NCBI RefSeq assembly: GCF_003946395.1 | Contig: NZ_RHNZ01000004.1 | Coordinates: 62,001-126,000, forward strand | Length of the DNA stretch: 64,000 nt | Source of the DNA: Levilactobacillus fuyuanensis | Lineage (GTDB): Bacteria > Bacillota > Bacilli > Lactobacillales > Lactobacillaceae | Direction of reading: 5' to 3' | In this document: in pieces, positions 1 through 64,000 of the stretch | Position numbering within the stretch: the first letter of the stretch is position 1 | Layout of the letters: each line of letters starts with the position of its first letter | Notes under the pieces: model-generated | Database searches by the model: none | Told to the model about the DNA's origin: nothing | The model's input: only the letters and a program-made list of their open reading frames with translations | Translations under genes and position numbers: made by a program

Positions 1-870
1 ACCCATGAAGATTGGATCGGTCGCGGGATCAGCTACTTCTGTATCGGTATTATCATTCTCGTGGTCGCGTCGATGCTGTGGTTCATCACCTCGAAAGGGA
101 TTGCCACGTTTACGCAAAATCACGTGAGCCTCTGGAAATTTCTATCGGGTACTAACTGGGCACCCGACCAAGGTCAAATAGGGGCATTACCAATGATCTT
201 AGGGTCATTCGCCGTTACCTTTGCCGCCGCAATCGTTGCAACCCCGTTTGCGTTGGGCACAGCCATCTTTATGACCGAAATCTCGCCGAACCGGGGCCGG
301 AAATTCTTACAACCAGTTATTGAGTTGCTGGTCGGGATTCCATCCGTGGTCTACGGGTTCATTGGTCTAGCCGTCATCGTACCGTTTATGCGGCACGTGG
401 TCGGTGGCTCCGGTTTCGGGATCATCTCGGCAACTTTTGTCCTGTTCGTCATGGTCTTACCAACGATTACGTCGATGACCGTCGACAGCTTACGAGCCGT
501 TCCACGCTTCTACAAGGAAGCGTCACTGGCATTGGGGGCAACACGTTGGCAGACGGTGTCACGGGTTATTCTTCGCTCAGCGACTTCCGGAATCTTAACC
601 GCAATCATTTTTGGGATGGCCCGGGCCTTTGGGGAAGCCTTAGCCGTACAAATGGTGATTGGGAATGCCGCAATCATGCCGAAGAACTTGATCTCACCAG
701 CTTCAACGTTGACCAGTCAATTAACGACGGGAATTGGGGACACCATCGATGGCACGTTACCGAACAACGCCCTGTGGTCATTAGCCCTAATTCTGTTATT
801 AATGTCACTATTCTTTAACGCGCTGGTGCGTTTCATTGCTAAGAGGGGGCAACTCAAACATGAACGCTAA
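1..870 (+). CDS. pstC: Phosphate ABC transporter permease PstC, 5' end outside window
   Basis: The reading frame is open from the first base, so the start lies upstream of the window; 289 residues are visible. It is one of the two membrane subunits of the high-affinity phosphate importer. Several hydrophobic membrane segments and the cytoplasmic EAA-type loop (EASLALGATRWQ, which contacts the ATPase) are visible, followed by a conserved region rich in Gly/Ala (FGMARAFGEALA). Its last codons overlap the start of pstA, so the two are translationally coupled. The likely partner binding protein PstS would lie upstream, outside the window. An internal GTG at 61 is not needed as a start because the frame continues upstream. 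Confidence 0.95.
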   Translation, partial: THEDWIGRGISYFCIGIIILVVASMLWFITSKGIATFTQNHVSLWKFLSGTNWAPDQGQIGALPMILGSFAVTFAAAIVATPFALGTAIFMTEISPNRGRKFLQPVIELLVGIPSVVYGFIGLAVIVPFMRHVVGGSGFGIISATFVLFVMVLPTITSMTVDSLRAVPRFYKEASLALGATRWQTVSRVILRSATSGILTAIIFGMARAFGEALAVQMVIGNAAIMPKNLISPASTLTSQLTTGIGDTIDGTLPNNALWSLALILLLMSLFFNALVRFIAKRGQLKHER

Positions 871-1747
871 ACGGACTGATTTCATCGCAACGGTCGTGAT
901 TGACTTGATCGTTGCCTCCGTCGTGGGAATTCTTTTCTTCCTGCTCGCTTATATTTTAACTGCCGGACTGCCTCACGTGAGCTGGTCATTCCTGACGGGT
1001 GCAACCGATGCCTTTAGCGGTGCCGGTGGTATCGGCGTTCAACTGTTCAATTCCTTCTATCTGTTGGTCTTGACGATGTTGATTTCCGTACCCATTTCCT
1101 TGGGTGCCGGGATTTATCTAGCCGAATATGCAAAAGACAACTGGCGGACTAGTCTGATTCGTTCCGCGATTGAAGTGCTGAGCTCCTTGCCATCCGTAGT
1201 GGTGGGGCTGTTTGGTTTCTTACTCTTCGTGGTGAAGTTCAAGATTGGATTCTCCGTTATTTCTGGGTCGATTGCCCTGACCTTCTTCAACTTACCGTTA
1301 TTGACGCGGAACATTGAAGAATCACTCAGCGCGGTTTCACGGAGTCAACGTGAAGCCGGCCTGTCACTGGGCTTGTCCAAATGGAAGACGGAACTGGGCA
1401 TCATCTTACCGGTAGCCTTACCGGGAATTGTGACCGGGATTGTCCTCAGTGCTGGGCGGGTCTTCGGTGAAGCCGCTGCCTTGATTTACACGGCCGGGCA
1501 GAGTGCACCCGTGACCAACTTCGCGGATTGGAACCCAATGGATCCAGCGAGTCCGCTGAACCCATTCCGGCCAGCCGAAACGTTGGCGGTGCACATTTGG
1601 AAAGTGAACACGGAAGGACTGGCCAGCAACGCGGCAGCCTTATCCGCTGCGGCTTCGGCCGTCCTGATCATTGCGGTTCTCCTCTTCAACCTGGGCGCAC
1701 GGTTATTAGGAAATTACCTGTATCGGCGCGTCACGGCTAGCAAGTAG
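860..1747 (+). CDS. pstA: Phosphate ABC transporter permease PstA
   Basis: Second membrane subunit of the Pst phosphate importer, 295 residues. The ATG at 860 is chosen over one at 836 because a purine-rich ribosome site (AAGAGGGGG, 841-849) sits at proper distance and the protein then starts MNAKRTDF, a hydrophilic lead into the first membrane segment. About six hydrophobic segments are seen. The EAA loop reads EAGLSLGLSKWK and is followed by the GRVFGEAAAL stretch that mirrors PstC. It overlaps pstC by 11 bases and is followed by pstB after 11 bases, so the three genes form one operon. Confidence 0.95.
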   Translation: MNAKRTDFIATVVIDLIVASVVGILFFLLAYILTAGLPHVSWSFLTGATDAFSGAGGIGVQLFNSFYLLVLTMLISVPISLGAGIYLAEYAKDNWRTSLIRSAIEVLSSLPSVVVGLFGFLLFVVKFKIGFSVISGSIALTFFNLPLLTRNIEESLSAVSRSQREAGLSLGLSKWKTELGIILPVALPGIVTGIVLSAGRVFGEAAALIYTAGQSAPVTNFADWNPMDPASPLNPFRPAETLAVHIWKVNTEGLASNAAALSAAASAVLIIAVLLFNLGARLLGNYLYRRVTASK

Positions 1748-1758
1748 GGGGTGCAGTC

Positions 1759-2562
1759 ATGTTAAAACAATATTCATTCGAAGAAACTGCGGTACAAACG
1801 TTTGACGATAAGACATCGTTAGCGATGCGGACCGAAGATATGCAAGTCTTCTATGGCAGTAACCATGCCATGTTTGATGCGAACTTAGCTTTTCCCAAGA
1901 ACCAGATTACGGCGCTGATCGGTGCTTCTGGTTCTGGGAAGTCAACGTACCTGCGTTCACTGAACCGGATGAACGATGGGATTGCCACGGTAACCGGAAA
2001 GATCTGGTACCACGGCGTTAACATCAACGAACCGGGTGTGAACATCTACGAAATTCGCCGGCACATCGGGATGGTCTTTCAGCGACCAAACCCCTTTGCC
2101 AAGTCAATTCGGGAAAATATCGTCTACGCGTTGCGGGCCAACGGTGTCAAGAAAAAAGCTGAGCTCGAGGAACGCATCGAACAGAGCCTGAAAGGGGCCG
2201 CCCTGTGGGATGAAGTGAAGGATAGCCTCGATAAGAGTGCCTTATCCCTATCCGGTGGTCAGCAACAACGGCTGTGTATCGCGCGGTCGATTGCCATGGC
2301 ACCAGACGTTCTCCTGCTGGATGAACCTTGTAGCGCCTTGGACCCTATTTCAACAGTTAAGGTCGAAGAAACCTTGCTGGAACTGCAAAAGAAGTATTCG
2401 ATTATCATTGTGACGCATAACATGCAACAGGCGTCGCGAATCAGTAGTCAATGTGCCTTCTTCCACTTGGGCCACATCATGGAATACGCCCCAACTGGAA
2501 CGATGTTTAGCAATCCCCAAATCCCTGTCACACAAGATTATATCGCCGGTAGTTTTGGCTAG
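1759..2562 (+). CDS. pstB: Phosphate ABC transporter ATP-binding protein PstB
   Basis: ATPase of the phosphate importer, 267 residues, which is the usual size. Walker A (GASGSGKST) is at residues 55-63, the ABC signature is LSGGQQQR near residue 165, Walker B is VLLLDEP, and the H-loop histidine is in IIVTHNMQQ. About 28 residues precede the ABC core, a short extension seen in the PstB form that is usually the second of two in lactobacilli. Here, however, only one pstB is present and no phoU follows before the terminator at 2576, so the operon is either shorter than the common pstSCAB1B2-phoU layout or those genes lie elsewhere. Confidence 0.95.
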   Translation: MLKQYSFEETAVQTFDDKTSLAMRTEDMQVFYGSNHAMFDANLAFPKNQITALIGASGSGKSTYLRSLNRMNDGIATVTGKIWYHGVNINEPGVNIYEIRRHIGMVFQRPNPFAKSIRENIVYALRANGVKKKAELEERIEQSLKGAALWDEVKDSLDKSALSLSGGQQQRLCIARSIAMAPDVLLLDEPCSALDPISTVKVEETLLELQKKYSIIIVTHNMQQASRISSQCAFFHLGHIMEYAPTGTMFSNPQIPVTQDYIAGSFG

Positions 2563-2575
2563 ATACCGGCACGTC

Positions 2576-2609
2576 AAAGCCCCGCAACGGAGAAACGTTG
2601 CGGGGCTTT
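2576..2609. terminator. Rho-independent terminator of pst operon, probably bidirectional
   Basis: A 14-base-pair perfect stem (AAAGCCCCGCAACG with its complement) closes a short purine loop 13 bases after the pstB stop. It lies between pstB and the convergent potD, so it may stop transcription from both sides, although neither tail is a long T-run beyond the CTTT of the stem. Confidence 0.85.
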
Positions 2610-2635
2610 GTTAACTAATTAGTGGCGAGTCATCA

Positions 2636-3706
2636 CTAATGATGCATCTTGAATTCAAGGTAGAGGTCGTTGTAGAGCTGGACCTTCGTTGGTGAAAGGT
2701 CGCGGTAGACCTCTAAGTGACGCAAGGTCGTAGCATCGGGATAGAATTGTTGATCATCGCGAGTGGCTTTGGGCAGTAGCGTCTTAGCTTTCCGGTTGGG
2801 CGTGGCATAGCCGACGTATTCCGCGTTCTGTGCGGCGTTATCCGGCCGCGACATGAAGTTCAGAAAGGCATAGATGGCATTGGTGTGCTGCGCCGTCTTG
2901 GGAATGACGAGGTTGTCGATCCATAAGTTACTGCCTTCGCTGGGCACGACGTAGTGGAGATGGTCGTTGTTTGCCAACATTTCTGCGGCTTCCCCCGACC
3001 AATCTACGGCGATTGGCGCTTCATTTTGGGTCATGTACATTTTGATCTCATCAGCAACCGTTGCCTTGACGTTCGGTGCTAAGCGATTGAGCTTCTGTTC
3101 CGCCGCCCGCAACGTTGTCGGATCTGTAGTGTTCATGGACTTCCCCTGTGAGGCGAGGGCCATTCCCATGATGTCACGAGCCGAGTCGATCAACATGATG
3201 CGATCGCGATACTTGGTGGACCACAGGTCGTTCCAGTGGCGAATGCTGCCGGGCTTGATAAACTTATCGTTGTAGATGATGCCTAACGTTCCCCAGAAAT
3301 ACGGCAACGAGTAGCGATTACCCCGGTCAAACGTCTGATTCAGAAACTGTGAATCGTAGTTCTGCAGGCTGGTCAGGCGGCTTTTATCGAGTGGCTGGAG
3401 CAGGTGAGCACGTTTCATCTTTGCCACCATGTACTCACTGGGTACCGCCAAATCGTAGTGGGTGCCACCCTGGTTAATCTTGGTATACATGGCCTCGTTG
3501 CTGTCGAAGGTCTCGACGTTGACGTGGTAGCCGGTTTCCTTTTGAAATTTTTTCAGGAGGTGCGGGTCGATGTAATCGCCCCAGTTGTAGAGGTTCAGCA
3601 CCTTACTCCCCGTGCTCCCGCTAGAGGCCTGAAGCTGATGGCCAGTGTAGGCGAGCAGCCCACAGACCGCCAGCAGGCTTACAATCAAACTCACTAAACG
3701 TTTCAT
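2636..3706 (-). CDS. potD: Spermidine/putrescine-binding protein PotD
   Basis: Extracytoplasmic substrate-binding protein for polyamine import, 356 residues. The ATG at 3706 gives a classical start (MKRLVSLIVSLL) with a hydrophobic signal or anchor segment; the longer frame upstream is only the overlap with potC. A cysteine near residue 15 (LLAVCG) is a weak lipobox, so lipid attachment is uncertain. The mature part opens with LNLYNWGDYIDP, the hallmark of PotD/PotF-type periplasmic binding proteins. It is the last gene of potABCD, with an ATGA overlap with potC, and ends facing pstB across a shared terminator. Confidence 0.93.
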   Translation of the reverse strand: MKRLVSLIVSLLAVCGLLAYTGHQLQASSGSTGSKVLNLYNWGDYIDPHLLKKFQKETGYHVNVETFDSNEAMYTKINQGGTHYDLAVPSEYMVAKMKRAHLLQPLDKSRLTSLQNYDSQFLNQTFDRGNRYSLPYFWGTLGIIYNDKFIKPGSIRHWNDLWSTKYRDRIMLIDSARDIMGMALASQGKSMNTTDPTTLRAAEQKLNRLAPNVKATVADEIKMYMTQNEAPIAVDWSGEAAEMLANNDHLHYVVPSEGSNLWIDNLVIPKTAQHTNAIYAFLNFMSRPDNAAQNAEYVGYATPNRKAKTLLPKATRDDQQFYPDATTLRHLEVYRDLSPTKVQLYNDLYLEFKMHH

Positions 3707-4506
3707 GAGGTTACCTCCCGCTTCCGGTGACGGCGCTTCTGACTCGCCTGTTGAATCCAATAGTAGCCGGCAACCAGTAGCAGTGAGAACAGGAACATGA
3801 CGCCGGACAGCGCATTGATTTCCAGGTTGATCCCCTGACGTGCCCGCGAGTAAATCTCCACGGACAGCGTTGAGAAGCCGTTACCGGTGACAAAGAAGGT
3901 CACGGCAAAGTCGTCCAACGAGTAAGTCAAGGCCATGAAGAAACCTGCGAAGATGCCGGGTGAGATGAAAGGAATAATCACCTGCGTCAAGAGTTGCCGG
4001 GTGGTCGCTCCCAGGTCTTGCGCGGCGTCCAGCAAAGAACGCGACATTTCGCGAAGTCGGGGAAGGACCATCAACACGACGATGGGAATCTCGAAGGCGA
4101 TGTGACTCATGAGGACCGTCCCGAATCCCAGTGGAATCTTCAGCATTGTGAAGAAGATCAGGAAGCTCGCCCCGATGATTACGTCCGGGGAGACCATCAG
4201 GACGTTGTTCAGCGTGAGTAGCGATTCGCGCGTCACCCGTTTGGTTGTGCGGGTAATACTGAGCGCACCCAGGGTACCAATCAGGGTCGCAATCAGCGAG
4301 GACAGCAGGGCAATCAACAGGGTGTTGGCCACGATTGCCAGCATCCGCGCGTCACTGAACAGCGTTTGATAGTGGCGCCAGGTGAAGCCGTGGTAGTTGG
4401 TCATGGTCTCACCCTGGCTAAAGGAGTACGCAATCAGAAAGATAATGGGCGCGTACAGGATGATAAAGACCAGAATCAGGTAGGTATTTGCCAGTTTATG
4501 TTTCAT
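3703..4506 (-). CDS. potC: Spermidine/putrescine ABC transporter permease PotC
   Basis: Second permease of the polyamine importer, 267 residues with about six membrane segments. The ATG at 4506 ([12 protein letters not shown]) is chosen because it forms an ATGA overlap with the end of potB and gives the normal family length. The EAA-like loop reads DAAQDLGATTRQLLTQVIIP. The C-terminus is a basic tail (KRRHRKREVTS). It overlaps potD in the same ATGA fashion, so translation of B, C and D is coupled. Confidence 0.93.
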   Translation of the reverse strand: MKHKLANTYLILVFIILYAPIIFLIAYSFSQGETMTNYHGFTWRHYQTLFSDARMLAIVANTLLIALLSSLIATLIGTLGALSITRTTKRVTRESLLTLNNVLMVSPDVIIGASFLIFFTMLKIPLGFGTVLMSHIAFEIPIVVLMVLPRLREMSRSLLDAAQDLGATTRQLLTQVIIPFISPGIFAGFFMALTYSLDDFAVTFFVTGNGFSTLSVEIYSRARQGINLEINALSGVMFLFSLLLVAGYYWIQQASQKRRHRKREVTS

Positions 4507-5324
4507 CGTGGCGTCCCTCCCTTCGTCTTCTGGTCGCCAGTCAGGAGCATGACAACGATCATGGCCACAATCAAGACAACGCCAATCGTCGAGCCCATGC
4601 CCCAATTCATCGTGGTCAGGAAGTGTTCTTCGATTGCCGTCCCCAGCGTGATGACTTTGTTACCGCCAATCAGTCGGGTCAACATGAAGAGGGAGAGTGA
4701 CGGAATGAAGACGGCCTGCACCCCAGCCTTGACGCCGGGAAGTGTCAGCGGAAAGATCACGTGGCGGAAGGTCTGCCAGGTACTGGCCCCCAGATCCTTA
4801 CTGGCATTGACAAACGCCGGATTCAGGTCATCGAGAGCGTTGTAGATCGGTAGAATCATGAATGGAATCTGGATGTAAGTCGCCACGAAAATGAAGCTAG
4901 CGTTGGTAAAGAGAATCTGCTGTGGGCCGATACCAATGAACGTGAGAAATTGGTTGGCGAGGCCAGCCTGACTGAAGATGCCGATGAACGCATAGGCCTT
5001 CAGGAGAATGTTAATCCAGGTGGGCAGAATCACCAGCAGTAACCAGAATTGGCGGTGCTTGAGCTGATGGATAAAGTAGGCCGTGGGATAGCTGATCAAT
5101 CCGGTGAATAACGTGATTAAAAAGGCATACCAGACGGAGTTCAGTGTCATTTTTAAGTAGGTTGCGGAGCGGAAATAAGTGCTGTAATTGGTTAACGTGA
5201 AATGCTGGCCCAGATCAAAGAAGGATTGATAGATAATAAGGGCGACCGGAGCGATGACGAATAGCGCCAGCCAGAGGCCGTAGGGAATGAAGTACACCCA
5301 GGTTCTACGTTTCGTCAACGCCAT
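4503..5324 (-). CDS. potB: Spermidine/putrescine ABC transporter permease PotB
   Basis: First permease of the polyamine importer, 273 residues. I take the second of two adjacent ATGs (5324, [12 protein letters not shown]) because GGAGG at 5328-5332 leaves a few bases of spacing; 5327 would have none, and a TTG at 5318 is also possible. The start lies inside the 3' end of potA, so the genes overlap by about 20 bases. Hydrophobic segments begin at once ([24 protein letters not shown]), and the EAA loop reads [20 protein letters not shown]. Confidence 0.92.
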
Positions 5325-6417
5325 CATCCTCCAATTCTTCGTAGGTCTCGAGGCGCGCGTCGAACTCGGCTTCCTTCTCGCCAAAACGCATGACGTGGAG
5401 GTCCTGTGGCCGGAAGGTAATGCCAATGGTCTCGCCATCCTCGGCAGGGTTGACGGAGTGGATGAGCCAGTCGTTGCCGAGGGTGTCGGTTGCCGCGATT
5501 TCGTAGTAGTCACCACGGAATAGCTGGGTGTCGATGGTCACGGTCAACTTGGCTTGATCCAGCGTGGTTAGGGTGAGATCTTCGGGACGGATCACGACCT
5601 CAACCGGTTCGTTGTCGGGAATCCCGGCATCGGCGCATTCAAACTGATGGCCACCAAAGGCGACTTGAAAGTCTTCAATCATTTTAGCGGGGAGAATGTT
5701 GCTCTCCCCAATGAAGTCGGCCACAAAATGGTTGATCGGTTCATCGTAGATATCGACGGGCGAGCCACTCTGCAGGACCTCACCTTGATTCATGACGAAG
5801 ATCTCATCGCTCATGGCGAGGGCTTCCTCTTGATCGTGGGTGACGAAGAGGAAGGTAATACCCAGGCGCTGTTGGAGGTCGCGCAGTTCGTATTGCATTT
5901 GCCGCCGCAGTTTAGCGTCTAGAGCGGACAACGGTTCGTCGAGTAACAGAACTTTAGGCGCCATAACGATGGCGCGGGCAATGGCGATTCGTTGCTGTTG
6001 GCCACCGGAAAGTTCACTGATGGCCCGGTCGCCATAACCGGCAAGCTGGACAAGCTTGAGGGCCTTAGCGACGCGTTCGGCGATTTCAGCCTTGGCGACC
6101 TTTTTAAGCGTGAGGCCAAAGGCGACGTTTTCTGCCACGGTCAGGTGAGGGAAGAGCGCGTAATCTTGGAAAACCGTGTTGACGTTGCGTTTGTTGGCGG
6201 GGACTTCGTTGATCCGTTGCCCGGCGAAGAGGACATCGCCTTCGGACACGGACATGAAGCCGGCAATCGCCCGCAGAATTGTGGTTTTGCCGCAGCCCGA
6301 TGGTCCCAGTAAGGTATAAAATTTGCCGGACTCGAGTGTCAGATTAATATTCTTCAAAATGGTGTGATTTCCGTAACGTTTGGTGACATTGCGCAAGGTA
6401 ATAAGTGGTTGCGTCAT
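5305..6417 (-). CDS. potA: Spermidine/putrescine ABC transporter ATPase PotA
   Basis: ATPase that energises the polyamine importer, 370 residues, first gene of potABCD. Walker A is GPSGCGKTT (about residues 38-46), the signature [12 protein letters not shown] is near residue 135, Walker B is VLLLDEP, and the switch histidine is in [10 protein letters not shown]. The C-terminal third carries the TOBE-type regulatory region ([11 protein letters not shown]). The C-terminus is unusually acidic ([12 protein letters not shown]). An AGGAGGT ribosome site precedes the ATG at 6417. Confidence 0.95.
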
Positions 6418-6476
6418 CAGGCTACCTCCTCTATTTTTTGATGTTTTCTGGATTGAAATATGGTATAACCTAAATG

Positions 6477-6505
6477 ATTATAGCGGGTTTTACGCGAAAA
6501 GGGAA
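6477..6505 (-). promoter_or_regulatory. Candidate sigma-A promoter of potABCD
   Basis: On the minus strand a perfect -10 box TATAAT (6477-6482) lies about 60 bases upstream of the potA start. Seventeen bases further up the -35 position reads TTCCCT, which matches the consensus poorly, so the box assignment rests mainly on the -10. Confidence 0.5.
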
Positions 6506-6583
6506 CGAAAAAAGATGATGGTTGCCCACGATAATTAGGGGAGGTAATCAACGAACGGATTATTGGCCCTGTGAGCCAGAAAA

Positions 6584-6611
6584 ACGCGTCCAGTCATTGG
6601 CTGAACGCGTC
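6584..6611 (-). terminator. Rho-independent terminator of the 6617-7363 hydrolase
   Basis: Read on the minus strand, the stem ACGCGTTCAG pairs with CTGGACGCGT (one bulged base) around a seven-base loop and is followed by TTTT, six bases after the hydrolase stop codon. Confidence 0.85.
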
Positions 6612-6616
6612 GATTA

Positions 6617-7363
6617 TTAATCGGAAATAAAGTCGGTAGCGAGTTGCAACACCGTTGCCCGTGCAGCACCGTCTAAACGGTGACTGGCACCGGGGATGAG
6701 ATGGAAGGTGCTGTTCTGGTAGACATCGTCGTAGCGTTGCGAAGCTTGATTGGCAACAATCTGGTCGGCGTCCCCGTGAATCAAGCAGACGGGACCGGTA
6801 AAGCTCTGGGCAGTCTCGTAGATGGGGAGCAGTTGCGCCGTGCGAAGGTAAAAGCCCCCCAACACCTTGCCGTTATCCATGGGCAGTTGTGCAGGGATAT
6901 GGTGGGCGTCGTAGTCCAGGCCGCGGGTGTGTCCGGCAATGGCGTCGTCCTTGAGTGTCGCGGCGGGCGCCATGAGCACCAATTTGTGAATCAAGTCCGG
7001 ATAGTATCCGGCTAACATGCTGGCCACCACACCACCTTGGGAATGGCCTAACAGATCAATCTGTTTTGGGGCAAGCCGCGTTTGAACGGCGGTCAGGACA
7101 GCCTGTGCATCGGCAATCTCATTGGCCACGGTCATGTCGGCAAAGTTGCCATCGCTGTGACCATGACCATTAAAGTCAAAGCGTACCGTGTCGACACCCA
7201 TTGCTCGTAGCTGTTGCGCGAGTTGGGGCAGCAGTTCCGTTGGGGTATAGCCACGATTACCGGTAAAGCCGTGCATGAGAATGGCAACTGTCCCATTTGG
7301 CTTAGGCGCCGGCTCATAAATTCCCGCTAAGGTTAAGCCATCACGCGTCACATTAAATTCCAT
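6617..7363 (-). CDS. Alpha/beta hydrolase, cinnamoyl/feruloyl-esterase type
   Basis: Predicted cytoplasmic serine esterase of 248 residues. The opening (VTRDGLTLAGIYEP, then MHGFTGNR as oxyanion region) is that of the cinnamoyl/feruloyl esterase group known from lactobacilli, which cleave hydroxycinnamic acid esters. The triad is visible: Ser108 in GHSQGG, Asp200 in HGDADQIV and His228 in GASHRLDG. The start at 7363 is preferred because GGAGG lies eight bases upstream, whereas the ATG at 7378 lies in front of that site. It is a single gene with its own terminator. The exact substrate cannot be told from sequence. Confidence 0.85.
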   Translation of the reverse strand: MEFNVTRDGLTLAGIYEPAPKPNGTVAILMHGFTGNRGYTPTELLPQLAQQLRAMGVDTVRFDFNGHGHSDGNFADMTVANEIADAQAVLTAVQTRLAPKQIDLLGHSQGGVVASMLAGYYPDLIHKLVLMAPAATLKDDAIAGHTRGLDYDAHHIPAQLPMDNGKVLGGFYLRTAQLLPIYETAQSFTGPVCLIHGDADQIVANQASQRYDDVYQNSTFHLIPGASHRLDGAARATVLQLATDFISD

Positions 7364-7502
7364 CTTGAAGACCTCCATTTTTCGTCGTGCTTACCTCTCT
7401 AGGATAGTCGGAAATTCAAAACTTTGCTGAACTTTTTTGAGAATGATTGATGGGTGACGTAGAATAGATACCGGAGTAGCAGTAACTAGGAGGAGATTCA
7501 AC

Positions 7503-7730
7503 GTGCGTAGATGGTTTTACGGGGGAGCACTTATTTCGTGGATTGTGGCAGCGGGGGCTTTTATTCAAGCCGATTTGCATCATCACTTGCTAAGCCTAGT
7601 GCCAATCATCGCTTACAATCGGCCGCAGGGCATATTCGGGTGGTCGTTGGTGTTGGCGGTCGTGCTGACGGGGCTCAGTATTTCGGCGTATAAGCAGCAT
7701 CAATATTTGCTGAAACAGCAGCGTAAATAG
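7503..7730 (+). CDS. Small membrane protein of unknown function
   Basis: A 75-residue protein starting at a GTG with an AGGAGGAG ribosome site just upstream. Two hydrophobic stretches (about residues 5-22 and 46-63) flank a histidine-rich loop (DLHHHLLS), and the C-terminus is basic (KQQRK), so a two-span membrane protein is likely. I recognise no family. A short gap separates it from the ASCH gene, which may be cotranscribed. Confidence 0.7.
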   Translation: MRRWFYGGALISWIVAAGAFIQADLHHHLLSLVPIIAYNRPQGIFGWSLVLAVVLTGLSISAYKQHQYLLKQQRK

Positions 7731-7765
7731 ATCCTTACCCCAAGCACTGGAAAGAAGAGACAAAT

Positions 7766-8095
7766 TTGAAGATGGGCCTTAATTCAGACCAATTTGAGTT
7801 GGTCTTCATGGAAACGAAGACAATTGAGATTCGGTTAAATGACGAAAAACGGCGGCGGTTGCATGTGGGAGATTCAATTTGTTTCTACAATGTCGCGGAT
7901 GAAACCCAGCAACTTGTTAGACGGGTGAAAAGCCTACGCCAGTTTTCGACTTTTGCTGATCTTTACAGTCAGTATTCGCCGGAGAGTGTGGGCAGCGCAC
8001 CGGAAGATGATGTTGCTCAAATGGTAGCGGACACGTATACCATCTATACGCCAGAGCAGGAAAAGCAATGGGGCGTGTTGGCAATTGGTATTTGA
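7766..8095 (+). CDS. ASCH-domain protein (PUA-like fold)
   Basis: A protein of about 109 residues. The stretch KTIEIRLNDEKRRRLHVGDSICFYN is the core of the ASCH family, a small beta-barrel related to the RNA-binding PUA fold; some members are RNA-binding and one (YqfB) hydrolyses N4-acetylcytidine. The C-terminus ends in the usual EKQWGVLAIGI strand. The start is uncertain: a TTG at 7766 has GAAGAGA at good distance, while the ATG two codons later would also work. It follows the small membrane protein by 35 bases. Confidence 0.8.
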   Translation: MKMGLNSDQFELVFMETKTIEIRLNDEKRRRLHVGDSICFYNVADETQQLVRRVKSLRQFSTFADLYSQYSPESVGSAPEDDVAQMVADTYTIYTPEQEKQWGVLAIGI

Positions 8096-8498
8096 AGTAA
8101 TCAGTCGAAGGAGGGTTAGTATACAGGTAAAGTAACTAGCTATTGAGACACATAGAGTAAAGCACGTTTGTGAGGGTTCTTGGCGATGGCTGAGAACCTT
8201 TCTGTAACAGATTGTTGACCACTAAAACGAGTTAAAGTTAAAAGCAATGGGAGTTTGATGGGAGGTCATTTATACAATTATTGTAATAACTGGCGTTGAA
8301 ATAGGCACGAATTATTCCCGTAAACACCAGTAGCATCATGCTTAATAATTTTGGGCGAAATGATAAGTTTTTCCAGAGGTAACTGGACTAAAATCTGATA
8401 GTTTAGATAACCTGAAAGTGCTAGGTTATGCGGTCTATCCGTGGTATGCTTGGCGAAACTTAACTAGAGGTAGGTTACTAAGTTTTGACTGTGGGTTC
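8096..8498. other. Intergenic region, no gene seen
   Basis: About 400 AT-rich bases between the ASCH gene and the 3' end of the surface protein gene. I see no reading frame with a ribosome site. A stem GGTTCT...AGAACC with a GATG loop and two wobble pairs at 8174-8200, followed by TTTCT, could end transcription of the 7503-8095 genes, but it is weak. Confidence 0.4.
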
Positions 8499-10874
8499 TT
8501 AACTAATGAGCTGTGGATTGGCCGTAATGTAGCCACCAGCAACCCGATAGCGTAGGGTACCATGATTGGAATAGTCCCAACCTCGAACCGTTAGCTTAGT
8601 CTTGGCAGCGTAGTGGCGTGTCCGTTTATGAAGATTGACATCGCGATACCGGTTAATGGCATGCTTAGTGGTTACGTGATGTGGATAGGCATGACGGCCA
8701 GTCTGAACCAACTGTTTGTTAGCCGTGATGTAGGCGCCATTAGTCAGTTGAAAACGGGTCGTGAGATTGTGCGTCACTAGCCGTTTGACTTTAAGCTGCT
8801 GGCCTTGACGGTAGTGCTTAACCGCGTTAGTGAGTGCCTTTTGTCGATAGCCGTTGATCCCCTTTGGATTAATAACGGTGATGGTCTTAGCGGAAACTGA
8901 CTTTGCGTAGTAGGTAGGTTGAACGTAGGCAGATTTGGTGGTCACGTAGCCAGTACGTCCGTAGGTGTTGGAATGATGATTGACGTCGCGGACTTTGTAG
9001 CGCGGAACACCGTTTTTGGAGGTAGCTTCCCCGGTCACGACAAATTGTGGTTGACGGGTGCGGGGTGCGCGATGGTACCAGAGCAAATGGTTTCGTTTAC
9101 GAAACGTCGGCTGACGATAGAGTCCAATTGTCCGGACAGCATTAATACTGCTACCGACGAAAATCGGAGTCTCGGGATTCGTCGGCGAGGTTGTTGGCGG
9201 TAGCGTTGGCTTGACAGGCGGCTGAATCCCGTGATCAACGAGTTGCCAGGTGAACGTTTGAATGCCTTCAGGACGATCATTTCCGGAGTAACGCGCGATC
9301 AACTGGTCGCTGGTATAGGCAGCTTGACCGTTGGCAGTCCACTTACCCGTGTAGCGGTTGGTAGCTTGGATTGGGGGCAGTTTAGAACTGGAATTTTCAC
9401 CCCACATTGGGGCTGTTTGAAACCATACACCTGGTCCGAGTTTTAGATGATCTAGATGCGTGTCGTTCTCAAATAGTTGGGCAGTATAGGTGTACAAGCT
9501 TTGGGTGGGGGATTGCGTCATCACAAAGTTGGATAAATCTAAACTGGTTAAAGCTGTGTCATCGGCAAACATTCGATATAAGCCAACGGTTGTATCGTTC
9601 TTGTCATATGGATTGGTAATAGCTAAGTGGGTGTCAAATTTAGAAACATCGAGTTGTTTTAAACTAGAATCGCCGTTGAACATATACCCAAAGTCTTCAA
9701 CTAAGTGGGTATCGAAGTGTGAGACGTCTAGTTTTTGGAGATGGTCATCATAAGAAAACATGTGCAACATATTGGTAACTTTAGAGGTGTTGAAGTGAGA
9801 AACGTCAAGGCTTGTGAGCTGTGATGTATTGTCAAACATGTAACGCATGTCAGTGACATTGCTTGTGTCAAAATGGGACACATCAAGGTGACGTAGCTCG
9901 TCGTCATCCTCAAACATTCTGGCCGTCGATGTTGCGGACCGTGTTTGAAAAAGTTCAGGATTAAACAGTAATGTTTGGAGCTTATGATTGTTGGATAACA
10001 TGTAGGTCATTTCAGTGACTTGGGCTGTGTTGAAGGAAGAAAGATCTAAGGTTTTCAAATGGGTATAACTAAACATCGAGAGCATGTTGGTGACCTTGCG
10101 AGTATCGAATTTACTGACATCAATCTTTTCAAGACTGGAAGCATCAAACATTTTAGCCATGTTCGTGACATTCGCAGTATTGAATGAAGAGATATCAAGA
10201 TCCGTTAAGTCCGTACCCAAAAATAAGCCTTCCATATTGGTCACGTTGTGTGTATCAAAGTTACTGATATCGAGAGATTGAAGAATACTATTCAAACCAA
10301 ACATGTAGGACATGTCTGTCACTTTACTGGTATTAAAATTAGCCAAATTGAGAGCTTTAATTGAGGCGTTACCAAACATGTAGGACATGTTTGTGACATG
10401 GCTGGTATCGAAACTAGATGTGTCAACAGTATCGCTCGAATCACCGGAGAACATGAAAGCCATATTTTGAGCCTGACTTGTGTTCAAACGATTCAATCCG
10501 TCTATTTCGCTAAAGTTGCTGAACAGGTAGGCGGCGTTGGAACCGGTTTTAATAGCCCCTTTGAGAATAAGCTTTCTGATATAAAAACTTGAGAGGTGGA
10601 GTTGTTTCTTAATAGCCTTAGTAATTGGACTTTCATCAAATAGTTGTAGTGGTCCTTCATAGTTTGGCAAGGTGCCACCATCAAGGGTTAAAGTTTTTTG
10701 ATCAGCAGAAAGGGTCCAGACACACCCCTGACCAATGGTTCCAGTGGTAGTGCCATCTGAATTTGTGATGGCAGTCGGTGTTGCAGCTAAAGCTGTTGAA
10801 AAGGGTGGGGCTGGTACAAGATTGCTTGTTAAATATAAAACTGCTAATAACTGGATGATGTGTTTTAAATTCAT
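8499..10874 (-). CDS. BspA-like leucine-rich surface protein
   Basis: Secreted protein of 791 residues. The ATG at 10874 follows AGGAGGAG and opens a signal peptide ending near residue 30 (TALAA). Residues about 110-480 are tandem repeats of 22-27 residues with the pattern LDxSxFDTSxVTNMxxMF; I count about thirteen. These are the BspA/DUF285-type surface repeats, linked in other bacteria to adhesion. A proline/threonine linker (PPTTSPTNPETP) then leads to about 230 C-terminal residues with the repeated Tyr/Arg-rich modules common in lactobacillar surface proteins, which replace an LPxTG anchor; none is seen. Binding to the wall through these modules is inference. Confidence 0.9.
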   Translation of the reverse strand: MNLKHIIQLLAVLYLTSNLVPAPPFSTALAATPTAITNSDGTTTGTIGQGCVWTLSADQKTLTLDGGTLPNYEGPLQLFDESPITKAIKKQLHLSSFYIRKLILKGAIKTGSNAAYLFSNFSEIDGLNRLNTSQAQNMAFMFSGDSSDTVDTSSFDTSHVTNMSYMFGNASIKALNLANFNTSKVTDMSYMFGLNSILQSLDISNFDTHNVTNMEGLFLGTDLTDLDISSFNTANVTNMAKMFDASSLEKIDVSKFDTRKVTNMLSMFSYTHLKTLDLSSFNTAQVTEMTYMLSNNHKLQTLLFNPELFQTRSATSTARMFEDDDELRHLDVSHFDTSNVTDMRYMFDNTSQLTSLDVSHFNTSKVTNMLHMFSYDDHLQKLDVSHFDTHLVEDFGYMFNGDSSLKQLDVSKFDTHLAITNPYDKNDTTVGLYRMFADDTALTSLDLSNFVMTQSPTQSLYTYTAQLFENDTHLDHLKLGPGVWFQTAPMWGENSSSKLPPIQATNRYTGKWTANGQAAYTSDQLIARYSGNDRPEGIQTFTWQLVDHGIQPPVKPTLPPTTSPTNPETPIFVGSSINAVRTIGLYRQPTFRKRNHLLWYHRAPRTRQPQFVVTGEATSKNGVPRYKVRDVNHHSNTYGRTGYVTTKSAYVQPTYYAKSVSAKTITVINPKGINGYRQKALTNAVKHYRQGQQLKVKRLVTHNLTTRFQLTNGAYITANKQLVQTGRHAYPHHVTTKHAINRYRDVNLHKRTRHYAAKTKLTVRGWDYSNHGTLRYRVAGGYITANPQLIS

Positions 10875-11074
10875 GTTGCTCCTCCTAGTTAGAGTCACCA
10901 GATATATTCGTTGCTAATCAAGTTTGAACTGAGTATGTCAGTTTTGGGAAGGTTTTTTCAAGCAAAGCGTCTTATAAATAAATTAGTAATCAGTGGATGT
11001 TGCGCTAGGTTGTTAGTTATTGGGAAAAGTCTCCTAGGCGTAGAAGTAAATATAGGTTTTGTCATCTCGTAAGT

Positions 11075-11113
11075 AAAAGAACAACCATCCGCCAAGTATC
11101 GGGGATGGTTGTT
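11075..11113 (-). terminator. Rho-independent terminator of the 43-residue peptide gene
   Basis: Read on the minus strand, AACAACCATCC pairs with GGATGGTTGTT around a 12-base loop and is followed by CTTTT. It begins six bases after the stop codon of the small peptide gene. Confidence 0.85.
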
Positions 11114-11119
11114 GTCAGC

Positions 11120-11251
11120 CTACTTTTCAGATTTATCTTGATCCGCAGTGACCCGTTTCCAGTTACGGAAGCCTAAGGTAAGTCCAATTAATGAAATAAC
11201 CAATGCAGTAATTGAGATAACTACGGTGATGATTGAGACGAGGTGGCCCAT
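11120..11251 (-). CDS. 43-residue hydrophobic peptide, toxin-like or small membrane protein
   Basis: Forty-three residues: a short start (MGHLVS), about 22 hydrophobic residues rich in Ile/Val/Leu, then a charged tail (FRNWKRVTADQDKSEK). This layout, one membrane span with a charged C-terminus and a terminator immediately behind, is that of small membrane peptides including Fst/TxpA-type type I toxins, but I cannot assign it to one. The ribosome site is weak (AGCAGG before the ATG at 11251). It stands alone between the surface protein and a GNAT gene. Coding status rests on the composition, the clean frame and the adjacent terminator. Confidence 0.65.
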   Translation of the reverse strand: MGHLVSIITVVISITALVISLIGLTLGFRNWKRVTADQDKSEK

Positions 11252-11364
11252 GAGATAACCTGCTTTCTAATTGTGTTTCTAATATTGGTTTTTAGTTAGC
11301 TTCGCGCAGAACTAGTCTCATGGTAGCACAGGTTAGGAGAGCATTGAAGTCTTCCAGGGAGTTG

Positions 11365-11847
11365 TTACAGATCGCGGACAAAAAAGAGTGAATCGCGGTC
11401 CGGATAATCATAGGTTAGTGGCACGGCTGTCCGCGTAATTTCCGTAAATCCATTCTTACGATAGAAATGGTGAGCACGGTGACAGGCGGCGGGGGTGTCC
11501 AACAGAATGTGTTGTAGCCGTTTCTGCGTTGCGGTAGCGATTAGGGTGGCAAATAGGTCGTGCGAAACACCGGCCGCCGTGCCGCGGTAGTCTTGATGGA
11601 CGAAGAACTTTTTGAGAATGCCATATTGGCTGTTCTCGACCATCAGGCCAATCGTACCGACGACCATGTCCTGATCATTGATAGCTAACCAGAAACCACC
11701 ATTATTGCTTAAATAGTGGGTCGTGATGTTGGCCATATCCGGCTGCTCTTCTAGGGAAAGATTGACCTTATTGTCATAGTTTTGCAGGTAGAGAATGAGG
11801 GCAATCACCTGATTGCGATATTTAGGGGTATAGCTTTCGATTTTCAA
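11365..11847 (-). CDS. GNAT-family N-acetyltransferase
   Basis: Predicted cytoplasmic acetyl-CoA-dependent acetyltransferase, 160 residues. The acetyl-CoA loop follows FFVHQDYRGTAAG (about residues 91-103), and the C-terminal HHFYRKNGFTEI segment is the usual GNAT beta-strand and helix. The start is a TTG at 11847 with GAGGAAG eight bases upstream; the next Met would remove the first strand. The substrate is unknown. It faces away from the LysR gene at 11998. Confidence 0.85.
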   Translation of the reverse strand: MKIESYTPKYRNQVIALILYLQNYDNKVNLSLEEQPDMANITTHYLSNNGGFWLAINDQDMVVGTIGLMVENSQYGILKKFFVHQDYRGTAAGVSHDLFATLIATATQKRLQHILLDTPAACHRAHHFYRKNGFTEITRTAVPLTYDYPDRDSLFFVRDL

Positions 11848-11997
11848 GGCGAGACTTCCTCTCTGAGATGCGAAATTGACTTTCGCGATATTGCTATTTA
11901 TACTAAGGCAACATGATTGTTCAGTCTAATTGAAATATTAAAATTAACTATTCAATAATATCGATATATTTTACGACTGGGGAAGGAAGGCACCAAA

Positions 11998-12882
11998 ATG
12001 GATATTAAAAATCTAAAGACACTGCGCGCCATTGCCGAGACCGGCAGCTTTCAGGCGGCCGCAAACCAGTTGAATTACGCGCAGTCGACCGTGACGTTTC
12101 AGGTTCAGCAGTTGGAGCAGGAGTTATCGCTACAACTGTTTGAAAAGGTGGGGCGAAAGATGGTATTCACGACGGCCGGCAAGAATCTCCTGCCCGCGGT
12201 CGATCGGATTCTGGGGACGGTCACGGAAATGCAGAATTACGGTAAGGCGGATGCCGAACTCACTGGGGACTTAAGAATTGCCATTCCAGACACGCTGTTG
12301 ACCTATCGAATGCAGCCGATTTTAAAGGCGTTTCACGCCCAAGTTCCCGCCGTTCAATTGTCATTACAAATGGCGAATTGCTTTGCGATTCCGCAGCTAG
12401 TGGCCAATGGCACTGTTGATTTGGGCGTTCACTACGATGTCGGCGGGTATGGCAATAGCCTGGCGGTGACCCGGTTGCGTGACTTTCCATTGGTTCTAGT
12501 CGCGAGTGCCCAGCTGGACTCACGGACCGTCGATTTGCGTCAGGTACATCAACGCTTAACATGTGCGTTGATTACCGATGATCGAGAAAGTATTTACCAC
12601 AAGAAATTTATGAAGGCAATCGCTGCTCGAGACATTGTGTTTAGTAATTTCTTGGAAATTGGGAGCGTTGAGGCCGTTAAACGGAGTGTGATCAGCAATC
12701 TGGGAATCGCTTACCTGCCCAAGTTTGTGGTTCAACCTGAATTGGATACCGGCCAATTGCAGGTTTTGCCCACAGAATTTGACGGTCAGACGCTCACGGC
12801 AGTTTACATTCAGCGAAAAAGCCAGCAGGAGTCACGGATGCTGACGACCTTCATCAAGACATTGGCCACGTCATTTTCCTAG
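11998..12882 (+). CDS. LysR-type transcriptional regulator
   Basis: DNA-binding regulator of 294 residues. Residues 1-60 form the LysR winged helix-turn-helix (MDIKNLKTLRAIAETGSFQA followed by LNYAQSTVTFQVQQLE). The rest is a periplasmic-binding-protein-like sensor domain; the early part (ELTGDLRIAIPDTLL) is typical of its first lobe. LysR regulators often control the divergent neighbour, here the GNAT gene at 11847, across a 150-base AT-rich gap, but that link is inference. GGAAGGAAGG precedes the ATG. Confidence 0.92.
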   Translation: MDIKNLKTLRAIAETGSFQAAANQLNYAQSTVTFQVQQLEQELSLQLFEKVGRKMVFTTAGKNLLPAVDRILGTVTEMQNYGKADAELTGDLRIAIPDTLLTYRMQPILKAFHAQVPAVQLSLQMANCFAIPQLVANGTVDLGVHYDVGGYGNSLAVTRLRDFPLVLVASAQLDSRTVDLRQVHQRLTCALITDDRESIYHKKFMKAIAARDIVFSNFLEIGSVEAVKRSVISNLGIAYLPKFVVQPELDTGQLQVLPTEFDGQTLTAVYIQRKSQQESRMLTTFIKTLATSFS

Positions 12883-12991
12883 GACATTGTTCGGGCAAAC
12901 TTACTATCGAAATCGTGTAGATAGCCGTCTGAGTGGCATGATGCTACAATGCTAGCAATCAGTGAGCTGAAAGCCATTATTAGGGGATGAA

Positions 12992-13153
12992 ATGATGACA
13001 TGGCAATCTATCACTAAACACACTAAGTCTTGGCATTTCTGGTTAGGCGTTGGCATTGTAGTGTTGGGAATGATTAGTATTTATTTGTCGCGAGGGCAGA
13101 TTGCACAAATTTCTAGTGAGGTCTTCAAGGGCTATTTAGTCGGTAGTCGTTAA
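12992..13153 (+). CDS. Small single-span membrane protein
   Basis: Fifty-three residues with two adjacent start ATGs and a GGGG-rich site just upstream. Residues about 17-33 are a hydrophobic span (FWLGVGIVVLGMISIYL), preceded by a polar basic N-terminus and followed by an amphipathic tail. No family is recognised. It follows the LysR gene by 110 bases and ends before a strong hairpin at 13187, which fits a real short transcript. Confidence 0.55.
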   Translation: MMTWQSITKHTKSWHFWLGVGIVVLGMISIYLSRGQIAQISSEVFKGYLVGSR

Positions 13154-13186
13154 TTCGTGAAAAATTATAATGATAAAAATAAAACA

Positions 13187-13223
13187 GCACTCTCTGAGTG
13201 GCTTCCGCCATTTCAGAGAGTGC
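13187..13223. terminator. Bidirectional terminator between 13153 and 13266
   Basis: An 11-base-pair stem GCACTCTCTGA / TCAGAGAGTGC with an inner TGG/CCA pairing. On the minus strand it is followed by TGTTTTATTTTTAT, a good T-tail for the hydrolase gene ending at 13266; on the plus strand the tail is weaker (CGTTCTGTC). Confidence 0.85.
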
Positions 13224-13265
13224 CGTTCTGTCTATTAAAGGATCTAGTTTGCCCTTAAAGTGTGA

Positions 13266-14102
13266 CTAGCTCAAGAACTTATTGACTTGTTTGACGAAGT
13301 CGTCGGCGAATTGGAAGACACCCGCGTGACCAGCGTCTGGATAAATGATGAGCTGACTGTTAGTGAAGGCCTCATCAAGGGCGTAGCTGTTCGGCTTGGT
13401 TGGGACCATGATATCGTGATCACCATTCGCAACTAAGACTGGAATATCCAGCTTGGAAAAATCAATCGGCTTCTCTGAGCCCCATTGGTTGATGGCCTTC
13501 AGTTGGGTACGGTAGGCTGGCCAACCGATTGAACGATCACGGTCGGTTTGCCGGGATTTGATTCGCTTTAGGAATTGTGCGGCTTGGCGCTTACCATTGG
13601 GGGTCCGGGTGAAGAAAAGGTAGGCTTTGATATCGGTGAAGGTGACCAGTGCTTTCGCCAAGGATTGGTCAGAAATACGCGTCACATCACGAATCCCTTG
13701 ACCGCCACGGGGGCCCGTTCCTGTCAGAATGGCTCGTCTAATCAACGCTGGCTCCTGGTTGATGACTTCTTGGGCAACGAAGCCACCCATGGAAAAACCA
13801 AACAAGTCGATCTTCTCAAGACCGAGGGCGTGAATGAATTCGCGAATCTCCTGGGCCATACCTTGAATGGACTTTGCTGCCTTGCCGCCGGAACCACCGA
13901 CACCTTGGTAATCGGGTAGAATCAAGCGGTGTTCTTGGGCGATACCATCGATAACGCTAGGGTCCCAGTTATCGAGGTTACCAGAAAGGTGAATCAAGCC
14001 GATTACTGGCACGGCAGAGGGCACACCAATCTCGCGGTAGGCGAAGGTTTTGTTCTCTGGGGTAACAATAGTTTTGGTGGGGACATTAATGTATGGGGTC
14101 AT
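13266..14102 (-). CDS. Alpha/beta hydrolase, haloperoxidase/esterase-like
   Basis: Predicted hydrolase of 278 residues. The start at 14102 (MTPYINVPTKTI) follows AAGGA at eight bases; the longer frame lacks a site. The order of elements is canonical: HLSGNLDNWDP (oxyanion loop), Ser104 in GFSMGG, an Asp in NGDHDIMVP and a His in DAGHAGVF. It lacks a signal peptide and so is cytoplasmic. The natural substrate is unknown. It stands alone with its own terminator. Confidence 0.85.
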   Translation of the reverse strand: MTPYINVPTKTIVTPENKTFAYREIGVPSAVPVIGLIHLSGNLDNWDPSVIDGIAQEHRLILPDYQGVGGSGGKAAKSIQGMAQEIREFIHALGLEKIDLFGFSMGGFVAQEVINQEPALIRRAILTGTGPRGGQGIRDVTRISDQSLAKALVTFTDIKAYLFFTRTPNGKRQAAQFLKRIKSRQTDRDRSIGWPAYRTQLKAINQWGSEKPIDFSKLDIPVLVANGDHDIMVPTKPNSYALDEAFTNSQLIIYPDAGHAGVFQFADDFVKQVNKFLS

Positions 14103-14371
14103 GTGATTATTCCTTTCCAGCAAAGCGAATGGGGACTTTGCCCTGGGCATTAGCGATCGTTCAGCGGTCGATTTGCGCGGCCTGTCTAGGCAGTTTTTAG
14201 TTTGATATCAATTATCATTTTTATGACTAAAGTGAGTCTACCGCATCTGGTAACATTTTACAAGAATTGTTACTTGAAGGATGACTTGTAATTTTGAGAC
14301 CATTTGCCAATCACGTTTTCCTCTGTTCGGCCGTTTGCTGGTACGGGAGGGGTTGATAGTGAAGTAATCTT

Positions 14372-14479
14372 ATGGAGATGGATCCGCAGACATTTGATGA
14401 CTATATCAAGGAGACGGGTGCCTTTAAAGATACCGATGCGTTCAAAAAGTATTTGTCGAAAAGTAATATTGATGAATGA
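14372..14479 (+). CDS. Possible 35-residue acidic peptide gene or gene remnant
   Basis: A short frame encoding MEMDPQTFDDYIKETGAFKD followed by 15 more residues, acidic and likely helical. A terminator begins 20 bases after the stop, which suggests that a transcript ends here. No clear ribosome site precedes the ATG, so it may be the tail of a decayed gene. A 70-codon frame across the same stretch looks non-coding (Arg/Cys/Trp-rich) and is not preferred. Confidence 0.4.
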   Translation: MEMDPQTFDDYIKETGAFKDTDAFKKYLSKSNIDE

Positions 14480-14499
14480 TTGTATAAGATGCCAGCAGA

Positions 14500-14541
14500 A
14501 AAATAGAGAGTAAGCCGAGAAATCAGCTTGCTCTCTATTTT
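14500..14541 (+). terminator. Rho-independent terminator after the 35-codon frame
   Basis: AAAATAGAGAG pairs with CTCTCTATTTT, with an inner AGC/GCT pairing, and the second arm ends in the T-run TATTTTGATTT. Confidence 0.85.
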
Positions 14542-14601
14542 GATTTACGGTTAGAAATGGCTATGGCGATTAGGGTACCTAAAATCTAAAGTAACATTAC
14601 T

Positions 14602-14613
14602 TTACAATTGTAA
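14602..14613. promoter_or_regulatory. Candidate operator upstream of the quinone-reductase-like gene
   Basis: TTACAATTGTAA is a perfect 12-base palindrome 63 bases before the ATG at 14677. A regulator of the MarR or HxlR kind commonly binds sites of this shape in front of such oxidoreductases; no regulator gene is adjacent, so the assignment is inference. Confidence 0.4.
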
Positions 14614-14676
14614 CTAGCAATTATAAAATAATAGCAATTAAAAAAACTGATCACATTTAAAAGGAGAATCTACAAG

Positions 14677-15678
14677 ATGCAAGCTGCCCAATTATTGAAA
14701 TATGACAAGAATTTTAAACTAGTCGTTAAGGATATCCCAAGACCGACGCCTACTGATAACGAAGTATTGGTTAGGGTAAAGGCAGCTGCTGTCAATCCGT
14801 TGGAAAGATTAATTGGAACTGGCTATGTGAAGTTAATGGAGAAATATTCATTACCAGTAACGATGGGCAATGAATTGTCAGGTATCGTCGAATCGGTTGG
14901 GAAGAATGTAATAGGGTTCAAGGCTGGCGACGAAGTATATTCACGTTTACCCTTAAATAAAATTGGGGCCTTTGCGGAGTATGCCGTAATCGACTATCGT
15001 GCGGTGGCAATGAAGCCAACGGCATTGGACTTTGTTCACAGTGCTGCGGTGCCCTTAACCGGATTAACGGCGTATCAAGGCTTCACCGAAGTATTAGGAG
15101 CTCAGCCAGGGGAAAGCGTCATGATTCCCGGTGGTTCGGGTTCGTTTGGACAAATGGCTATCCCGATTGCCAAAGAAATGGGCTTGAGAGTCATGGTTAG
15201 CGGGAATGCGCGATCAAAGCAATCAGTGCTTGATATGGGTGCAGAGCAATACTTTGATTATCGTGAGCAGAATTATTGGGAACATCTGGAACCCGTAAAC
15301 TATGTGATTGATACAGTTGGTAAAAAGGAGCTTGATCATGAACTACAGGTGTTGAAACCCAACGGAAGATTGCTGTCATTGATTATGCTGCCTAATGGCC
15401 AGTTTGCTAAGGACCATCATATGCCATTTTGGAAAACGGCCTTATTCGCAGTTGCGGGCCATAGCATTGATAGAAAGGCTAAAAAATTTAAGGCGGATTA
15501 TCGCTTTATTTTCGTTAGAAGCGATGGCGAACAACTGAAGAAGATTACCAAAATTGTCGAAAAACATCATATTAAACCGGCAGTTGATCCAACTGAATTC
15601 AAATTAGCTGATATTAATCAGGCATTAGACTATGTCACGAATGGACATCCAAAGGGAAAAGTGGTCATTAGATTTTAA
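14677..15678 (+). CDS. Zinc-independent MDR-family NADPH oxidoreductase (quinone-reductase-like)
   Basis: Medium-chain dehydrogenase/reductase of 333 residues. The N-terminal GroES-like barrel (VRVKAAAVNPLERLIGTGY) lacks the cysteine and glutamate ligands of zinc alcohol dehydrogenases, which places it with quinone oxidoreductases and enoyl reductases. The Rossmann cofactor site reads GGSGSFGQMAIPIAKEMG near residues 150-167. AAAGGAGAA precedes the ATG. Base composition is visibly AT-richer than its neighbours, which may mean later acquisition. It ends at a terminator shared with the convergent secreted protein. Confidence 0.88.
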   Translation: MQAAQLLKYDKNFKLVVKDIPRPTPTDNEVLVRVKAAAVNPLERLIGTGYVKLMEKYSLPVTMGNELSGIVESVGKNVIGFKAGDEVYSRLPLNKIGAFAEYAVIDYRAVAMKPTALDFVHSAAVPLTGLTAYQGFTEVLGAQPGESVMIPGGSGSFGQMAIPIAKEMGLRVMVSGNARSKQSVLDMGAEQYFDYREQNYWEHLEPVNYVIDTVGKKELDHELQVLKPNGRLLSLIMLPNGQFAKDHHMPFWKTALFAVAGHSIDRKAKKFKADYRFIFVRSDGEQLKKITKIVEKHHIKPAVDPTEFKLADINQALDYVTNGHPKGKVVIRF

Positions 15679-15708
15679 AAAATAGCCTTTGTTGCTTAGG
15701 TTAGTTAT

Positions 15709-15754
15709 GCCACTCAAAAAGACTACCCAATTATGAGTAGTCTTTTTGAGTGGC
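15709..15754. terminator. Bidirectional terminator between convergent genes
   Basis: An 18-base-pair perfect stem (GCCACTCAAAAAGACTAC with its complement) around a ten-base loop, with internal A- and T-runs on both arms. It lies between the oxidoreductase and the secreted protein, three bases from the stop of the latter. Confidence 0.9.
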
Positions 15755-15756
15755 AG

Positions 15757-16575
15757 CTAGTCGAAATACATCATGCCTTCAAAGTAGGGCTTGGCATTAA
15801 CGGTATAGTTCGTCCAACTCCCCCGAGTTTCCCCGGCAAAATTTTTACCGCCGCGTGTTTTGAGATTGGTAATTTTGATTTGATATTTGTGGGTGCTCAG
15901 TTTTTTGCCGGGAATCCCCTTAATACGCTTGTTGTACTGAACAGTGGTCGTGTTGCCCTTAACGGTTGTCTTAATCATCTTAGCTGACGCAGTAGGTTTG
16001 TAGTTATCCATGGTGTTTCCACCATCAATAACCATGTCGCCCTGAGCATCATCCTTAATTAGTGCTGATTTACTATAATATTGAATATAATTATCCAGCG
16101 TAAGGTAGAATGCGGAACTATTGCCGTAATTAAACTTGCTGTCTTCTTTGAACCCTTTGCCTGCTCGTAGCACAGTTCCACGGAGAGGTGCCTTCAGTTT
16201 AACGTTCTCAAAGTTTGCCTTGGTGAGCGGAATGGTTGCTGCGTCTGAGAATCTGAGCTTGCTCAGCCGACTATAATTGACTGCTCCAGAAGTGAAAGAC
16301 ACTTTAATGGGGCCCTTACCAGTCGGCTGGTATATACCGGCAACCCGTAATAGGGCACCCTTTTTCTTGAGCAGTGGCTTATAGGTGTTGCCATGCTTTT
16401 GATAGATGCCAACGTACATAGCCTTCTTAGTACGCACATACCCCGACTGGCCCAAGTCTAAATACTTACCTGATGCGTGTGCCGTGGCGGTCCCCGTAGC
16501 AAGGCCAAGGCCAATCCCTGCGAATAACCCTAGCGTCGTAAGAAGAACGGCGCCTTTACCCGATAATTTAATCAT
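15757..16575 (-). CDS. Secreted protein of unknown function, paralogue of 59343-60167
   Basis: A 272-residue protein with a signal peptide of about 34 residues ending GTATAHA. The ATG at 16575 follows GGGGGTAG. The mature part starts with GYVRTKKAMYVGIYQKHG, a short module also found in the gene at 59343 and resembling repeats of lactobacillar surface proteins. The two proteins are alignable over their whole length, including FYLTLDNYIQYYSKSA and the C-terminal SWTNYTVN. No enzyme motif, lipobox or LPxTG is seen. It is rich in Lys/Thr/Tyr. Function is unknown. Confidence 0.8.
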   Translation of the reverse strand: MIKLSGKGAVLLTTLGLFAGIGLGLATGTATAHASGKYLDLGQSGYVRTKKAMYVGIYQKHGNTYKPLLKKKGALLRVAGIYQPTGKGPIKVSFTSGAVNYSRLSKLRFSDAATIPLTKANFENVKLKAPLRGTVLRAGKGFKEDSKFNYGNSSAFYLTLDNYIQYYSKSALIKDDAQGDMVIDGGNTMDNYKPTASAKMIKTTVKGNTTTVQYNKRIKGIPGKKLSTHKYQIKITNLKTRGGKNFAGETRGSWTNYTVNAKPYFEGMMYFD

Positions 16576-16669
16576 GTAGCTACCCCCTAATATATGTATG
16601 GTACACAATTAGTGTAACGCGAATAGGTGAAAAGTAAAAACATACTCTGAGTAGAAGACTATAGTAGAG

Positions 16670-16714
16670 AAAAATAACTGGCTGCTAGCCGATGAGCTAA
16701 CAGTCAGTTATTTT
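16670..16714 (-). terminator. Terminator downstream of tRNA-Ala
   Basis: On the minus strand AAAATAACTG pairs with CAGTTATTTT, with inner CTG/CAG and TAGC/GCTA pairings, and is followed by TTCTC. It lies 29 bases after the tRNA 3' end. Confidence 0.85.
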
Positions 16715-16742
16715 GTCATTTGTTCCTCTAAGAAACACGCAA

Positions 16743-16815
16743 TGGACCTTATCGGGCTTGAACCGACGACCTCCTACATGCGAAGCAGGCGCTCTCCCAA
16801 CTGAGCTAAAGGCCC
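16743..16815 (-). tRNA. tRNA-Ala (anticodon CGC)
   Basis: Read on the minus strand, the 73 bases fold as a cloverleaf: acceptor GGGCCTT with AAGGTCC, D arm TTAGCTCAG, anticodon loop TTCGCAT, and TFC arm GGTTCAAGCC. The anticodon CGC reads GCG alanine codons, and a G3:U70 pair, the main alanine identity element, is present. The 3' CCA is not encoded. The anticodon stem has one G:U pair. It stands alone between an ABC permease and a secreted protein, with its own promoter and terminator. Confidence 0.95.
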
Positions 16816-16830
16816 AAAACTTACCCATTA

Positions 16831-16858
16831 AGTATAGCACGTTGGCTAAAAATGTTAA
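16831..16858 (-). promoter_or_regulatory. Promoter of tRNA-Ala
   Basis: On the minus strand a -35 TTAACA (16853-16858) and a -10 TATACT (16831-16836) are separated by 16 bases and lie about 16 bases before the tRNA. Confidence 0.65.
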
Positions 16859-16899
16859 TGGGCAATGTGATTATAGAGGATGCGAGTGACTAGCATAGA

Positions 16900-18123
16900 T
16901 TAGCTCTGGTGGCGCCAACCGTGTAACAGATGTTGCCAGAAACTGCGGTTGTCCGTTTGCAGCATCAGTCGTTGATATTGACTGCCGATGTACCCGGCGA
17001 AGAGGGCAATAGCAGCTAGTAACACGACCAGTGAAATCGTCTGTTCCCAACCGTTGACCGTGCCATTAATGATTCGCATTGGCATGAAATATGACGAGAA
17101 GAAAGGCACGTACGAGAGAATTTTAACCAAGAGGGCGTCCATGTTATTTTGGAACGGGAAGGTGGCGAAGAAGCCAAACATGCCGAGCATGACGACCGGT
17201 TGCGCCGCCTTGGAGGCGTCCTCGGCCTTGGCCACGACCGCGCCACTGTATGCCGCGAGAATCGTGTAGATAATCACACCCAAGAACAGGTAGACCAGGT
17301 TGATACTCAGTAGGTTGTGAAGAACCGCATCAATTAGGCTTTGATACTGGGTGATCAATGGCTTCAGGGAAGCACTGTTCATGGCGAATTGGAACGCTGC
17401 CCAGCCACCTAAGAGGTAGATGACAATCTGGGTGAGGATGACCAGCAGAATCCCAGTGATTTTTCCGACAAAGTAGCTGGTGGCCGTGGTACTCGAGAAG
17501 ATGATTTCCATAATCTTAGTGCCCTTATCGGAAGCAATCTCCTGCGCGGCAATTGACGAGTAGGTAATTAGGATGATGTAGATCATCGTGACCAGAATCC
17601 AGAAGGAAATGGTCTTAGCCAAGTTGGCGGTACCGGCCTTTTTCTCGATGTGTTGCTGGAGAACCGGTGTCCGGGCCAACAAGCGTTGCTGTTTAGTCGT
17701 TAATTTCGCCTGCTGGTAATTGTGGGCTTGTTGATAGCGACTCAGAAAGTTCTGCGTTTGGGCCTTGAGCGCGCGACTCATCTGGCTACTGCCGTGGTAG
17801 TCGGCACGAATCTGTTGCTGATTATCACTGAGCAGCAGGTAGCCCGCCAGATGATTCTTGCCCATCGCAGACTTGGCCGCGCTGACCGTGGTGATTTTGG
17901 TATTGAGGCCGCTATCCTGTTGCTTGATGTAGTCACGGCGCAGGGGTTGTGACGTGCTAATGATGGCGACTTGTTTACTACTGGAGGCGCTGTTGGCACT
18001 CAGGTAGCTGATCCCAATCGTCAGACCAATCATCAGGAAGGGTCCGAGCACCATGAACAGGAAGCTCCAGGACTTGATTTGACGAAGGTAGGTTTCAAAG
18101 GTGACGACCCAAGTCTTACGCAT
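16900..18123 (-). CDS. ABC-2 type transporter permease (NatB-like)
   Basis: Membrane subunit of an ABC exporter, 407 residues. One membrane segment near the N-terminus (FLFMVLGPFLMIGLTIGISYL) is followed by a large extracytoplasmic region (about residues 45-170), then five or six further segments. This is the layout of NatB and related ABC-2 permeases, some of which export sodium, drugs or bacteriocins. The start is ATG 18123 or an in-frame GTG at 18132. It overlaps the ATPase gene by eight bases, so the pair is one operon. The transported substrate is unknown. Confidence 0.88.
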   Translation of the reverse strand: MRKTWVVTFETYLRQIKSWSFLFMVLGPFLMIGLTIGISYLSANSASSSKQVAIISTSQPLRRDYIKQQDSGLNTKITTVSAAKSAMGKNHLAGYLLLSDNQQQIRADYHGSSQMSRALKAQTQNFLSRYQQAHNYQQAKLTTKQQRLLARTPVLQQHIEKKAGTANLAKTISFWILVTMIYIILITYSSIAAQEIASDKGTKIMEIIFSSTTATSYFVGKITGILLVILTQIVIYLLGGWAAFQFAMNSASLKPLITQYQSLIDAVLHNLLSINLVYLFLGVIIYTILAAYSGAVVAKAEDASKAAQPVVMLGMFGFFATFPFQNNMDALLVKILSYVPFFSSYFMPMRIINGTVNGWEQTISLVVLLAAIALFAGYIGSQYQRLMLQTDNRSFWQHLLHGWRHQS

Positions 18124-19012
18124 GGTCTTCACCTACCTTCATCCGGAAAATCTCATCGAGGGTTGGCGGCTGCTGACTGAATTCCTCGATGTAGTGCCCC
18201 TGGGTGAGCTCCGCAAAAATGTCGGGGCCCACGGCTGGATCAGTCAAATGCAAGAGGTACTGTCCGGGTTGCCGTGTCTCCACGTCAGCCACCCCGGGCA
18301 GTGTGGTGAGCCGCGTCGCCGACCAGTCCGTCGTGACGTAAAGTTCGGTCTTGCCGAATTGGGAACGGACTTCGTTGAGCGTCCCGTTTAGCACCATTTC
18401 GCCTTTTCTTAACATGACCAGGTGGTCGCACAGGGCCGAAACGTTTTCCATGTCATGGCTGGAAAAGATAATGGCGGCCCCGTCGTCACGGGCGTTTAAT
18501 ATCGCCTGCTTCAGTAAGTCGGCGTTAACGGGGTCGAGACCACTGAAGGGTTCGTCTAAGATTAACAACTTGGGGTGGTGGATCAGGGTACAGATCAACT
18601 GAACCTTCTGCTGATTACCTTTGGACAGATCATTGATCCGGCTCTTGCGAGTGCCTTTAACGGCAAAGCGACCCAGCCAGTCATCGATGCGTGGGCGGAT
18701 ATCCTTGGCTGACTTATTCTTGAGTCGGGCGAGGTAAACGATCTGTTGTTCAATGGTCAGTTTGGTCATTAAGCTTCGTTCTTCAGGCAGGTAGCCAATC
18801 GTATCGAAGTCGTCGGACGACAGGGGGTGGCTCTGCCAGGTGATGGTGCCATCGTATTTAATAAAGTTTAGGATACTGTGAAAAGTCGTGGACTTACCCG
18901 CACCGTTCTGGCCGATCAATCCTAAGATCTGGCCATTGGGTACGTCAAAGCTCACGTCGGTTAGGGCTTTCACGGTGTCGAATTGCTTGCTGATGTGTTG
19001 AATGCTTAGCAT
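18116..19012 (-). CDS. ABC transporter ATP-binding protein (NatA-like)
   Basis: ATPase of 298 residues that powers the permease at 16900. Walker A is GQNGAGKST (about residues 34-42), the signature is the NatA-type variant LSKGNQQKVQLI, Walker B is LLILDEPFSGLDP, and the H-loop is IIFSSHDMENV. The C-terminal 80 residues are the accessory domain found in NatA-type exporters. GAGGAG lies before the ATG. Upstream are a good promoter, a palindrome and one copy of the structured repeat. Confidence 0.92.
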   Translation of the reverse strand: MLSIQHISKQFDTVKALTDVSFDVPNGQILGLIGQNGAGKSTTFHSILNFIKYDGTITWQSHPLSSDDFDTIGYLPEERSLMTKLTIEQQIVYLARLKNKSAKDIRPRIDDWLGRFAVKGTRKSRINDLSKGNQQKVQLICTLIHHPKLLILDEPFSGLDPVNADLLKQAILNARDDGAAIIFSSHDMENVSALCDHLVMLRKGEMVLNGTLNEVRSQFGKTELYVTTDWSATRLTTLPGVADVETRQPGQYLLHLTDPAVGPDIFAELTQGHYIEEFSQQPPTLDEIFRMKVGEDHA

Positions 19013-19044
19013 GCACAGTTCTCCTCTTCAAAGTTAATACTCAC

Positions 19045-19074
19045 ATTATACGCGAACCCCCGCCCGCAAGCCAA
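19045..19074 (-). promoter_or_regulatory. Promoter of the NatA/NatB-like ABC operon
   Basis: On the minus strand -35 TTGGCT (19069-19074) and a perfect -10 TATAAT (19045-19050) are separated by 18 bases, 33 bases before the ATPase start. Confidence 0.7.
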
Positions 19075-19090
19075 AATGTATGCTTACATT
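19075..19090. promoter_or_regulatory. Candidate operator next to the ABC promoter
   Basis: AATGTA-TGCT-TACATT is an inverted repeat with 6-base arms abutting the -35 box. GntR-family regulators of the YtrA type often control NatAB-like ABC genes through sites of this shape, but no such regulator lies in the window. Confidence 0.4.
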
Positions 19091-19094
19091 AATT

Positions 19095-19285
19095 GCGCCT
19101 TACCGGGCCGATGAAAATGGGCCGTGCCGCTGAGGGCGGACGCCCGGAGCCGAAGGGCGGTCTCCGGGTTTGCTTTGAACCTCTGAAAGACGAGTTTCAA
19201 AGACACCAATTCTCTAAGCGGCATAGACCGCCACTAAGAGAACTCCCACAGCTGAGCCCATTTTCACCGGCCCTCACGGCTCACA
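19095..19285 (-). repeat. Structured intergenic repeat, subfamily 1, copy A
   Basis: About 191 nt. Read on the minus strand from TGTGAGCCGTGAGGG to CCGGTAAGGCGC. The outer stem pairs GCCGGTGAAAATGGGC with GCCCATTTTCATCGGC. Inside are three hairpins: one at 19210-19242 with CTTAG on both sides, one with CTTTGAAAC / GTTCAAAG, and one with CCCGGAG / CTCCGGG. It lies directly upstream of the promoter region of the ABC operon, in the same direction. A 70-codon frame on the plus strand has no ribosome site and is rejected. Confidence 0.85.
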
Positions 19286-19435
19286 TGGATGTAAGCGACT
19301 AATTGGTTTGCTGACTTGGAATGGACTTGGTTAGAATATTTTCGGAATGATTTTAATGGAATATATAGGGGGGTGATTAGCCGATTTATGGCAGTCAGGA
19401 TAGATGTGACGCTTATAAAAGTAGAAAATCGTTTG

Positions 19436-19632
19436 CTTAGCCGAAGGAGGCCAGGGATGTAGCCAGCCGTGTCGACGCTGTTAGGCCGGGCGATTGGTTC
19501 TTCCCGGTCTTACAACGTGGGACGTGTTTGGAAACTCGCAGGATTTTTGCGAGGTTTCAAACCGAACCGGAAGCCAGAACTTTGGCTGCAGGTGGTCCCC
19601 ACAGCAGGCGGAATCCCTGGCAACCGTAGGCG
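19436..19632 (+). repeat. Structured intergenic repeat, subfamily 2, copy E1
   Basis: About 197 nt, read on the plus strand from CTTAGCCG to CCGTAGGCG. The outer stem pairs CCAGGGAT with ATCCCTGG. Three inner hairpins follow the same order as in subfamily 1: GTTAGGCCGGG / CCCGGTCTTAC, then GTTTGGAAACTCGC / GCGAGGTTTCAAAC, then AAGCC / GGCT. It is about 80% identical by eye to the copy at 60179-60370. It lies between the ABC operon promoter region and the 3' end of the permease gene, outside any gene. Confidence 0.85.
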
Positions 19633-19687
19633 GAAAGGTTGACATTATCTAGTTTACAACCAAATCCTGATCATCAAAAATTGGGAA

Positions 19688-19735
19688 CAAAAATAGCCGG
19701 CAATCAGGGCAAAGGGCCCCGGTTACTGGCTACAG
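19688..19735 (-). terminator. Terminator of the purine permease gene
   Basis: On the minus strand TAGCC...GGCTA forms the base of an imperfect stem with a GC-rich top (GGGGCCC), followed by TTTTTGTT. It starts about 20 bases after the permease stop. Confidence 0.75.
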
Positions 19736-19755
19736 AGACAGACAACGTGGAGCTG

Positions 19756-21132
19756 TTAGTTATGATCTTGCGGCTGGACAGTCGTGTTGACCTGTGCCTG
19801 GGCTGGTGCTACCGCCCGGTGTGGCCGCATGTTGAACACAATATTTAAGATGACCGCGGAGAAACTGCCAATGACGACCCCGTTGTTCATGATGATCTGA
19901 AGCGATTGGGGCATGGCCTGGAAAATCTGGGGATAGACGGTGACGCCTAAGCCCAAGCCAATGGAGATGGCGGAGACCAACAAGTTGTTGTTATCCTTGA
20001 AGTCAACCTGTTGCAGCATCCGAATGCCTTGTACCCCAACCATCCCGAACATGACGATCATTGCGCCACCGAGGACGGCATCGGGGATGACCGTGGCGAG
20101 GGCGCCAATCTTAGGTAGTAAGCCTAGCAGCATGAGAAACAATGCCGAGAAGTAAAGCGGCTTACGGGTCTTGACACCAGATAATTGCACGACCCCCACG
20201 TTTTCAGAAAAAGTGGAGTAGGGGAAGGTGTTGAAGAGGCCACCGAGAATCACGGCGATACCTTCAGCGCGGTAGCCGCGTTTCAAGTCCTTTTCGCCAA
20301 TCTTACGGCCGGTGATCTCACCGAGGGCGAAGAAGACCCCGGTCGATTCGACCATCGTGGTCAGCGACACCAGAATCATCGTCAGAATGGAAGACCATTC
20401 GAACTTGGGTGTGCCGAAGTAGAAGAATTGTGGTAGATGGAACCAACTGGCTTGACCCACGGCCTTCAGGGAAACCATACCCATGGCGGCCGCGATGAAG
20501 GTTCCAATCAGGATACCAGCCAGAATAGCCAGTGACTTGAGAAATCCCTTGGCAAAGGCGTTGAGTCCTAAAATGATGCCCATCGTCAGAAAGCCGACCA
20601 GTAACATCTTGGGATCACCGAAGTTCTTCGCCGTGGCGTCCCCACCACCGAGATCTTGAAAGCCCACGGGAATCAGTGTAAAGCCGATAATCGTGATGAG
20701 TGAGCCGGTCACAACGGGTGGAAAGAAGTTCTTAATCTTCGAGAACCACCCGGCGCTGAGAAAGATGAAGATACCGGCACTAATAATGGCCCCGTACATC
20801 ACGCCCACGCCGTATTGATTACCGATGGCGCTCAGTGGCGTCACGGCTTGGACCGCACAGCCGAGGACGACGGGCAGGCCGATTCCAGTCAGCGGTGTTC
20901 GTTTGAGCTGTAAGAGGGTTGCAACCCCACACATGAAGATATCCGCACTGATTAAGTAGGCCATTTGCATGGCGTTAAAATGAAGCGCGCCCCCGATCAG
21001 TAAGGGAACGATGACGTCACCGGAATACATGGCTAATAAATGCTGAAAACCAAGAATGGCCGCGCGCCACATGGGTAAGGCGGACCCTTTTTCTGATGAC
21101 GAGACTGGTGTTGCGGACTTAGTGGACTGCAA
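19756..21132 (-). CDS. Xanthine/uracil permease, NCS2 family
   Basis: Purine or pyrimidine importer of 458 residues with about 12-14 membrane segments. The start is taken as a TTG at 21132, because AAGGAGGAA ends eight bases before it; the longer frame begins inside the riboswitch terminator and cannot be right. Family marks include the IFMCGVATLLQ region and the conserved FGMVGVQGIRML near the end. A guanine-class riboswitch upstream supports xanthine or guanine as substrate over uracil. It is a single-gene unit ending at its own terminator. Confidence 0.92.
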   Translation of the reverse strand: MQSTKSATPVSSSEKGSALPMWRAAILGFQHLLAMYSGDVIVPLLIGGALHFNAMQMAYLISADIFMCGVATLLQLKRTPLTGIGLPVVLGCAVQAVTPLSAIGNQYGVGVMYGAIISAGIFIFLSAGWFSKIKNFFPPVVTGSLITIIGFTLIPVGFQDLGGGDATAKNFGDPKMLLVGFLTMGIILGLNAFAKGFLKSLAILAGILIGTFIAAAMGMVSLKAVGQASWFHLPQFFYFGTPKFEWSSILTMILVSLTTMVESTGVFFALGEITGRKIGEKDLKRGYRAEGIAVILGGLFNTFPYSTFSENVGVVQLSGVKTRKPLYFSALFLMLLGLLPKIGALATVIPDAVLGGAMIVMFGMVGVQGIRMLQQVDFKDNNNLLVSAISIGLGLGVTVYPQIFQAMPQSLQIIMNNGVVIGSFSAVILNIVFNMRPHRAVAPAQAQVNTTVQPQDHN

Positions 21133-21186
21133 GAAAAGTTCCTCCTTCTCGTGATGTCCATACGCCGCCAAGGTTGGTGAAAACAA

Positions 21187-21265
21187 AAAGCTCCCTTTGC
21201 AAAAAGGGGGCTTACTGAAAACTCTACCGACGAACTCTTTTCATCGGCAAAAAGAGTTTCGTCCT
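21187..21265 (-). promoter_or_regulatory. Expression platform of the purine riboswitch, with terminator
   Basis: Between aptamer and permease two hairpins are seen on the minus strand. The distal one (21187-21216) has AAGC-CCCTTT / AAAGGG-GCTT arms followed by TTTTTGTTTT, a terminator. The proximal one (21221-21265) pairs GACGAAACTCTTTT with AAAAGAGTTCGTC. Alternative pairing between the aptamer 3' side and these arms would let purine binding end transcription, as in known guanine switches. Confidence 0.8.
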
Positions 21266-21271
21266 CAATTT

Positions 21272-21337
21272 GCTTATAGTCCAGAGTTTACGGCTCTGGG
21301 TAGAAACTCGCCAACCTTATCTTGGCATTATATAGGC
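21272..21337 (-). ncRNA. Purine riboswitch aptamer, guanine class
   Basis: On the minus strand the conserved core is complete: TATAATGCC, GATAAGG, GTTTCTACC, CCGTAAA and GACTAT, in this order with two loop-forming stems (GCCAA/TTGGC and CCAGAG/CTCTGG). The C in the last element marks the guanine/hypoxanthine/xanthine class, as adenine switches have T there. It controls the NCS2 permease. Confidence 0.95.
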
Positions 21338-21414
21338 AATCACTTTATTTTTTTAATGGAATGTTGATAACTTTACCACGTGAAAATGAAAAAAACAACA
21401 CCCGGTAGACTTTT

Positions 21415-21564
21415 CTAATGCCGATGCCATAGTTTCTTGAAAAGCCCGCCAAACCACTCTAACAGCGGACCCCAGTCGGCCATGCCACCGGAATTACTAT
21501 ATTTCTTGGGATGGACGACCACACCAGGGCGGTAGGGTTTAGCGCTTTCATCTTTTTTTGGCAT
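21415..21564 (-). CDS. Small basic protein of 49 residues, unknown function
   Basis: The frame starts MPKKDESAKPYRPGVVVHPK and ends LLEWFGGLFKKLWHRH: a lysine- and proline-rich N-terminus, a Gly/Ser turn, and an amphipathic aromatic C-terminal helix that could touch membranes. AGGAGAGG lies about 12 bases before the ATG. It is divergent from the asparaginase gene. Codon use looks coding. No family is recognised. Confidence 0.65.
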   Translation of the reverse strand: MPKKDESAKPYRPGVVVHPKKYSNSGGMADWGPLLEWFGGLFKKLWHRH

Positions 21565-21658
21565 ATTTCCACACATCCTCTCCTAATTCTAACTAAATTC
21601 TACAGCAAATAAGGTACAATGTGGGAAAGAAAATTTTTTGAGAAAGAAGTTGACAGTT

Positions 21659-22633
21659 GTGAAGAAAATTTTAGCCATCCATACGGGCGGGACGATTTCG
21701 ATGTCCCAGAATGAAAAGGGTGAGGTTGTTCCCAACGCTCAGAATCCAATTGCCCAGCAAGAAACCATTATGGAAGGACGCGTTGAGCTGATTACCGACG
21801 AACTCTTCAACCTGCCGTCCCCCCATGTGACCCCGGTTGAAATGTTGAAGATCAAGGAGCGCATCAATCAGGGCGAAAAGGAGGGTATCGACGGCGTGGT
21901 TATCACCCACGGGACCGACACCCTTGAAGAAACAGCCTATTTCCTCGACCTGACCCTGCCCAGCACCATTCCCGTAGTCGTGACAGGGGCTATGCGCTCC
22001 TCTAACGAAGTTGGGTCCGATGGCTTGTATAACTTTCAGACAGCTATTGAAGTAGCCGCAGACGACGCCTCACGTGGCAATGGGGTCATGGTCGTGATGA
22101 ACGATGAGATTCACACGGCACGATACGTGACTAAGACACATACCACGAACGTTGCCACGTTCCGCACGCCCACGTTTGGTCCTATCGGTCTGGTTGCTAA
22201 GGGGCAGCCAATCTACTTCCAGCAGCTGATTCGCGAAGATACCTGCGACATCGACCACGTGGTGGACCACGTCTACTTACTAAAGGCTTACGCGGGGATG
22301 GACGCCAGCTTGTTTGACGCCCTGAACAGTGACCAGACGGCCGGAATCGTTATCGAAGGTCTAGGGGCTGGGAATTTACCGCCAGTTACCTTACCAGCCA
22401 TTCAACGGCTCTTAGACCGGCATATCCCGTTAGTCTTGGTCTCACGGTGTTATAATGGCGTTGCCGAGGACATTTACGACTATCAGGGTGGCGGGATCGA
22501 GCTCCGTAAGATGGGCTTGATGCTCTGCCAAGGTTTGAACGGGCAAAAGGCCCGGATCAAGCTGTTAGTTGGCCTCAGCGCGGGCCTACAGGGTGACCGT
22601 CTCGCGGAGTATCTGAGTACTGCTGTATCTTAA
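21659..22633 (+). CDS. L-asparaginase, type I (cytoplasmic)
   Basis: Hydrolyses L-asparagine to aspartate and ammonia; 324 residues without a signal peptide. The first catalytic threonine is in IHTGGTIS (residues 7-14) and the second in THGTDTLEET, the two signatures of the family. The GTG at 21659 is preferred to an upstream TTG because the protein then begins MKKILAIHTGGT, with AAAGAAG at proper distance. A -10 box TACAAT is at 21615-21620. It is followed by 125 bases before the next operon. Confidence 0.92.
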   Translation: MKKILAIHTGGTISMSQNEKGEVVPNAQNPIAQQETIMEGRVELITDELFNLPSPHVTPVEMLKIKERINQGEKEGIDGVVITHGTDTLEETAYFLDLTLPSTIPVVVTGAMRSSNEVGSDGLYNFQTAIEVAADDASRGNGVMVVMNDEIHTARYVTKTHTTNVATFRTPTFGPIGLVAKGQPIYFQQLIREDTCDIDHVVDHVYLLKAYAGMDASLFDALNSDQTAGIVIEGLGAGNLPPVTLPAIQRLLDRHIPLVLVSRCYNGVAEDIYDYQGGGIELRKMGLMLCQGLNGQKARIKLLVGLSAGLQGDRLAEYLSTAVS

Positions 22634-22758
22634 ACGAAATTTAGCGGCGGCTCACGAGCTATTTTCAGTCAGATATGATAAGATTTTCAGAACAGTAGAA
22701 ATAAGCCTGGCCTGTGTTTCAACAGCCAGGTTAAAGAACCATAAAAAAGGGGGTCGTC

Positions 22759-23925
22759 ATGTTGAATTCGATTATGAATGATTTAAACCGGGCGTTGGCT
22801 CAGCATATATTGGTTAACGTGTATCAAACCAACCAAGAAGTCGTGTACACCGGCTACGTGACGACGGTCAGCGATACCGGTATTATTCTCGCCACGTTTG
22901 ATGATTTCGGATTGCCGGATGGCGCCGTGTTCCTTGCGGTCGATGTCATTGATGAAGTTGAGTTTTCAAGCGATGATTTGGACAACATGGCTTTTCGGAT
23001 TCAGACGGCTCAAGAGGAGCAGTTTATCCAAGCCGGTGGCCTGACCATGAACTTTGACGGTCAGCGCGACTTGCGCCGGCAGGTCTTGAGTCATGCGTGG
23101 GTCGACCATCTCGTTGTGATGATGGTCGTCAAGGGTGACGAGCACTTCTATGAAGGCCTGGTCACCAGCGTGGTGGCGGATCAAGTGACCATCCAACTTT
23201 TGAATAAATTTGATTATACGGATCAACCGGTCTTTACGTTGAATCCATCTGAACTTGAAGTCATTGAATTTCAAGGCAAAGAGTTAACGTTGCAAGGGAT
23301 TGCGGCGCCACACCTGCGGAAGTTATCGCACGTGGCACCGAATGAGGTGACCGATGCTAAGGCTATTCCGGAAACGCTACGGAAGTTGGTCGGGCAGGAG
23401 TCATTGGTTGCCCTGGTGCCAGCACACGACAAGGAGCTCTTCTTTGTCGGCCGGATCAACGCAGTCACGGAAAATGCTGTGATTATGAACCTGATCGATA
23501 TGACCGGGCAATTCGGTGGGTATACCGTGATGCGACTGACCGAGTTACATGCGGTCGTCATCGAATCCGATTACTTGCAGACGATGCGGTTGTTCTCGCT
23601 CTTAAATAAAGCGCGTCAGCATCAGATCCAACCGGTCTTAAACGACGAGCGGTTGTTCGATCCGACCGTTGACCAGTTCAGCGCACGGTTGACCCAAGCG
23701 GCAGCCTTTCGCACCATTATTCGGTTGAAGATGCACGACACCACTGGCTTGTTGGGATATCCCAGCCAGGTCGGCGGCGAACGGTTTATCTTCCATGAAG
23801 TCGAGGATAATCAACTGGATCAGGTCGGCAAGGTCTATCGTATCAGTGATGTTGATGAAATCGCCTTTGGGTATTTGGACGCCTACCTGGTAGAGCGTCA
23901 GTTGCGCGTGGAAGGCGACCTGTAA
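22759..23925 (+). CDS. Protein with four repeated beta-rich modules, unknown function
   Basis: A 388-residue cytoplasmic protein that I do not recognise. It can be divided into four modules of about 65 residues (near residues 15-80, 115-175, 220-290 and 320-385). Each has an alternating hydrophobic pattern, a Gly turn (YTGYVTTVSDTGIIL, YEGLVTSVVADQVTI, FVGRINAVTENAVIM, LLGYPSQVGGERFIF) and ends with a D-hydrophobic-E-V/I-x-F strand. This resembles tandem Sm-like or SH3-like barrels, which would suit RNA or protein binding, but that is inference. AAGGGGG precedes the ATG. It is the first gene of a four-gene operon with a zinc ribbon and a macrodomain. Confidence 0.75.
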   Translation: MLNSIMNDLNRALAQHILVNVYQTNQEVVYTGYVTTVSDTGIILATFDDFGLPDGAVFLAVDVIDEVEFSSDDLDNMAFRIQTAQEEQFIQAGGLTMNFDGQRDLRRQVLSHAWVDHLVVMMVVKGDEHFYEGLVTSVVADQVTIQLLNKFDYTDQPVFTLNPSELEVIEFQGKELTLQGIAAPHLRKLSHVAPNEVTDAKAIPETLRKLVGQESLVALVPAHDKELFFVGRINAVTENAVIMNLIDMTGQFGGYTVMRLTELHAVVIESDYLQTMRLFSLLNKARQHQIQPVLNDERLFDPTVDQFSARLTQAAAFRTIIRLKMHDTTGLLGYPSQVGGERFIFHEVEDNQLDQVGKVYRISDVDEIAFGYLDAYLVERQLRVEGDL

Positions 23926-23937
23926 GGAGTTGTGACC

Positions 23938-24267
23938 ATGAAAGCCAAGAAGATGCCGCGCTGGCTCCGCGATACGTTATCGGTGGTCGGTGCCATGTCG
24001 GTACTGTTGATCGCTTATAATTTGTTCGTTGCCAAACAGCCCGACTGGGGAATCGTGCCGGTGCAGATTGCGTTGGCCCTGATTGCAGTCGGGGCGTGGA
24101 GTTTCTTGAGCTATCGTAGTCGTGCCAAACGTCAACTGGCCGCGAAGCAGGCGGCCGAAGCGGCGCAACGGCGCGCAGAGGAACAACAGCAGGCGGCTGC
24201 CCGTGAGGCTGATCATGCGGTGGTTCGCCGCCAGAAAAATCAGCAGCATCGACAGCAACCAAAGTAG
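23938..24267 (+). CDS. Membrane protein with Ala/Gln/Arg-rich coiled-coil tail
   Basis: A 109-residue protein. AAGGAG at 23924-23929 supports the ATG at 23938. Two hydrophobic segments (VVGAMSVLLIAYNLFV and VPVQIALALIAVGAWSFL) are followed by about 45 residues of Ala/Gln/Arg/Glu (AAKQAAEAAQRRAEEQQQAA), likely a cytoplasmic coiled coil. It starts 12 bases after the modular protein and ends 11 bases before the zinc-ribbon gene. Function unknown. Confidence 0.75.
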   Translation: MKAKKMPRWLRDTLSVVGAMSVLLIAYNLFVAKQPDWGIVPVQIALALIAVGAWSFLSYRSRAKRQLAAKQAAEAAQRRAEEQQQAAAREADHAVVRRQKNQQHRQQPK

Positions 24268-24278
24268 GAGGCGGAATC

Positions 24279-24533
24279 ATGGCTGAAGACTTGAAATTTT
24301 GTCCCCACTGTGGTGCCGCGGTGACGGCTGCGGACGATGAATGTCCGCACTGTCACACGGATCTGCGGCCGTTTCGGCCGACACCTAAGGCCACAGCGAA
24401 CAGTCAAAAGTTGAATCTATCGGCGCTATATGCTAATCCCTATCGAGAAGGTATGAAGCGGCTGAAAGCACGTGATCAAAGCAGTCAGGCACCCGCCAAG
24501 AAGCGGTGGCACTGGCCGTGGTCAAAGGAGTAA
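24279..24533 (+). CDS. Small zinc-ribbon protein
   Basis: An 84-residue soluble protein. Residues 8-27 form a zinc ribbon with two CxxC knuckles (CPHCGA and CPHCHT) spaced by about 13 residues. The rest is basic and low in complexity, ending [17 protein letters not shown] precedes the ATG. Such proteins often dock to partners in the same operon. It is separated by only four bases from the macrodomain gene. Confidence 0.8.
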
Positions 24534-24537
24534 TCAG

Positions 24538-25050
24538 ATGGCAGAGTTTACGGTAATTCATGGCGATATTACGGAGAGTCACGTGGACGCCATCGTTAAT
24601 GCGGCAAATACCACGCTGCTAGGCGGTGGTGGCGTTGATGGGGCAATCCATCGTGCGGCTGGACCAGAGCTCTTCCGGGCGTGTGTGCCCTTTAACGGTT
24701 GCCCGACCGGTGAGGCACGAATCACTCCGGGATTTAAGCTCCCGGCAACGTGGGTGATTCATACGCCGGGGCCGGTCTGGCACGGCGGTGATCAGCACGA
24801 AGCGGAGCTGTTGGCGGCGTGTTATCGCAACAGTCTCGCTCTGGCTGGGCAACACGATTGTCAGACGGTGGATTTTCCGTCAATCAGTACGGGCGTTTAC
24901 GGCTATCCGTTGGAAGAAGCGGCGGCCGTAGCGACCCAGACGATTGCAACGGTACTTGCCCACACGACGAGTATTCAAACGGTGCGGCTGGTGGCATTTG
25001 ATGATAATACGGCCGCAGCCTATCGCACGGCTTGGGAACAAATTCAATAA
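24538..25050 (+). CDS. Macrodomain protein, predicted ADP-ribose hydrolase
   Basis: A single macrodomain of 170 residues ([20 protein letters not shown] is the first strand-helix unit). Conserved ADP-ribose contacts are visible: [22 protein letters not shown], and the ISTGVYGYP loop. MacroD-type enzymes with this pattern remove ADP-ribose from proteins or hydrolyse O-acetyl-ADP-ribose. AAAGGAG at 24525-24531 fixes the ATG at 24538, giving the usual length. It is the last gene of the operon starting at 22759; no ADP-ribosyltransferase or sirtuin is in the window. Confidence 0.92.
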
Positions 25051-25061
25051 GTTGATAAAAA

Positions 25062-25095
25062 GTGCTCCAAACCAACCAAAGTTGATTTGGAGCAC
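25062..25095 (+). terminator. Terminator of the macrodomain operon
   Basis: GTGCTCCAAA pairs with TTTGGAGCAC, with an inner AAC/GTT pairing, followed by TTATTGTG, 12 bases after the stop. Confidence 0.85.
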
Positions 25096-25146
25096 TTATT
25101 GTGATTATCTGAAAACAGTTTTTGTAAACCGGGCTGATTAAGTCAG

Positions 25147-25341
25147 CTAATTTGGCTTCGTGGCGATTAAACTTTTCAGAGAACTTTGCTCGTCACTCGT
25201 CGGTATGAGTTCCCCCGACTTGATTGCGTGATACTTTTCGACTGAAATTCGAGAGCCAAAGGCCATTTCGCCATCAGTTTTATCGTATTTCTTTTGGTAG
25301 GCGATGATTGCTTCAGCAAGATCATTTAATTCTTGACTCAT
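25147..25341 (-). CDS. Small helical protein of 64 residues
   Basis: A soluble, mostly helical protein; GGAGGG lies seven bases before the ATG at 25341. The segment EMAFGSRISVEKYHAIKSGE looks like the core of a helix-turn-helix, and the whole resembles small Xre-like or lactobacillar proteins of unknown role. It is monocistronic. I am fairly sure it is coding but not of a DNA-binding function. Confidence 0.65.
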   Translation of the reverse strand: MSQELNDLAEAIIAYQKKYDKTDGEMAFGSRISVEKYHAIKSGELIPTSDEQSSLKSLIATKPN

Positions 25342-25605
25342 TAATATCCCTCCAAATGATAATCCAAATTACTGCTTACGTTTATTATACTAAAGTTTTG
25401 CAAAAGCGGTGAAATAACCCTCGATATCTGCAAGTTTTTTTGTATTCTACTTGATGAATAGGCAAAAATTGCGTAAACTTATATCCAATATAACAATTAT
25501 CGTTGATTAGTGCGGGAATTGTTAACGTAATTTGGTCAACCTGTCATGGTTCTGTGATGTTGCTGGCTTAAGCTAAGCGGTAAGAAAGACCGATGAGGTG
25601 ACAGG

Positions 25606-25776
25606 ATGAATCTGAAACATGTAATTTCGAGTTTGACCACGGCAGTTGTGTTGTTGGCCATTGTTAGTGTCTTCTCCTGGTTTACCATGGGGAAGCGCAC
25701 CGTGACCCACGTCAGTTCACGGCCCGCAACGGTCAATATGACGCAGACCCACGTTTCACAGATCCACGTTAAATAA
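25606..25776 (+). CDS. Small single-span membrane or secreted peptide, 56 residues
   Basis: Begins MNLKHVISSLTTAVVLLAIV: a basic start and a hydrophobic span of about 20 residues, then a polar Thr/Val/His-rich tail with a repeated THV pattern (VTHVSS, TQTHVS, QIHVK). GAGGTG lies six bases before the ATG. Without a clear cleavage site it is more likely anchored with the tail outside. It is followed by a row of hairpins and a terminator. Confidence 0.6.
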   Translation: MNLKHVISSLTTAVVLLAIVSVFSWFTMGKRTVTHVSSRPATVNMTQTHVSQIHVK

Positions 25777-25886
25777 TTGCGGAGAAACACTCCGCCACCG
25801 GGGCCGGGCAACCGGCTGTACCATCCTTAAATATCGGTAATCATATTGATTACATGACTACAGTCTCTTGTAGTTTATCAAGCGGG
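25777..25886 (+). other. Row of four small hairpins in the 3' region of the 56-residue peptide gene
   Basis: In order: GCGGAG/CTCCGC with an AAACA loop (25779-25796); a GC-rich GCCGG/CCGGC stem with GCAA loop; GTAATC/GATTAC; and ACTACA/TGTAGT. They lie between the stop codon and the terminator at 25887, giving about 145 nt of structured transcript. Confidence 0.5.
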
Positions 25887-25920
25887 GAAACAGGCTAACT
25901 TCGGTTAGTCTGTTTCTTTT
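25887..25920 (+). terminator. Strong terminator with UUCG tetraloop
   Basis: GAAACAGGCTAAC pairs with GTTAGTCTGTTTC (one G:T) around TTCG and is followed by TTTTT. Confidence 0.9.
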
Positions 25921-25949
25921 TGGTTTGAATTTCTAAATCGCATGTGCCA

Positions 25950-26137
25950 GCGCCTTACCGGGCGGCGTAAATCAGCCGGGACGCGTGGGCGGACGGCCAG
26001 AGCCAAAGTGCGGTCTCTGACCTTGCTTTGGACCGCTGGAGAACGCGTTTCAAAGACACCAAAGTTCTAAGCGGCAAAACCCGCCACTAAGAACTTTCCC
26101 ACAGCTGGGCTGATTTACGCCGCCCTCACGGCTCACA
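25950..26137 (-). repeat. Structured intergenic repeat, subfamily 1, copy B
   Basis: About 188 nt, read on the minus strand. The outer stem pairs GGGCGGCGTAAATCAGCC with GGCTGATTTACGCCGCCC, so the bases differ from copy A while pairing is kept. Hairpin 1 is at 26063-26095 (AGTTCTTAG...CTTAGAACT), hairpin 2 has CTTTGAAAC with GTCCAAAG, and hairpin 3 pairs TCAGAG with CTCTGG. It lies between the 56-residue peptide gene and the convergent 26336 gene, beyond the terminators of both. Confidence 0.85.
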
Positions 26138-26228
26138 TGGATTTAGCATTCTGTTGTGGCCGGGTTCATGTCCATTTGCAATTTCACCGTCTTAAAATAA
26201 CTCCGGATTTAAAAGAGGCCTAAATAAA

Positions 26229-26255
26229 AAGTCCGCCACCGTGGACGGACTAAGA
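26229..26255 (-). terminator. Terminator of the 26336 gene region
   Basis: On the minus strand AGTCCGTCCAC pairs with GTGGCGGACT (one mismatch) and is followed by TTTTATTT. It lies about 80 bases past the stop of the 26336 gene. Confidence 0.75.
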
Positions 26256-26335
26256 TTATCGTTAATCATATTCTACTAGCTTGAAATGAAAATCAGATCG
26301 ACGGTTCCTCCATACGGACTGTATGTGTTCAACCA

Positions 26336-26698
26336 TCAAAAGTGAAACCACTCGCTCTGGTTGCGGCGGACCTCACCGCGTAGGCCGAAGAAGTAGATCA
26401 TGAATGCTGCGGCCAACGCTGCTAGGACAACCGTCCAGAACCAGGCGTGGGTGTGAATGAACGTAAAGTATGCAAAACCTAGCGTACTCAGTGCAATTAA
26501 AGTTAAGTTGACTGGTAGATTCTTACTGTGGATGAAGGCGATGGCTAATGCCAGAACCACCGCACCCCCGAACATGTCGTCACCGGACAACCGGGTTCCC
26601 AAGCCGTTAAACAGCGCGTAGACCTCAATGATGAGACCTAACGCCAGAGCCAGGTAACCGAAAGACTGCAAGAATGTTAATTGTCGAATTCGTTTCAT
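26336..26698 (-). CDS. Small four-span membrane protein, unknown function
   Basis: A 120-residue protein with four hydrophobic segments and short polar loops; it resembles DUF308/HdeD-like or SdpI-like small membrane proteins but I cannot place it. ATG 26698 (MKRIRQLTFLQ) follows AGGTG; an in-frame GTG lies nine bases upstream. It is 45 bases downstream of tenA and may be the last gene of the thiamin operon, or have its own promoter, since TATACT lies in the gap. Confidence 0.7.
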   Translation of the reverse strand: MKRIRQLTFLQSFGYLALALGLIIEVYALFNGLGTRLSGDDMFGGAVVLALAIAFIHSKNLPVNLTLIALSTLGFAYFTFIHTHAWFWTVVLAALAAAFMIYFFGLRGEVRRNQSEWFHF

Positions 26699-26743
26699 CG
26701 ACGACACCTACTTTCTCTCTTAGGGTGTCTCTAGTATACCGCA

Positions 26744-27430
26744 TTAATTTTCGGCTGAAAAATCTGACGGCTCCACGACCGGAATATTCCAATTTTCATG
26801 GTCGAGGGCCATTTGCCAGAAGTTCAGTTCATACCAACTACTCTTTTCAAAAATGTCGAGTAACGTAGCCGTGTTGGCTGGAGTGGCGACGTGGTTGGCG
26901 AGGGCCAATTGGTCCGCCATCATCCCGGTGTAGTCATCGGCATCGTAGGTGTCCAACCAGTCCTGATAGATAGGGACTGGTGAGCCTGCCTGGGCCAACT
27001 CTTGACCGATTTCGGCGTAGAGCCAGTAACAGGGTAAGAGGCCCGCCACTGCACCGGCCGGGCCAACCGTGGCCAACGCGCGATACAGGTGACTGGTATA
27101 GGCGTAACCGGTCGGCGCTACGGGGGTCGCGGCAACCTCTGCCGCCGTGATGTTTAGGCGGTCAAAGAAGGTTTTGCGTACGGCAATCTCGCCCTGGCGC
27201 AAGTGCTTAGCCCCGGCGTGGAGCTGTTTAGCGACACGGGGGTCGGTACTCTGGCCGCCAGCGAGATCGTGAATCTTACCGAACTCTTGCAGGTAATAGT
27301 GATCCTGAATCAGATAGTAGCGAAACGTCTCTTGTGGCAAGGTGCCGGAACAGAGTTGCGTGATGAAGGGGTGGTGCTTGGAGGCCGTCCACGAAGCCAA
27401 TGTTGCGGCGTGTGCTTGATCGGTAAACAT
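26744..27430 (-). CDS. tenA: TenA-family aminopyrimidine aminohydrolase (thiaminase II)
   Basis: Salvages the pyrimidine half of degraded thiamin by hydrolysing aminopyrimidine derivatives; 228 residues, the usual size. Family marks are HPFITQLCSGTLPQETFRYY at residues 20-39 with the FRYYLIQDHYYL helix, the active-site cysteine in GLLPCYWLYAEIG, and YQDWLDTYDADDY. It follows the ECF genes by 24 bases with AAAAGGAG, and the TPP riboswitch upstream of ykoE fits a shared regulation. Confidence 0.93.
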   Translation of the reverse strand: MFTDQAHAATLASWTASKHHPFITQLCSGTLPQETFRYYLIQDHYYLQEFGKIHDLAGGQSTDPRVAKQLHAGAKHLRQGEIAVRKTFFDRLNITAAEVAATPVAPTGYAYTSHLYRALATVGPAGAVAGLLPCYWLYAEIGQELAQAGSPVPIYQDWLDTYDADDYTGMMADQLALANHVATPANTATLLDIFEKSSWYELNFWQMALDHENWNIPVVEPSDFSAEN

Positions 27431-27454
27431 GACAAAACTCCTTTTAGATTAACA

Positions 27455-28108
27455 TTAGGGTAGGCCGATGAACAGACCGACCTGAACCAAGACGAGACTG
27501 CCGCAGAAGAGCCACCAGTCACGAGCAACGAGTGGCACGGTCAGGGAGTGGGTCCGCGGTGCACCTTCCACGAAGCCGTGGGAGGTCATGGCTGCCGCCA
27601 ACTGATCCGACCAATTCATGGCTGCCAGGATAACTTTGAAATACAGCCGGGGTGACCAAACGTGCAGGACTTCCCCGCGCATCAAGGCCGCGGCTCGCAC
27701 AGTGGAGACTTCGGCCTGAATTTTAGGCATCAGGTTGAAGGCTGCCAGAAATCCATAAGCAAATTTGCTAGGTAGCTTGGCGTTCTGTTCCAGAGAACGG
27801 GTCAGCCACAGTGGCTTGGTAGTCAGTGTGAACCAGCCACCCATATAGACGTAGACGAACATCCGCGTGAAGATGACGATTAAGAAGTGTGTCGAGGCAT
27901 CTCCGCGGAGCATCAATGACCAAACCAGGGCGCTGGCGAAGAAGAGCGGCACAATCGTCAATAAGAGCAGGCGGCGCCACGGCACACGGTTGATCAGCAT
28001 GAGCAAGAGGCTCACGACAATCAAGACGACGTTGACCGTCCACACCTGAACGAAGGAAACTTCCAGCGCAATCAGGGTGATCAATGCCAGTTTCAATGAG
28101 GGGTTCAT
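27455..28108 (-). CDS. ykoC: ECF transporter transmembrane (T) component, YkoC-like
   Basis: Membrane coupling subunit of an energy-coupling-factor importer, 217 residues. Four or five hydrophobic segments are seen. The coupling motifs that touch the ATPase are ARAAALMRGE-like: VRAAALMRGEVLH and AMTSHGFVEGAPR, matching the two A-R-G/S-x-G-type motifs of T components. ATGA overlap with ykoD. With ykoE and ykoD it forms a dedicated importer for hydroxymethylpyrimidine or thiamin. Confidence 0.88.
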   Translation of the reverse strand: MNPSLKLALITLIALEVSFVQVWTVNVVLIVVSLLLMLINRVPWRRLLLLTIVPLFFASALVWSLMLRGDASTHFLIVIFTRMFVYVYMGGWFTLTTKPLWLTRSLEQNAKLPSKFAYGFLAAFNLMPKIQAEVSTVRAAALMRGEVLHVWSPRLYFKVILAAMNWSDQLAAAMTSHGFVEGAPRTHSLTVPLVARDWWLFCGSLVLVQVGLFIGLP

Positions 28109-29514
28109 GCGCTCACCCCCTGATAGGTCAGCTGTTTGTCGGCCAATTGTAAATGCAGATCGACCAAGTCGTCCAGTCCGCTGAGCTGATGACTGATCAG
28201 AATCAGCGTGAGATCGAGTTCGCGTTGAACCGTGGTCAAAATGGCCATGACCGTTTGAATCGAGGCGTAATCCAGTCCCTTCAAGGGTTCATCGAGCAAT
28301 AAGACTTCGGGCGTCATCATGAGCATACACAGGAGCTGGAGCTTTTTCTGCTGACCGCTACTCAGGGAATAGAGCACCTGGTCGTCGCGGCCATCGAGGT
28401 TGAGCTCGCGTAGAAGGGATTGCACCCGTTCCGGCGTGAAGTAGGTGCTATTGCCGTATTTTTGCGAGAGCGCCAGTTCCTCAGCCACGGTTACGTTGAG
28501 AAATTGTGCGGTGGCTGACTGGAACATCAGGCCAACTTGCCGCGCATAGTGGCGTTTCCGGAGCTTCTTAATGTCAGTGTCGCGATAGGCAATGTGGCCT
28601 TGATAGTGACCTAGACGAACGAGCGCTTTGAACAGGGTGGACTTACCGCTGCCGTTGGGGCCGGTGATCAGCGTTGTTCGATGCGCATAAAAGCTGAGAT
28701 CTTGTGGTGTCAGGAGCTGCCGGTCGCCGTGGGCCAGCCCCAACTGAGTACCATACAGGCGGACGGTGAGCTGGTCGGTCGGCAGTTGAACGTGCGACAG
28801 ACGTAGCCGTTGTGGCGTGAAAGCCGCGAAACGTTGCTGCGTCTCGGCTGTCGAGAGCAAGTTGAGCTGTCCATCCGCCAAAACGGCGAGGTGGTCGACC
28901 CACTGCTGATAGCCACTGAGGTCGTGATCGGCCAGAACAATCGTCTTACCGCGGTCGGTGCACAGCGCTACTAGTTTTTCCAACAGTACCAGCCGAGTCG
29001 GTGGATCGATGCTGGCGAACGGTTCGTCTAAGAGAATAACGTCGCTGTTCATGGCAACGATGATGGCCAATGCCACCTTCTGTTGTTCGCCACCGGAGAG
29101 CTGCATGAGCTTGCGAAATTTCAAATCTGAAATACCTACGAAGGCCAGAGCGGTATCGCTACGTTGCGCAATCTGCTCGGCGGGCACTTGTTGATTTTCT
29201 AGAGCGAAGCGCAGTTCGTTCTGGACGGTATCCATGGTGAATTGCGTGCTGGGTTCCTGAAAGAGCATGGCCACGGTGGCAGCGCGCTGGGTTGGGGCGA
29301 CGCTACTGAGTGGATGACCATCAAACGTAATCGCATCGTCGGCGTTAGGAAGCAGTCCGGCAATCAACTTGAGTAGTGTAGACTTGCCGCCGCCGGAAAC
29401 GCCGGTCAGCAGTGAAAATTTGTCAGCAGGAAAGGTGCCAGAGAGGTGATTCAGCACCGGCTGGTCTTGCTTCGGATAGGTGTAAGTGAGTGATTGTACC
29501 GTGACGGTAGCCAA
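28105..29514 (-). CDS. ykoD: ECF transporter duplicated ATPase, YkoD-like
   Basis: Two fused ABC ATPase domains in 469 residues, as in YkoD. Domain 1: Walker A GVSGGGKST (about residues 38-46), signature LSGGEQQKVALA, Walker B VILLDEP. Domain 2: Walker A GPNGSGKST (about 290-298), signature LSSGQQKKLQLL, Walker B VLLLDEP. The start is a TTG at 29514 with GGGGGAA upstream. A gap of 431 bases separates it from ykoE, holding a copy of the structured repeat on the other strand. Confidence 0.9.
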   Translation of the reverse strand: MATVTVQSLTYTYPKQDQPVLNHLSGTFPADKFSLLTGVSGGGKSTLLKLIAGLLPNADDAITFDGHPLSSVAPTQRAATVAMLFQEPSTQFTMDTVQNELRFALENQQVPAEQIAQRSDTALAFVGISDLKFRKLMQLSGGEQQKVALAIIVAMNSDVILLDEPFASIDPPTRLVLLEKLVALCTDRGKTIVLADHDLSGYQQWVDHLAVLADGQLNLLSTAETQQRFAAFTPQRLRLSHVQLPTDQLTVRLYGTQLGLAHGDRQLLTPQDLSFYAHRTTLITGPNGSGKSTLFKALVRLGHYQGHIAYRDTDIKKLRKRHYARQVGLMFQSATAQFLNVTVAEELALSQKYGNSTYFTPERVQSLLRELNLDGRDDQVLYSLSSGQQKKLQLLCMLMMTPEVLLLDEPLKGLDYASIQTVMAILTTVQRELDLTLILISHQLSGLDDLVDLHLQLADKQLTYQGVSA

Positions 29515-29741
29515 ATAAATTCCCCCAATACTGCTTGTAAGACTTGAAAATAAGTTGCTTGATAAACGTGTGAATGGTTGTTTGTAATTGTTTGAAATTT
29601 TGATCGTTCAGCCAGTTCTTGGTCTAAGGATTTGTTGTGTGAATATCCCTAACCATGGAGCAATGTTGTGATTTTGATAGAAGTGTAAGACGTACTCGAA
29701 GTGACGATGAAGGGCTATCCTTTTTTGCTGGACCAACATTG
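29515..29741. other. Non-coding gap inside the thiamin operon
   Basis: AT-rich sequence between the ykoD start and repeat copy C. No reading frame with ribosome site is seen. It may hold a secondary promoter for ykoD, which would explain how the operon tolerates the inserted repeat. Confidence 0.4.
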
Positions 29742-29927
29742 TGTGAGCCGCAGGAGTGGTGAAAATGGACTCAGCTGTGGGAAGTCTCTTAGCGGCGAAT
29801 GCCGGTTAGAGACTTGGTGGGATTGAGACGTGTTTTTCGGCTCAATCCCAAGTCTAAAGACCGCTTTATGGCTTTAGACGTCCGCCCTCAGCGTTGTTCC
29901 GGTCCATTTTCACCACTCTGGAGGCGC
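29742..29927 (+). repeat. Structured intergenic repeat, subfamily 1, copy C
   Basis: About 186 nt, plus strand from TGTGAGCCG to GGAGGCGC. The outer stem pairs AGTGGTGAAAATGGACT with GGTCCATTTTCACCACT. Hairpin 1 (29782-29815) is AAGTCTCTTAG...GTTAGAGACTT, hairpin 2 pairs GGGATTGAG with CTCAATCCC, and hairpin 3 pairs GTCTAAAG with CTTTAGAC; the last two are fully changed against other copies but still pair. It lies between ykoE and ykoD, antisense to the operon. Confidence 0.85.
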
Positions 29928-29945
29928 TGTGAGGCGACGGCGAGG

Positions 29946-30500
29946 TTAGTCCTTCAAGACGTGGGCGCGGACCAGAAGATTGTTGATCAGCTTAGTCAGC
30001 ACGCCGCCGAAGACGAAGACGGAAAGCAACCGCACGCAGAACAGCAATAACAGGAATGGCAGGTGGTAAGCGGCATACCCATTACGAATCAGGTCCCATG
30101 CGAAGGTAACGATGGTCGTGGTCAATGTGCTCATGGCCAGCGTGAACCAGCCGTAGCGCTTGTAGCCAGTAAAAATGAAACCGAGTTCGGAACCGAAACC
30201 TTGGAGCACACCTGAAATCAGCGTGCTGGCGCCCCAGATACCCCCGAGAAACATTTCTACCACGGCACCCAAGAGTTCACCCAGGGTTGCCGCACCGGGA
30301 ATCCGAATCACGAAACCTGCGAGGGGCCCCGCCATGACCCAGATACCTAACAACAGTTCATTTGCCAGAGGTTGTAACCCGAATGGCGCTAAGGCCGCCG
30401 CTAAAATTGTGTAGACCGGACCGATTGCCCAGAAAATAACACCCATAAAAATTGCAATAATCGTTACTAAAATAATATCTCTAATATGCCAACGCTTCAT
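29946..30500 (-). CDS. ykoE: ECF transporter substrate-binding (S) component, YkoE-like
   Basis: Membrane protein of 184 residues with about five or six hydrophobic spans. The opening MKRWHIRDIILVTIIAIFMG is typical of YkoE proteins, which bind thiamin or its hydroxymethylpyrimidine moiety. The ATG at 30500 has AGGAGG at good distance; ATGs further upstream fall inside or beyond the terminator of the riboswitch. It is the first gene of the ykoE-ykoD-ykoC-tenA cluster. Confidence 0.9.
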   Translation of the reverse strand: MKRWHIRDIILVTIIAIFMGVIFWAIGPVYTILAAALAPFGLQPLANELLLGIWVMAGPLAGFVIRIPGAATLGELLGAVVEMFLGGIWGASTLISGVLQGFGSELGFIFTGYKRYGWFTLAMSTLTTTIVTFAWDLIRNGYAAYHLPFLLLLFCVRLLSVFVFGGVLTKLINNLLVRAHVLKD

Positions 30501-30543
30501 AAACATCCGCCTCCTAAAATTTAGACGCTGAGGGGCCACCAAT

Positions 30544-30577
30544 GCTAAAAAAATCCCCACTAAGTCCATTAGTGGGG
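30544..30577 (-). terminator. Riboswitch-controlled terminator in front of ykoE
   Basis: On the minus strand CCCCACTAA pairs with TTAGTGGGG around TGGAC and is followed by ATTTTTTTA. It lies between the TPP aptamer and ykoE, as expected for transcription attenuation when TPP is bound. Confidence 0.9.
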
Positions 30578-30596
30578 TCATTGATAGCTATTGATT

Positions 30597-30669
30597 ACGC
30601 GTTCCCTTCGCTGGTATTAACCAGAGCAGGTTCAATGGGTTTGATCTCAGCCGCGATGGCACCCCAGTC
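30597..30669 (-). ncRNA. TPP riboswitch aptamer (THI box)
   Basis: On the minus strand the conserved parts appear in order: GGGGTGCC, GGCTGAGAT, ACCCATTGAACCTG, CTCTGGTTAATACCAG and CGAAGGGAAC. The CTGAGA and ACCTGA-type loops that bind thiamin pyrophosphate are intact, apart from a C in ACCTGC where the consensus often has A. It controls ykoE-ykoD-ykoC-tenA. Confidence 0.95.
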
Positions 30670-30886
30670 GTATTTGATTAATCTTAGCTTAACGAGTTTA
30701 TCTGAGAATTGCAACCACAGCCGGAAAAAATCGTTTCTATGCTATGAGCTGTTCAGCGCTGAAATTGTTTTTACAACTACGTTACAGTCGCACCTATGTT
30801 CCCCGAATTGCTTTCGGTTGCTGGGGAAGAGTGCTATTCTAATAGTTAGTTGTCTTAATTATTACTGGATGGAAAGGATTCGAGTT

Positions 30887-32059
30887 ATGCGCAAAGTACA
30901 TATGAAACGCGGTCTCATCGCGTTTGCCGTTGCCATTACGATGGGCGGCGTGGTCAGTCCGGTTGTGCCGGTGAATGCCGCAACTGGGTACAAGACCGTC
31001 AGCACCAAATCAATCAAGAAGACGGCCTATCACAAGAAGAGTGCCAAGGGAGCCATCTTCAACAAGAAACACACCCGTAAGGTGATTAACCTAACTGCGC
31101 ATCCCCACACGACGTGGTACGCCACGAAGCAGGCGACGCTGAAGCATGGCAAGACTAAGGGTGTTTACCTCTACATCAAGAATAGCAAGAACAGCGTTAA
31201 GGGTTGGATCTGGCATGGTTACCTGAAGAAGGGCAAGGCACCGTTCACCTTGACCAAGGCCAAGGCCGCCGTTGCCATGGACGCGAAGACGGGGAAGGTT
31301 GTTTGGGCCAAGCATGCCAACACGGCACGGCCAATCGCTTCCGTTTCGAAGCTGATGACGTTGTACTTGACGCTGAAGAAGATCGATGGCAAGTCGAGCA
31401 ACTGGAATCACAAAATTAAAATTACCAGTCGTGGCTTGGTCTCCATGAGTCGTAGTGCCTCCTGTGGCGGCTTTCACTTTAAGCTGAACCATAAATACAC
31501 GGTCCGTCAGCTCTATTATGCGGCCTTTCTGGATTCATCGAACAACTCCGCGATTGCGCTGGGCAAGTGGGTCGGTGGTAGCAATGGTAAGTTCATTCGG
31601 AAGATGAATGCGCAAGCCAAGTCCTGGAATATGGGGCAAGCCCACTTTGTTTCAGCATCCGGCTTGGAAAATAGTGACCTGCGGCAGTACGGGTATGCCT
31701 ATGGTAAGGCCAATGCCAACAAGGTTTCGGCCAAGGACGTGGCTTTGATTGCCCGGCACCTGATTACCCAGTATCCACGGGTTCTGAAGGATGGTAAGAT
31801 TGGCTCAATGAAAGTCAACGGGCAGGTCTGCCATAACTACAACAACCTGTTGAAGGGGCGGAAGTATTACCGTGCTTCTCTGCGGGTCGATGGCCTAAAG
31901 ACCGGTTACACGCCATTAGCTGGCTATTGTTTCGTCGGAACGGGTCAGAAATCCGGCAAGCACCGGGTGATTACGGTCGTCTTGCACGATGAAAATGAGT
32001 TTACCGAAACGCGGTCACTCATGAACCACGCTTACAGTATGAGCAGTATGAATGACTAG
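30887..32059 (+). CDS. Secreted D-alanyl-D-alanine carboxypeptidase (S11), first of a tandem pair
   Basis: Trims the terminal D-alanine of peptidoglycan stem peptides outside the membrane. 390 residues with a signal peptide of about 31 residues ending VPVNAA. Residues about 35-115 hold a module ending VKGWIWHGYLKKG, similar to GW-type wall-binding repeats. The penicillin-binding domain follows: SVSK (S152-K155), SSN, and KTG in LKTGYTP. The ATG at 30887 is chosen for GGAAAGG upstream; the much longer open frame runs into the riboswitch region. No C-terminal anchor is seen. Confidence 0.9.
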   Translation: MRKVHMKRGLIAFAVAITMGGVVSPVVPVNAATGYKTVSTKSIKKTAYHKKSAKGAIFNKKHTRKVINLTAHPHTTWYATKQATLKHGKTKGVYLYIKNSKNSVKGWIWHGYLKKGKAPFTLTKAKAAVAMDAKTGKVVWAKHANTARPIASVSKLMTLYLTLKKIDGKSSNWNHKIKITSRGLVSMSRSASCGGFHFKLNHKYTVRQLYYAAFLDSSNNSAIALGKWVGGSNGKFIRKMNAQAKSWNMGQAHFVSASGLENSDLRQYGYAYGKANANKVSAKDVALIARHLITQYPRVLKDGKIGSMKVNGQVCHNYNNLLKGRKYYRASLRVDGLKTGYTPLAGYCFVGTGQKSGKHRVITVVLHDENEFTETRSLMNHAYSMSSMND

Positions 32060-32098
32060 GTAATACTTGAATTTAGAAAAATAATAATTGTGCTTGGA

Positions 32099-32145
32099 AG
32101 TGTTCAGTGAGAAGTGATTGATTCTTACTGAATACTTTTTATTTT
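32099..32145 (+). terminator. Terminator of the first carboxypeptidase gene
   Basis: AGTGTTCAGTGAG pairs with CTTACTGAATACTT (two G:T pairs) and runs into TTTTTATTTT. Confidence 0.85.
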
Positions 32146-32371
32146 GGGGAGAAACGCAGTGTCTTAGGTCATTTTCGCTGTCCTAAAGGCAATGATAATG
32201 TGGCGTGACCCCCGAAAGGTCCAGTCAGCAATTAGTTCAGCCGACAAACGGTGGATTACGATAAAATTACGGTCCCAACAACTAGGTTACAAAGTCGCGA
32301 GAAGTCTTGTCGCCGGTCCGTTTACCATGGTAGGCTGACTGTTAGAGATTAGAAAAGGGGAATACATACCA

Positions 32372-33538
32372 ATGAGAATTTCAAAGTTCAAGGGGTTCAT
32401 GCTGGCCCTGTTATTTACGGTGACATTAGGGGCCGCCGTAAACGTGCAGGTGACCGCCAATGCCGCGACCTATACCACGGTGTCGACGAAGACGGTAACG
32501 AAGGCCGCCTATCACAAGAAGAGTACGGCAGGGGCCATTTACAACAAGGCACATAACAAGCGGATTGCCACAATGAAGGGGTATCCCAACACGACTTGGT
32601 ACGTGACGCAACAGGCCACGCTCAAGCACAGTAATTCTAAGGGGATTTATTACTACGTTGCCAACAAGAGTGGGTCCGTTAAGGGCTGGATCTGGCACGG
32701 CTACCTGAAGAAGGGAAAGGCCCCATTTGGCCTGAAGTACGCTAAGAACGCTGTTGCTTTGGATTACACGACGGGGAAAGCTGTTTGGTCCAAGAGTGCC
32801 AACACGGCGCGGCCAATCGCATCCGTTTCCAAGCTGATGACGCTGTACCTGGTCTTAGACAAGATCGACAATGGGTCCGGCAAGTGGACTGATATTGTGA
32901 AGACCAATAATAGTGGACTAGTTGCGATGGGAAATAGCGCCAGCTGTGGGGGTTTCAAGTTCTACAGCAACCACAAGTACACGGTCAAGGAATTGTACGA
33001 TGCCGCACTGTTGGATTCCTCAAACAACGCCGCCATTGCACTGGGCCAATGGGTTTCTGGTAGTAATGCCAAATTCATCAAGAAGATGAACGCGCAAGCA
33101 CAAGCCTGGAACCTGGACAAGGCCAGCTTTGTCTCGGCTTCTGGCCTGGAAAACAGCGACTTAAAGGCATTTGGTTACAACTACGGTTCGGCTAACGCCA
33201 ACATGGTTTCCGCTAAGGACGTTGCGTTGATTGCACAGCATCTGATCAAGGACTACCCACAAATCTTAACGGATGGTTCCGTGGGTTCCAAGACGGTCAA
33301 TGGTCAATTGTGCTATAACTACAACAACATGTTGAAGGGTCGCAAGTATTACCAAGCGAGCCTGAATGTTGACGGTTTGAAGACCGGTTATACGCCATTC
33401 GCAGGTTACTGCTTCGTGGGAACTGGTCAGAAGGCCGGCAAACACCGAGTAATTACGGTCGTTCTGCATGATGAGAATGAGTTTACCGAAACCCAGTCAT
33501 TGATGAACCATGCGTACAGCTTGGGCATGGACGCTTAA
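32372..33538 (+). CDS. Secreted D-alanyl-D-alanine carboxypeptidase (S11), second of a tandem pair
   Basis: A 388-residue paralogue of the gene at 30887, with the same plan: signal peptide of about 31 residues (VTANAA), wall-binding-like module ending KGWIWHGYLKKG, and the catalytic boxes SVSK (S151-K154), SSN and KTG. The two proteins are near-identical in the catalytic stretch around NTARPIASVSKLMTLYL and differ more in the N-terminal module. GAAAAGGGG precedes the ATG. Each gene has its own promoter space and terminator, so they can be expressed separately. Confidence 0.9.
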   Translation: MRISKFKGFMLALLFTVTLGAAVNVQVTANAATYTTVSTKTVTKAAYHKKSTAGAIYNKAHNKRIATMKGYPNTTWYVTQQATLKHSNSKGIYYYVANKSGSVKGWIWHGYLKKGKAPFGLKYAKNAVALDYTTGKAVWSKSANTARPIASVSKLMTLYLVLDKIDNGSGKWTDIVKTNNSGLVAMGNSASCGGFKFYSNHKYTVKELYDAALLDSSNNAAIALGQWVSGSNAKFIKKMNAQAQAWNLDKASFVSASGLENSDLKAFGYNYGSANANMVSAKDVALIAQHLIKDYPQILTDGSVGSKTVNGQLCYNYNNMLKGRKYYQASLNVDGLKTGYTPFAGYCFVGTGQKAGKHRVITVVLHDENEFTETQSLMNHAYSLGMDA

Positions 33539-33554
33539 TTTAGAGTTATTATCG

Positions 33555-33590
33555 ATCGTCTTGGAGAAATCCGGGACGATTTTTTGTTTT
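33555..33590 (+). terminator. Terminator of the second carboxypeptidase gene
   Basis: ATCGTC pairs with GACGAT, with an inner GG/CC pairing, followed by TTTTTTG. Confidence 0.8.
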
Positions 33591-33794
33591 GTGACCGACT
33601 ATTTTGCCAACCGATGATCATTTTGATGGATGAATCGATGGTGAAATGACTACCGGATTAAGTCGTTCATCCTGTCGGTATCCCTGATATGACGGTATTT
33701 GTTTTATGATTTTATTTGTAAGAGAAATGCGTTGTGTTGGGCCGGTTGGCCAGGTATGATGGGAATATGTTATATCGAGAAAGGGTGGAAATGG

Positions 33795-34610
33795 ATGCGG
33801 CCAAAAGTTATCGCAACGGATTTGGATGGGACGTTTTTAGATGAAAATGGTCACTACGATCAGCACCGCTTTGATGCCCAACTAGCGGCACTTACTCGCC
33901 GTGAAATGCGCTTTGTGGTAACGACGGGCGATCCCTTAGACCACGTCCAGGCATTATTTGCACCACTAGCCAATCGTGAAGCGTTGACCTATATCGTCGA
34001 GGATGGGGCGCTGACCGTGACGGGGACTGGTGAGCAACTGCAGTCCCAGGCGATTACACCGCAAGATTGGCGTGCGGCGGTGGCTTGGTTGAAGACGGCG
34101 CCAATCATGGCCGACTGCTTTGTCATTGTGTGCGGGCGGGATCGGGCGTACACCGAATTGTCAGCGACGAGTCAGCGATTCCACGAGTCCCAGGTCTTTT
34201 ACCCCAGTTTAACCAGTGTTCCGGATCTCCTTCAGGTGACGGATGCTGTGTTGAAGATCGATGTGACCTGGCTTAAGACGGATGTGACGGCACAAGTGAC
34301 CGCTTTTAACACGCGCTTTCGCAATCACCTGGTGGGCACTAGCAGTGGCTTGGGTGGCATGAATGTGACGTTACCGTTGGTCAGCAAGGCCGCTGCACTA
34401 TTAGCGTTAGGCCAAATCTGGGGCGTCCTGCCAGAACAAATGGCAGCGTTTGGCGATTCAGGTAACGACCACGCCATGTTAGAAATGGTAGGTCAGGGAT
34501 TTGCAGTTGCCAACGCCGATCCGGCCATTCTTACCGGGGACATTCATCGTCTGCCCGCGGACAATCAGGGGGGAGCGGTCAGCCGGCAGATTGACCAGTG
34601 GCTAGTTTAG
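33795..34610 (+). CDS. Cof-type HAD-superfamily phosphatase
   Basis: Cytoplasmic sugar- or flavin-phosphate phosphatase type, 271 residues. Motif I is DLDGTF (residues 9-14), motif II the threonine in VVTTGDP, motif III a lysine in the middle, and motif IV GDSGNDHAML; the C2-type cap lies between. The ATG at 33795 is favoured because GGGTGG precedes it and the frame upstream is non-coding in look. It is followed after 85 bases by the EIIC-like gene and may be cotranscribed. Substrate unknown. Confidence 0.88.
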   Translation: MRPKVIATDLDGTFLDENGHYDQHRFDAQLAALTRREMRFVVTTGDPLDHVQALFAPLANREALTYIVEDGALTVTGTGEQLQSQAITPQDWRAAVAWLKTAPIMADCFVIVCGRDRAYTELSATSQRFHESQVFYPSLTSVPDLLQVTDAVLKIDVTWLKTDVTAQVTAFNTRFRNHLVGTSSGLGGMNVTLPLVSKAAALLALGQIWGVLPEQMAAFGDSGNDHAMLEMVGQGFAVANADPAILTGDIHRLPADNQGGAVSRQIDQWLV

Positions 34611-34695
34611 GTGACTGCCAGACTAACTGAGTACCGTTCATATCAGAATGGCCACCAATTGCCGTACAATCAGCGGTATTGAGGGGGTGGTCCCA

Positions 34696-35988
34696 ATGGC
34701 TGAACGGACCAGTAGGGTTGGTCGTGACCTCATTGGATTTGAAGTTAAATTCCGACGCAACCGGCAGATAACTGCGATTTATCGGGCATTACGCCTGATT
34801 TTTCCCGTCATCTTGGTAGGAACGTTGGCAGATTTTATCAATCAGGCATGGTTACAGCGAAGCGGCTACTATTATCAGACGCTCCACGTGGTGAAGTGGG
34901 CGTTTCAACTGAAACTCTTTCGCCAATATCTAGGGCTTTTGAGTGCGGGAACGTTGGGCTTAACGGCAATCTTAATGGCTTTTGCGGTCAGCTTTTATCT
35001 CGTAGCGCCCGCCACGCCGTTGATTACCGATCGACTCATGGCGGGAATTATCGCCATTATTGCCTTGAAGTCGTTGAACGTGAATCGCCAGTCCGTGCTA
35101 AGCAACCATTCGATTCAGTGGCTCTCCAGTAATCTGGGCCTCTCTGGCATCTTAGTTGGGGTTCTGGTTGGTTTTTTGGTGGGTAATGGGTACCGCTGGC
35201 TGATTAATCATCAGGACCCGGGACACGAGCATCTGGAGCAGACAGTTGGGGTGGTTAGTCTCTGGTTAGTTGTTTTGACGGGACTCGGTTTTATCTGGGT
35301 CAGTACCCAGACCGTCAGTTTAAATGCGGCCTTGTTGGCATTGGCGCGGTGGCCGTTTCAATTGCCACATAGCCTGGGAACACTGCTAGGCTTTGGCTTG
35401 CTCACGGGAACCTGCCAATGGTTGGGAATTCTAGGCCCAATTGCCAGTGTCGGCGGACAATCGATCGAGGCAGCGCAGAACCTGGCCGCAGTATTGAATC
35501 ACAGTGGCTGGCAGGTGCCACATCCGATTACACTGCACACCGTCGTTGATGTGTATGCTACGAGTGGCGGTCCGGGGATGGTCCTGGCGCTCTTACTCGC
35601 TATCTTTTTGGTTCGGCATAATGCGGCACAGCGACGGATGGGCTGGTACTGCTTGGTACCGACCCTAGGAAACTTTAATGCACCGTTATTGATGGGCTTG
35701 CCCGTTATTTTTAGTCCGATATTGTTTTTACCGTTCATCCTTGCACCGTTAGTCTGTATTGCACTGAGTTGGACGGCTTTAGTCCTGCATTGGGTGCCTG
35801 CAGTAGCTTATCCGTTGGCAAACGGGACACCGGGACTCTTACAAGCCTTTCTGGGAACCGGCGGCAGTTGGGCCGCACTGGCCTTGGCTGTAGTAGAATT
35901 AGGCATCAGTACAGCCATCTATTATCCGTTCGTCAAATGGGCAGGAATTGCAGAGGAGGCGGTCGGTTATGAAACGAAGATTTCGTAG
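34696..35988 (+). CDS. PTS EIIC-like membrane protein, lactose/cellobiose family, degenerate
   Basis: A 430-residue protein with about ten membrane segments. The C-terminal half aligns by eye with EIIC of the lactose/cellobiose PTS family: TSGGPGMVLALLLAIF, then the FGLP region, FIPFILAPLV-like FLPFILAPLVC, and the final IYYPFVKW. The sugar-binding motif NxNEPxxFGLP reads NFNAPLLMGLP (about residues 327-337), so the key glutamate is alanine. No EIIA or EIIB gene is near. The N-terminal 60 residues differ from EIIC. Start at 34696 by GAGGGGGTGG. It overlaps the next gene by 20 bases. Function may not be sugar uptake. Confidence 0.8.
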   Translation: MAERTSRVGRDLIGFEVKFRRNRQITAIYRALRLIFPVILVGTLADFINQAWLQRSGYYYQTLHVVKWAFQLKLFRQYLGLLSAGTLGLTAILMAFAVSFYLVAPATPLITDRLMAGIIAIIALKSLNVNRQSVLSNHSIQWLSSNLGLSGILVGVLVGFLVGNGYRWLINHQDPGHEHLEQTVGVVSLWLVVLTGLGFIWVSTQTVSLNAALLALARWPFQLPHSLGTLLGFGLLTGTCQWLGILGPIASVGGQSIEAAQNLAAVLNHSGWQVPHPITLHTVVDVYATSGGPGMVLALLLAIFLVRHNAAQRRMGWYCLVPTLGNFNAPLLMGLPVIFSPILFLPFILAPLVCIALSWTALVLHWVPAVAYPLANGTPGLLQAFLGTGGSWAALALAVVELGISTAIYYPFVKWAGIAEEAVGYETKIS

Positions 35989-36778
35989 CTTGGGGATCAT
36001 TCTCCTAATCTTGGTGGCACTCTGTGTTCCAGGATTACTTTGGCGGTCACAGCAACGCGCCAACGTGCAGGCAAACTATCGGAGTGCCATGGCCCCAGTC
36101 TTTCTGGTGCCAGGATCAAGCGCCACGCAGAACCGCTTCAATGCGCTGGTTGCGGAGCTTAATCGGGAGACGCCACATCAGCACAGCCTGTTACGTGTTG
36201 AAGTCATGACCGACGGGACGTTGAAGTATACCGGCAGTGTTCGGCCAACTGACAAGCAACCCATTATTGTCGTGGGCTTTGAGAATCATCACGACGGTTA
36301 CGCCACAATTCAGAAGCAGGCTAAGTGGTTTACGATTGCCTTTAAAGCCTTGCAACAAACGTATCACTTCAACCATTTTTCGGCGATGGGTCACTCCAAT
36401 GGCGGATTAGTATTGACGATTTTCTTGGAGGATGACGTTGCCCGAACCAAGACGCATGCCGATCGGTTAATGACGATCGCCTCACCATTTAATTTGGAAG
36501 AATCCGATCAAAATGTAGATACGCCACTTTTTAAGCAGCTTAGTGGCAATCGTAAGCGGCTGCCTAAGGCACTGACGGTCTACTCGATTGCTGGGAGCGA
36601 AGGTTATTCTGGCGACGGGATTGTGCCGTTTGACAGTGTGAACCGCGGCAAGCTGATCTTTCAGGGCCAAGTTAAGCATTTTACGCAAATGACGGTGACC
36701 GGCGCGAATGCCAACCACGCCGATCTACCAGAGAACCAGCAGATTGTCGCGTTGATCCGCCAAGACCTTTTGAAATAG
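35969..36778 (+). CDS. DUF915-type alpha/beta hydrolase, membrane-anchored
   Basis: A 269-residue protein with an N-terminal hydrophobic span (LGIILLILVALCVPGLLW) likely to be a signal anchor. The hydrolase part begins APVFLVPGSSATQNRF (oxyanion region) and has the nucleophile Ser in AMGHSNGG and a histidine in NANHADLP. DUF915 hydrolases are common on the surface of lactobacilli and their substrates are unknown. AGGAGG lies ten bases before the ATG. It overlaps the EIIC-like gene, so both are one transcript. Confidence 0.87.
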   Translation: MKRRFRSLGIILLILVALCVPGLLWRSQQRANVQANYRSAMAPVFLVPGSSATQNRFNALVAELNRETPHQHSLLRVEVMTDGTLKYTGSVRPTDKQPIIVVGFENHHDGYATIQKQAKWFTIAFKALQQTYHFNHFSAMGHSNGGLVLTIFLEDDVARTKTHADRLMTIASPFNLEESDQNVDTPLFKQLSGNRKRLPKALTVYSIAGSEGYSGDGIVPFDSVNRGKLIFQGQVKHFTQMTVTGANANHADLPENQQIVALIRQDLLK

Positions 36779-36839
36779 TCTGGGTTTAATTCGTAACCGG
36801 TTACGTGTAAAATGGAAGGCATACGGAGGACGAAAACGA

Positions 36840-37655
36840 ATGACAAAAATGATTGCACTCGACCTAGACGAGACGCTACTGAACACCGATAAGACCATTA
36901 GTGAGGAGAACGCCGCTGCTTTGCGCAAGCTCCACACCGCTGGCATCAAAGTGGTCCTTTGCACCGGCCGCCCAATCAATGCGATTTGGGGCTACCTCGA
37001 ACAACTTGGCCTAACGACCGCCGAAGACTACACAATTACCTTCAACGGAGCGTTGGTTATTCAAAATACAACTAAAGAAGCTTTGGCGCAAAGTGGGCTT
37101 AGTAAGCACGACTTCCAGCCACTTCACGCTTTTGCCGAGGAAAACGGGTACCCACTCGATATCTTGGACTTTGATCAAGTTTATCCCGTGTCAGACCTGA
37201 CACCCTCGGTCTACCAACACATGTTGAAGGCACCGATGGACTTTATCCCAACGGCGTTTGCTGATTTGCCAGAACACCTCTTTAGTAAGGCCGTGATGGC
37301 AACGGATGCAGACGTCTTAGATCAAGTCGTTTCTAAATTGACGCCGGAACTGCACGACTTGTATCATGTGGTGCGGTCACAACCAAAGATTCTTGAATTC
37401 TTGGCTGCCGACATGGACAAGGCGGTTGGCTTGGGCCAACTGTTGACACACTTTGGTTGGGACTTCGATGACTTGATGGCCTTCGGCGACGCTGAAAATG
37501 ATTTAGGGATGATTAAGGCTGCTGGAGATGGGGTTGCCATGCTAAATGGTCAACCTGAAATCAAGGCGGCTGCCAATCATCAGACACCGACAACGAATAA
37601 TGAAGCCGGAGTCGCTGAGTACTTGAAACAACGTTTTGCAGAGATCTTAGACTAA
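36840..37655 (+). CDS. Cof-type HAD-superfamily phosphatase, second copy
   Basis: 271 residues, same fold as the gene at 33795 but only distantly similar. Motif I is DLDETL (residues 7-12), motif II LCTGRP, motif III a lysine before AVGLGQLL, motif IV GDAENDLGM. The acceptor position reads DLDE, as in YidA/Cof proteins that act on sugar phosphates. CGGAGGA precedes the ATG. It ends 80 bases before a secreted protein. Confidence 0.9.
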   Translation: MTKMIALDLDETLLNTDKTISEENAAALRKLHTAGIKVVLCTGRPINAIWGYLEQLGLTTAEDYTITFNGALVIQNTTKEALAQSGLSKHDFQPLHAFAEENGYPLDILDFDQVYPVSDLTPSVYQHMLKAPMDFIPTAFADLPEHLFSKAVMATDADVLDQVVSKLTPELHDLYHVVRSQPKILEFLAADMDKAVGLGQLLTHFGWDFDDLMAFGDAENDLGMIKAAGDGVAMLNGQPEIKAAANHQTPTTNNEAGVAEYLKQRFAEILD

Positions 37656-37736
37656 CGGTTGAGACTTCTTGCAATCGCAAAATAATAATGGCACTATAAA
37701 AGGTGTAGCGGATGAATTTTAAGGAGGATTATCGTC

Positions 37737-38390
37737 ATGAAACGTTTAATGGTTAAGTTAGGACTAACAGTGATGGCATTGGGGACCCTGGGTGGGGTCG
37801 TTGCACCAAGCGTATCTGCTAGTGCTGCCAAGAAACCAACAATCAACAATACCGATTTGAAACGGTACTACAAGAATGCCAAGTCAAAGACGGCCTTTTA
37901 CTTTAAGACGTACAAATCAGGCGGCAAAACCGGCACGATGCTGATTCTTGGTGACTTTGGGTCCACACCAAACGTGAAGTACGGTGTGCCAACTTCAACC
38001 AAGCTGAGTAAGAATCGGCAAACGTTGACAACAAAGTACAAGTTAATCCAATTTAAGACCAGTGATGCTAACAAGACGACGACTTCGTTGACCAAAAAGA
38101 CTTACACCTTTAAGTTAACGAAGAAGTCGAGTACGAAGTTCACTGCTAAGATTGCAGGGACAAAGGCTAACCGGCATTTAGCAACAACCGGGAAGACTTA
38201 CACGTACACCAAGACGAAGACGAGTCCAGCCGCGGCTTATGGCAAGAAGTACGTTAAGCCAGTATTGTACAAGCAATACATGAAGGCTTTTGAGAGTTTG
38301 GATGCGGCTAATCAAAAGAAATATGCCAATCAATATGCAAATTCTGGTGTTAAGACCATGACCAGTAACTTTAATTACAAGACAAAATAA
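37737..38390 (+). CDS. Secreted Lys/Thr-rich protein, unknown function
   Basis: A 217-residue protein with a signal peptide of about 31 residues (MKRLMVKLGLTVMALGTLGG to SASAA). The mature part is strongly basic and Thr/Lys/Tyr-rich, with short beta-type repeats (KTYTFKLTKKSSTKFTAK). No enzyme motif or anchor is seen. A small extracellular or wall-bound protein is likely; similar lactobacillar proteins are uncharacterised. AAGGAGGA precedes the ATG. Confidence 0.8.
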   Translation: MKRLMVKLGLTVMALGTLGGVVAPSVSASAAKKPTINNTDLKRYYKNAKSKTAFYFKTYKSGGKTGTMLILGDFGSTPNVKYGVPTSTKLSKNRQTLTTKYKLIQFKTSDANKTTTSLTKKTYTFKLTKKSSTKFTAKIAGTKANRHLATTGKTYTYTKTKTSPAAAYGKKYVKPVLYKQYMKAFESLDAANQKKYANQYANSGVKTMTSNFNYKTK

Positions 38391-38400
38391 ACCTGATTCT

Positions 38401-38446
38401 AGCGAGTGACAAGCCCCAATTAATTGGCGTTGCCGCTCGTTTTTTG
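38401..38446 (+). terminator. Terminator of the secreted protein gene
   Basis: AGCGAGTGACAA pairs with TTGCCGCTCG (imperfect) and is followed by TTTTTTG. Confidence 0.8.
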
Positions 38447-38468
38447 TTGCCTTGAAAAAGCGTAGCGC

Positions 38469-38500
38469 AAAAAAATCCCACCATCGCGAGACGGCGGGAT
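38469..38500 (-). terminator. Terminator of the nucleoside hydrolase gene
   Basis: On the minus strand ATCCCGCC pairs with GGTGGGAT and is followed by TTTTTTTGC, 16 bases past the stop. Confidence 0.85.
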
Positions 38501-38515
38501 TCAAATGACTTAAAT

Positions 38516-39472
38516 TTAGTTTTGCTTGAACAGGTTCGTCAAGTATTCCATAAAGGTCTTCAGGTAACGGTCCTTATCAACCGCAACAGAAACCTTCACG
38601 TTAGTTGGTTCGTTCAACCGGTTATCGTCACCGATGGTCCGGCCGTAAGTTTCCTTGTTGTAGTTAACAACCATGTTGAGGTCGATCGTAGTCACGAAGC
38701 TAGGGTCCAAAGCAACCCCAACGGCCAGTGGGTCATGCAAAGCACAGCCACCCAGGTTATCGTTAACATCGACGTAGGCTTGGATGTAGTAGTCCACGAT
38801 GTCGGCAAACTTTTCACCGGCTTCGGTACCTAAGTCACGCCATTGTTGGGTTTCCTTCTTGGTTAAAAGAGTCCGCAACGTAACGTCCAGGCCAACCATA
38901 GTTGAATGCATTGGACTAGTTAATACGGCGTTAGCAGCTTCAGCATCTTGGTTGATGTTGGCTTCAGCGTAAGCCGTAACGTTACCAGGAACAGTTAAGG
39001 CACCACCCATGAAGGTCATGTTGCCAATTTCCGTCGCAATTTCTGGGGCTTTCTTTAAAGCAGCAGCCAAGTTGGTCATTGGACCAGTTGGAACTAACGT
39101 TAAATCTTTACCATACTTGTGAACGGAATCGATTAAGAAGTCCACACCGGATTCCTTTTCGATAGCGCGCTTAGGTGCTGGCAAGTCGACTTGGCCGATC
39201 CCATTTTCACCGTGGATGTCGGCACTAACTTGCATCCGATCAAAGTGATCACTGGTTGAGGAATGACTTTCACCTAGGTAAACGGGGATGTCGGTGTGGC
39301 CGAGGAGTTCCAAAATCTTTAAGGAGTTTTGGCCACCTGCTTCAACAACGACGTTACCGTAAGAACCGATGATCCCGATTAAGTCCACATCTGGGGCACC
39401 TAATGCGTAAGCAATTGCTAAGGAATCATCGATACCAGTATCTAAGTCTAAAATCATTTTACGTTTTGCCAT
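38516..39472 (-). CDS. Inosine/uridine-preferring nucleoside hydrolase
   Basis: Cleaves the N-glycosidic bond of ribonucleosides for salvage; 318 residues, family length. The calcium-binding signature LDLDTGIDDSLA is at residues 7-18, the VPTGPMTNLA loop and the MGGA segment follow, and the C-terminal active-site part reads HDPLAVGVAL. It is a single gene with its own terminator. Substrate preference (pyrimidine versus purine) cannot be set by eye. Confidence 0.93.
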   Translation of the reverse strand: MAKRKMILDLDTGIDDSLAIAYALGAPDVDLIGIIGSYGNVVVEAGGQNSLKILELLGHTDIPVYLGESHSSTSDHFDRMQVSADIHGENGIGQVDLPAPKRAIEKESGVDFLIDSVHKYGKDLTLVPTGPMTNLAAALKKAPEIATEIGNMTFMGGALTVPGNVTAYAEANINQDAEAANAVLTSPMHSTMVGLDVTLRTLLTKKETQQWRDLGTEAGEKFADIVDYYIQAYVDVNDNLGGCALHDPLAVGVALDPSFVTTIDLNMVVNYNKETYGRTIGDDNRLNEPTNVKVSVAVDKDRYLKTFMEYLTNLFKQN

Positions 39473-39649
39473 GATATAATTGTCTCCCCTTTGATCTATA
39501 TTTAATTGGCTGAGCGCCTACTACAACTATAATGTAACGGTTTACAATTAGCAAGCGGTCTTGGAATCAAGTTGAAGCGTTACGGTATTCACGGTAAACT
39601 AAGAATCAGGTTCAAACGTTATAATGAGCCAGTCAAGGGGGATTGGGCA

Positions 39650-40693
39650 ATGGCGAATAAAGAGTCAGTGAAGCCGACAAAACGGCATTTTGAGTATCAC
39701 AACCATTTACTAGATGATGCAACAAAGGAAATGAACGAATGGACCGGAGAAAATAAAGTTGTAGAAATTCATTTATTTTCAATGTTTTCGGAGGTCTTTA
39801 AACACCACGATTTAGACGATGCGGAGTCGCTATTTATTGTTGGTACCAAAGAAACCACGCCTTCGCTGGAGGCCGTGTCGACCGCACCAGTGAAACCGTG
39901 GCTATTTTCCCGAGTGTTCGCACTATTGGGGGCCAGCTTTGTCCTGTTAGCTTTATTATTCTTGGGATTTCGAAGCAACAACGCTGTTCCTGGAATGATC
40001 TTTATTGGGTCGTTAACCGTGCCATTTTCACTCATGATTATGTTTTTTGAAATCAATGTTTTCCGCAATATTTCGGTTTATCAACTCATGGCGGTCTTTC
40101 TGGTCGGTGGTATTCTGTCGCTGGTAGCCACAATGATTCTCTATTCGTTGATTCCATCAGGGAACGGCGTGTCGTGGGAATCAGCGTTGATCGTGGGCTT
40201 CATTGAAGAGACTGCCAAGATGTTAGTTATCGCATTCTTCATCAACCGCTTTCGCTTGAATTATATCTTCAACGGCCTGCTATTGGGTGCAGCCATTGGG
40301 GCTGGATTCGCCGTCTTCGAAACGGCGGGGTACACCGGCCAATATGGCTTGGTAACCTTACTGATGCGCAGCTGGCAGGCGATTGGAACGCATACCATCT
40401 GGTCCGCCATCATGGGCGCGGCCATCATGCTTGCCAAGGAACGGCATCAGCCCGTGACTGGGAGTAATATCGTGGCACCAAAGTTTCTGCGGTTTTACCT
40501 TTTAGCTATCCTGCTCCACGCCGGCTGGGATTGGAACGCGCCATTTGACGTGTTAGATATCCTCTACCTCCAGCAATGGGCGCTGATTGCCATCGGGTGG
40601 TTGGCCATCTTCGTGCTGATCAATGCTGGTTTGCGGGAAGTCAGAACCCTTCAAGGACAGCGAATATTGAAGAATAGTCAGCTAGGCGGATAG
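39650..40693 (+). CDS. PrsW-family intramembrane protease-like protein
   Basis: A 347-residue membrane protein. About 85 soluble residues are followed by eight or so hydrophobic segments. The PrsW hallmarks are present: FIEETAKML (two glutamates), AAIGAGFAVFETAGY, a histidine in GTHTIWSAIMG, and a late HAGWDWN. In Bacillus PrsW cleaves an anti-sigma factor; no sigma pair is near here. AAGGGGG before the ATG at 39650 fixes the start. Its last 16 bases overlap the 3' end of the convergent hydrolase gene. Confidence 0.88.
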   Translation: MANKESVKPTKRHFEYHNHLLDDATKEMNEWTGENKVVEIHLFSMFSEVFKHHDLDDAESLFIVGTKETTPSLEAVSTAPVKPWLFSRVFALLGASFVLLALLFLGFRSNNAVPGMIFIGSLTVPFSLMIMFFEINVFRNISVYQLMAVFLVGGILSLVATMILYSLIPSGNGVSWESALIVGFIEETAKMLVIAFFINRFRLNYIFNGLLLGAAIGAGFAVFETAGYTGQYGLVTLLMRSWQAIGTHTIWSAIMGAAIMLAKERHQPVTGSNIVAPKFLRFYLLAILLHAGWDWNAPFDVLDILYLQQWALIAIGWLAIFVLINAGLREVRTLQGQRILKNSQLGG

Positions 40694-41433
40694 AGAAATT
40701 CAATGATTTTGCGATCAATCGCCGGGTTCTCGTGGAGGAGGGAGTGCTGCATGTCCCACACAGGACCGCGTAATTCTTCAAAACGATAGCTACCAATGTG
40801 GCCCGCGACCAGACGACGCAGGGGTGTCGTTGTATTTACGGGCACCTCGCTATCATTTCCAGTTAGGCCAATGTTACCGGCGAGATTCAAGATGTGTAGC
40901 TGTGGGTAGTGGACGTGTAGCGGCGTGCAACCAGGGAAATCGGCACCGATGCAGACAATCCGGCTGACCGTTACGGGTGCGTGCCGCTTCTGATTTAAGT
41001 AATCATAAGCAATCGTGCCACCCGAGGAGTGGCCGACGAAGTTAACGTGGGTAATCCCGTAGCGCGCACGTAACTGGGTTAGCACGGTCACAAGCTGGCG
41101 AGCTTCCTTGGCGGCATGAGTGTTATCTTGGAAAAGTACGGGTACCAACGGATTGGAGGTCACAGACTCGTGCTGGTGCCAATTGACCCGACCATTATCG
41201 GTCACGTGTGCGGTCAAACTAAAATGCGCCAATTGGGGCCGATTTAGGCTGAGTACCATGTCACGCATGGAAAGCCAGCCGCCACTATTTCCGGGTAAGA
41301 AGAGGGTGGCCGTGCGGGTCTGTGGCACGTGAGTCGCGGCCAAAGTGGCTTGGCGCGCGTGCCAGCCCCAAGCGAGCGCCCCCAGTGTGACGAGTGTGGT
41401 CAGTAAAATTGTGAGTCCACGCAAATGTTTCAT
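40678..41433 (-). CDS. DUF915-type alpha/beta hydrolase, membrane-anchored
   Basis: A 251-residue protein of the same family as the gene at 35969. A hydrophobic N-terminal span (GLTILLTTLVTLGALAWGW) is followed by TATLFLPGNSGG, the nucleophile Ser in FVGHSSGG, and the histidine in AGHIGSYRF or MQHSLLHE. The ATG at 41433 follows GAGGAG at 11 bases. It converges on and overlaps the PrsW-like gene, and is divergent from the reductase at 41486. Substrate unknown. Confidence 0.85.
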   Translation of the reverse strand: MKHLRGLTILLTTLVTLGALAWGWHARQATLAATHVPQTRTATLFLPGNSGGWLSMRDMVLSLNRPQLAHFSLTAHVTDNGRVNWHQHESVTSNPLVPVLFQDNTHAAKEARQLVTVLTQLRARYGITHVNFVGHSSGGTIAYDYLNQKRHAPVTVSRIVCIGADFPGCTPLHVHYPQLHILNLAGNIGLTGNDSEVPVNTTTPLRRLVAGHIGSYRFEELRGPVWDMQHSLLHENPAIDRKIIEFLYPPS

Positions 41434-41485
41434 GGCCGCCGTCTCCTCAAATGTTTTTTGTGACAAAGAAATGGAGTTTAAAATA

Positions 41486-42481
41486 ATGACAGAATCCTAT
41501 GATATTACGATTGTTGGTGGTGGCCCGGTCGGCATGTTTGCCGCGTTTTACGCCGGGATGCACAATGCCAAGACACAAGTTATCGAGAGCCTATCGGAAT
41601 TGGGCGGGCAGGTCAACGCTCTCTACCCGGAGAAGACAATTCTCGATGTTGCGGGCTTCCCAGGCATCACCGGCCGTGACCTAATTGCCGGGCAGCGTGA
41701 GCAGCTCAAGCAATTTCCGTTGACCATCAAAACTGGTGAATCGGTAACCAACGTAACGCCCAACGTGGATGGCTTCTTGATCACCACGCCGAAGGGCACG
41801 AGTCAGACACGGGCTGTGATCGTTGCGGTGGGAAATGGGGCCTTTAAGCCGCGCAAATTGAATGTGGCCAACGCCGACAATTTCGCCGGCAAGCAGCTCT
41901 TCTACAGCGTTCGTGACTTGGAAAAATTCCGTGGTCACCGTGTGATGGTGGCCGGGGGTGGTGACGCTGCCATTGACCAGGCCCTGATGTTAGAGCCAGT
42001 CGCAAAGTCGGTTACGTTGCTTCATCGCCGCGCCCAATTCAGAGGGTTAGCCCACATGGTGGATTTGCTTCACGACTCGACTGTTAATGTGAAGACACCA
42101 TACCTGATTCGGAACCTGCAAGCCACGGCCGAGGGTGCCTTGGATGTGACGTTGAAGCCGGTCGGCGTAGACGCCGAGATGGTTCATCAAGTCATTGACG
42201 ATTTGGTCGTCAGCTATGGGTTTACCGCCGACCACTCAGCCTTGGCCGCTTGGGACGTTGCTATGGCTGAGGAACGGCGCTTGATTGCCGTCGATCGCCA
42301 GATGGCAACCAGTGTTCCCGGTATCTATGCGATTGGGGATGGGGCCACCTATCCCGGTAAAGAGCCCTTGATTGCCGTTGGTTATGGTGAAGCACCAATT
42401 GCTGTGCAAGCCATTATGAATACAATTTTTCCCGACCGTCGGGGCCCAGTTCATAGTACATCGATTACGCTTAAACCTTAG
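41486..42481 (+). CDS. Ferredoxin/flavodoxin-NADP reductase, thioredoxin-reductase-like
   Basis: A 331-residue flavoenzyme. The FAD site is ITIVGGGPVGMFAAFYAG (residues 8-25), the NADPH site is VMVAGGGDAAIDQALML near residue 155, and the C-terminal FAD motif is IYAIGDGATYPGK. There is no CxxC pair, so it is not a thioredoxin reductase but the type 2 ferredoxin-NADP reductase found in Gram-positives (YumC-like). The ATG at 41486 is chosen for GGAG nine bases upstream. It ends at a bidirectional terminator before ltaS. Confidence 0.9.
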   Translation: MTESYDITIVGGGPVGMFAAFYAGMHNAKTQVIESLSELGGQVNALYPEKTILDVAGFPGITGRDLIAGQREQLKQFPLTIKTGESVTNVTPNVDGFLITTPKGTSQTRAVIVAVGNGAFKPRKLNVANADNFAGKQLFYSVRDLEKFRGHRVMVAGGGDAAIDQALMLEPVAKSVTLLHRRAQFRGLAHMVDLLHDSTVNVKTPYLIRNLQATAEGALDVTLKPVGVDAEMVHQVIDDLVVSYGFTADHSALAAWDVAMAEERRLIAVDRQMATSVPGIYAIGDGATYPGKEPLIAVGYGEAPIAVQAIMNTIFPDRRGPVHSTSITLKP

Positions 42482-42501
42482 ATTTTAAGTCCTTTGAATG
42501 C

Positions 42502-42551
42502 AAAGAAGCTATCCGCTCAACGTTAAGATTGAACGGATAGCTTCTTTATTT
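42502..42551. terminator. Bidirectional terminator between reductase and ltaS
   Basis: AAAGAAGCTATCCG pairs with CGGATAGCTTCTTT, with an inner TCAA/TTGA pairing, followed by ATTTTAT on the plus strand. Confidence 0.9.
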
Positions 42552-42567
42552 TATGGTCAATGACGAC

Positions 42568-44700
42568 TTATTTTCCACTCGTATCATCTTGATTGGTAAT
42601 CTTGATCCGGTTAGAATCAGTCTCTTTATGGTTAAGTTCTGGTGCATCGGTCTTGTAGAGGCCTTGCGTAGATTTGTCACCATTGCGTGAGAAGAGGCTA
42701 GTCGACTTCAGACCAAGCTTCTTTTCTAGCTTCTCGGATTTTTGCAGACCATCCGAGTAGTTGTAATCACTCGGATCTACTGCTGTGAAGCCCTTCGGAT
42801 GGTAGAAACGCAAGAGGTTCTTGGTATTCAACGAGTCCGACAAGCTCAGACCCTCATTAACGTGCGCCTGCATCTTGTCAATCTTGGCTTTCAGCTTCCC
42901 AGTCGGGTGAATCTCCTGCTGAGTCTTGTTGCTGTAAATGGTGCCATCAACGGACGTGTAGCCCGGACTTTCCCAATCACGGTTACGGAAGGCCACAACC
43001 TGATTATGTTCCTTAGAGAACATGTCGGTCCCAAACTGCAGGTATTTCTTGCTGTTCATGCCCATCAGGTGAAGCAGGGTCGGCAGCACGTCGACTTCGC
43101 CACCGTAAGTGTGCTCAATCTTACCTTTCTTGTAGCCGGGCATGTTGAACATCAGCGGTACGCGTTGTAGCTGCGCATTGTCGTAGTCGTTCCAATCGTC
43201 GGGATCAACGCCTAGCAACTTGGCCAGACTCTTGTTAGACGAATTGGAAATCCCGTAGTGGTCCCCGTAGATCATGACCAGTGAGTTCTTAGCTAACCCG
43301 GACTTGTCGAGGTAGTGGTAGAATTCCTTGATCGACTGATCGAGGTAGTTGGCCGTCTTGAAGTAGTTGTCGACAGTCTTGTCGCCAGTATTTGGTGTTT
43401 TGAAGGTGCTATCCTCGCTATCCAAGGAGAATGGAAAGTGATTCGAGACGGTCAGGTACTTCACGTAAAATGGCTGCTGTAGATGCTGCAGGTATTTTAC
43501 GGAGTCGTTGAAGAGTAGCTTATCCTTCAAGCCGTAACCCAACGACTTGTCACCGGAAGTGTCGTAATAACTGGCATCGAAGAAGTACTGGTAACCCAGG
43601 TTCTTGTAGGTGTTATTCCGATTCCAGAAACTGCCGACGTTACCGTGGAAGACGGCGGTCGTGTAGCCCGCTTGATCGAAGATGGCGGGTGCGGCCTGGA
43701 AGGTGTTGTCATTACCCAGTTGGGTGAATAGGGACCCCTGTGAGAGCCCATATGTCCCAGTTTCCAGCATCGTTTCAGCATCGGAAGTCTTCCCTTGGCC
43801 GACTTCGTGGAAGAAATTATCGAAGCTGTAGGTGGACTTGCTCTTGTAGAGCTTGTTCAGGAATGGCGTGACCTCTTGGCCGTTGATCTTCTTGTTGATC
43901 AAGAACTGTTGGAAACTTTCCAAGTGAATGATGATGACATTTTTCTTCTTAGCGACCCCGTAGAGATTCTTGTCGGGCGCCGCGTAGTTGCCATGAATGT
44001 ATTTCAGAATACCACTGAGCTCGGACTTCTTCGCGTGTGACCGCAGCTCGCTGGTGTGTCCCGACTTAATCCCATCGTAGACGGTGAAAGCGTCCAGACC
44101 TAAGTACTTCACCACATAGGTCCGATCGAAGGTCCGCGTCAGGAGTTGTGGTCGATCCATTTCACCCAGCGTCAGGTTGACGGAGAAGGCCAGCAGGCCG
44201 GCAGACGTCACCGCGAGGGCCACGCGCTTGTTGACGGGACGCGGGTCAATGTAGATCCGCCGGGTCAGCATTAAGACGATAACGATGACCAGATCCAGCC
44301 AGTAGAGAATATCGTGGGGCGAGGTCAGCGCTAACGAACTGCCAGAGAGTCCCTGGTCGACCTTTGAGTAGCCCAACATAGTGCTGACCGTCATGAAGTC
44401 GGTGAATTCCCGGAAGTAGATGACGTTAATATAGAGCAGCAGGGAGTTAAGAATGTCGATCAGAAAGATAAACGGGTAGAAGAATCGCGCCCGTTTCAGG
44501 TACAGCGCCAGTCCAAAGAGTAGGACGGTCGTCGCAATTGGATTCAAGAGGACGATGAGGAATTGGAAGGGGTCGCTGAGCCCCAGTTTGAAGTCGACGA
44601 AATAGGCGACTAATGTCTTTAGCCAAAAGAGCACGACGAGTAGGGTCGTAAAGCCCATCCGCGTTCCCGTTCTGGCCCAGATTCTTTTGAAACGTTCCAA
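42568..44700 (-). CDS. ltaS: Lipoteichoic acid synthase, LtaS family
   Basis: Membrane enzyme that polymerises glycerol phosphate into lipoteichoic acid on the outside of the cell. 710 residues from the TTG at 44700, which has AAGGAG nine bases upstream; an ATG six codons earlier lacks a site. Five membrane segments fill residues 10-215. The extracellular sulfatase-fold domain has the first metal glutamate in HLESFQQF, the catalytic threonine in GKTSDAET, IYGDHYG for further metal ligands and a late HGNVG. The C-terminal charged tail is long. Monocistronic; promoter region has a small inverted repeat. Confidence 0.93.
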   Translation of the reverse strand: MERFKRIWARTGTRMGFTTLLVVLFWLKTLVAYFVDFKLGLSDPFQFLIVLLNPIATTVLLFGLALYLKRARFFYPFIFLIDILNSLLLYINVIYFREFTDFMTVSTMLGYSKVDQGLSGSSLALTSPHDILYWLDLVIVIVLMLTRRIYIDPRPVNKRVALAVTSAGLLAFSVNLTLGEMDRPQLLTRTFDRTYVVKYLGLDAFTVYDGIKSGHTSELRSHAKKSELSGILKYIHGNYAAPDKNLYGVAKKKNVIIIHLESFQQFLINKKINGQEVTPFLNKLYKSKSTYSFDNFFHEVGQGKTSDAETMLETGTYGLSQGSLFTQLGNDNTFQAAPAIFDQAGYTTAVFHGNVGSFWNRNNTYKNLGYQYFFDASYYDTSGDKSLGYGLKDKLLFNDSVKYLQHLQQPFYVKYLTVSNHFPFSLDSEDSTFKTPNTGDKTVDNYFKTANYLDQSIKEFYHYLDKSGLAKNSLVMIYGDHYGISNSSNKSLAKLLGVDPDDWNDYDNAQLQRVPLMFNMPGYKKGKIEHTYGGEVDVLPTLLHLMGMNSKKYLQFGTDMFSKEHNQVVAFRNRDWESPGYTSVDGTIYSNKTQQEIHPTGKLKAKIDKMQAHVNEGLSLSDSLNTKNLLRFYHPKGFTAVDPSDYNYSDGLQKSEKLEKKLGLKSTSLFSRNGDKSTQGLYKTDAPELNHKETDSNRIKITNQDDTSGK

Positions 44701-45043
44701 GTTATTTCGCTCCTTCATTTGTAAATAAGTAGTCTTATTCTACCATAGTTAACGGGCAATAACCGGCACCCCTAACGAAGGCATTTTCCCTATCGTAGCA
44801 AATTACCCGCTCCGATAGGAATTCTCGATGTAAGTTTAGGGAAATTTTAAGTCCAACGAGGAAATCATGCTCTACCGGCGAGGTTATTTGGTACACTAGA
44901 GATAGAAATGATAGTGATGTAAGACTGTCATGCTTTTTAGCTGATAGATGAATACAGTAGAAGGTAATTTGAATGGTTGGTTTTCACCATCTCGGAGGCA
45001 CATGTCTAGCGGAAACCAACGAAATGAAAGGTGTGAAGACGTT
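44701..45043. other. Divergent intergenic region, no gene seen
   Basis: About 340 bases between ltaS and the phosphatase gene. It holds a small inverted repeat CCTATCG / CGATAGG at 44789-44819, which could be an operator or part of the ltaS leader. The upstream ATGs at 44948 and 45003 in the phosphatase frame lack ribosome sites. Confidence 0.4.
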
Positions 45044-45709
45044 ATGGACAAGCAGATCACATTGTACGTGGTGCGGCACGGTCAGACTTATTTCAACATC
45101 TACAATAAATTACAGGGCTGGAGCAATTCGCCGTTGACCGATGCCGGAATTGCCGATGCCAAGGCTGCCGGTCAACGCTTGCAGAATGTGTCCTTTGCGG
45201 CAGCTTATTGCAGCGATACCACGCGAGCCCAACAGACCGCGGAGACGATTTTGGCGGCGAACCACTCACAACCGGCGGCCAAGCTGACGACGGCCCCATA
45301 CTTTCGTGAAGAGTTCTACGGTTATTACGAGGGAACCGACATGGCCCAGGCCTGGTACGTGGCTGGGGCGCCGCATGGTGTGCCGTCATTCAAAGCCATC
45401 GAAGAGAAATACTCTATTGGTAAGGCCAAAGACTTCTTGAAGGAAGCCGATCCCTTCCGGCAGGCCGAGAACAACGAAGAATACTGGGCGCGCGTCGATC
45501 AGGCGTTTGACATGATTCGTGATAATCCCGATTTGAAAGACGGCGATAAGGTCCTGATGATCAGCCACGGGAATACCTTACTGAGTCTGATGGAACGCTA
45601 TGGTCAAGGTAAATACGACCTGAGCGTGCGACCCGCTAATGGGAGCTTAACGAAATTATTACTGACACCGAATGACATTCAGGTGTTGAGTTACAACCAA
45701 AAAGATTAG
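45044..45709 (+). CDS. Histidine phosphatase (phosphoglycerate-mutase-like)
   Basis: A 221-residue cytoplasmic phosphatase. The phosphohistidine motif VVRHGQTYFN is at residues 9-18, and the second histidine is in MISHGNTLLSL near residue 172. Sequence of the middle part (FYGYYEGTDMAQAW) is that of the broad-specificity PGAM branch rather than glycolytic phosphoglycerate mutase. ATG 45044 follows AAAGGTG. The GNAT gene follows after 15 bases, so they form a pair. Confidence 0.9.
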   Translation: MDKQITLYVVRHGQTYFNIYNKLQGWSNSPLTDAGIADAKAAGQRLQNVSFAAAYCSDTTRAQQTAETILAANHSQPAAKLTTAPYFREEFYGYYEGTDMAQAWYVAGAPHGVPSFKAIEEKYSIGKAKDFLKEADPFRQAENNEEYWARVDQAFDMIRDNPDLKDGDKVLMISHGNTLLSLMERYGQGKYDLSVRPANGSLTKLLLTPNDIQVLSYNQKD

Positions 45710-45724
45710 GACGAGGATGGTTTG

Positions 45725-46159
45725 ATGGAAATTAGAATGGCTTGGGGTAAGCTGAACCCCGTCTATCAGGACGCACTACAGATTCGTAAGGACGTCTTTA
45801 TTGCCGAGCAGGGCATTGACCCCGAGTTGGAGCTAGATGGTACTGACGAGGACAAGATGCACTACGTGGGTTACGTGGATGATCAACCAGCTACCACGGC
45901 ACGAATTGACATGTTGGCCGGCAATCGTGTGAAGATTCAGCGGGTCGCCACCGAAAAGGATGCCCGCCATCACGGGTATGCCGGGGAGCTGATCAAGCAG
46001 ATTATTCAAGACGCTAAGAAGTCCGATGTGACGCGGGTGGAATTGGATGCCCAACAGACGGCCTTGGATTTTTACAAGGAACTGGGCTTCACGGTTATTG
46101 GTGATGTGTTTGAAGAAGCCGGGATTCCTCATCGAACCATGCGGTATACGATTGCGTAA
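45725..46159 (+). CDS. GNAT-family N-acetyltransferase
   Basis: A 144-residue acetyltransferase. It has the ElaA-like start IRKDVFIAEQGIDPELELDG, the acetyl-CoA loop VATEKDARHHGYAG (residues about 77-90), and ALDFYKELGFTVIGD near the C-terminus. The target is unknown. The ATG at 45725 follows GAGGATGG. It is cotranscribed with the phosphatase and ends before a strong terminator. Confidence 0.88.
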   Translation: MEIRMAWGKLNPVYQDALQIRKDVFIAEQGIDPELELDGTDEDKMHYVGYVDDQPATTARIDMLAGNRVKIQRVATEKDARHHGYAGELIKQIIQDAKKSDVTRVELDAQQTALDFYKELGFTVIGDVFEEAGIPHRTMRYTIA

Positions 46160-46177
46160 TGTTACAGTAAAGAGACG

Positions 46178-46216
46178 GACAAGCGGGTGATGACTTAATC
46201 GCCGCTTGTCTTTTTT
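46178..46216 (+). terminator. Terminator of the phosphatase-GNAT pair
   Basis: GACAAGCGG pairs with CCGCTTGTC and is followed by TTTTTTG. Confidence 0.9.
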
Positions 46217-46243
46217 GATTGCCAAGGCGGGGAAGATATTTGC

Positions 46244-46290
46244 CAAAAAAACACGTTACCGCTGACCAATTGTCAGCGCGTAACGTGTTA
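46244..46290 (-). terminator. Terminator of the NlpC/P60 gene
   Basis: On the minus strand AACACGTTACG pairs with CGGTAACGTGTT, topped by GCTGAC/GTCAGC, and followed by TTTTTTTGG. Confidence 0.9.
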
Positions 46291-46332
46291 TCATTTATTA
46301 ACGTTCATTTGAATTCATGAGGTTCAGTAGAA

Positions 46333-46812
46333 CTAGTCAGCGTCAGTTGCAGTAGCAACGCGGGCGTAACCAACAGCGTGCCACCATGGGGCGTGAACAG
46401 CTTCACGGACAACGCCACGATTTTGGGCATCAATCATCTTACCGCCACCGATGTACATCCCAACGTGGGAGATAGAACCGGCACTGTAACCGAAGAAGAC
46501 CAAGTCACCCTTTTTGATGTTCTTGTAACTGACGTGTTGGTACTTGTTGTATTGCGCTTGAGCAGTCCGTGGCAACGTCGTTTTAGCACCCTTTTTGTAG
46601 ATGTAACCGGTGAACCCAGAGCAATCAAATGCAGTAGGACCAGTAGCACCGTAAACATAACTGGCACCTAAATGTGACTTAGCAACCTTGTAAACGGACT
46701 TAAATGATGAGTTAGAAGCGGCGGATGCCGTGGTAGTCGTACTCATCGAAACAGCAAAGACACCAACAATAACTAATGCGAATGCAGCTAATATTTTAAC
46801 AACTTTCTTCAT
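46333..46812 (-). CDS. Secreted NlpC/P60 peptidoglycan endopeptidase
   Basis: Cleaves peptide cross-bridges or stem peptides in the wall. 159 residues, with a signal peptide of about 31 (MKKVVKILAAFALVIVGVFA, cleavage near ASA-AS). The catalytic cysteine is Cys64 in AFDCSGF, the histidine is His116 in SISHVGMYIGGG. The mature enzyme is little more than the catalytic domain; no LysM or SH3 wall-binding part is present. The ATG at 46812 is chosen by the signal peptide. Divergent from the MerR gene. Confidence 0.93.
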   Translation of the reverse strand: MKKVVKILAAFALVIVGVFAVSMSTTTTASAASNSSFKSVYKVAKSHLGASYVYGATGPTAFDCSGFTGYIYKKGAKTTLPRTAQAQYNKYQHVSYKNIKKGDLVFFGYSAGSISHVGMYIGGGKMIDAQNRGVVREAVHAPWWHAVGYARVATATDAD

Positions 46813-47015
46813 TCCTACTGACAACTCCTCATGAATTTCTACAGTTACTAGCGTACCAATGTAATGTGACAAATATGTAACAAGCCCTTTGCAAACCCGT
46901 TAAATGTCTTAAACAAATCATTACTTTTCGCAATATAGTTGCAATTTAGGGGTAAAACTTGTTAAAATCTAACAGGATTGGTAAGTAAGTTAACACGGGG
47001 AGGAAGTCATACAAG

Positions 47016-47486
47016 ATGGCAGAGTTTACAGATCAGATCCGGCAGACTTTTGATTTTCACCGGTTGGTCTTTCGAATCGGGGAGTTATCAGCGATGACTA
47101 GCGTTTCAGCTCGGCAGTTACGGTACTGGGAGAAGAAGGGATTGATCGCTTCTCGGGAGCGTGAGGACGGGCAACAGGCCCGAGTCTATACGTTTAAAAC
47201 ATTTATCAAAGTTTCCATGATGAAATACTTTTTGGATGCCGGGTACACGCTGGATGGGGCCGCTAAGCAAGCGCAGGCTCGCGAGGAAAACGTGAAGCAT
47301 ATCCACCGGTTCGTTTCTACTGGGATGAAGGGGTTTGCCAGGGTCGACAACGAAATGGCCATTAACTTGGGGGCCTTCGATGACACTCAGACGTTGATGG
47401 CGCTATTGCCCGACGATGGTCCCATTCGTTACAAATTGTTGCCGAACGATGAGGCTCAGCGTTTGACCGATGAGAGTCGCGTTTAA
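47016..47486 (+). CDS. MerR-family transcriptional regulator
   Basis: A 156-residue regulator. Residues about 18-80 form the MerR helix-turn-helix and wing (FRIGELSAMTSVSARQLRYWE, then KKGLIASREREDGQQARVYT). The C-terminal half is a short helix without cysteine pairs, so no metal site is apparent; the layout resembles the GlnR/TnrA-like and other small MerR proteins. It lies divergent from the NlpC/P60 gene across a 200-base gap, which it may control. GGGGAGGAAG precedes the ATG. Confidence 0.92.
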   Translation: MAEFTDQIRQTFDFHRLVFRIGELSAMTSVSARQLRYWEKKGLIASREREDGQQARVYTFKTFIKVSMMKYFLDAGYTLDGAAKQAQAREENVKHIHRFVSTGMKGFARVDNEMAINLGAFDDTQTLMALLPDDGPIRYKLLPNDEAQRLTDESRV

Positions 47487-47500
47487 CTAGAAAAAAATGA

Positions 47501-47540
47501 AGTCCCGTTCGCCTGATTTTTAGTGCGAACGGGACTTTTT
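47501..47540 (+). terminator. Terminator of the MerR gene
   Basis: AGTCCCGTTCGC pairs perfectly with GCGAACGGGACT and is followed by TTTTTGATT. Confidence 0.92.
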
Positions 47541-47687
47541 GATTATCGAAGTGTATGCAGAATATTTGGCCAGTTAAGTAACGCACTTGTCCATAATTTA
47601 ACGGATAAATAGAAAGTTTAAAAGTCAGCTTGATATATATCGGGACGATATACTATAATAGGGAACCGAAAAAGGAGCTGACGGCGC

Positions 47688-48224
47688 GTGTACAAATTAT
47701 TTGTGTTGGGTCAATTGATGGATCAAGATATGTCGGGCTACCAGCTACGGAAGGCTTTAGCCGCCATGGTAGGGCCCGAACAGACCATTAGTTATGGCGT
47801 TCTGTACCCGTTACTGGAACGATTGGCAAAGGCCGGGGAGATTACATTGACCACGATTGATGAGGGTCAGCGTCCCAAAAAGGTGGCGGCAATCACAGCT
47901 GCGGGCCGGCAACACTTTGTGGCGTTAGTCGTGGCACCGGTGGCCGTCAACAAGCAGACCCAGCTACTCTTTCAGATTAAATGTAACTTTTTACATCTAC
48001 TGGCGGAACCGGAACAACGCCTAATTTTGACGGACTTTCAGCAGTTCTGTCATTACCAGCTGACGAACTTGCAAAATTTCCGTGATTACATGACGGATCG
48101 TCCCAGAATGGTGTCGACGGATGTCGCCGATGCTTTGCAGGTCAATCAGTTGCAGCAAGTCCGGGCAGAAGTCCAAGCCGACTGGGTGGCGGCACGCCTA
48201 GCCGGGTTAAGTAAGGGAGAATGA
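47688..48224 (+). CDS. PadR-family transcriptional regulator
   Basis: A 178-residue regulator starting at a GTG with AAGGAGC upstream. The N-terminal 85 residues are the PadR winged helix (LGQLMDQDMSGYQLRKAL, then ISYGVLYPLLERLAKAGEI and the wing RPKKVAAITAAGR). The C-terminal helices are for dimerisation. PadR proteins usually repress an efflux or detoxification gene in their own operon, here the MFS transporter, which it overlaps by one TGA/ATG step. Confidence 0.92.
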   Translation: MYKLFVLGQLMDQDMSGYQLRKALAAMVGPEQTISYGVLYPLLERLAKAGEITLTTIDEGQRPKKVAAITAAGRQHFVALVVAPVAVNKQTQLLFQIKCNFLHLLAEPEQRLILTDFQQFCHYQLTNLQNFRDYMTDRPRMVSTDVADALQVNQLQQVRAEVQADWVAARLAGLSKGE

Positions 48225-48226
48225 AA

Positions 48227-49657
48227 ATGAAAAAATTTGCGGATGATCCCGTGATTCAGAAACATCGGTGGTTGATCTTAGTGGCCGTTTGTCTGTTTAC
48301 CTTCATGGCAACGTTGGACGGCAGTATTGTTAACATCGCCTTGCCAGTCATCAGTAAGGATATTGCCATCCCCATGAATCAAGCGGAGTGGGTGGTGTCA
48401 ATCTACCTGATTACCATCTGTGCGTTGCTGTTGCTCTTCGGTAAGCTCGGCGATACTCGCGGCAAGATTCGGATCTTTAAGATTGGGTCCGTCCTGTTTA
48501 CAGTGGGATCACTACTCTGTGGCTTCAGCGTTGGCTTAGGCTTTCTGTTGGTGGCGCGGGTCATTCAGGCTGTTGGGGCGGCCATGACCATGGCGACCAA
48601 CAGCGGCATCATCACCGAAGTCTTTCCGTTCAATGAACGGGGCCGGGCGCTGGGCATGATTGGGTCCTTCGTGGCCCTCGGCAGTATTGCCGGCCCCGGT
48701 GTGGGTGGCTTGCTACTGGCGCACTTCAACTGGGGCTACATCTTCTGGATCAACGTGCCGATTGGCCTTGTCGCGTTACTGATTGGTCAACGGATTTTGC
48801 CTAAGGATATTATGGTTAGCCAACAGGCCATCGACAAGCCCGGGGCGAGTCTATTCGCTCTGATGATGGTGACGCTGTTTGCTGGCGTCTTTATTGGTCA
48901 GGAAGTCGGCTTCACCAAGCCACTGATTCTGGGATTATTTGTGGTCGCTATCATTGCCACTTTTTTCTTCGTGCGGCTGGAACTGCGAATTGAAAATCCC
49001 ATCTTAGCGCTACATCTGTTTGAAAATAAACGATTCACCATCAGTATTCTCTGTGCCTTTCTGATCTTTGTGGCCAACTTCTTCTTCAACGTCATCGCCC
49101 CATTCTACTTGGAAAATGCTCGGGGCATGGCGGCGAACTATGCCGGCTATGCGTTGATGACCTTTCCTATCGTGCAGGTGGTGGTGGCGCCGATTGCCGG
49201 GAGTATCTCGGATCGGATTGGGCCAGAAATCCTGACGTTTATCGGTCTGGTGTTGATCTCAATCAGTCAGGTGGGGTACATGCTGTCCACGTTAGCGACC
49301 CCGTTGTGGGTGTTTATGTTCTTCATCGGTCTGGTTGGCTTTGGGAACGGGGTCTTCATGGCGCCCAATAATTCCATTGTCATGAGTTCCGTGCCGATGC
49401 GAGACCTCGGTGTCGCCGGTGGGGTTAACGCGCTGGCGCGGGAAATGGGGATGGTCGTTGGGATCTCCATCGCTACGACCGTTCTGTTCTCCGCCATGGG
49501 TCATTACGCGGGGCATAAGGTCACCGCGTACCTACCAGCGCATCCGGAGATCTTCATTAGCGGGATGCACGTGGCCTTTATGGCCTCATTGGCCGTCTGT
49601 TTGGTGGCTAGTGTGATTACGGGCTGGCGACTGTTTAGTCGGCGAGTGCGGGCTTAG
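48227..49657 (+). CDS. MFS multidrug efflux transporter, DHA2 (EmrB/QacA) family
   Basis: A 476-residue exporter with about 14 membrane segments. Motif A-like (LGDTRGKIRIF), the motif C of DHA antiporters (GSIAGPGVGGLLLA) and the opening FMATLDGSIVNIALPVI (DHA2 D1 motif) are clear. The ATG at 48227 is preferred for spacing to AGGGAG, while the one at 48221 overlaps the padR stop. It is likely under PadR control. Substrates are unknown. Confidence 0.93.
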   Translation: MKKFADDPVIQKHRWLILVAVCLFTFMATLDGSIVNIALPVISKDIAIPMNQAEWVVSIYLITICALLLLFGKLGDTRGKIRIFKIGSVLFTVGSLLCGFSVGLGFLLVARVIQAVGAAMTMATNSGIITEVFPFNERGRALGMIGSFVALGSIAGPGVGGLLLAHFNWGYIFWINVPIGLVALLIGQRILPKDIMVSQQAIDKPGASLFALMMVTLFAGVFIGQEVGFTKPLILGLFVVAIIATFFFVRLELRIENPILALHLFENKRFTISILCAFLIFVANFFFNVIAPFYLENARGMAANYAGYALMTFPIVQVVVAPIAGSISDRIGPEILTFIGLVLISISQVGYMLSTLATPLWVFMFFIGLVGFGNGVFMAPNNSIVMSSVPMRDLGVAGGVNALAREMGMVVGISIATTVLFSAMGHYAGHKVTAYLPAHPEIFISGMHVAFMASLAVCLVASVITGWRLFSRRVRA

Positions 49658-49736
49658 ATGGTCTGGAAAAAGGTTATTGATACTTTGAAAAATGCTCATT
49701 GACTTGTCCTTCTAGTGGTCACCAATCGCACAACAA

Positions 49737-49764
49737 AAAAGCCTTCGCAATCGCGAAGGCTTTT
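49737..49764. terminator. Bidirectional terminator between MFS and MMPL genes
   Basis: AAAAGCCTTCGC pairs with GCGAAGGCTTTT around AATC, with A- and T-tracts on the two sides, fitting both converging genes. Confidence 0.9.
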
Positions 49765-49779
49765 CGTGTATGACTATTT

Positions 49780-52578
49780 CTACTTTTCAGTCTTATCTGA
49801 ATCGGAAGCCTTAGGTGTTGCTTTAGCTTTCGTCTTAGAACGTGACCGTGACTTGCGGGGACGCCGTTTCTTCCGTTTGAATTGCATTGGCTTTTGGGCC
49901 GGAATGACAACTGAAAGCTTACCGAAGGAAGCTGCCATCAGTGGCAAGACAATGTTGAAGATGATTGCCGTGAAGACGGTAATCAGTGTCACAGCCGCCA
50001 ATGTTTGTGATTCGGCGGCTAGGAGACCGAGAACTCCAGCAATGATGATGAACAGTGAATGCCGCATCGTTTGACCGACTTCATGAATCCCTGGTAATAA
50101 CCAATCCAACAGGGGACCATCGTTTAATCGGAAGCTCAGCGCAAGTTGCGTAAGCTCGACAACAGCGAGAACTGTCAGTGGGATAAAGGTCAGCAGTGGC
50201 ACTTGCCAGTTGAATTCGTTGTTACCCGTTAACCAGCCCATGAGGACCTGCGTCAATTGGTAACCGGCGAATGCGGAAGCCAGGAAGGTTAAGAACCAGT
50301 AGGTGGCTTGCAGGATTGACCGACTGAACAAGATCAAGAGGAGTAACGTAATGCCAAAGACCAGCAGTAAGACGCGTGGTAAGTCGTGTTGGTATTGCGT
50401 TTGAATCGTACTCGTCACGACCGGTTGACCGCTAAACGTTAACGTCGCGTTCTTGAGAACAGTTCCGCGGAGTTGACTTTGGGTAACCTGCTTCAATTGT
50501 TGCAACGTCTTGGTGGTGTTCTTGGCGTTTGGCGCATCCTTTAACGTAATCGTCAGGTAAGTCGACTGGACCTTAGCGTCCGTGTAGTTTGCGAGTGATT
50601 GTTGGAAATCACCACTGGCAATCTGCATAGGGGAGAGGTAGAGGGATTTAGCCGCTTCAGAGGTTTGTAACCCACTGAGGTAAAGATAAATCTTGTTCAT
50701 CGACTTCTGCATGCTGGCAACTTGTTTCTTGGACGTTTTTAAACTGTCGCTCACGGCCTTGATTGATTCAGCGTAGTTGCTCAGGTTTGAGTGAGCGGCG
50801 CTGGCATCGGTATTGGCGGTGCTGACGGAGTTGGAGAGAGTGGTCAAGTCATTAACCGCAGTGTTCAACGTAGTATTGACTTCGTTGAGTTGGTTAATGT
50901 AACGCGTGATCCGCTTCGACGTGCTCGTGGTCCCAGCAGCCGTTGACCGACTCAGGGCAGCTTGGAGCGATGTTTGTAAGGTGCTACTGTCGCTCATCAA
51001 GGTGTTGGTCTGAGTGGTCAGTTTATCCAACCGTTTGACCTCGGCCTTAAGTGACTTTTGTTTTAAATTAGTACTGTCGGATTGCAGGTCGTTTCTGACC
51101 GTGCCAAGTTGACCGACAACGCCGGTGATGCTTTCGTTGATCGTACTTAATTGATTAGAAATGTAGTACTGCGTGATCGGTTGACCACCAGGTTGGGTAA
51201 CTGACGTGACGGAAGCGACACCAGGTTGGGCGCGGAGCTTCTTAGTCAGGTTATCCAATTGATAGAGTTGGTTTTGATTATCGAGACGTTGGTTAGTTGA
51301 GAGGTACAACGTGACTGGCGTTGCCTTCCCTTGACCGAAGTGCGCGCTTAATACCCGAGCACCCTGCACGGCTTGATTATTTGGAATGTCTTGAGCACTG
51401 TTGTAATTGAGATGTGTCCGGTTCGCAAACGTTATGGGAACGATCAAATACAGAACAACCGCAACGGCGATCCATGGTTGCCAAAGACCGAACTTCGTCA
51501 AGTGAGACCAAAGCTTGTGGTCCTTGAGACGTGGTCGCGTCTTCTTTGGCCAGAAGAGGCTGTTCCCCAGCATCCCTGTAAAGACAGGAACGAGGGTAAC
51601 ACTGGCAATACCAGTAATGGCAAAGCCAATTCCCAGCAGGCCATAGGCACGAATCGTGGAGAAGTCAAAGAGCATTAGACTACCAAAGGCAATCGTCAAG
51701 CTCAACGTACTAATCAGAATCCGATAACCCAAGTCGTTGACCACTTTAGTCGTGGCGGCTTGGTTATCGGCGCCATCATCGGTCAGATTCCGCAGTTCAC
51801 GGAAGAACCAGAAGCTGGTCAGTAACGTGAACAAGCTGATACCTAGTAGCAGGAAGATCGGCGTGTACTCGGAGTACGCGAAGTTCCAGTGGTAAGCCAA
51901 GTTGGTTGCGAGGGATAGCGTCGTGATATAACTAATTAGAATAGCTAAAAATGTAATAATTGGAGCAATAATCGACGCGAATAAAATCCCCATGGCAACC
52001 AACGCAATCAGTAAGGTCATCAGAATGACGACGAGCGTAAATGACGTAATGTGTTCATTGGCGGCATCACTGATGATCTCAGGACTCGTCACATAGGTGT
52101 TTAGGCCAATGGTCGAAATCTGAGTCTTGAGTTGTGACGCCATCTGGCGGACGGTCCCCTGATTATGGCTAACTTCCAACTGAACGATTTCCGTGGATTT
52201 ATCCTTGGAAAGCAGTTGCGGTTTGCTAGTCGGCGTATTCGTCATTGTGGTGATCTTTTGGACCCCATAATAATGCGAACGCTTCTGCAGTTCGGAAACG
52301 GTCTTGTTGACCGAAGCGAGTTGCTTATTGGTAAGGGCGCCGTCGGGGTTGTTAAAGACCGCGTTGACGGTATAGGTTCCGTTTAGGTTCCGCCCCCAAG
52401 TGTTCTTGAGTTGGGTCGCCTTGACGGGTTGACTCGTATTCGCCAATTGTGGTTGACCGTCATATTGAATGATGGTCTTGACATTTGGCAAGGTGACGAT
52501 GGCCGCAAAGACCACGACTAACCAGAATACGAGTGCAAAAATCCGGTTGTGGTGAAGCTTTCTTATCCGTTCTTGCAT
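49780..52578 (-). CDS. MMPL/RND-family membrane exporter
   Basis: A 932-residue membrane protein with two halves, each with one membrane segment, a large outside domain, and a bundle of five or six further segments. The large loop (about residues 410-680) is coiled coil and Ser/Thr/Leu-rich, like that of YdfJ/MmpL proteins. It likely exports lipids or hydrophobic compounds. The C-terminal tail is very basic (KRKKRRPRKSRSRSKTKAKA). The start at 52578 has a GAGGA site rather far upstream. Monocistronic. Confidence 0.9.
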   Translation of the reverse strand: MQERIRKLHHNRIFALVFWLVVVFAAIVTLPNVKTIIQYDGQPQLANTSQPVKATQLKNTWGRNLNGTYTVNAVFNNPDGALTNKQLASVNKTVSELQKRSHYYGVQKITTMTNTPTSKPQLLSKDKSTEIVQLEVSHNQGTVRQMASQLKTQISTIGLNTYVTSPEIISDAANEHITSFTLVVILMTLLIALVAMGILFASIIAPIITFLAILISYITTLSLATNLAYHWNFAYSEYTPIFLLLGISLFTLLTSFWFFRELRNLTDDGADNQAATTKVVNDLGYRILISTLSLTIAFGSLMLFDFSTIRAYGLLGIGFAITGIASVTLVPVFTGMLGNSLFWPKKTRPRLKDHKLWSHLTKFGLWQPWIAVAVVLYLIVPITFANRTHLNYNSAQDIPNNQAVQGARVLSAHFGQGKATPVTLYLSTNQRLDNQNQLYQLDNLTKKLRAQPGVASVTSVTQPGGQPITQYYISNQLSTINESITGVVGQLGTVRNDLQSDSTNLKQKSLKAEVKRLDKLTTQTNTLMSDSSTLQTSLQAALSRSTAAGTTSTSKRITRYINQLNEVNTTLNTAVNDLTTLSNSVSTANTDASAAHSNLSNYAESIKAVSDSLKTSKKQVASMQKSMNKIYLYLSGLQTSEAAKSLYLSPMQIASGDFQQSLANYTDAKVQSTYLTITLKDAPNAKNTTKTLQQLKQVTQSQLRGTVLKNATLTFSGQPVVTSTIQTQYQHDLPRVLLLVFGITLLLLILFSRSILQATYWFLTFLASAFAGYQLTQVLMGWLTGNNEFNWQVPLLTFIPLTVLAVVELTQLALSFRLNDGPLLDWLLPGIHEVGQTMRHSLFIIIAGVLGLLAAESQTLAAVTLITVFTAIIFNIVLPLMAASFGKLSVVIPAQKPMQFKRKKRRPRKSRSRSKTKAKATPKASDSDKTEK

Positions 52579-52782
52579 ATGTAGTCTGAGTCCTCTCTAT
52601 CTAATCAATTTCCCGCCGTGCAAGCAGGGTGCAGTTCATGTATAATTCTACCATATTGGGGTGGATTCGGGCTGTTTTCGGCGTTATTTAACAAAGTTTA
52701 AGAAAGCCTTATGGTTGACTCCCACAACCATTGCGGTAAAGTAGAAGTCCTTATAACTAACTAAAAGAAAGAACGTGAATCC

Positions 52783-53019
52783 ATGACAAAGCACCATCAA
52801 GCCTACCAGAGCCCCTACGCAGCCATGTTGACGCCTGACCGATTCGACTTGGCCCTCAAGCTAGCGGCCCAGTATCACCTCGATGCCAGCCAGATTATGT
52901 TTGCTTATTTAGAGATTACGGCAAATGCTGCCGAACCGGCAAAGAACGTTACCGATCGCCAAAAAGAAATCGATGAGCGGTTCCAAGCCTTCTTAGAAGA
53001 TGCGGCCAAGCCACTTTAA
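52783..53019 (+). CDS. Small soluble helical protein, unknown function
   Basis: A 78-residue protein (MTKHHQAYQSPYAAMLTPDR start), mostly helical with an acidic C-terminus (ERFQAFLEDAAKPL). AAAGAAAG is the only ribosome site before the ATG. No family is recognised. It is monocistronic, divergent from the MMPL gene. Confidence 0.65.
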   Translation: MTKHHQAYQSPYAAMLTPDRFDLALKLAAQYHLDASQIMFAYLEITANAAEPAKNVTDRQKEIDERFQAFLEDAAKPL

Positions 53020-53320
53020 TTGCCGTTTCAGTTGTTTTCACGTAAACTTAATTAACTAGATTAACCTTGTTGGCAACAATAATTGCATATATAAATTCAT
53101 GGTTTGTGTTGTCGTGACTAGTGTAAGTAGAGCGTATTGATGCCACAACTGCATGGTTAGCAATTAGCGTTGCCGAAGAAGGCCAGAGGTGTTGTGACCG
53201 TGCAATTTGTGATCTATATCTAAGATCAGTGCGGCGTAGTAACTGGACATCTTTTAGTAGATATTAATCGGGCCAATGACTAGTAGCTTGGGTTACCTTT
53301 GCTTGTGATGGTTCAAGCTG
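53020..53320. other. Non-coding region upstream of repeat copy D
   Basis: AT-rich, with no reading frame with a ribosome site. I see no terminator for the 52783 gene. The whole gap to the next gene is 560 bases, the largest after the 19 kb and 60 kb gaps, and like those it holds a structured repeat. Confidence 0.4.
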
Positions 53321-53511
53321 TGTAAGCCGTGAGGGTGGTGAAAATTGCCTTAACTGTGGGAATGTTCTTAGCGGCGGGCTATGCCACTTAGAACATTGGT
53401 GGGTTTGAAACTCGGTTCTCAGAGGTTCGAACCCAAGTCTGGAGAACGTACTGTGGCTCCGGACGGTCCGCCCTCAGTGGCCCAGGCGATTTTCACCACC
53501 CGGTAAGGCGC
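53321..53511 (+). repeat. Structured intergenic repeat, subfamily 1, copy D
   Basis: About 191 nt, plus strand from TGTAAGCCGTGAGGG to CCGGTAAGGCGC. The outer stem pairs GGGTGGTGAAAATTGCC with GGCGATTTTCACCACCC. Hairpin 1 is at 53361-53397 (AATGTTCTTAG...CTTAGAACATT), hairpin 2 pairs GGGTTTGAA with TTCGAACCC, hairpin 3 pairs TCTGGAG with CTCCGGA. It is upstream of the choloylglycine hydrolase gene in the same direction, ending 70 bases before its start. Confidence 0.85.
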
Positions 53512-53581
53512 AGTTAATATCAATCATGACTATTTTAAACTAACGTCACTCAATTGATTAAGGAAAAGGAGGGTATTTGCC

Positions 53582-54559
53582 ATGTGTACCAGTATCTTAC
53601 AAATTGCCAAGGATGGCAGTCACATCCTAGCGCGGACCATGGACTGGCATGCGCTCTATGTCCAGCCGTTGTTCGTGCCGCGTGGCTTTCAGTGGCAGAG
53701 TGTCTTTGACAATCACTGGCACACCAACCGCTACGCCTTGATCGGCGGCGGGGGGGCTCACCATAACGAAATCGACGTGTCCGATGGTGTCAACGAGATG
53801 GGATTGAGCGTGCAGAAGTTGACGTTTGCCAACGGTTCCCAGCTGGTCGAGAAGCCTACGCCTGGTCAAGTTCACTTGGCACCGTACGAATTTTCCTTTT
53901 ACCTGCTGGCGAACTTCGCCTCTGTAGCCGATATTGAAGCGCACCTTGATGAAATCCAGCTGATGAGTGGCGCATATGCCGTGAATAATATCGGCGACTC
54001 CGAATTACACTTTGCCGTGGTCGACCGTACCGGCCGGACCGTGGTGATTGAGCCGACCCACTTTCCCATGCGTGTTCGCGAGAATCCGTTGGGTGTGGTT
54101 ACCAACAGCAAGGACTTTGAGTTGCAGCTTGAACGTCTCGGTCAGTACGTCAACTATACCGATGACTTCGAAGCTGGGACGGTGCCGCTGAACGAGCCCC
54201 ACGTCACGACCGGCCGTTTCTCCGGTAAGCCGGTGCCTAGTGGGTCCTTTACTCCTGGTGGTCGATTCGTCCGAGCAGCCTATTACAAGGAACGCGCCGA
54301 CCTTCCAGCCGATGAGAACGAGGGTATTATCAGCGCGTGGCATCTGCTAGATAGCGTGGCGGTACCCAAGAGCCACCGTTATCGGCCGACCTACTCCGTC
54401 TACCGCGCGGCGACCTGTAGCGAATCGCTGACGTATTACTTCCAACCGTACAATCGCTTGGATGTGGTCCAGCTGAAATTAACACCGGAAATGCTAACGT
54501 GGACGGAACCAAAATTCTATGAGGTCTCCAACCAACTTAGTGTGACGTCTTTAAATTAG
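53582..54559 (+). CDS. Choloylglycine hydrolase family protein (bile salt hydrolase / penicillin V acylase)
   Basis: Cleaves amide bonds in bile salts or N-acyl lactones/penicillin V; 325 residues, typical length. The Ntn nucleophile Cys2 follows Met1 directly (MCTSILQIA), so removal of the methionine frees it. Other catalytic residues are Arg18 and Asp21 (ARTMDWH), Asn in AYAVNNIGD and NSKDFELQL, and Arg in GRFVRAAY. The residue following the active site and loop lengths would decide between bile salts and penicillin V, which I cannot do by eye. Start by AAGGAGGG. Confidence 0.92.
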   Translation: MCTSILQIAKDGSHILARTMDWHALYVQPLFVPRGFQWQSVFDNHWHTNRYALIGGGGAHHNEIDVSDGVNEMGLSVQKLTFANGSQLVEKPTPGQVHLAPYEFSFYLLANFASVADIEAHLDEIQLMSGAYAVNNIGDSELHFAVVDRTGRTVVIEPTHFPMRVRENPLGVVTNSKDFELQLERLGQYVNYTDDFEAGTVPLNEPHVTTGRFSGKPVPSGSFTPGGRFVRAAYYKERADLPADENEGIISAWHLLDSVAVPKSHRYRPTYSVYRAATCSESLTYYFQPYNRLDVVQLKLTPEMLTWTEPKFYEVSNQLSVTSLN

Positions 54560-54574
54560 AATAGTGCGACATGA

Positions 54575-54663
54575 GGCGGTTAGCTAGCGAGTATTAACGT
54601 CGATTTCTGGAAAATCCAGGGCCTTGATTTTCCAGAAATCGGGGTTAAGCGGAACTAGCTGCC
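54575..54663. repeat. Long perfect hairpin downstream of the choloylglycine hydrolase gene
   Basis: A 16-base-pair perfect stem CGATTTCTGGAAAATC / GATTTTCCAGAAATCG (54601-54641) with a nine-base loop, extended outward by TTAAC/GTTAA and AGCTAG/CTAGCT. It lies 16 bases past the stop codon. No T-run follows, so it is not a standard terminator. Confidence 0.75.
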
Positions 54664-54701
54664 TTGTGGAACACGTTTCGGCAATATAAACTTGAGTATA
54701 G

Positions 54702-54735
54702 AAAAGGTGTGATGATTTCTGTCATCGCACCTTTT
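54702..54735. terminator. Bidirectional terminator between converging genes
   Basis: AAAAGGTGTGATGA pairs with TCATCGCACCTTTT (one G:T) around TTTCTG. It stops the YdcF-like gene (minus) and could stop the hydrolase transcript (plus). Confidence 0.88.
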
Positions 54736-54739
54736 GTAA

Positions 54740-55726
54740 TTACGCCAGCATCCACAACAAGTTCGTTGCGACCATGCCAATCAGCACACCCCGGTGGATT
54801 CGGGGATGTAGCATAATCAGCGCCAGAAATTCACGGGCCCACCCAACCGGCAGGTAGCCGAGGCGTGTTGACGCCGGGTAGCCCCCCACGTGTAAGCGGA
54901 GGTGTTGTGCGAGTAGGCGCGTGCGAAAGAGATGATAGCCGTTGGTGACTAGCACGACCCGGCCACCCTGATTGGGCAGTCGCCACCAGAGTCGTTGGCT
55001 GTTCAGCAGATTGGTTCGTGTATTAGTAGCCGCAGTCTCTTGAACAATTAGCTCGGCCGGATAGCCGTGACGCTCCAGGTAGTCGGCCATGGCCGCGGCC
55101 TCACTGGTCGTTTCATCCGGTCCCTGACCACCGCTGACAATTAGCGTCACCGGGTGATCCTGCCGGTTGGCAAAGGCGAGAGCGGTGTCGAGCCGTGCGC
55201 CTAACACGCGGCCAATCTGATTGCCATTTAGCAGGCCGGCTCCTAGAATCACGAGGGTGTCGGCGTGCCGGGCACGAAAGCAGATGGCGCGTAGGTAGCC
55301 CACGATGCTGGCCGCAAAGAGGATGCCCAGGTAGAGGCTGAAGGCGGGAATGAAACTCAGCCATGGCCAAATGGTATCGTTGAAGGTGCCGTGGCTCACG
55401 GCATACAGCCAGGCACCACCCAGGAACAGCCAAATCCAGATGCCGGCGATGAGCCCCAACGTCAGTCGTTCCCGTTTGCGGACGACCAGGCTGGGGGTGC
55501 CAATGATTAGAAGCAGTGTGAAGAGGCTCCAAGCACCGATGGCTAAAATAATGAGCTTGCCCAAACCTGCCAGTGGCGCCGCCCAGGGATGAGGAGATAG
55601 GGTGGCAAATAAGGTGATTAAGCCCCCACCCAGCACGGTGATCACCGCACTGGCCAGACCGTGGGGGTCCCAAATAGTCAGTAAAATAATTAAAAAGATT
55701 ATAGCGGCACTGGCACTTAGTAACAT
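54740..55726 (-). CDS. YdcF/SanA-family membrane protein (DUF218)
   Basis: A 328-residue protein. About five membrane segments fill residues 1-145. The DUF218 domain follows: DTLVILGAGL, ARLDTALAFA, IVSGGQGPDETTSEAAAMAD and ATNTRTNLLNS are the conserved boxes of the YdcF/ElyC group, which is linked to envelope polymer metabolism in other bacteria. A final hydrophobic segment ends the protein. No role here is proven. Divergent from the glucosaminidase gene at 55843. Confidence 0.9.
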   Translation of the reverse strand: MLLSASAAIIFLIILLTIWDPHGLASAVITVLGGGLITLFATLSPHPWAAPLAGLGKLIILAIGAWSLFTLLLIIGTPSLVVRKRERLTLGLIAGIWIWLFLGGAWLYAVSHGTFNDTIWPWLSFIPAFSLYLGILFAASIVGYLRAICFRARHADTLVILGAGLLNGNQIGRVLGARLDTALAFANRQDHPVTLIVSGGQGPDETTSEAAAMADYLERHGYPAELIVQETAATNTRTNLLNSQRLWWRLPNQGGRVVLVTNGYHLFRTRLLAQHLRLHVGGYPASTRLGYLPVGWAREFLALIMLHPRIHRGVLIGMVATNLLWMLA

Positions 55727-55842
55727 AGTGATCTCCTTTCTGGGTAAAGTTTAAGTTTTGTTGAGGGTTTGGATAATTAATTCCATCTAACGAAAAACTC
55801 GTTATAATTGAGAACATTATAACTGAGATTGGAGGAATCCGG

Positions 55843-56466
55843 GTGCCTAAGCGTCGAAGAACGAAAAGAAAATCGAGTCATAATCCCGCGACAGCTACCT
55901 GGATCTTCGTCATGGTCCTGTTGGTTCTCGGTGGCGCGCTGTTAGTGCGCGGTAAGATCAAGACCGATATTCAAGCTCAGCGCATTGAGCAGACGGATAC
56001 AGGCGCGACCGATAACGAGACGGCCGCACAGAAGAAATTCATCGCGAAGATGGCGAAACCAGCGGTCAGAGTTTACCGGCAGAATGGGCAAGTCTTGCCC
56101 AGCATCGTCATTGCTCAAGCCATTCTGGAATCCAGTTGGGGAACATCGGGTCTGTTCCGACAGGCCAACAACCCGTTTGGGGTGAAGGGCAGCTACGAGG
56201 GTAAGTCCAAGTCGTTTTGGACGAACGAATACGTCAACGGCAAGAAGATTTCAGTACGGGCTAACTTTCGGGATTATCCGAACCTAACGGCGGCAATCTT
56301 GGATCACGATGCGTTGCTCAAGCGGAGTTACTTCAAGCAAACGGTGACGGACTACAAGACGGCGGCCAAGCTATTGCAGAACAACGGGTACGCTACTGAT
56401 CCAAGCTATGCCAAGAAGTTGACGAACTTGATTGCTACTTACAATTTAAATGATTATGACACTTAA
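55843..56466 (+). CDS. Membrane-anchored glucosaminidase (GH73)
   Basis: Cleaves the glycan strands of peptidoglycan. 207 residues: a basic start (MPKRRRTKRKSSHN), one membrane segment (FVMVLLVLGGALLV), then the GH73 domain. The catalytic glutamate is in AILESSWG, followed by NNPFGVKGSYEGKS, a typical GH73 box. No repeat domain is present, so the membrane anchor keeps it in place. It begins with a GTG that has a GGAGGAATCCGG site. It ends at a strong hairpin. Confidence 0.92.
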   Translation: MPKRRRTKRKSSHNPATATWIFVMVLLVLGGALLVRGKIKTDIQAQRIEQTDTGATDNETAAQKKFIAKMAKPAVRVYRQNGQVLPSIVIAQAILESSWGTSGLFRQANNPFGVKGSYEGKSKSFWTNEYVNGKKISVRANFRDYPNLTAAILDHDALLKRSYFKQTVTDYKTAAKLLQNNGYATDPSYAKKLTNLIATYNLNDYDT

Positions 56467-56476
56467 ATGAGATAAC

Positions 56477-56519
56477 AAACGAGGCAGTACCGGCATTGAC
56501 GCTGGTACTGCCTCGTTTG
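56477..56519. terminator. Hairpin between converging glucosaminidase and beta-lactamase-fold genes
   Basis: CAAACGAGGCAGTACC pairs with GGTACTGCCTCGTTTG, a 16-base-pair stem. The T-tail is short on the plus side, so it ends transcription less typically, but its place between stop codons favours a terminator. Confidence 0.75.
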
Positions 56520-56601
56520 ACGTTACTTACCAAATGAATTGGCATCCTTCAAGTTACCGATACCTAACGCATTAACCGCCATAAGTAGGGCATATGATGC
56601 G

Positions 56602-57921
56602 TTAGTTTTCGTTGTAGTACCGTGCGAGATCGTAGAGCGTTTTAGCCAGATTGTCCATCGGCATGGTTGGCGCCTGGTTGGCAAAGAGGATGACGCCGGA
56701 TTTATTACCTTCCGATCCGTACAGCACAGTTTCGTAGCCCGCACCGCTGAGGGTCCCGCGAACGCGTTTCATACTGTGGCTATAGTGATACAATCCACCG
56801 GCATAGTTCAACTTGTAGTCGTTGGAGAGGTCGTAATATTGATTAGTTGTCAGAATCTTGCCATTGCGTAGGCCCTGCTGAATCTTGTAGTAGTCGGCTG
56901 GTGTCGAGTAGTAATTACCTGCACCGAGTAGCGAGGACACTAATTTCTGTGAGGCATTGTTAGAGTTGTAGCTCTTACCGTTGGCGTAACTGTACCCGTT
57001 AGCGATGGAACCGCTACGGGGCAGGTTATTCCACGAGTAAGTGTTCTTCAAGCCAAGTGGTGCGATGATCCGCTTCTGAACCAGTTGATCGTAGGTCTGG
57101 CCGGTCACCTTTGAGGCGACCCCAGCGAGTAGGGTAAAGTTGGCGTTGGTGTAGTTGAAGCTCCCATTACTGCCAACCTTGAGCTGATTCAACGTATAGT
57201 TGATCTCAGCAGACTGTGAGGTGAGGACACTGCTAGGTGTCGATTCATCCATGTCGATGCCTGAACGTTGGTTGAGTAGCTGGCGGAGCGTGATCTTACT
57301 ACTGTTCTTGACGCCCGGGTAGTACTGACTGAGCTTGTTGTTCAGCGACAGCTTGCCTTGTCCGGCAAGTTGCACGATGAGCGCACCGGTCATCACCTTC
57401 TGAAGTGAGGCGATGGGGTAGATGGTGTCGGCTGCGTTCAGCGTCTTAGTAGCCGCATCGGCATAGCCAACACTGACGTTGCTGGCGCCGTTGGCATAGT
57501 TATTGAACAGCATGGCGCGGCCTTGGAAGTGGGCGTTGTTCAGGAGAACCTTCGCATTTTGACTGCGACTGAACTTCTGCAGCGCCCGCACGTCGACCCA
57601 GCCAATGGTCTTCCCGTACCAGGAGAACTTGGCGAATTGCACACCATTCGAGAGGGTCGCCACCTGGCTGACCTTTACGAACCGATGTTGCCAGTTCTTA
57701 CCACTAGCGTCACGGGTCTTAGCCGACCGCTGGGTGTAGTAGGGTGCGTAATAGTAGATGCCGTCGTTACGGCTACTTTGATTGACGAAACGTGCGTTGT
57801 AACTGGTGTTGGTCGTGCTCTTGATCCCCAGATAGCTGCTAGCGTCGGCGGAAATTGTCGGCAGGCTACCAGCAAACGCACACGCGAGAGTTAACCCCAA
57901 AATTGTCACAATTTTCTTCAA
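56602..57921 (-). CDS. Secreted serine hydrolase of the beta-lactamase/D,D-peptidase fold
   Basis: A 439-residue protein with a signal peptide (MKKIVTILGLTLACAFAGSL) and a TTG start at 57921. Residues about 45-110 form a GW-like wall-binding module ending KTIGWVDVRALQ. Then comes the class C beta-lactamase-like domain: SLQK (nucleophile and lysine), YTN as the tyrosine box, and a C-terminal GAGYET segment in place of a KTG. Such enzymes in lactobacilli are D,D-carboxypeptidase or esterase type; activity is not certain. It is related in plan but not in family to the pair at 30887 and 32372. Confidence 0.87.
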   Translation of the reverse strand: MKKIVTILGLTLACAFAGSLPTISADASSYLGIKSTTNTSYNARFVNQSSRNDGIYYYAPYYTQRSAKTRDASGKNWQHRFVKVSQVATLSNGVQFAKFSWYGKTIGWVDVRALQKFSRSQNAKVLLNNAHFQGRAMLFNNYANGASNVSVGYADAATKTLNAADTIYPIASLQKVMTGALIVQLAGQGKLSLNNKLSQYYPGVKNSSKITLRQLLNQRSGIDMDESTPSSVLTSQSAEINYTLNQLKVGSNGSFNYTNANFTLLAGVASKVTGQTYDQLVQKRIIAPLGLKNTYSWNNLPRSGSIANGYSYANGKSYNSNNASQKLVSSLLGAGNYYSTPADYYKIQQGLRNGKILTTNQYYDLSNDYKLNYAGGLYHYSHSMKRVRGTLSGAGYETVLYGSEGNKSGVILFANQAPTMPMDNLAKTLYDLARYYNEN

Positions 57922-58310
57922 AATTTATCATCCATTCCCTAAAAGTCGGTCTAAGTTTCCCCAAATGCCAGTCCCATATTAACGCGCTCCGGTTATATTT
58001 TCAATCGTTTATTTCATGAACGAGTTAAGCAAGCTAACTAACCTGTTAATTAGTTGTGGGGCAAAGCAAATAAATGAGTCGCAAGTTAAGGGGGAATGTG
58101 GTAAACTTATCCAGATAAAAATAAGTTTATAATTGATGGCGATGCAAGCGGCTAGTGCGTTTTGACTCGTTTTCGATTGCTGAGCATCGGTGTGTTTACT
58201 TATTTTTTGTTGAACTGACTGGTCCAAATGGTCACGATAGTTGTGGCTGTTAATGGATTGACGGCAGAAACAATCTTAATAACTTTCAAGCTAAGGAGCT
58301 GAAGCTAGCG
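57922..58310. other. Divergent intergenic region, no gene seen
   Basis: About 390 bases. A 72-codon minus-strand frame (58009-58227) has no ribosome site and an unusual composition, so I reject it. Inverted pieces such as CTAACTA...TTAATTAG and GATGC...GCATC are present. I searched for a yybP-ykoY (manganese) motif, which often precedes terC-like genes, and did not see it. Confidence 0.45.
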
Positions 58311-59099
58311 TTGTTACACTTTTTAGGCCAAATGTATGGCCCATTCTTTGATCTTCATAACTGGGAAACCGTGATTACTTCTGGTAATGACTGGCTGATT
58401 ATCTTCTCACTGGTACTGATTGAGTGCCTGTTGTCCGTCGATAACGCCGTGGTTCTTGCCGCGCAAACGCAATCGTTACCGACCCGTAAGCAACAGGAAG
58501 AATCCCTGTTCTACGGTATCTGGGGGGCGTATATCTTCCGGTTCATCATCATTGGGCTGGGGGTATACCTCATTAATTTCTGGGAAATTAAGGTCGTTGG
58601 GGCACTCTATCTGGTCTTCCTGGTCTTCCAATACTTCAGTAAAACGCGGGTCAAGCACACGCGTAAGTTGGTTAAGGATAAAAAGAAGCGGCTCTTACCG
58701 TTGTTCTGGTCCGTTGTGATGCAGATCGAAATGATGGACATCATCTTCTCCGTGGACTCCGTGTTGGCTTCACTGGCCATCTCCAACAATCCGGTCATCG
58801 TGTTGATTGGGGGCTTGATTGGGATCCTCGCTATGCGGGGTGTCGCTGAGGTGATCATGAAACTCATGCGGCGGATTCCGGAGCTGGAACCAATGGCGTA
58901 CATCTTGATTGGCTTGATTGCCGTTAAGCTGTTCATCTCGATTCCCGCTATCGACATCGAAATTCCGGCAACCATATTCGGAATTATCGTGATCGGCGCC
59001 ATTATCTTAACGTTGATCATTCATGCAATCCGCAAGCGGCGGCAGCCACAAGCCAAGGCTGAGGACGATAAGAAGCCATCGCATTCAACTGAATCTTAA
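58311..59099 (+). CDS. TerC-family integral membrane protein
   Basis: A 262-residue protein with seven or so membrane segments. The TerC boxes are clear: LVLIECLLSVDNAVVLAAQT (with the acidic pair), and later MDIIFSVDSVLASLAISNN. Members of this family act in manganese export or metal loading of secreted enzymes in Bacillus (YkoY/MeeF type). LtaS needs manganese, so a link is conceivable but unproven. The start is a TTG with AAGGAG 12 bases upstream; ATG seven codons later is an alternative. Confidence 0.9.
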   Translation: MLHFLGQMYGPFFDLHNWETVITSGNDWLIIFSLVLIECLLSVDNAVVLAAQTQSLPTRKQQEESLFYGIWGAYIFRFIIIGLGVYLINFWEIKVVGALYLVFLVFQYFSKTRVKHTRKLVKDKKKRLLPLFWSVVMQIEMMDIIFSVDSVLASLAISNNPVIVLIGGLIGILAMRGVAEVIMKLMRRIPELEPMAYILIGLIAVKLFISIPAIDIEIPATIFGIIVIGAIILTLIIHAIRKRRQPQAKAEDDKKPSHSTES

Positions 59100-59106
59100 T
59101 AGACGT

Positions 59107-59135
59107 GGACCTGAGATTAATTCTCGGGTCCTTTT
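59107..59135 (+). terminator. Terminator of the terC-like gene
   Basis: GGACCTGAG pairs with CTCGGGTCC (one G:T) and is followed by TTTTTATT. Confidence 0.88.
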
Positions 59136-59342
59136 TATTCATTGAAACGGGTGATACCAAGGCACCAGTTGTTTACGAATGGCAGCCACTATTTTTGTAA
59201 GGTGTTTGACACATAATTTTAAGTTTCATAGGGTATACTGGTTTTTGGAACAGAGTAGAAGGTCATTCTTCAGGAGTAGGCATTACGGTGGTTAATGATA
59301 AGAACCACCGATTACATTGAGAATCATACGGGAGGAAACAAG

Positions 59343-60167
59343 ATGAAAGTACATGTGAAATGGTGGCTGGCCGCAGTTGTTGGTCTGGCCGTTGTCGGCG
59401 TTGGGGCAACTACGGCCAATGCTGCAACCAGCAGTAAGTATTTAACAGGGAATGTCGGCTACGTGCGGACGAAGAAGGCTATGTACGTCGGCATTTATAA
59501 GAAGACTAATGGCAAATACAAGCAAGTTAAGGTTAAGAAGAACACGTTGTTGGATGCCGAGAGCATTATGTCGATGAGTGATGGTCATGGTGGCGTGAAG
59601 ACGACTGCGCTGTTTACGTATGGTGTGATCAACTACAAACGGGCCAAAACACTCAAGTATAAGAACATCGCGACGATTCCGTTTACCAAGGCCAACTTCA
59701 AGTACGTGGCACTGAAGGCACCGATTCGGACGCAAGTCTTCTTGAACGGCAAGGGATATACGGCCAATAGTACGAATATGGCGGCCGAGCCAACGCCAGG
59801 CTTCTATCTGACGCTGGATAACTACTTGCAGTATTACAGCAAGGCCGCAATGGCCAAGGATTCCCATTTGTTCGGGTCACGCTGGGCAGATTCAACCAAC
59901 GTGTATAAGCCAACACGTTCAGTGAAAGTGTCGAAAGTGACGGTCAAGGGGAACACGACAAAGATTGACTACAATAAGGCAATAAAGGGGCTGCCTAACA
60001 AGAAGCTCAGCAAAGGGCACTACCGGCTGACAATCGTCAATAAGAAGACGACGGGGAGCCTGGGAATCAATCCCACTGACGATACTTTTGATGCAATTGC
60101 CAGTTGGACGAATTACACGGTTAACGGTAAGGCCTACCACTTCGGCGAGGTCGAAAACGGCAACTAA
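59343..60167 (+). CDS. Secreted protein of unknown function, paralogue of 15757-16575
   Basis: A 274-residue protein with a signal peptide of about 28 (MKVHVKWWLAAVVGLAVVGV to TTANAA). The mature part shares the plan of the 15757 gene: GYVRTKKAMYVGIYKK, a variable central part, FYLTLDNYLQYYSKAA, and the C-terminal SWTNYTVNGKAY. No enzyme motif, lipobox or LPxTG. GGGAGG precedes the ATG. Both genes lie beside non-coding elements. Its transcript would run through repeat copy E2 before the terminator at 60430. Confidence 0.8.
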   Translation: MKVHVKWWLAAVVGLAVVGVGATTANAATSSKYLTGNVGYVRTKKAMYVGIYKKTNGKYKQVKVKKNTLLDAESIMSMSDGHGGVKTTALFTYGVINYKRAKTLKYKNIATIPFTKANFKYVALKAPIRTQVFLNGKGYTANSTNMAAEPTPGFYLTLDNYLQYYSKAAMAKDSHLFGSRWADSTNVYKPTRSVKVSKVTVKGNTTKIDYNKAIKGLPNKKLSKGHYRLTIVNKKTTGSLGINPTDDTFDAIASWTNYTVNGKAYHFGEVENGN

Positions 60168-60178
60168 CCGGTTTTGTT

Positions 60179-60370
60179 CGCCTGCGGCTGCCAGAGATTC
60201 TGCCGCTGTGGGGAACGCCTGCAGCCGAAGGACGGGCTTCCGGCTCGGTTTGAAACCTCGCGAGGTTCATGCGAGTTTCCAAACACGTCCCACACTGTAA
60301 GGCCGGGGAAAAAGCGCCCGGTCTAACAGCGTTGCCACGGCTGGCGCCATCCCTGGCCTCCTCCGGCTAA
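60179..60370 (-). repeat. Structured intergenic repeat, subfamily 2, copy E2
   Basis: About 192 nt, read on the minus strand. The outer stem pairs GCCAGGGATG with an imperfect AATCTCTGGC; hairpin 1 is GTTAGACCGGGCG / CCCCGGCCTTAC, hairpin 2 GTTTGGAAACTCGC / GCGAGGTTTCAAAC, hairpin 3 AAGCC / GGCT. It begins 12 bases after the stop of the secreted protein gene and lies antisense to it. Confidence 0.85.
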
Positions 60371-60429
60371 ACGAGTTGCTTTCCTTAACCGCATAGGCTA
60401 GTTAGCAAACTTTTAATTCTGAATTGGGC

Positions 60430-60467
60430 GTCACTCAGCAAGTCGTTATGCTGGGTGACGTTTTTTT
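60430..60467 (+). terminator. Terminator downstream of repeat E2
   Basis: GTCACTCAGC pairs with GCTGGGTGAC and is followed by GTTTTTTTG. It probably served the 59343 gene, which suggests that E2 entered between gene and terminator. Confidence 0.85.
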
Positions 60468-60699
60468 GTGTGCAGATGTTCTTTCAAGAACTTGGCCTGA
60501 TACTAATACCAATGTAAATTTCAACGATCTTGTCTCAGTTTTTTATCAGAAAGTTTGGGAAATCGTGTTATCCATTAATTAAATAATAGGATGATACAAA
60601 TGAAGAGATGGTCGTAATCGTTGGGAAGTAGGAGAATTAAGCAGGTAGAAGTTATCTTTGTGCGTGAGATTTGACGTGGCAGGGAGTTGTCAATTTTCG

Positions 60700-60868
60700 T
60701 AGGATTCGCGGGTCAACCACGCCCGTTTAAAAACGGGCGCTTGTGAGAACCACACCCCACGGCATGGTGACCACAATTTGCTTAGATACAGCGATTGCCT
60801 ACGAATAGGACTTATCCGCTAATTACCAAAGCCTTTTAGGTCCGCAGGTTGCCAGGCGGACTCATTGC
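60700..60868 (-). ncRNA. Probable right end and omegaRNA region of the TnpB element
   Basis: The 170 bases after the tnpB stop, read on the minus strand, hold several hairpins: GTCCGC/GCGGAC, CCTA/TAGG and a strong GCGCCCGTTT / AAACGGGCG, then GACCCGCGAATCCTACG. TnpB proteins use an RNA made from the 3' end of their gene and the element's right end, whose last part guides cleavage. The exact end cannot be set without other copies. Confidence 0.55.
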
Positions 60869-62122
60869 TTACAAGGTTGCTAAACCCTTTGCTAAAACAT
60901 TTTTAGCTGCGTTGTGATCACGCACATGAAACGTGCCACAACTAGGACACGTCCACTTGCGGTCAGCCAACGTCAGCTTGTTCTTACCGGTCATGATGTG
61001 CCCACAATGGCTACAAGTTTGCGTAGTATTTCGGGGATTGACAGTCAGAAACTTACGGCCGTACAAATCAGCTTTGTAGGACAGCATACCCAATAGTGTT
61101 CGCCAGCCAACGTCCGAAATACTCATTGCCAAAGCGTGGTCCCGCAACATATTTTTACTCCGCAGTTCTTCAGCTACGACTAAATCGTGGTTTTTGATCA
61201 AGGTCGTAGAGATGTGGTGCAGGAAGTTCTTACGTTGGTTAGCAACTTTAAGCTGTAACTTAGCCACTAGTAACCTTTGCTTTTGATAATTCTTAGATTC
61301 TGATAACCGTCGTTGGCCCTTTTTAGCTCGTCTAGCCCGCCGTGACAGTTTCCGCTGGGCTTTAGCCAGCTTTCCCTTAATCATCCGGTAGTAACGTGGA
61401 TTAGCAATCACCTGCCCATTGGAGTCCGTCAAAAAGTTATCAAGATTTAGATCAATCCCAACCTTAGATTTCGCAACTCTTTGCTTGCCAACGAAAGGGT
61501 ATTCCGAACCCATCTGCAGAGACACAAAGTAATGGCCGACAGCATCCATTGAGACCGTTATCGTACCAACCCTGACATCATCGGCACGTGATAAAAGGTG
61601 TGATGGAAAGCCCTTAAAATGGAATCGTCCCAGTTTTGGCAGCCATAGATGGTGCGTATCAGTTAGCCTGACGCTCCCATTGTTCATCGATGGCACTGTT
61701 ATCTTGGCACTATAGAGGCAAGATGTCTGGTAGGTCTGAGTATAGCCGCGTTTATGAAACTTAGGAGTTCCCGCTTGATGAACCTGACGGAATAGTTTCC
61801 AGGCAGTCTTATAGTTCTTGATGGCATTAGCTTTCATCAGACTGTCAAAGTCCGGATGATTTAACCACCCATGAATATTGGAGATAGCAGTTGATGGCTT
61901 CCTTAGACGTTTAGTCAAATCAGCGATTCGATCCAAGACAATCGTAATTGGAATCTTCACTTGCTTTAACCAAAATAGGTCGTTGTTCATACCATTCATC
62001 TGATTATAAATAAACCGACTGGCATCACTGTTACGCTTGATCAGGCGTTTTTGTTCGGTTGAAGGAAAGACCCTAACCTTAACGCCATAATGATAAGGTA
62101 ATTGGGCCATTGTCTTCGCCAT
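60869..62122 (-). mobile_element. tnpB: Solo tnpB gene of the IS200/IS605 type (RNA-guided nuclease)
   Basis: A 417-residue protein. ATG 62122 (MAKTMAQLPYHYGVKVRV) has AGGAGG upstream and gives the usual start. The N-terminal helix-turn-helix, the central domain and a split RuvC nuclease follow. The catalytic residues look intact: D224 in GIDLNLDNF, E318 in VVAEELRSK, D402 in RDHNAAKN, with a zinc finger formed by C370, C373, C392 and C395. No tnpA transposase is present, so mobility would need help from elsewhere. The gene is likely functional as a guided endonuclease. Confidence 0.9.
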
Positions 62123-62269
62123 AAGCTGCCACCTCCTCTTACTTGATAGGAGCATACCATATGAGCATACTGCATCCATAACAAAACGGCTTATAATAAT
62201 ATTTATGGAGTCATCACATGAGCAAGGAAACCGTAGAAAGCTACATTGCCAGTCAGCGAAGGGCATAGT

Positions 62270-62307
62270 GGCATCCATCCCTTGCTTGAAAGCAAGGGAT
62301 GGATGCC
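62270..62307. repeat. 18-base-pair perfect hairpin at the left end of the TnpB element
   Basis: GGCATCCATCCCTTGCTT pairs without a mismatch with its complement around a two-base loop. It is about 150 bases upstream of tnpB, where the left end of an IS200/IS605 element would be expected. Other copies would be needed to prove the boundary. A terminator role is unlikely as no T-run follows. Confidence 0.6.
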
Positions 62308-62401
62308 TAATTTATATTAAAGATGACTGATCCTTTCCTTACCCGGTCCAGCCAACGACGTGGTACCATAGACTTCAAATAGCTCAAGGAGGCAACCGCT
62401 T

Positions 62402-63265
62402 ATGCAAATTGGATTTATTGGCACCGGCGTCATGGGGACTGGCATCGTGTTGAACTTACTGAAGGCCGGTCAGTCGGTGGTCGTGTACAATCGGACGAAG
62501 GCCCACGCCGCAACGGTTCTGGATGCTGGGGCAACCTGGGCAGAGACGCCCGCTGCTGTCGCCCAGCAGTCGCAATTGGTGATGACCATGGTTGGCTATC
62601 CCAGTGATGTCGAGGAAGTCTATACCGGAGAACAGGGGATTTTCGCTGGGATTCAGACTGGGAGTATCGTGGTAGATATGACCACGAGCACCCCGGCATT
62701 GGCGGTGAAATTGACCGGTTTGGCTCACGACCATGACGTGCAGGCATTGGATGCGCCCGTCTCCGGTGGGGATGTCGGTGCCAAGAATGCGACGCTGACG
62801 GTGATGGTCGGCGGTGATCAAGCCGCTTACGATCGCGTACTGCCCGTCTTTCAACAGGTGGGGCAACGCGTGAACTACTTCGGTGGCGCTGGTAAGGGGC
62901 AACATACCAAGATGGCTAACCAGATCATGATTGCCGGAACGATGACCGGTCTGACGGAAATGCTAGTTTACGCTAAGGCGGCTGAGCTGGACTTGCCGCA
63001 GGTCTTGGAAACGTTGAGCAGTGGCGGGGCCGACAATTGGAGCATGGACAACTATGTGCCACGGATTCTAAAGGGCGATTATACCCCAGGCTTCTTCGCC
63101 AAGCATTTTCTCAAGGACTTGCGAATTGCGCTGCAGGAGGCCGACCGCATGGGACTGGATTTACCGGCAACCAAGCAGGCCAAGCTACTCTACGAGGCGA
63201 TGGTCGACGACTTTGGCTTGGGCAACGATGGGACGCAAGGACTGATTAAGACTTATGAACACTAG
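62402..63265 (+). CDS. NAD(P)-dependent 3-hydroxyisobutyrate-dehydrogenase-family enzyme
   Basis: A beta-hydroxyacid dehydrogenase of 287 residues. The Rossmann motif is IGFIGTGVMGTGIVLNLL (residues 3-20), substrate binding is in DAPVSGGDVGAKNATL, and the catalytic lysine is in HTKMANQIMI near residue 171. R31 after VVVYN suggests NADP (a basic residue after the second strand) but this is only by eye. Substrate (hydroxyisobutyrate, tartronate or succinic semialdehyde type) is open. AAGGAGGC precedes the ATG. Confidence 0.92.
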   Translation: MQIGFIGTGVMGTGIVLNLLKAGQSVVVYNRTKAHAATVLDAGATWAETPAAVAQQSQLVMTMVGYPSDVEEVYTGEQGIFAGIQTGSIVVDMTTSTPALAVKLTGLAHDHDVQALDAPVSGGDVGAKNATLTVMVGGDQAAYDRVLPVFQQVGQRVNYFGGAGKGQHTKMANQIMIAGTMTGLTEMLVYAKAAELDLPQVLETLSSGGADNWSMDNYVPRILKGDYTPGFFAKHFLKDLRIALQEADRMGLDLPATKQAKLLYEAMVDDFGLGNDGTQGLIKTYEH

Positions 63266-63270
63266 GTTTT

Positions 63271-63314
63271 GAAAGGGTGATGCAATGGGCCGGGGCTCGT
63301 TGCATCACCCTTTC
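63271..63314 (+). terminator. Terminator of the dehydrogenase gene
   Basis: GAAAGGGTGATGCAA pairs perfectly with TTGCATCACCCTTTC, then ATTTGG. Confidence 0.88.
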
Positions 63315-63340
63315 ATTTGGCGTCGTTTAAAATCCAATCA

Positions 63341-63373
63341 AAAAGCAAGTTCTCTGTAATTAGAGGACTTGCC
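63341..63373 (-). terminator. Terminator of the antitoxin-like gene
   Basis: On the minus strand GCAAGTCCTCT pairs with AGAGAACTTGC and is followed by TTTTTGATT, about 50 bases past the stop. Confidence 0.8.
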
Positions 63374-63421
63374 TTGATTAATCTAATTCTAGAGTGGGGA
63401 ATAATCTGTGTAGATACTCTT

Positions 63422-63721
63422 CTAGGAGTTGTCGGATGAATCGTCGCTTTCGAGCTCGTGAAGGTGTTTCATGAAGTCATCAACCGAGTTAAACTTCGAT
63501 ACATTGCCATTCTTAATATCTTCTAGTGCGCCGGCTAAATCGATGGCTACGGAGTCATTGGTTGGCTTGAAAGGTAGGCCATTTTCTTTAATCATTGGGG
63601 AAATGAATAGATTGACTGCTGTGGAGAGGTCGATGCTCATGTTGTTTGCGACCTGTTCGGCTTTCTTTTTTTGGTTGAGGTTCATACGAATAGTTACTAA
63701 CACTTGTTCTGGATACTTCAT
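63422..63721 (-). CDS. RelB/DinJ-family antitoxin, no toxin partner adjacent
   Basis: A 99-residue protein. Residues about 6-50 form the ribbon-helix-helix region (QVLVTIRMNLNQKKKAEQVA, then LSTAVNLFISPMIKENGLPFKP), the mark of RelB/DinJ antitoxins that neutralise YafQ or RelE toxins and repress their own promoter. The C-terminal 40 residues are acidic. The gene is followed by a terminator and no RelE-like toxin frame is seen on either side, so it is an orphan or a regulator of distant genes. GGAGAAG precedes the ATG. Confidence 0.82.
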   Translation of the reverse strand: MKYPEQVLVTIRMNLNQKKKAEQVANNMSIDLSTAVNLFISPMIKENGLPFKPTNDSVAIDLAGALEDIKNGNVSKFNSVDDFMKHLHELESDDSSDNS

Positions 63722-63935
63722 CGTCTATTCTTCTCCAATCCGTGGCTTATCGTTTCGAGATTATCACTATTTGACCTGGAAATATAGCAAAATGATTTGG
63801 CGAGAACGATGAAATGTTTTTTACTTTCGTATAATAATTAAATGCCCAACAAATGGTTTAGCCGGATTGTTAATTGGGTACGTAAATGGTACCCTTAAAT
63901 TGGGCAGTCTGTAAGAACAGACTAGATTAAGCTGC
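63722..63935 (+). promoter_or_regulatory. Structured leader region at the window end
   Basis: TGCCCAA (from 63843) pairs with TTGGGCA (63900-63906), enclosing GGGTAC/GTACCC at 63876-63894, and a separate hairpin AGTCTGT-AAGA-ACAGACT follows at 63906-63923. This could be an RNA leader, operator array or end of a mobile element. Confidence 0.4.
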
Positions 63936-64000
63936 ATGCAAAAATTCAATAAGTTACACGCCATGAAGCGGCAGAAAGCCAATGACGTGGTATCACATTT
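63936..64000 (+). CDS. Possible partial gene running out of the window
   Basis: An open frame starts with ATG at 63936 (MQKFNKLHAMKRQKANDVVS) and runs off the window. The composition looks coding, but no ribosome site is seen before it, so the start or the gene itself is uncertain. Confidence 0.3.
   Translation, partial: MQKFNKLHAMKRQKANDVVSH

Follow-up and report, generated by a model that had tools for sequence, protein, structure and literature searches.

In our leading reading, which we hold with about even confidence, a BOX-like superfamily of small, non-coding interspersed elements extends through the genus Levilactobacillus; its RNA fold would be kept at resident sites, where the elements would affect the adjacent transcripts, and its copies would spread rarely and be rewritten by gene conversion. 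The starting point is the window, i.e., the whole 64,000-nt stretch of DNA that was analysed, which belongs to a 2.72-Mb Levilactobacillus assembly (G000). The genus follows from the best protein matches, at 98-99%, which are to L. parabrevis ATCC 53295 and a metagenome-assembled genome. A first-pass annotation of the window had described four copies of an intergenic element of about 190 nt; they are present at the coordinates it gave and, each read on its own strand, can be aligned end to end. Scored with R1, a covariance model of family A built from 42 copies, they reach 166.8-199.2 bits, all four being among the 42 training sequences. Two further elements in the window, additions to those four, belong to family C and were scored with R2, the covariance model of that family, built from 29 copies that include both of them. 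The features are as follows, with the parts of copy 4 mapped from the structure of alignment A3.

19095..19285, minus strand: family A copy 1 (R1 196.1 bits; locus L009 in alignment A3)
19286..19434, no strand: 149-nt spacer separating copy 1 from the divergent family C member, 5' end to 5' end
19435..19634, plus strand: family C member, divergent partner of copy 1 (R2 200.3 bits; R1 36.2 bits)
25950..26137, minus strand: family A copy 2, with arm GGCGTAAAT (R1 199.2 bits)
29742..29928, plus strand: copy 3, variant B, ends AGCCGCAGG..GGAGGC (R1 166.8 bits)
53321..53511, plus strand: family A copy 4 (R1 192.0 bits)
53333..53350, plus strand: copy 4, 5' arm of the long stem P1
53361..53397, plus strand: copy 4, hairpin H1
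53400..53435, plus strand: copy 4, hairpin H2
53437..53464, plus strand: copy 4, hairpin H3
53484..53501, plus strand: copy 4, 3' arm of P1
60178..60372, minus strand: second family C member in the window (R2 191.5 bits; R1 51.9 bits)

The shared ends claimed for the four copies need small corrections: copy 3 starts TGTGAGCCGCAGG and terminates in CTGGAGGCGC instead of GGTAAGGCGC, and copy 4 starts TGTAAGCCG. The two variants of the outer arm, GGTGAAAAT and GGCGTAAAT, each with its complementary partner arm, are borne out in the copy alignment, and so are the changes on both arms of hairpins 2 and 3. The proposed plan of an outer stem with three hairpins is also the one found, i.e., stems P1 and P2 and three hairpins, 58 pairs in all.

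The 3' end of copy 1 lies about 80 nt upstream of the start of a minus-strand ABC-transporter ATPase gene (18116-19012; Pfam ABC_tran), that of copy 4 lies 70 nt upstream of the start of a choloylglycine-hydrolase-family gene (53582-54559), and about 18 nt separate that of copy 3 from the stop codon of a convergent permease gene (29946-30581). The family C member at 60178..60372 sits about 10 nt past the stop codon of a plus-strand ORF (59295-60167). The window also holds a purine riboswitch at 21257-21355 (minus strand), upstream of a xanthine/uracil-type permease gene (19756-21186), and a TPP riboswitch at 30585-30676 (minus strand), directly upstream of the same ABC_cobalt-type permease gene whose stop codon faces copy 3. 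At Rfam gathering scores, the whole window yields only purine, TPP, and tRNA matches, none of which overlaps the copies.

Size and range of the superfamily

With copy 4 as query, blastn gives 41 matches in its own genome. R1 gives at least 141 there, 61 of them at 112 bits or more, and R2 gives at least 149, 136 of them at 92 bits or more, each among the best 150 candidates scored and with E-values that are rough owing to a short calibration. The union of the 136 (of 149) family C matches and the 61 (of 141) R1 matches at or above those two scores comprises at least 197 elements, i.e., 37.5 kb, or 1.38% of the assembly. Each model picks up the other family at roughly 30-95 bits, and families A and C are therefore related.

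The superfamily is not restricted to this genome. In six congeners, R1 gives between 25 and at least 150 matches per genome; G007 (taken as L. parabrevis) has at least 130, G006 at least 90, and G011 at least 150, beside the at least 141 of G000 itself. For family C, R2 matched 28 of the 29 genus genomes searched, 23 of them at least 70 times among the best 88 candidates per genome and several with weak scores, and it gave no match in the one remaining genome. Run across the order under stricter filters, with the best 8 candidates per genome, R1 matched 10 of 295 genomes and 5 of 74 genera, Levilactobacillus included, and relatives of the family are thus found in four further genera. Covariance-model searches, a check that the first-pass annotation had proposed, thus return many more copies in the genome itself, in the genus, and in other genera. 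When seven of the other-genus forms were folded, five had two hairpins (a three-way junction) and two had three; the five two-hairpin forms share, by eye, the junction CUCAG...GUUCCAG or a near variant of it. Two elements of the window's own genome, L106:301-465 and L077:301-468, likewise have only two hairpins (three-way junction, by eye), as in the other genera.

Permissive Rfam scans of three family A loci and of ten A, C, and other-genus loci gave chance-level matches only on the elements, such as sR44 at 17.5 bits (gathering 45) on L021 and mir-2574 at 17.8 bits (gathering 90) on L145, in line with the first-pass annotation, which had recognised no named RNA family. A sub-threshold match to rli28 (RF01492) of 38.7 bits (gathering 45) was seen at L145:1157-1318 (minus strand), in another genus of the Lactobacillaceae and about 180 nt from an element; rli28 was rejected as the family, as this match falls on neighbouring sequence of 36% G+C with a different structure and not on the element. 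In the literature searched, mostly titles and abstract openings, no description of the family was seen.

The predicted fold and the strand that forms it

RNAalifold places 58 pairs in family A, 39 of them with at least one double compensatory change, and in family C 43 of 60 pairs carry double changes. Across 42 family A copies, 98.7% of 2432 cells pair versus 86.8% in shuffled alignments, the covariation score is 0.410 versus 0.161, and double-change cells number 304 versus 71.7 (sd 10.4), a value reached by none of 500 shuffles; if the partner is slid by 1-3 columns, pairing falls to 33-50% and double-change cells to 10-57, both controls removing the relatedness among copies only in part. 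The covariation that had been noticed among the four copies thus lies above chance in the larger set. The first-pass annotation had left two interpretations standing, a structured RNA with many copies or a mobile element, and had set three outcomes against them (a known family, no covariation, and no further copies); because further copies are numerous, covariation is strong, and Rfam matches stay at chance level, none of these outcomes was obtained, and the interpretation is supported.

Element length is nearly constant across copies. The ends pair in family C (GCC/GGC); in family A (AGCC..GGC), their pairing is possible by eye and absent from the predicted structure. On these structural models, the superfamily (A/B together with C) is best explained as a long stem, P1-P2, that carries two or three hairpins and is folded on one strand, the other genera having mostly two-hairpin forms.

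Wobble pairs indicate which strand this is. In 95 family A rows (one copy counted twice), stem cells contain 314 GT+TG versus 50 AC+CA, about 6:1, or about 4:1 without two constitutively GU columns, a count that leans somewhat toward GU given that the structure was derived with GU allowed. The excess of GU over AC on one strand therefore implies that one strand, most likely RNA, is selected. With the two GU columns excluded, the 57 copies whose 3' neighbour is a sense gene give a GU:AC ratio of 122:29, and the 23 whose 3' neighbour is antisense give 30:11; among the latter, the bias weakens to 15:8 in the 15 elements that stand no more than 33 nt from that gene. It is therefore the strand reading TGTnAGCCG...GGCG that folds, irrespective of the direction of the adjacent gene, with a weaker case where an antisense gene is nearest, and we infer that this strand is RNA.

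The paired changes might instead be the product of a mutational process, i.e., template-switch correction of quasi-palindromes or co-conversion of hairpins, with no selection on the fold. Orthologous sites do differ by whole hairpins, so that many double changes need not be stepwise compensation, and yet we consider this process a very improbable source of the pattern: conserved mismatches and bulges persist inside the stems (by eye, alignment A3), GU lies far above AC, which is unexpected from template switching, and the original divergence of the modules still had to arise with pairing kept. Both the wobble ratio, which is not strand-symmetric, and the slower change of paired sites in unswapped orthologs speak for selection and against this process.

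Placement and orthologous sites

Neighbouring elements are strongly oriented with respect to each other and to genes. Of the 42 pairs that stand no more than 700 nt apart, 38 are divergent and 4 are tandem, with no convergent pair (chi-square p about 1e-21), and the 5'-5' gaps of divergent pairs run from 93 to 544 nt. The gap to a gene is smaller on the 3' than on the 5' side in 26 of 30 G000 copies (medians 70.5 versus 245 nt; Wilcoxon p 8e-5), with genes called by a simple ORF script and with four of 34 copies dropped (in three, the gap to a small ORF was zero or negative, and L002:1729 is overlapped by one). The 3' neighbour is a gene start in 21 of the 30, most at 32-190 nt, and the stop codon of a convergent gene in nine, six of them at 8-23 nt. 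So the usual position of the element is the margin of an intergenic region, its 3' end pointing to the coding sequence, and a divergent pair marks both margins of one such region. Where a gene start lies downstream, the element would most likely be in the leader of that gene's transcript; where a stop codon faces it, transcription toward that gene would start within the intergenic region. Of twenty neighbouring proteins scanned, those that match Pfam are functionally mixed, including RsgA, RimM, adenosine deaminase, methionine sulfoxide reductase, choloylglycine hydrolase, permeases, and DNA polymerase III alpha. Each copy may affect the expression or stability of the adjacent transcript, whatever the class of the gene, and a common factor probably reads the conserved junction CUCAG/GUUCCAG around P2.

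Three other roles were considered and rejected. Promoter-like sites upstream of the elements are only weakly enriched, a weak signature of an own promoter and a point against the leading reading. A terminator-like hairpin was placed across the 3' end by a simple finder in only 3 of 59 and 0 of 23 copies, which does not fit terminator function. As to a composite transposon made of two opposed elements, among the 37 spacers of divergent pairs only ten pairs match, eight being confirmed and two likely orthologs; the 149-nt spacer at 19286..19434 has as its sole match among the 37 that of its G007 ortholog.

The comparison of G000 with G007 shows how single sites behave. The G007 stretches were fetched around G007's own family A copies, a biased sample in which empty sites are mostly missed; within it, an ortholog occupies the corresponding position for 22 of 44 G000 family A copies, with matching orientation in all 22 cases, and the other 22 have no usable match within the fetched regions. 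Identity inside the element is bimodal across the 22 pairs, i.e., 12 retained, 7 replaced, and 3 intermediate. The 12 retained pairs are identical at 90% or more of positions, and copy 2 has such an orthologous copy (91.5%). In the seven replaced pairs, G007 holds a different family member, 70-78% identical in the model alignment or 67-77% with gaps counted, in surroundings that are 87-94% identical; when replaced sites are aligned, the flanks match up to the element and the body differs, L030 being the clearest case. The orthologous site of copy 3 holds a different family member (70.5% identical in the model alignment, 67% in a separate one). In the three intermediate pairs, P1 and H1 are similar, and H2 and H3 are different. 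Among the G000 and G007 copies compared, no donor was identical over the whole element.

Rates of change were compared for the 12 retained and 7 replaced pairs, the three intermediate ones being excluded. In the retained pairs, paired sites differ at 44 of 1391 positions (3.2%) and unpaired sites at 74 of 854 (8.7%; Fisher p 2.8e-8), and the flanks differ by 25% on the 5' side and 9% on the 3' side. As a comparison of sequences, the slower change at paired sites favours selection on the fold at resident copies. Of 38 single stem substitutions in the same pairs, 21 left the pairing intact; 34 were transitions, for which a fraction of 0.469 is expected without selection. This measure therefore lends no support, and the case for resident selection depends on the rate difference. 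Taken with the strand-specific wobble, the slower change at paired bases supports well the first of the two earlier interpretations, a structured RNA with many copies. With a fold that appears to be kept at individual sites, a 3' end that tends to face genes, and different members per site across species, the family is unlike simple genomic debris.

The same sites can be followed across the genus. At L030, five species carry the element at the same place and in the same orientation with stem letters that are different in each, and four genomes aligned alongside have no element; G009 and G005 carry elements elsewhere in this intergenic region. At the same site, G014 (L188) keeps only the last bases of the element, GCCCGGTAAGGCG, likely a partial deletion. 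The L022 intergenic region, tabulated for 16 of the 24 genomes whose loci were scanned, holds elements in 11 of these 16, 18 in all; seven genomes hold a pair, and each of the seven pairs is divergent. In six genomes the gene-proximal element stands 24-29 nt from the same reference point and scores best as A, best as C, or weakly with both. Thus, at L022 and L030, site and orientation are conserved while the family member differs. Part of this pattern of shared sites could come from independent insertions under the same orientation rule. In our leading reading, copies would spread only rarely; most of the change would come from gene conversion, in which one copy overwrites another at its site and the conserved ends and hairpin bases supply the homology.

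Many copies have, outside the core, a further outer stem of variable sequence: 60-nt flanks of 60 copies give a mean duplex energy of -27.4 versus -19.7 for mismatched flanks. This mutual complementarity would be expected if pre-existing hairpins (terminators or palindromes) were the target, the outer stem being host sequence and the element having been inserted in the loop, and at the L022 site G007 does have a bare hairpin where G000 has a C copy. In the less related G023, however, that intergenic region has a C copy of matching orientation; the difference, at first taken as an insertion of family C in G000, was recast as a loss in G007, and only 24 of the 60 outer stems are individually significant (p<=0.05). 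We regard insertion into pre-existing hairpins as unlikely.

One further observation concerns copy 4. Upstream of the same choloylglycine-hydrolase gene, two relatives have an element (L045:423-598 and L067:7738-7931) with two right ends and an inverted body. Judged from their sequence, these chimeras probably arose when a deletion joined the arms of what had been a divergent pair; a chromosomal rearrangement at copy 4, which the inverted inner part had suggested, was rejected, as collinearity of the left flank extends to window position 53071.

Mobility, meaning, and comparison with known systems

Both the transcription of the elements and their mobility are what we infer from the patterns above. 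A non-autonomous mobile element, the second earlier interpretation, is supported only in part, i.e., copy number is variable and copies are gained, lost, and nested; against it, the A copies compared include no near-identical pair, no duplication of a target site was recognised, and for at least half of the A copies examined a related species has an orthologous copy in the corresponding position. In its strict form, the element would be a parasite (BOX- or MITE-like) whose folded strand, RNA or single-stranded DNA, is recognised by a transposition enzyme acting in trans, such that only well-folded copies spread and the neighbours are incidental. To this parasite account we would assign about a third of our belief, less than to the one we prefer. 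The varying copy number across the genus (six congeners with R1, and one genome of 29 without family C) and the functionally mixed neighbours would suit it. At L026:1420-1770, a further palindrome encloses a B-type element whose P1/P2 stem in turn contains an A element, and this nested A element has an orthologous A copy (L114) in G007. Species also differ in presence at L028/L130 and L002/L128, and G014 keeps only the 3' remnant.

Other observations fit a spreading parasite poorly. The best within-genome match of each A copy is only 62-93% identical (61 G000 and 48 G007 copies), and by eye the flanks of 41 copies show no recurrent target duplication, element-free relatives being too diverged beside the site. 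Three queries found no match among 72,556 plasmid records, one query found none among 50,697 phage records, and two exact patterns found none in viral contigs. Y1 transposase (PF01797) has no match in three of eight genomes, including G011 with its at least 150 R1 matches, and reverse transcriptase (PF00078, RVT_1) has none in six of nine, including G000, G007, and G006; spread dependent on either enzyme was therefore not supported, these being unmatched in some carriers. A parasite would also leave the slower change of paired sites at resident copies to be explained.

The preferred reading, a fold kept at resident sites, has a stronger form, which we put forward tentatively and consider somewhat doubtful, i.e., that hundreds of paralogous junction RNAs stand fixed at gene edges throughout one bacterial genus, face coding sequence, are selected for their fold site by site, and have hairpins or whole bodies swapped among sites, which would be a new chromosomal RNA architecture. 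If true, the genome would hold an exchangeable library of gene-edge RNA devices with one common reading factor. About 1.4% of the genome, at no fewer than 197 sites, is occupied by a structured element outside the Rfam families, of which no description was seen in the titles and abstracts covered. Within one genome the family shows unusually strong covariation; it is also strongly oriented with respect to genes, and differences between species amount to natural swap experiments. With it one can test whether small bacterial repeats act as parasites or as RNA devices of the host, and in what way dispersed repeats exchange content with no visible transposition. It is also relevant to the annotation and assembly of food-fermentation lactobacilli.

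HEARO and other mobile-element RNAs are large structured RNAs with many copies, some with no protein gene. Rfam scans of the window, of the three A loci, and of the ten A, C, and other-genus loci gave no HEARO match; the family here is like HEARO in being a large structured RNA of many copies. REP/BIME palindromes with RAYT (Y1) transposases form strand-specific hairpins in many intergenic copies. Unlike these, the present element is about 190 nt long with three hairpins and is abundant in G011, where the Y1 transposase was unmatched. MITE-type elements are described as typically AT-rich, with terminal inverted and direct repeats, and as mainly IS-derived (PMC10969869). Our family resembles them in being short, dispersed, and able to form stem-loops; unlike them as so described, it is not AT-rich (G+C 0.49-0.68, i.e., 49-68%, in 85 R1 matches), and no target duplication was recognised.

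The closest comparison is with BOX of S. pneumoniae, which together with RUP and SPRITE is described as a short intergenic repeat with extensive secondary structure (PMC3049150, PMC10969869). According to the same papers, about half of the BOX elements are at sites common to all strains compared and present mobility is low, BOX elements insert into one another, and there is no clear association with gene class (PMC3049150, PMC10969869); BOX size varies via boxB modules, and BOX is over-represented between convergent genes (PMC3049150). Like BOX in these accounts, the family here is intergenic, structured, and of many copies, with partly shared sites (compared between species here and between strains for BOX) and one case of nested insertion. 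Unlike BOX as described there, it has a near-constant length, a 3' end that tends to face the nearest gene, and different members per site across species, the likeness being one of description. By analogy, a BOX-type small interspersed repeat is the best reading of the family that we can offer.
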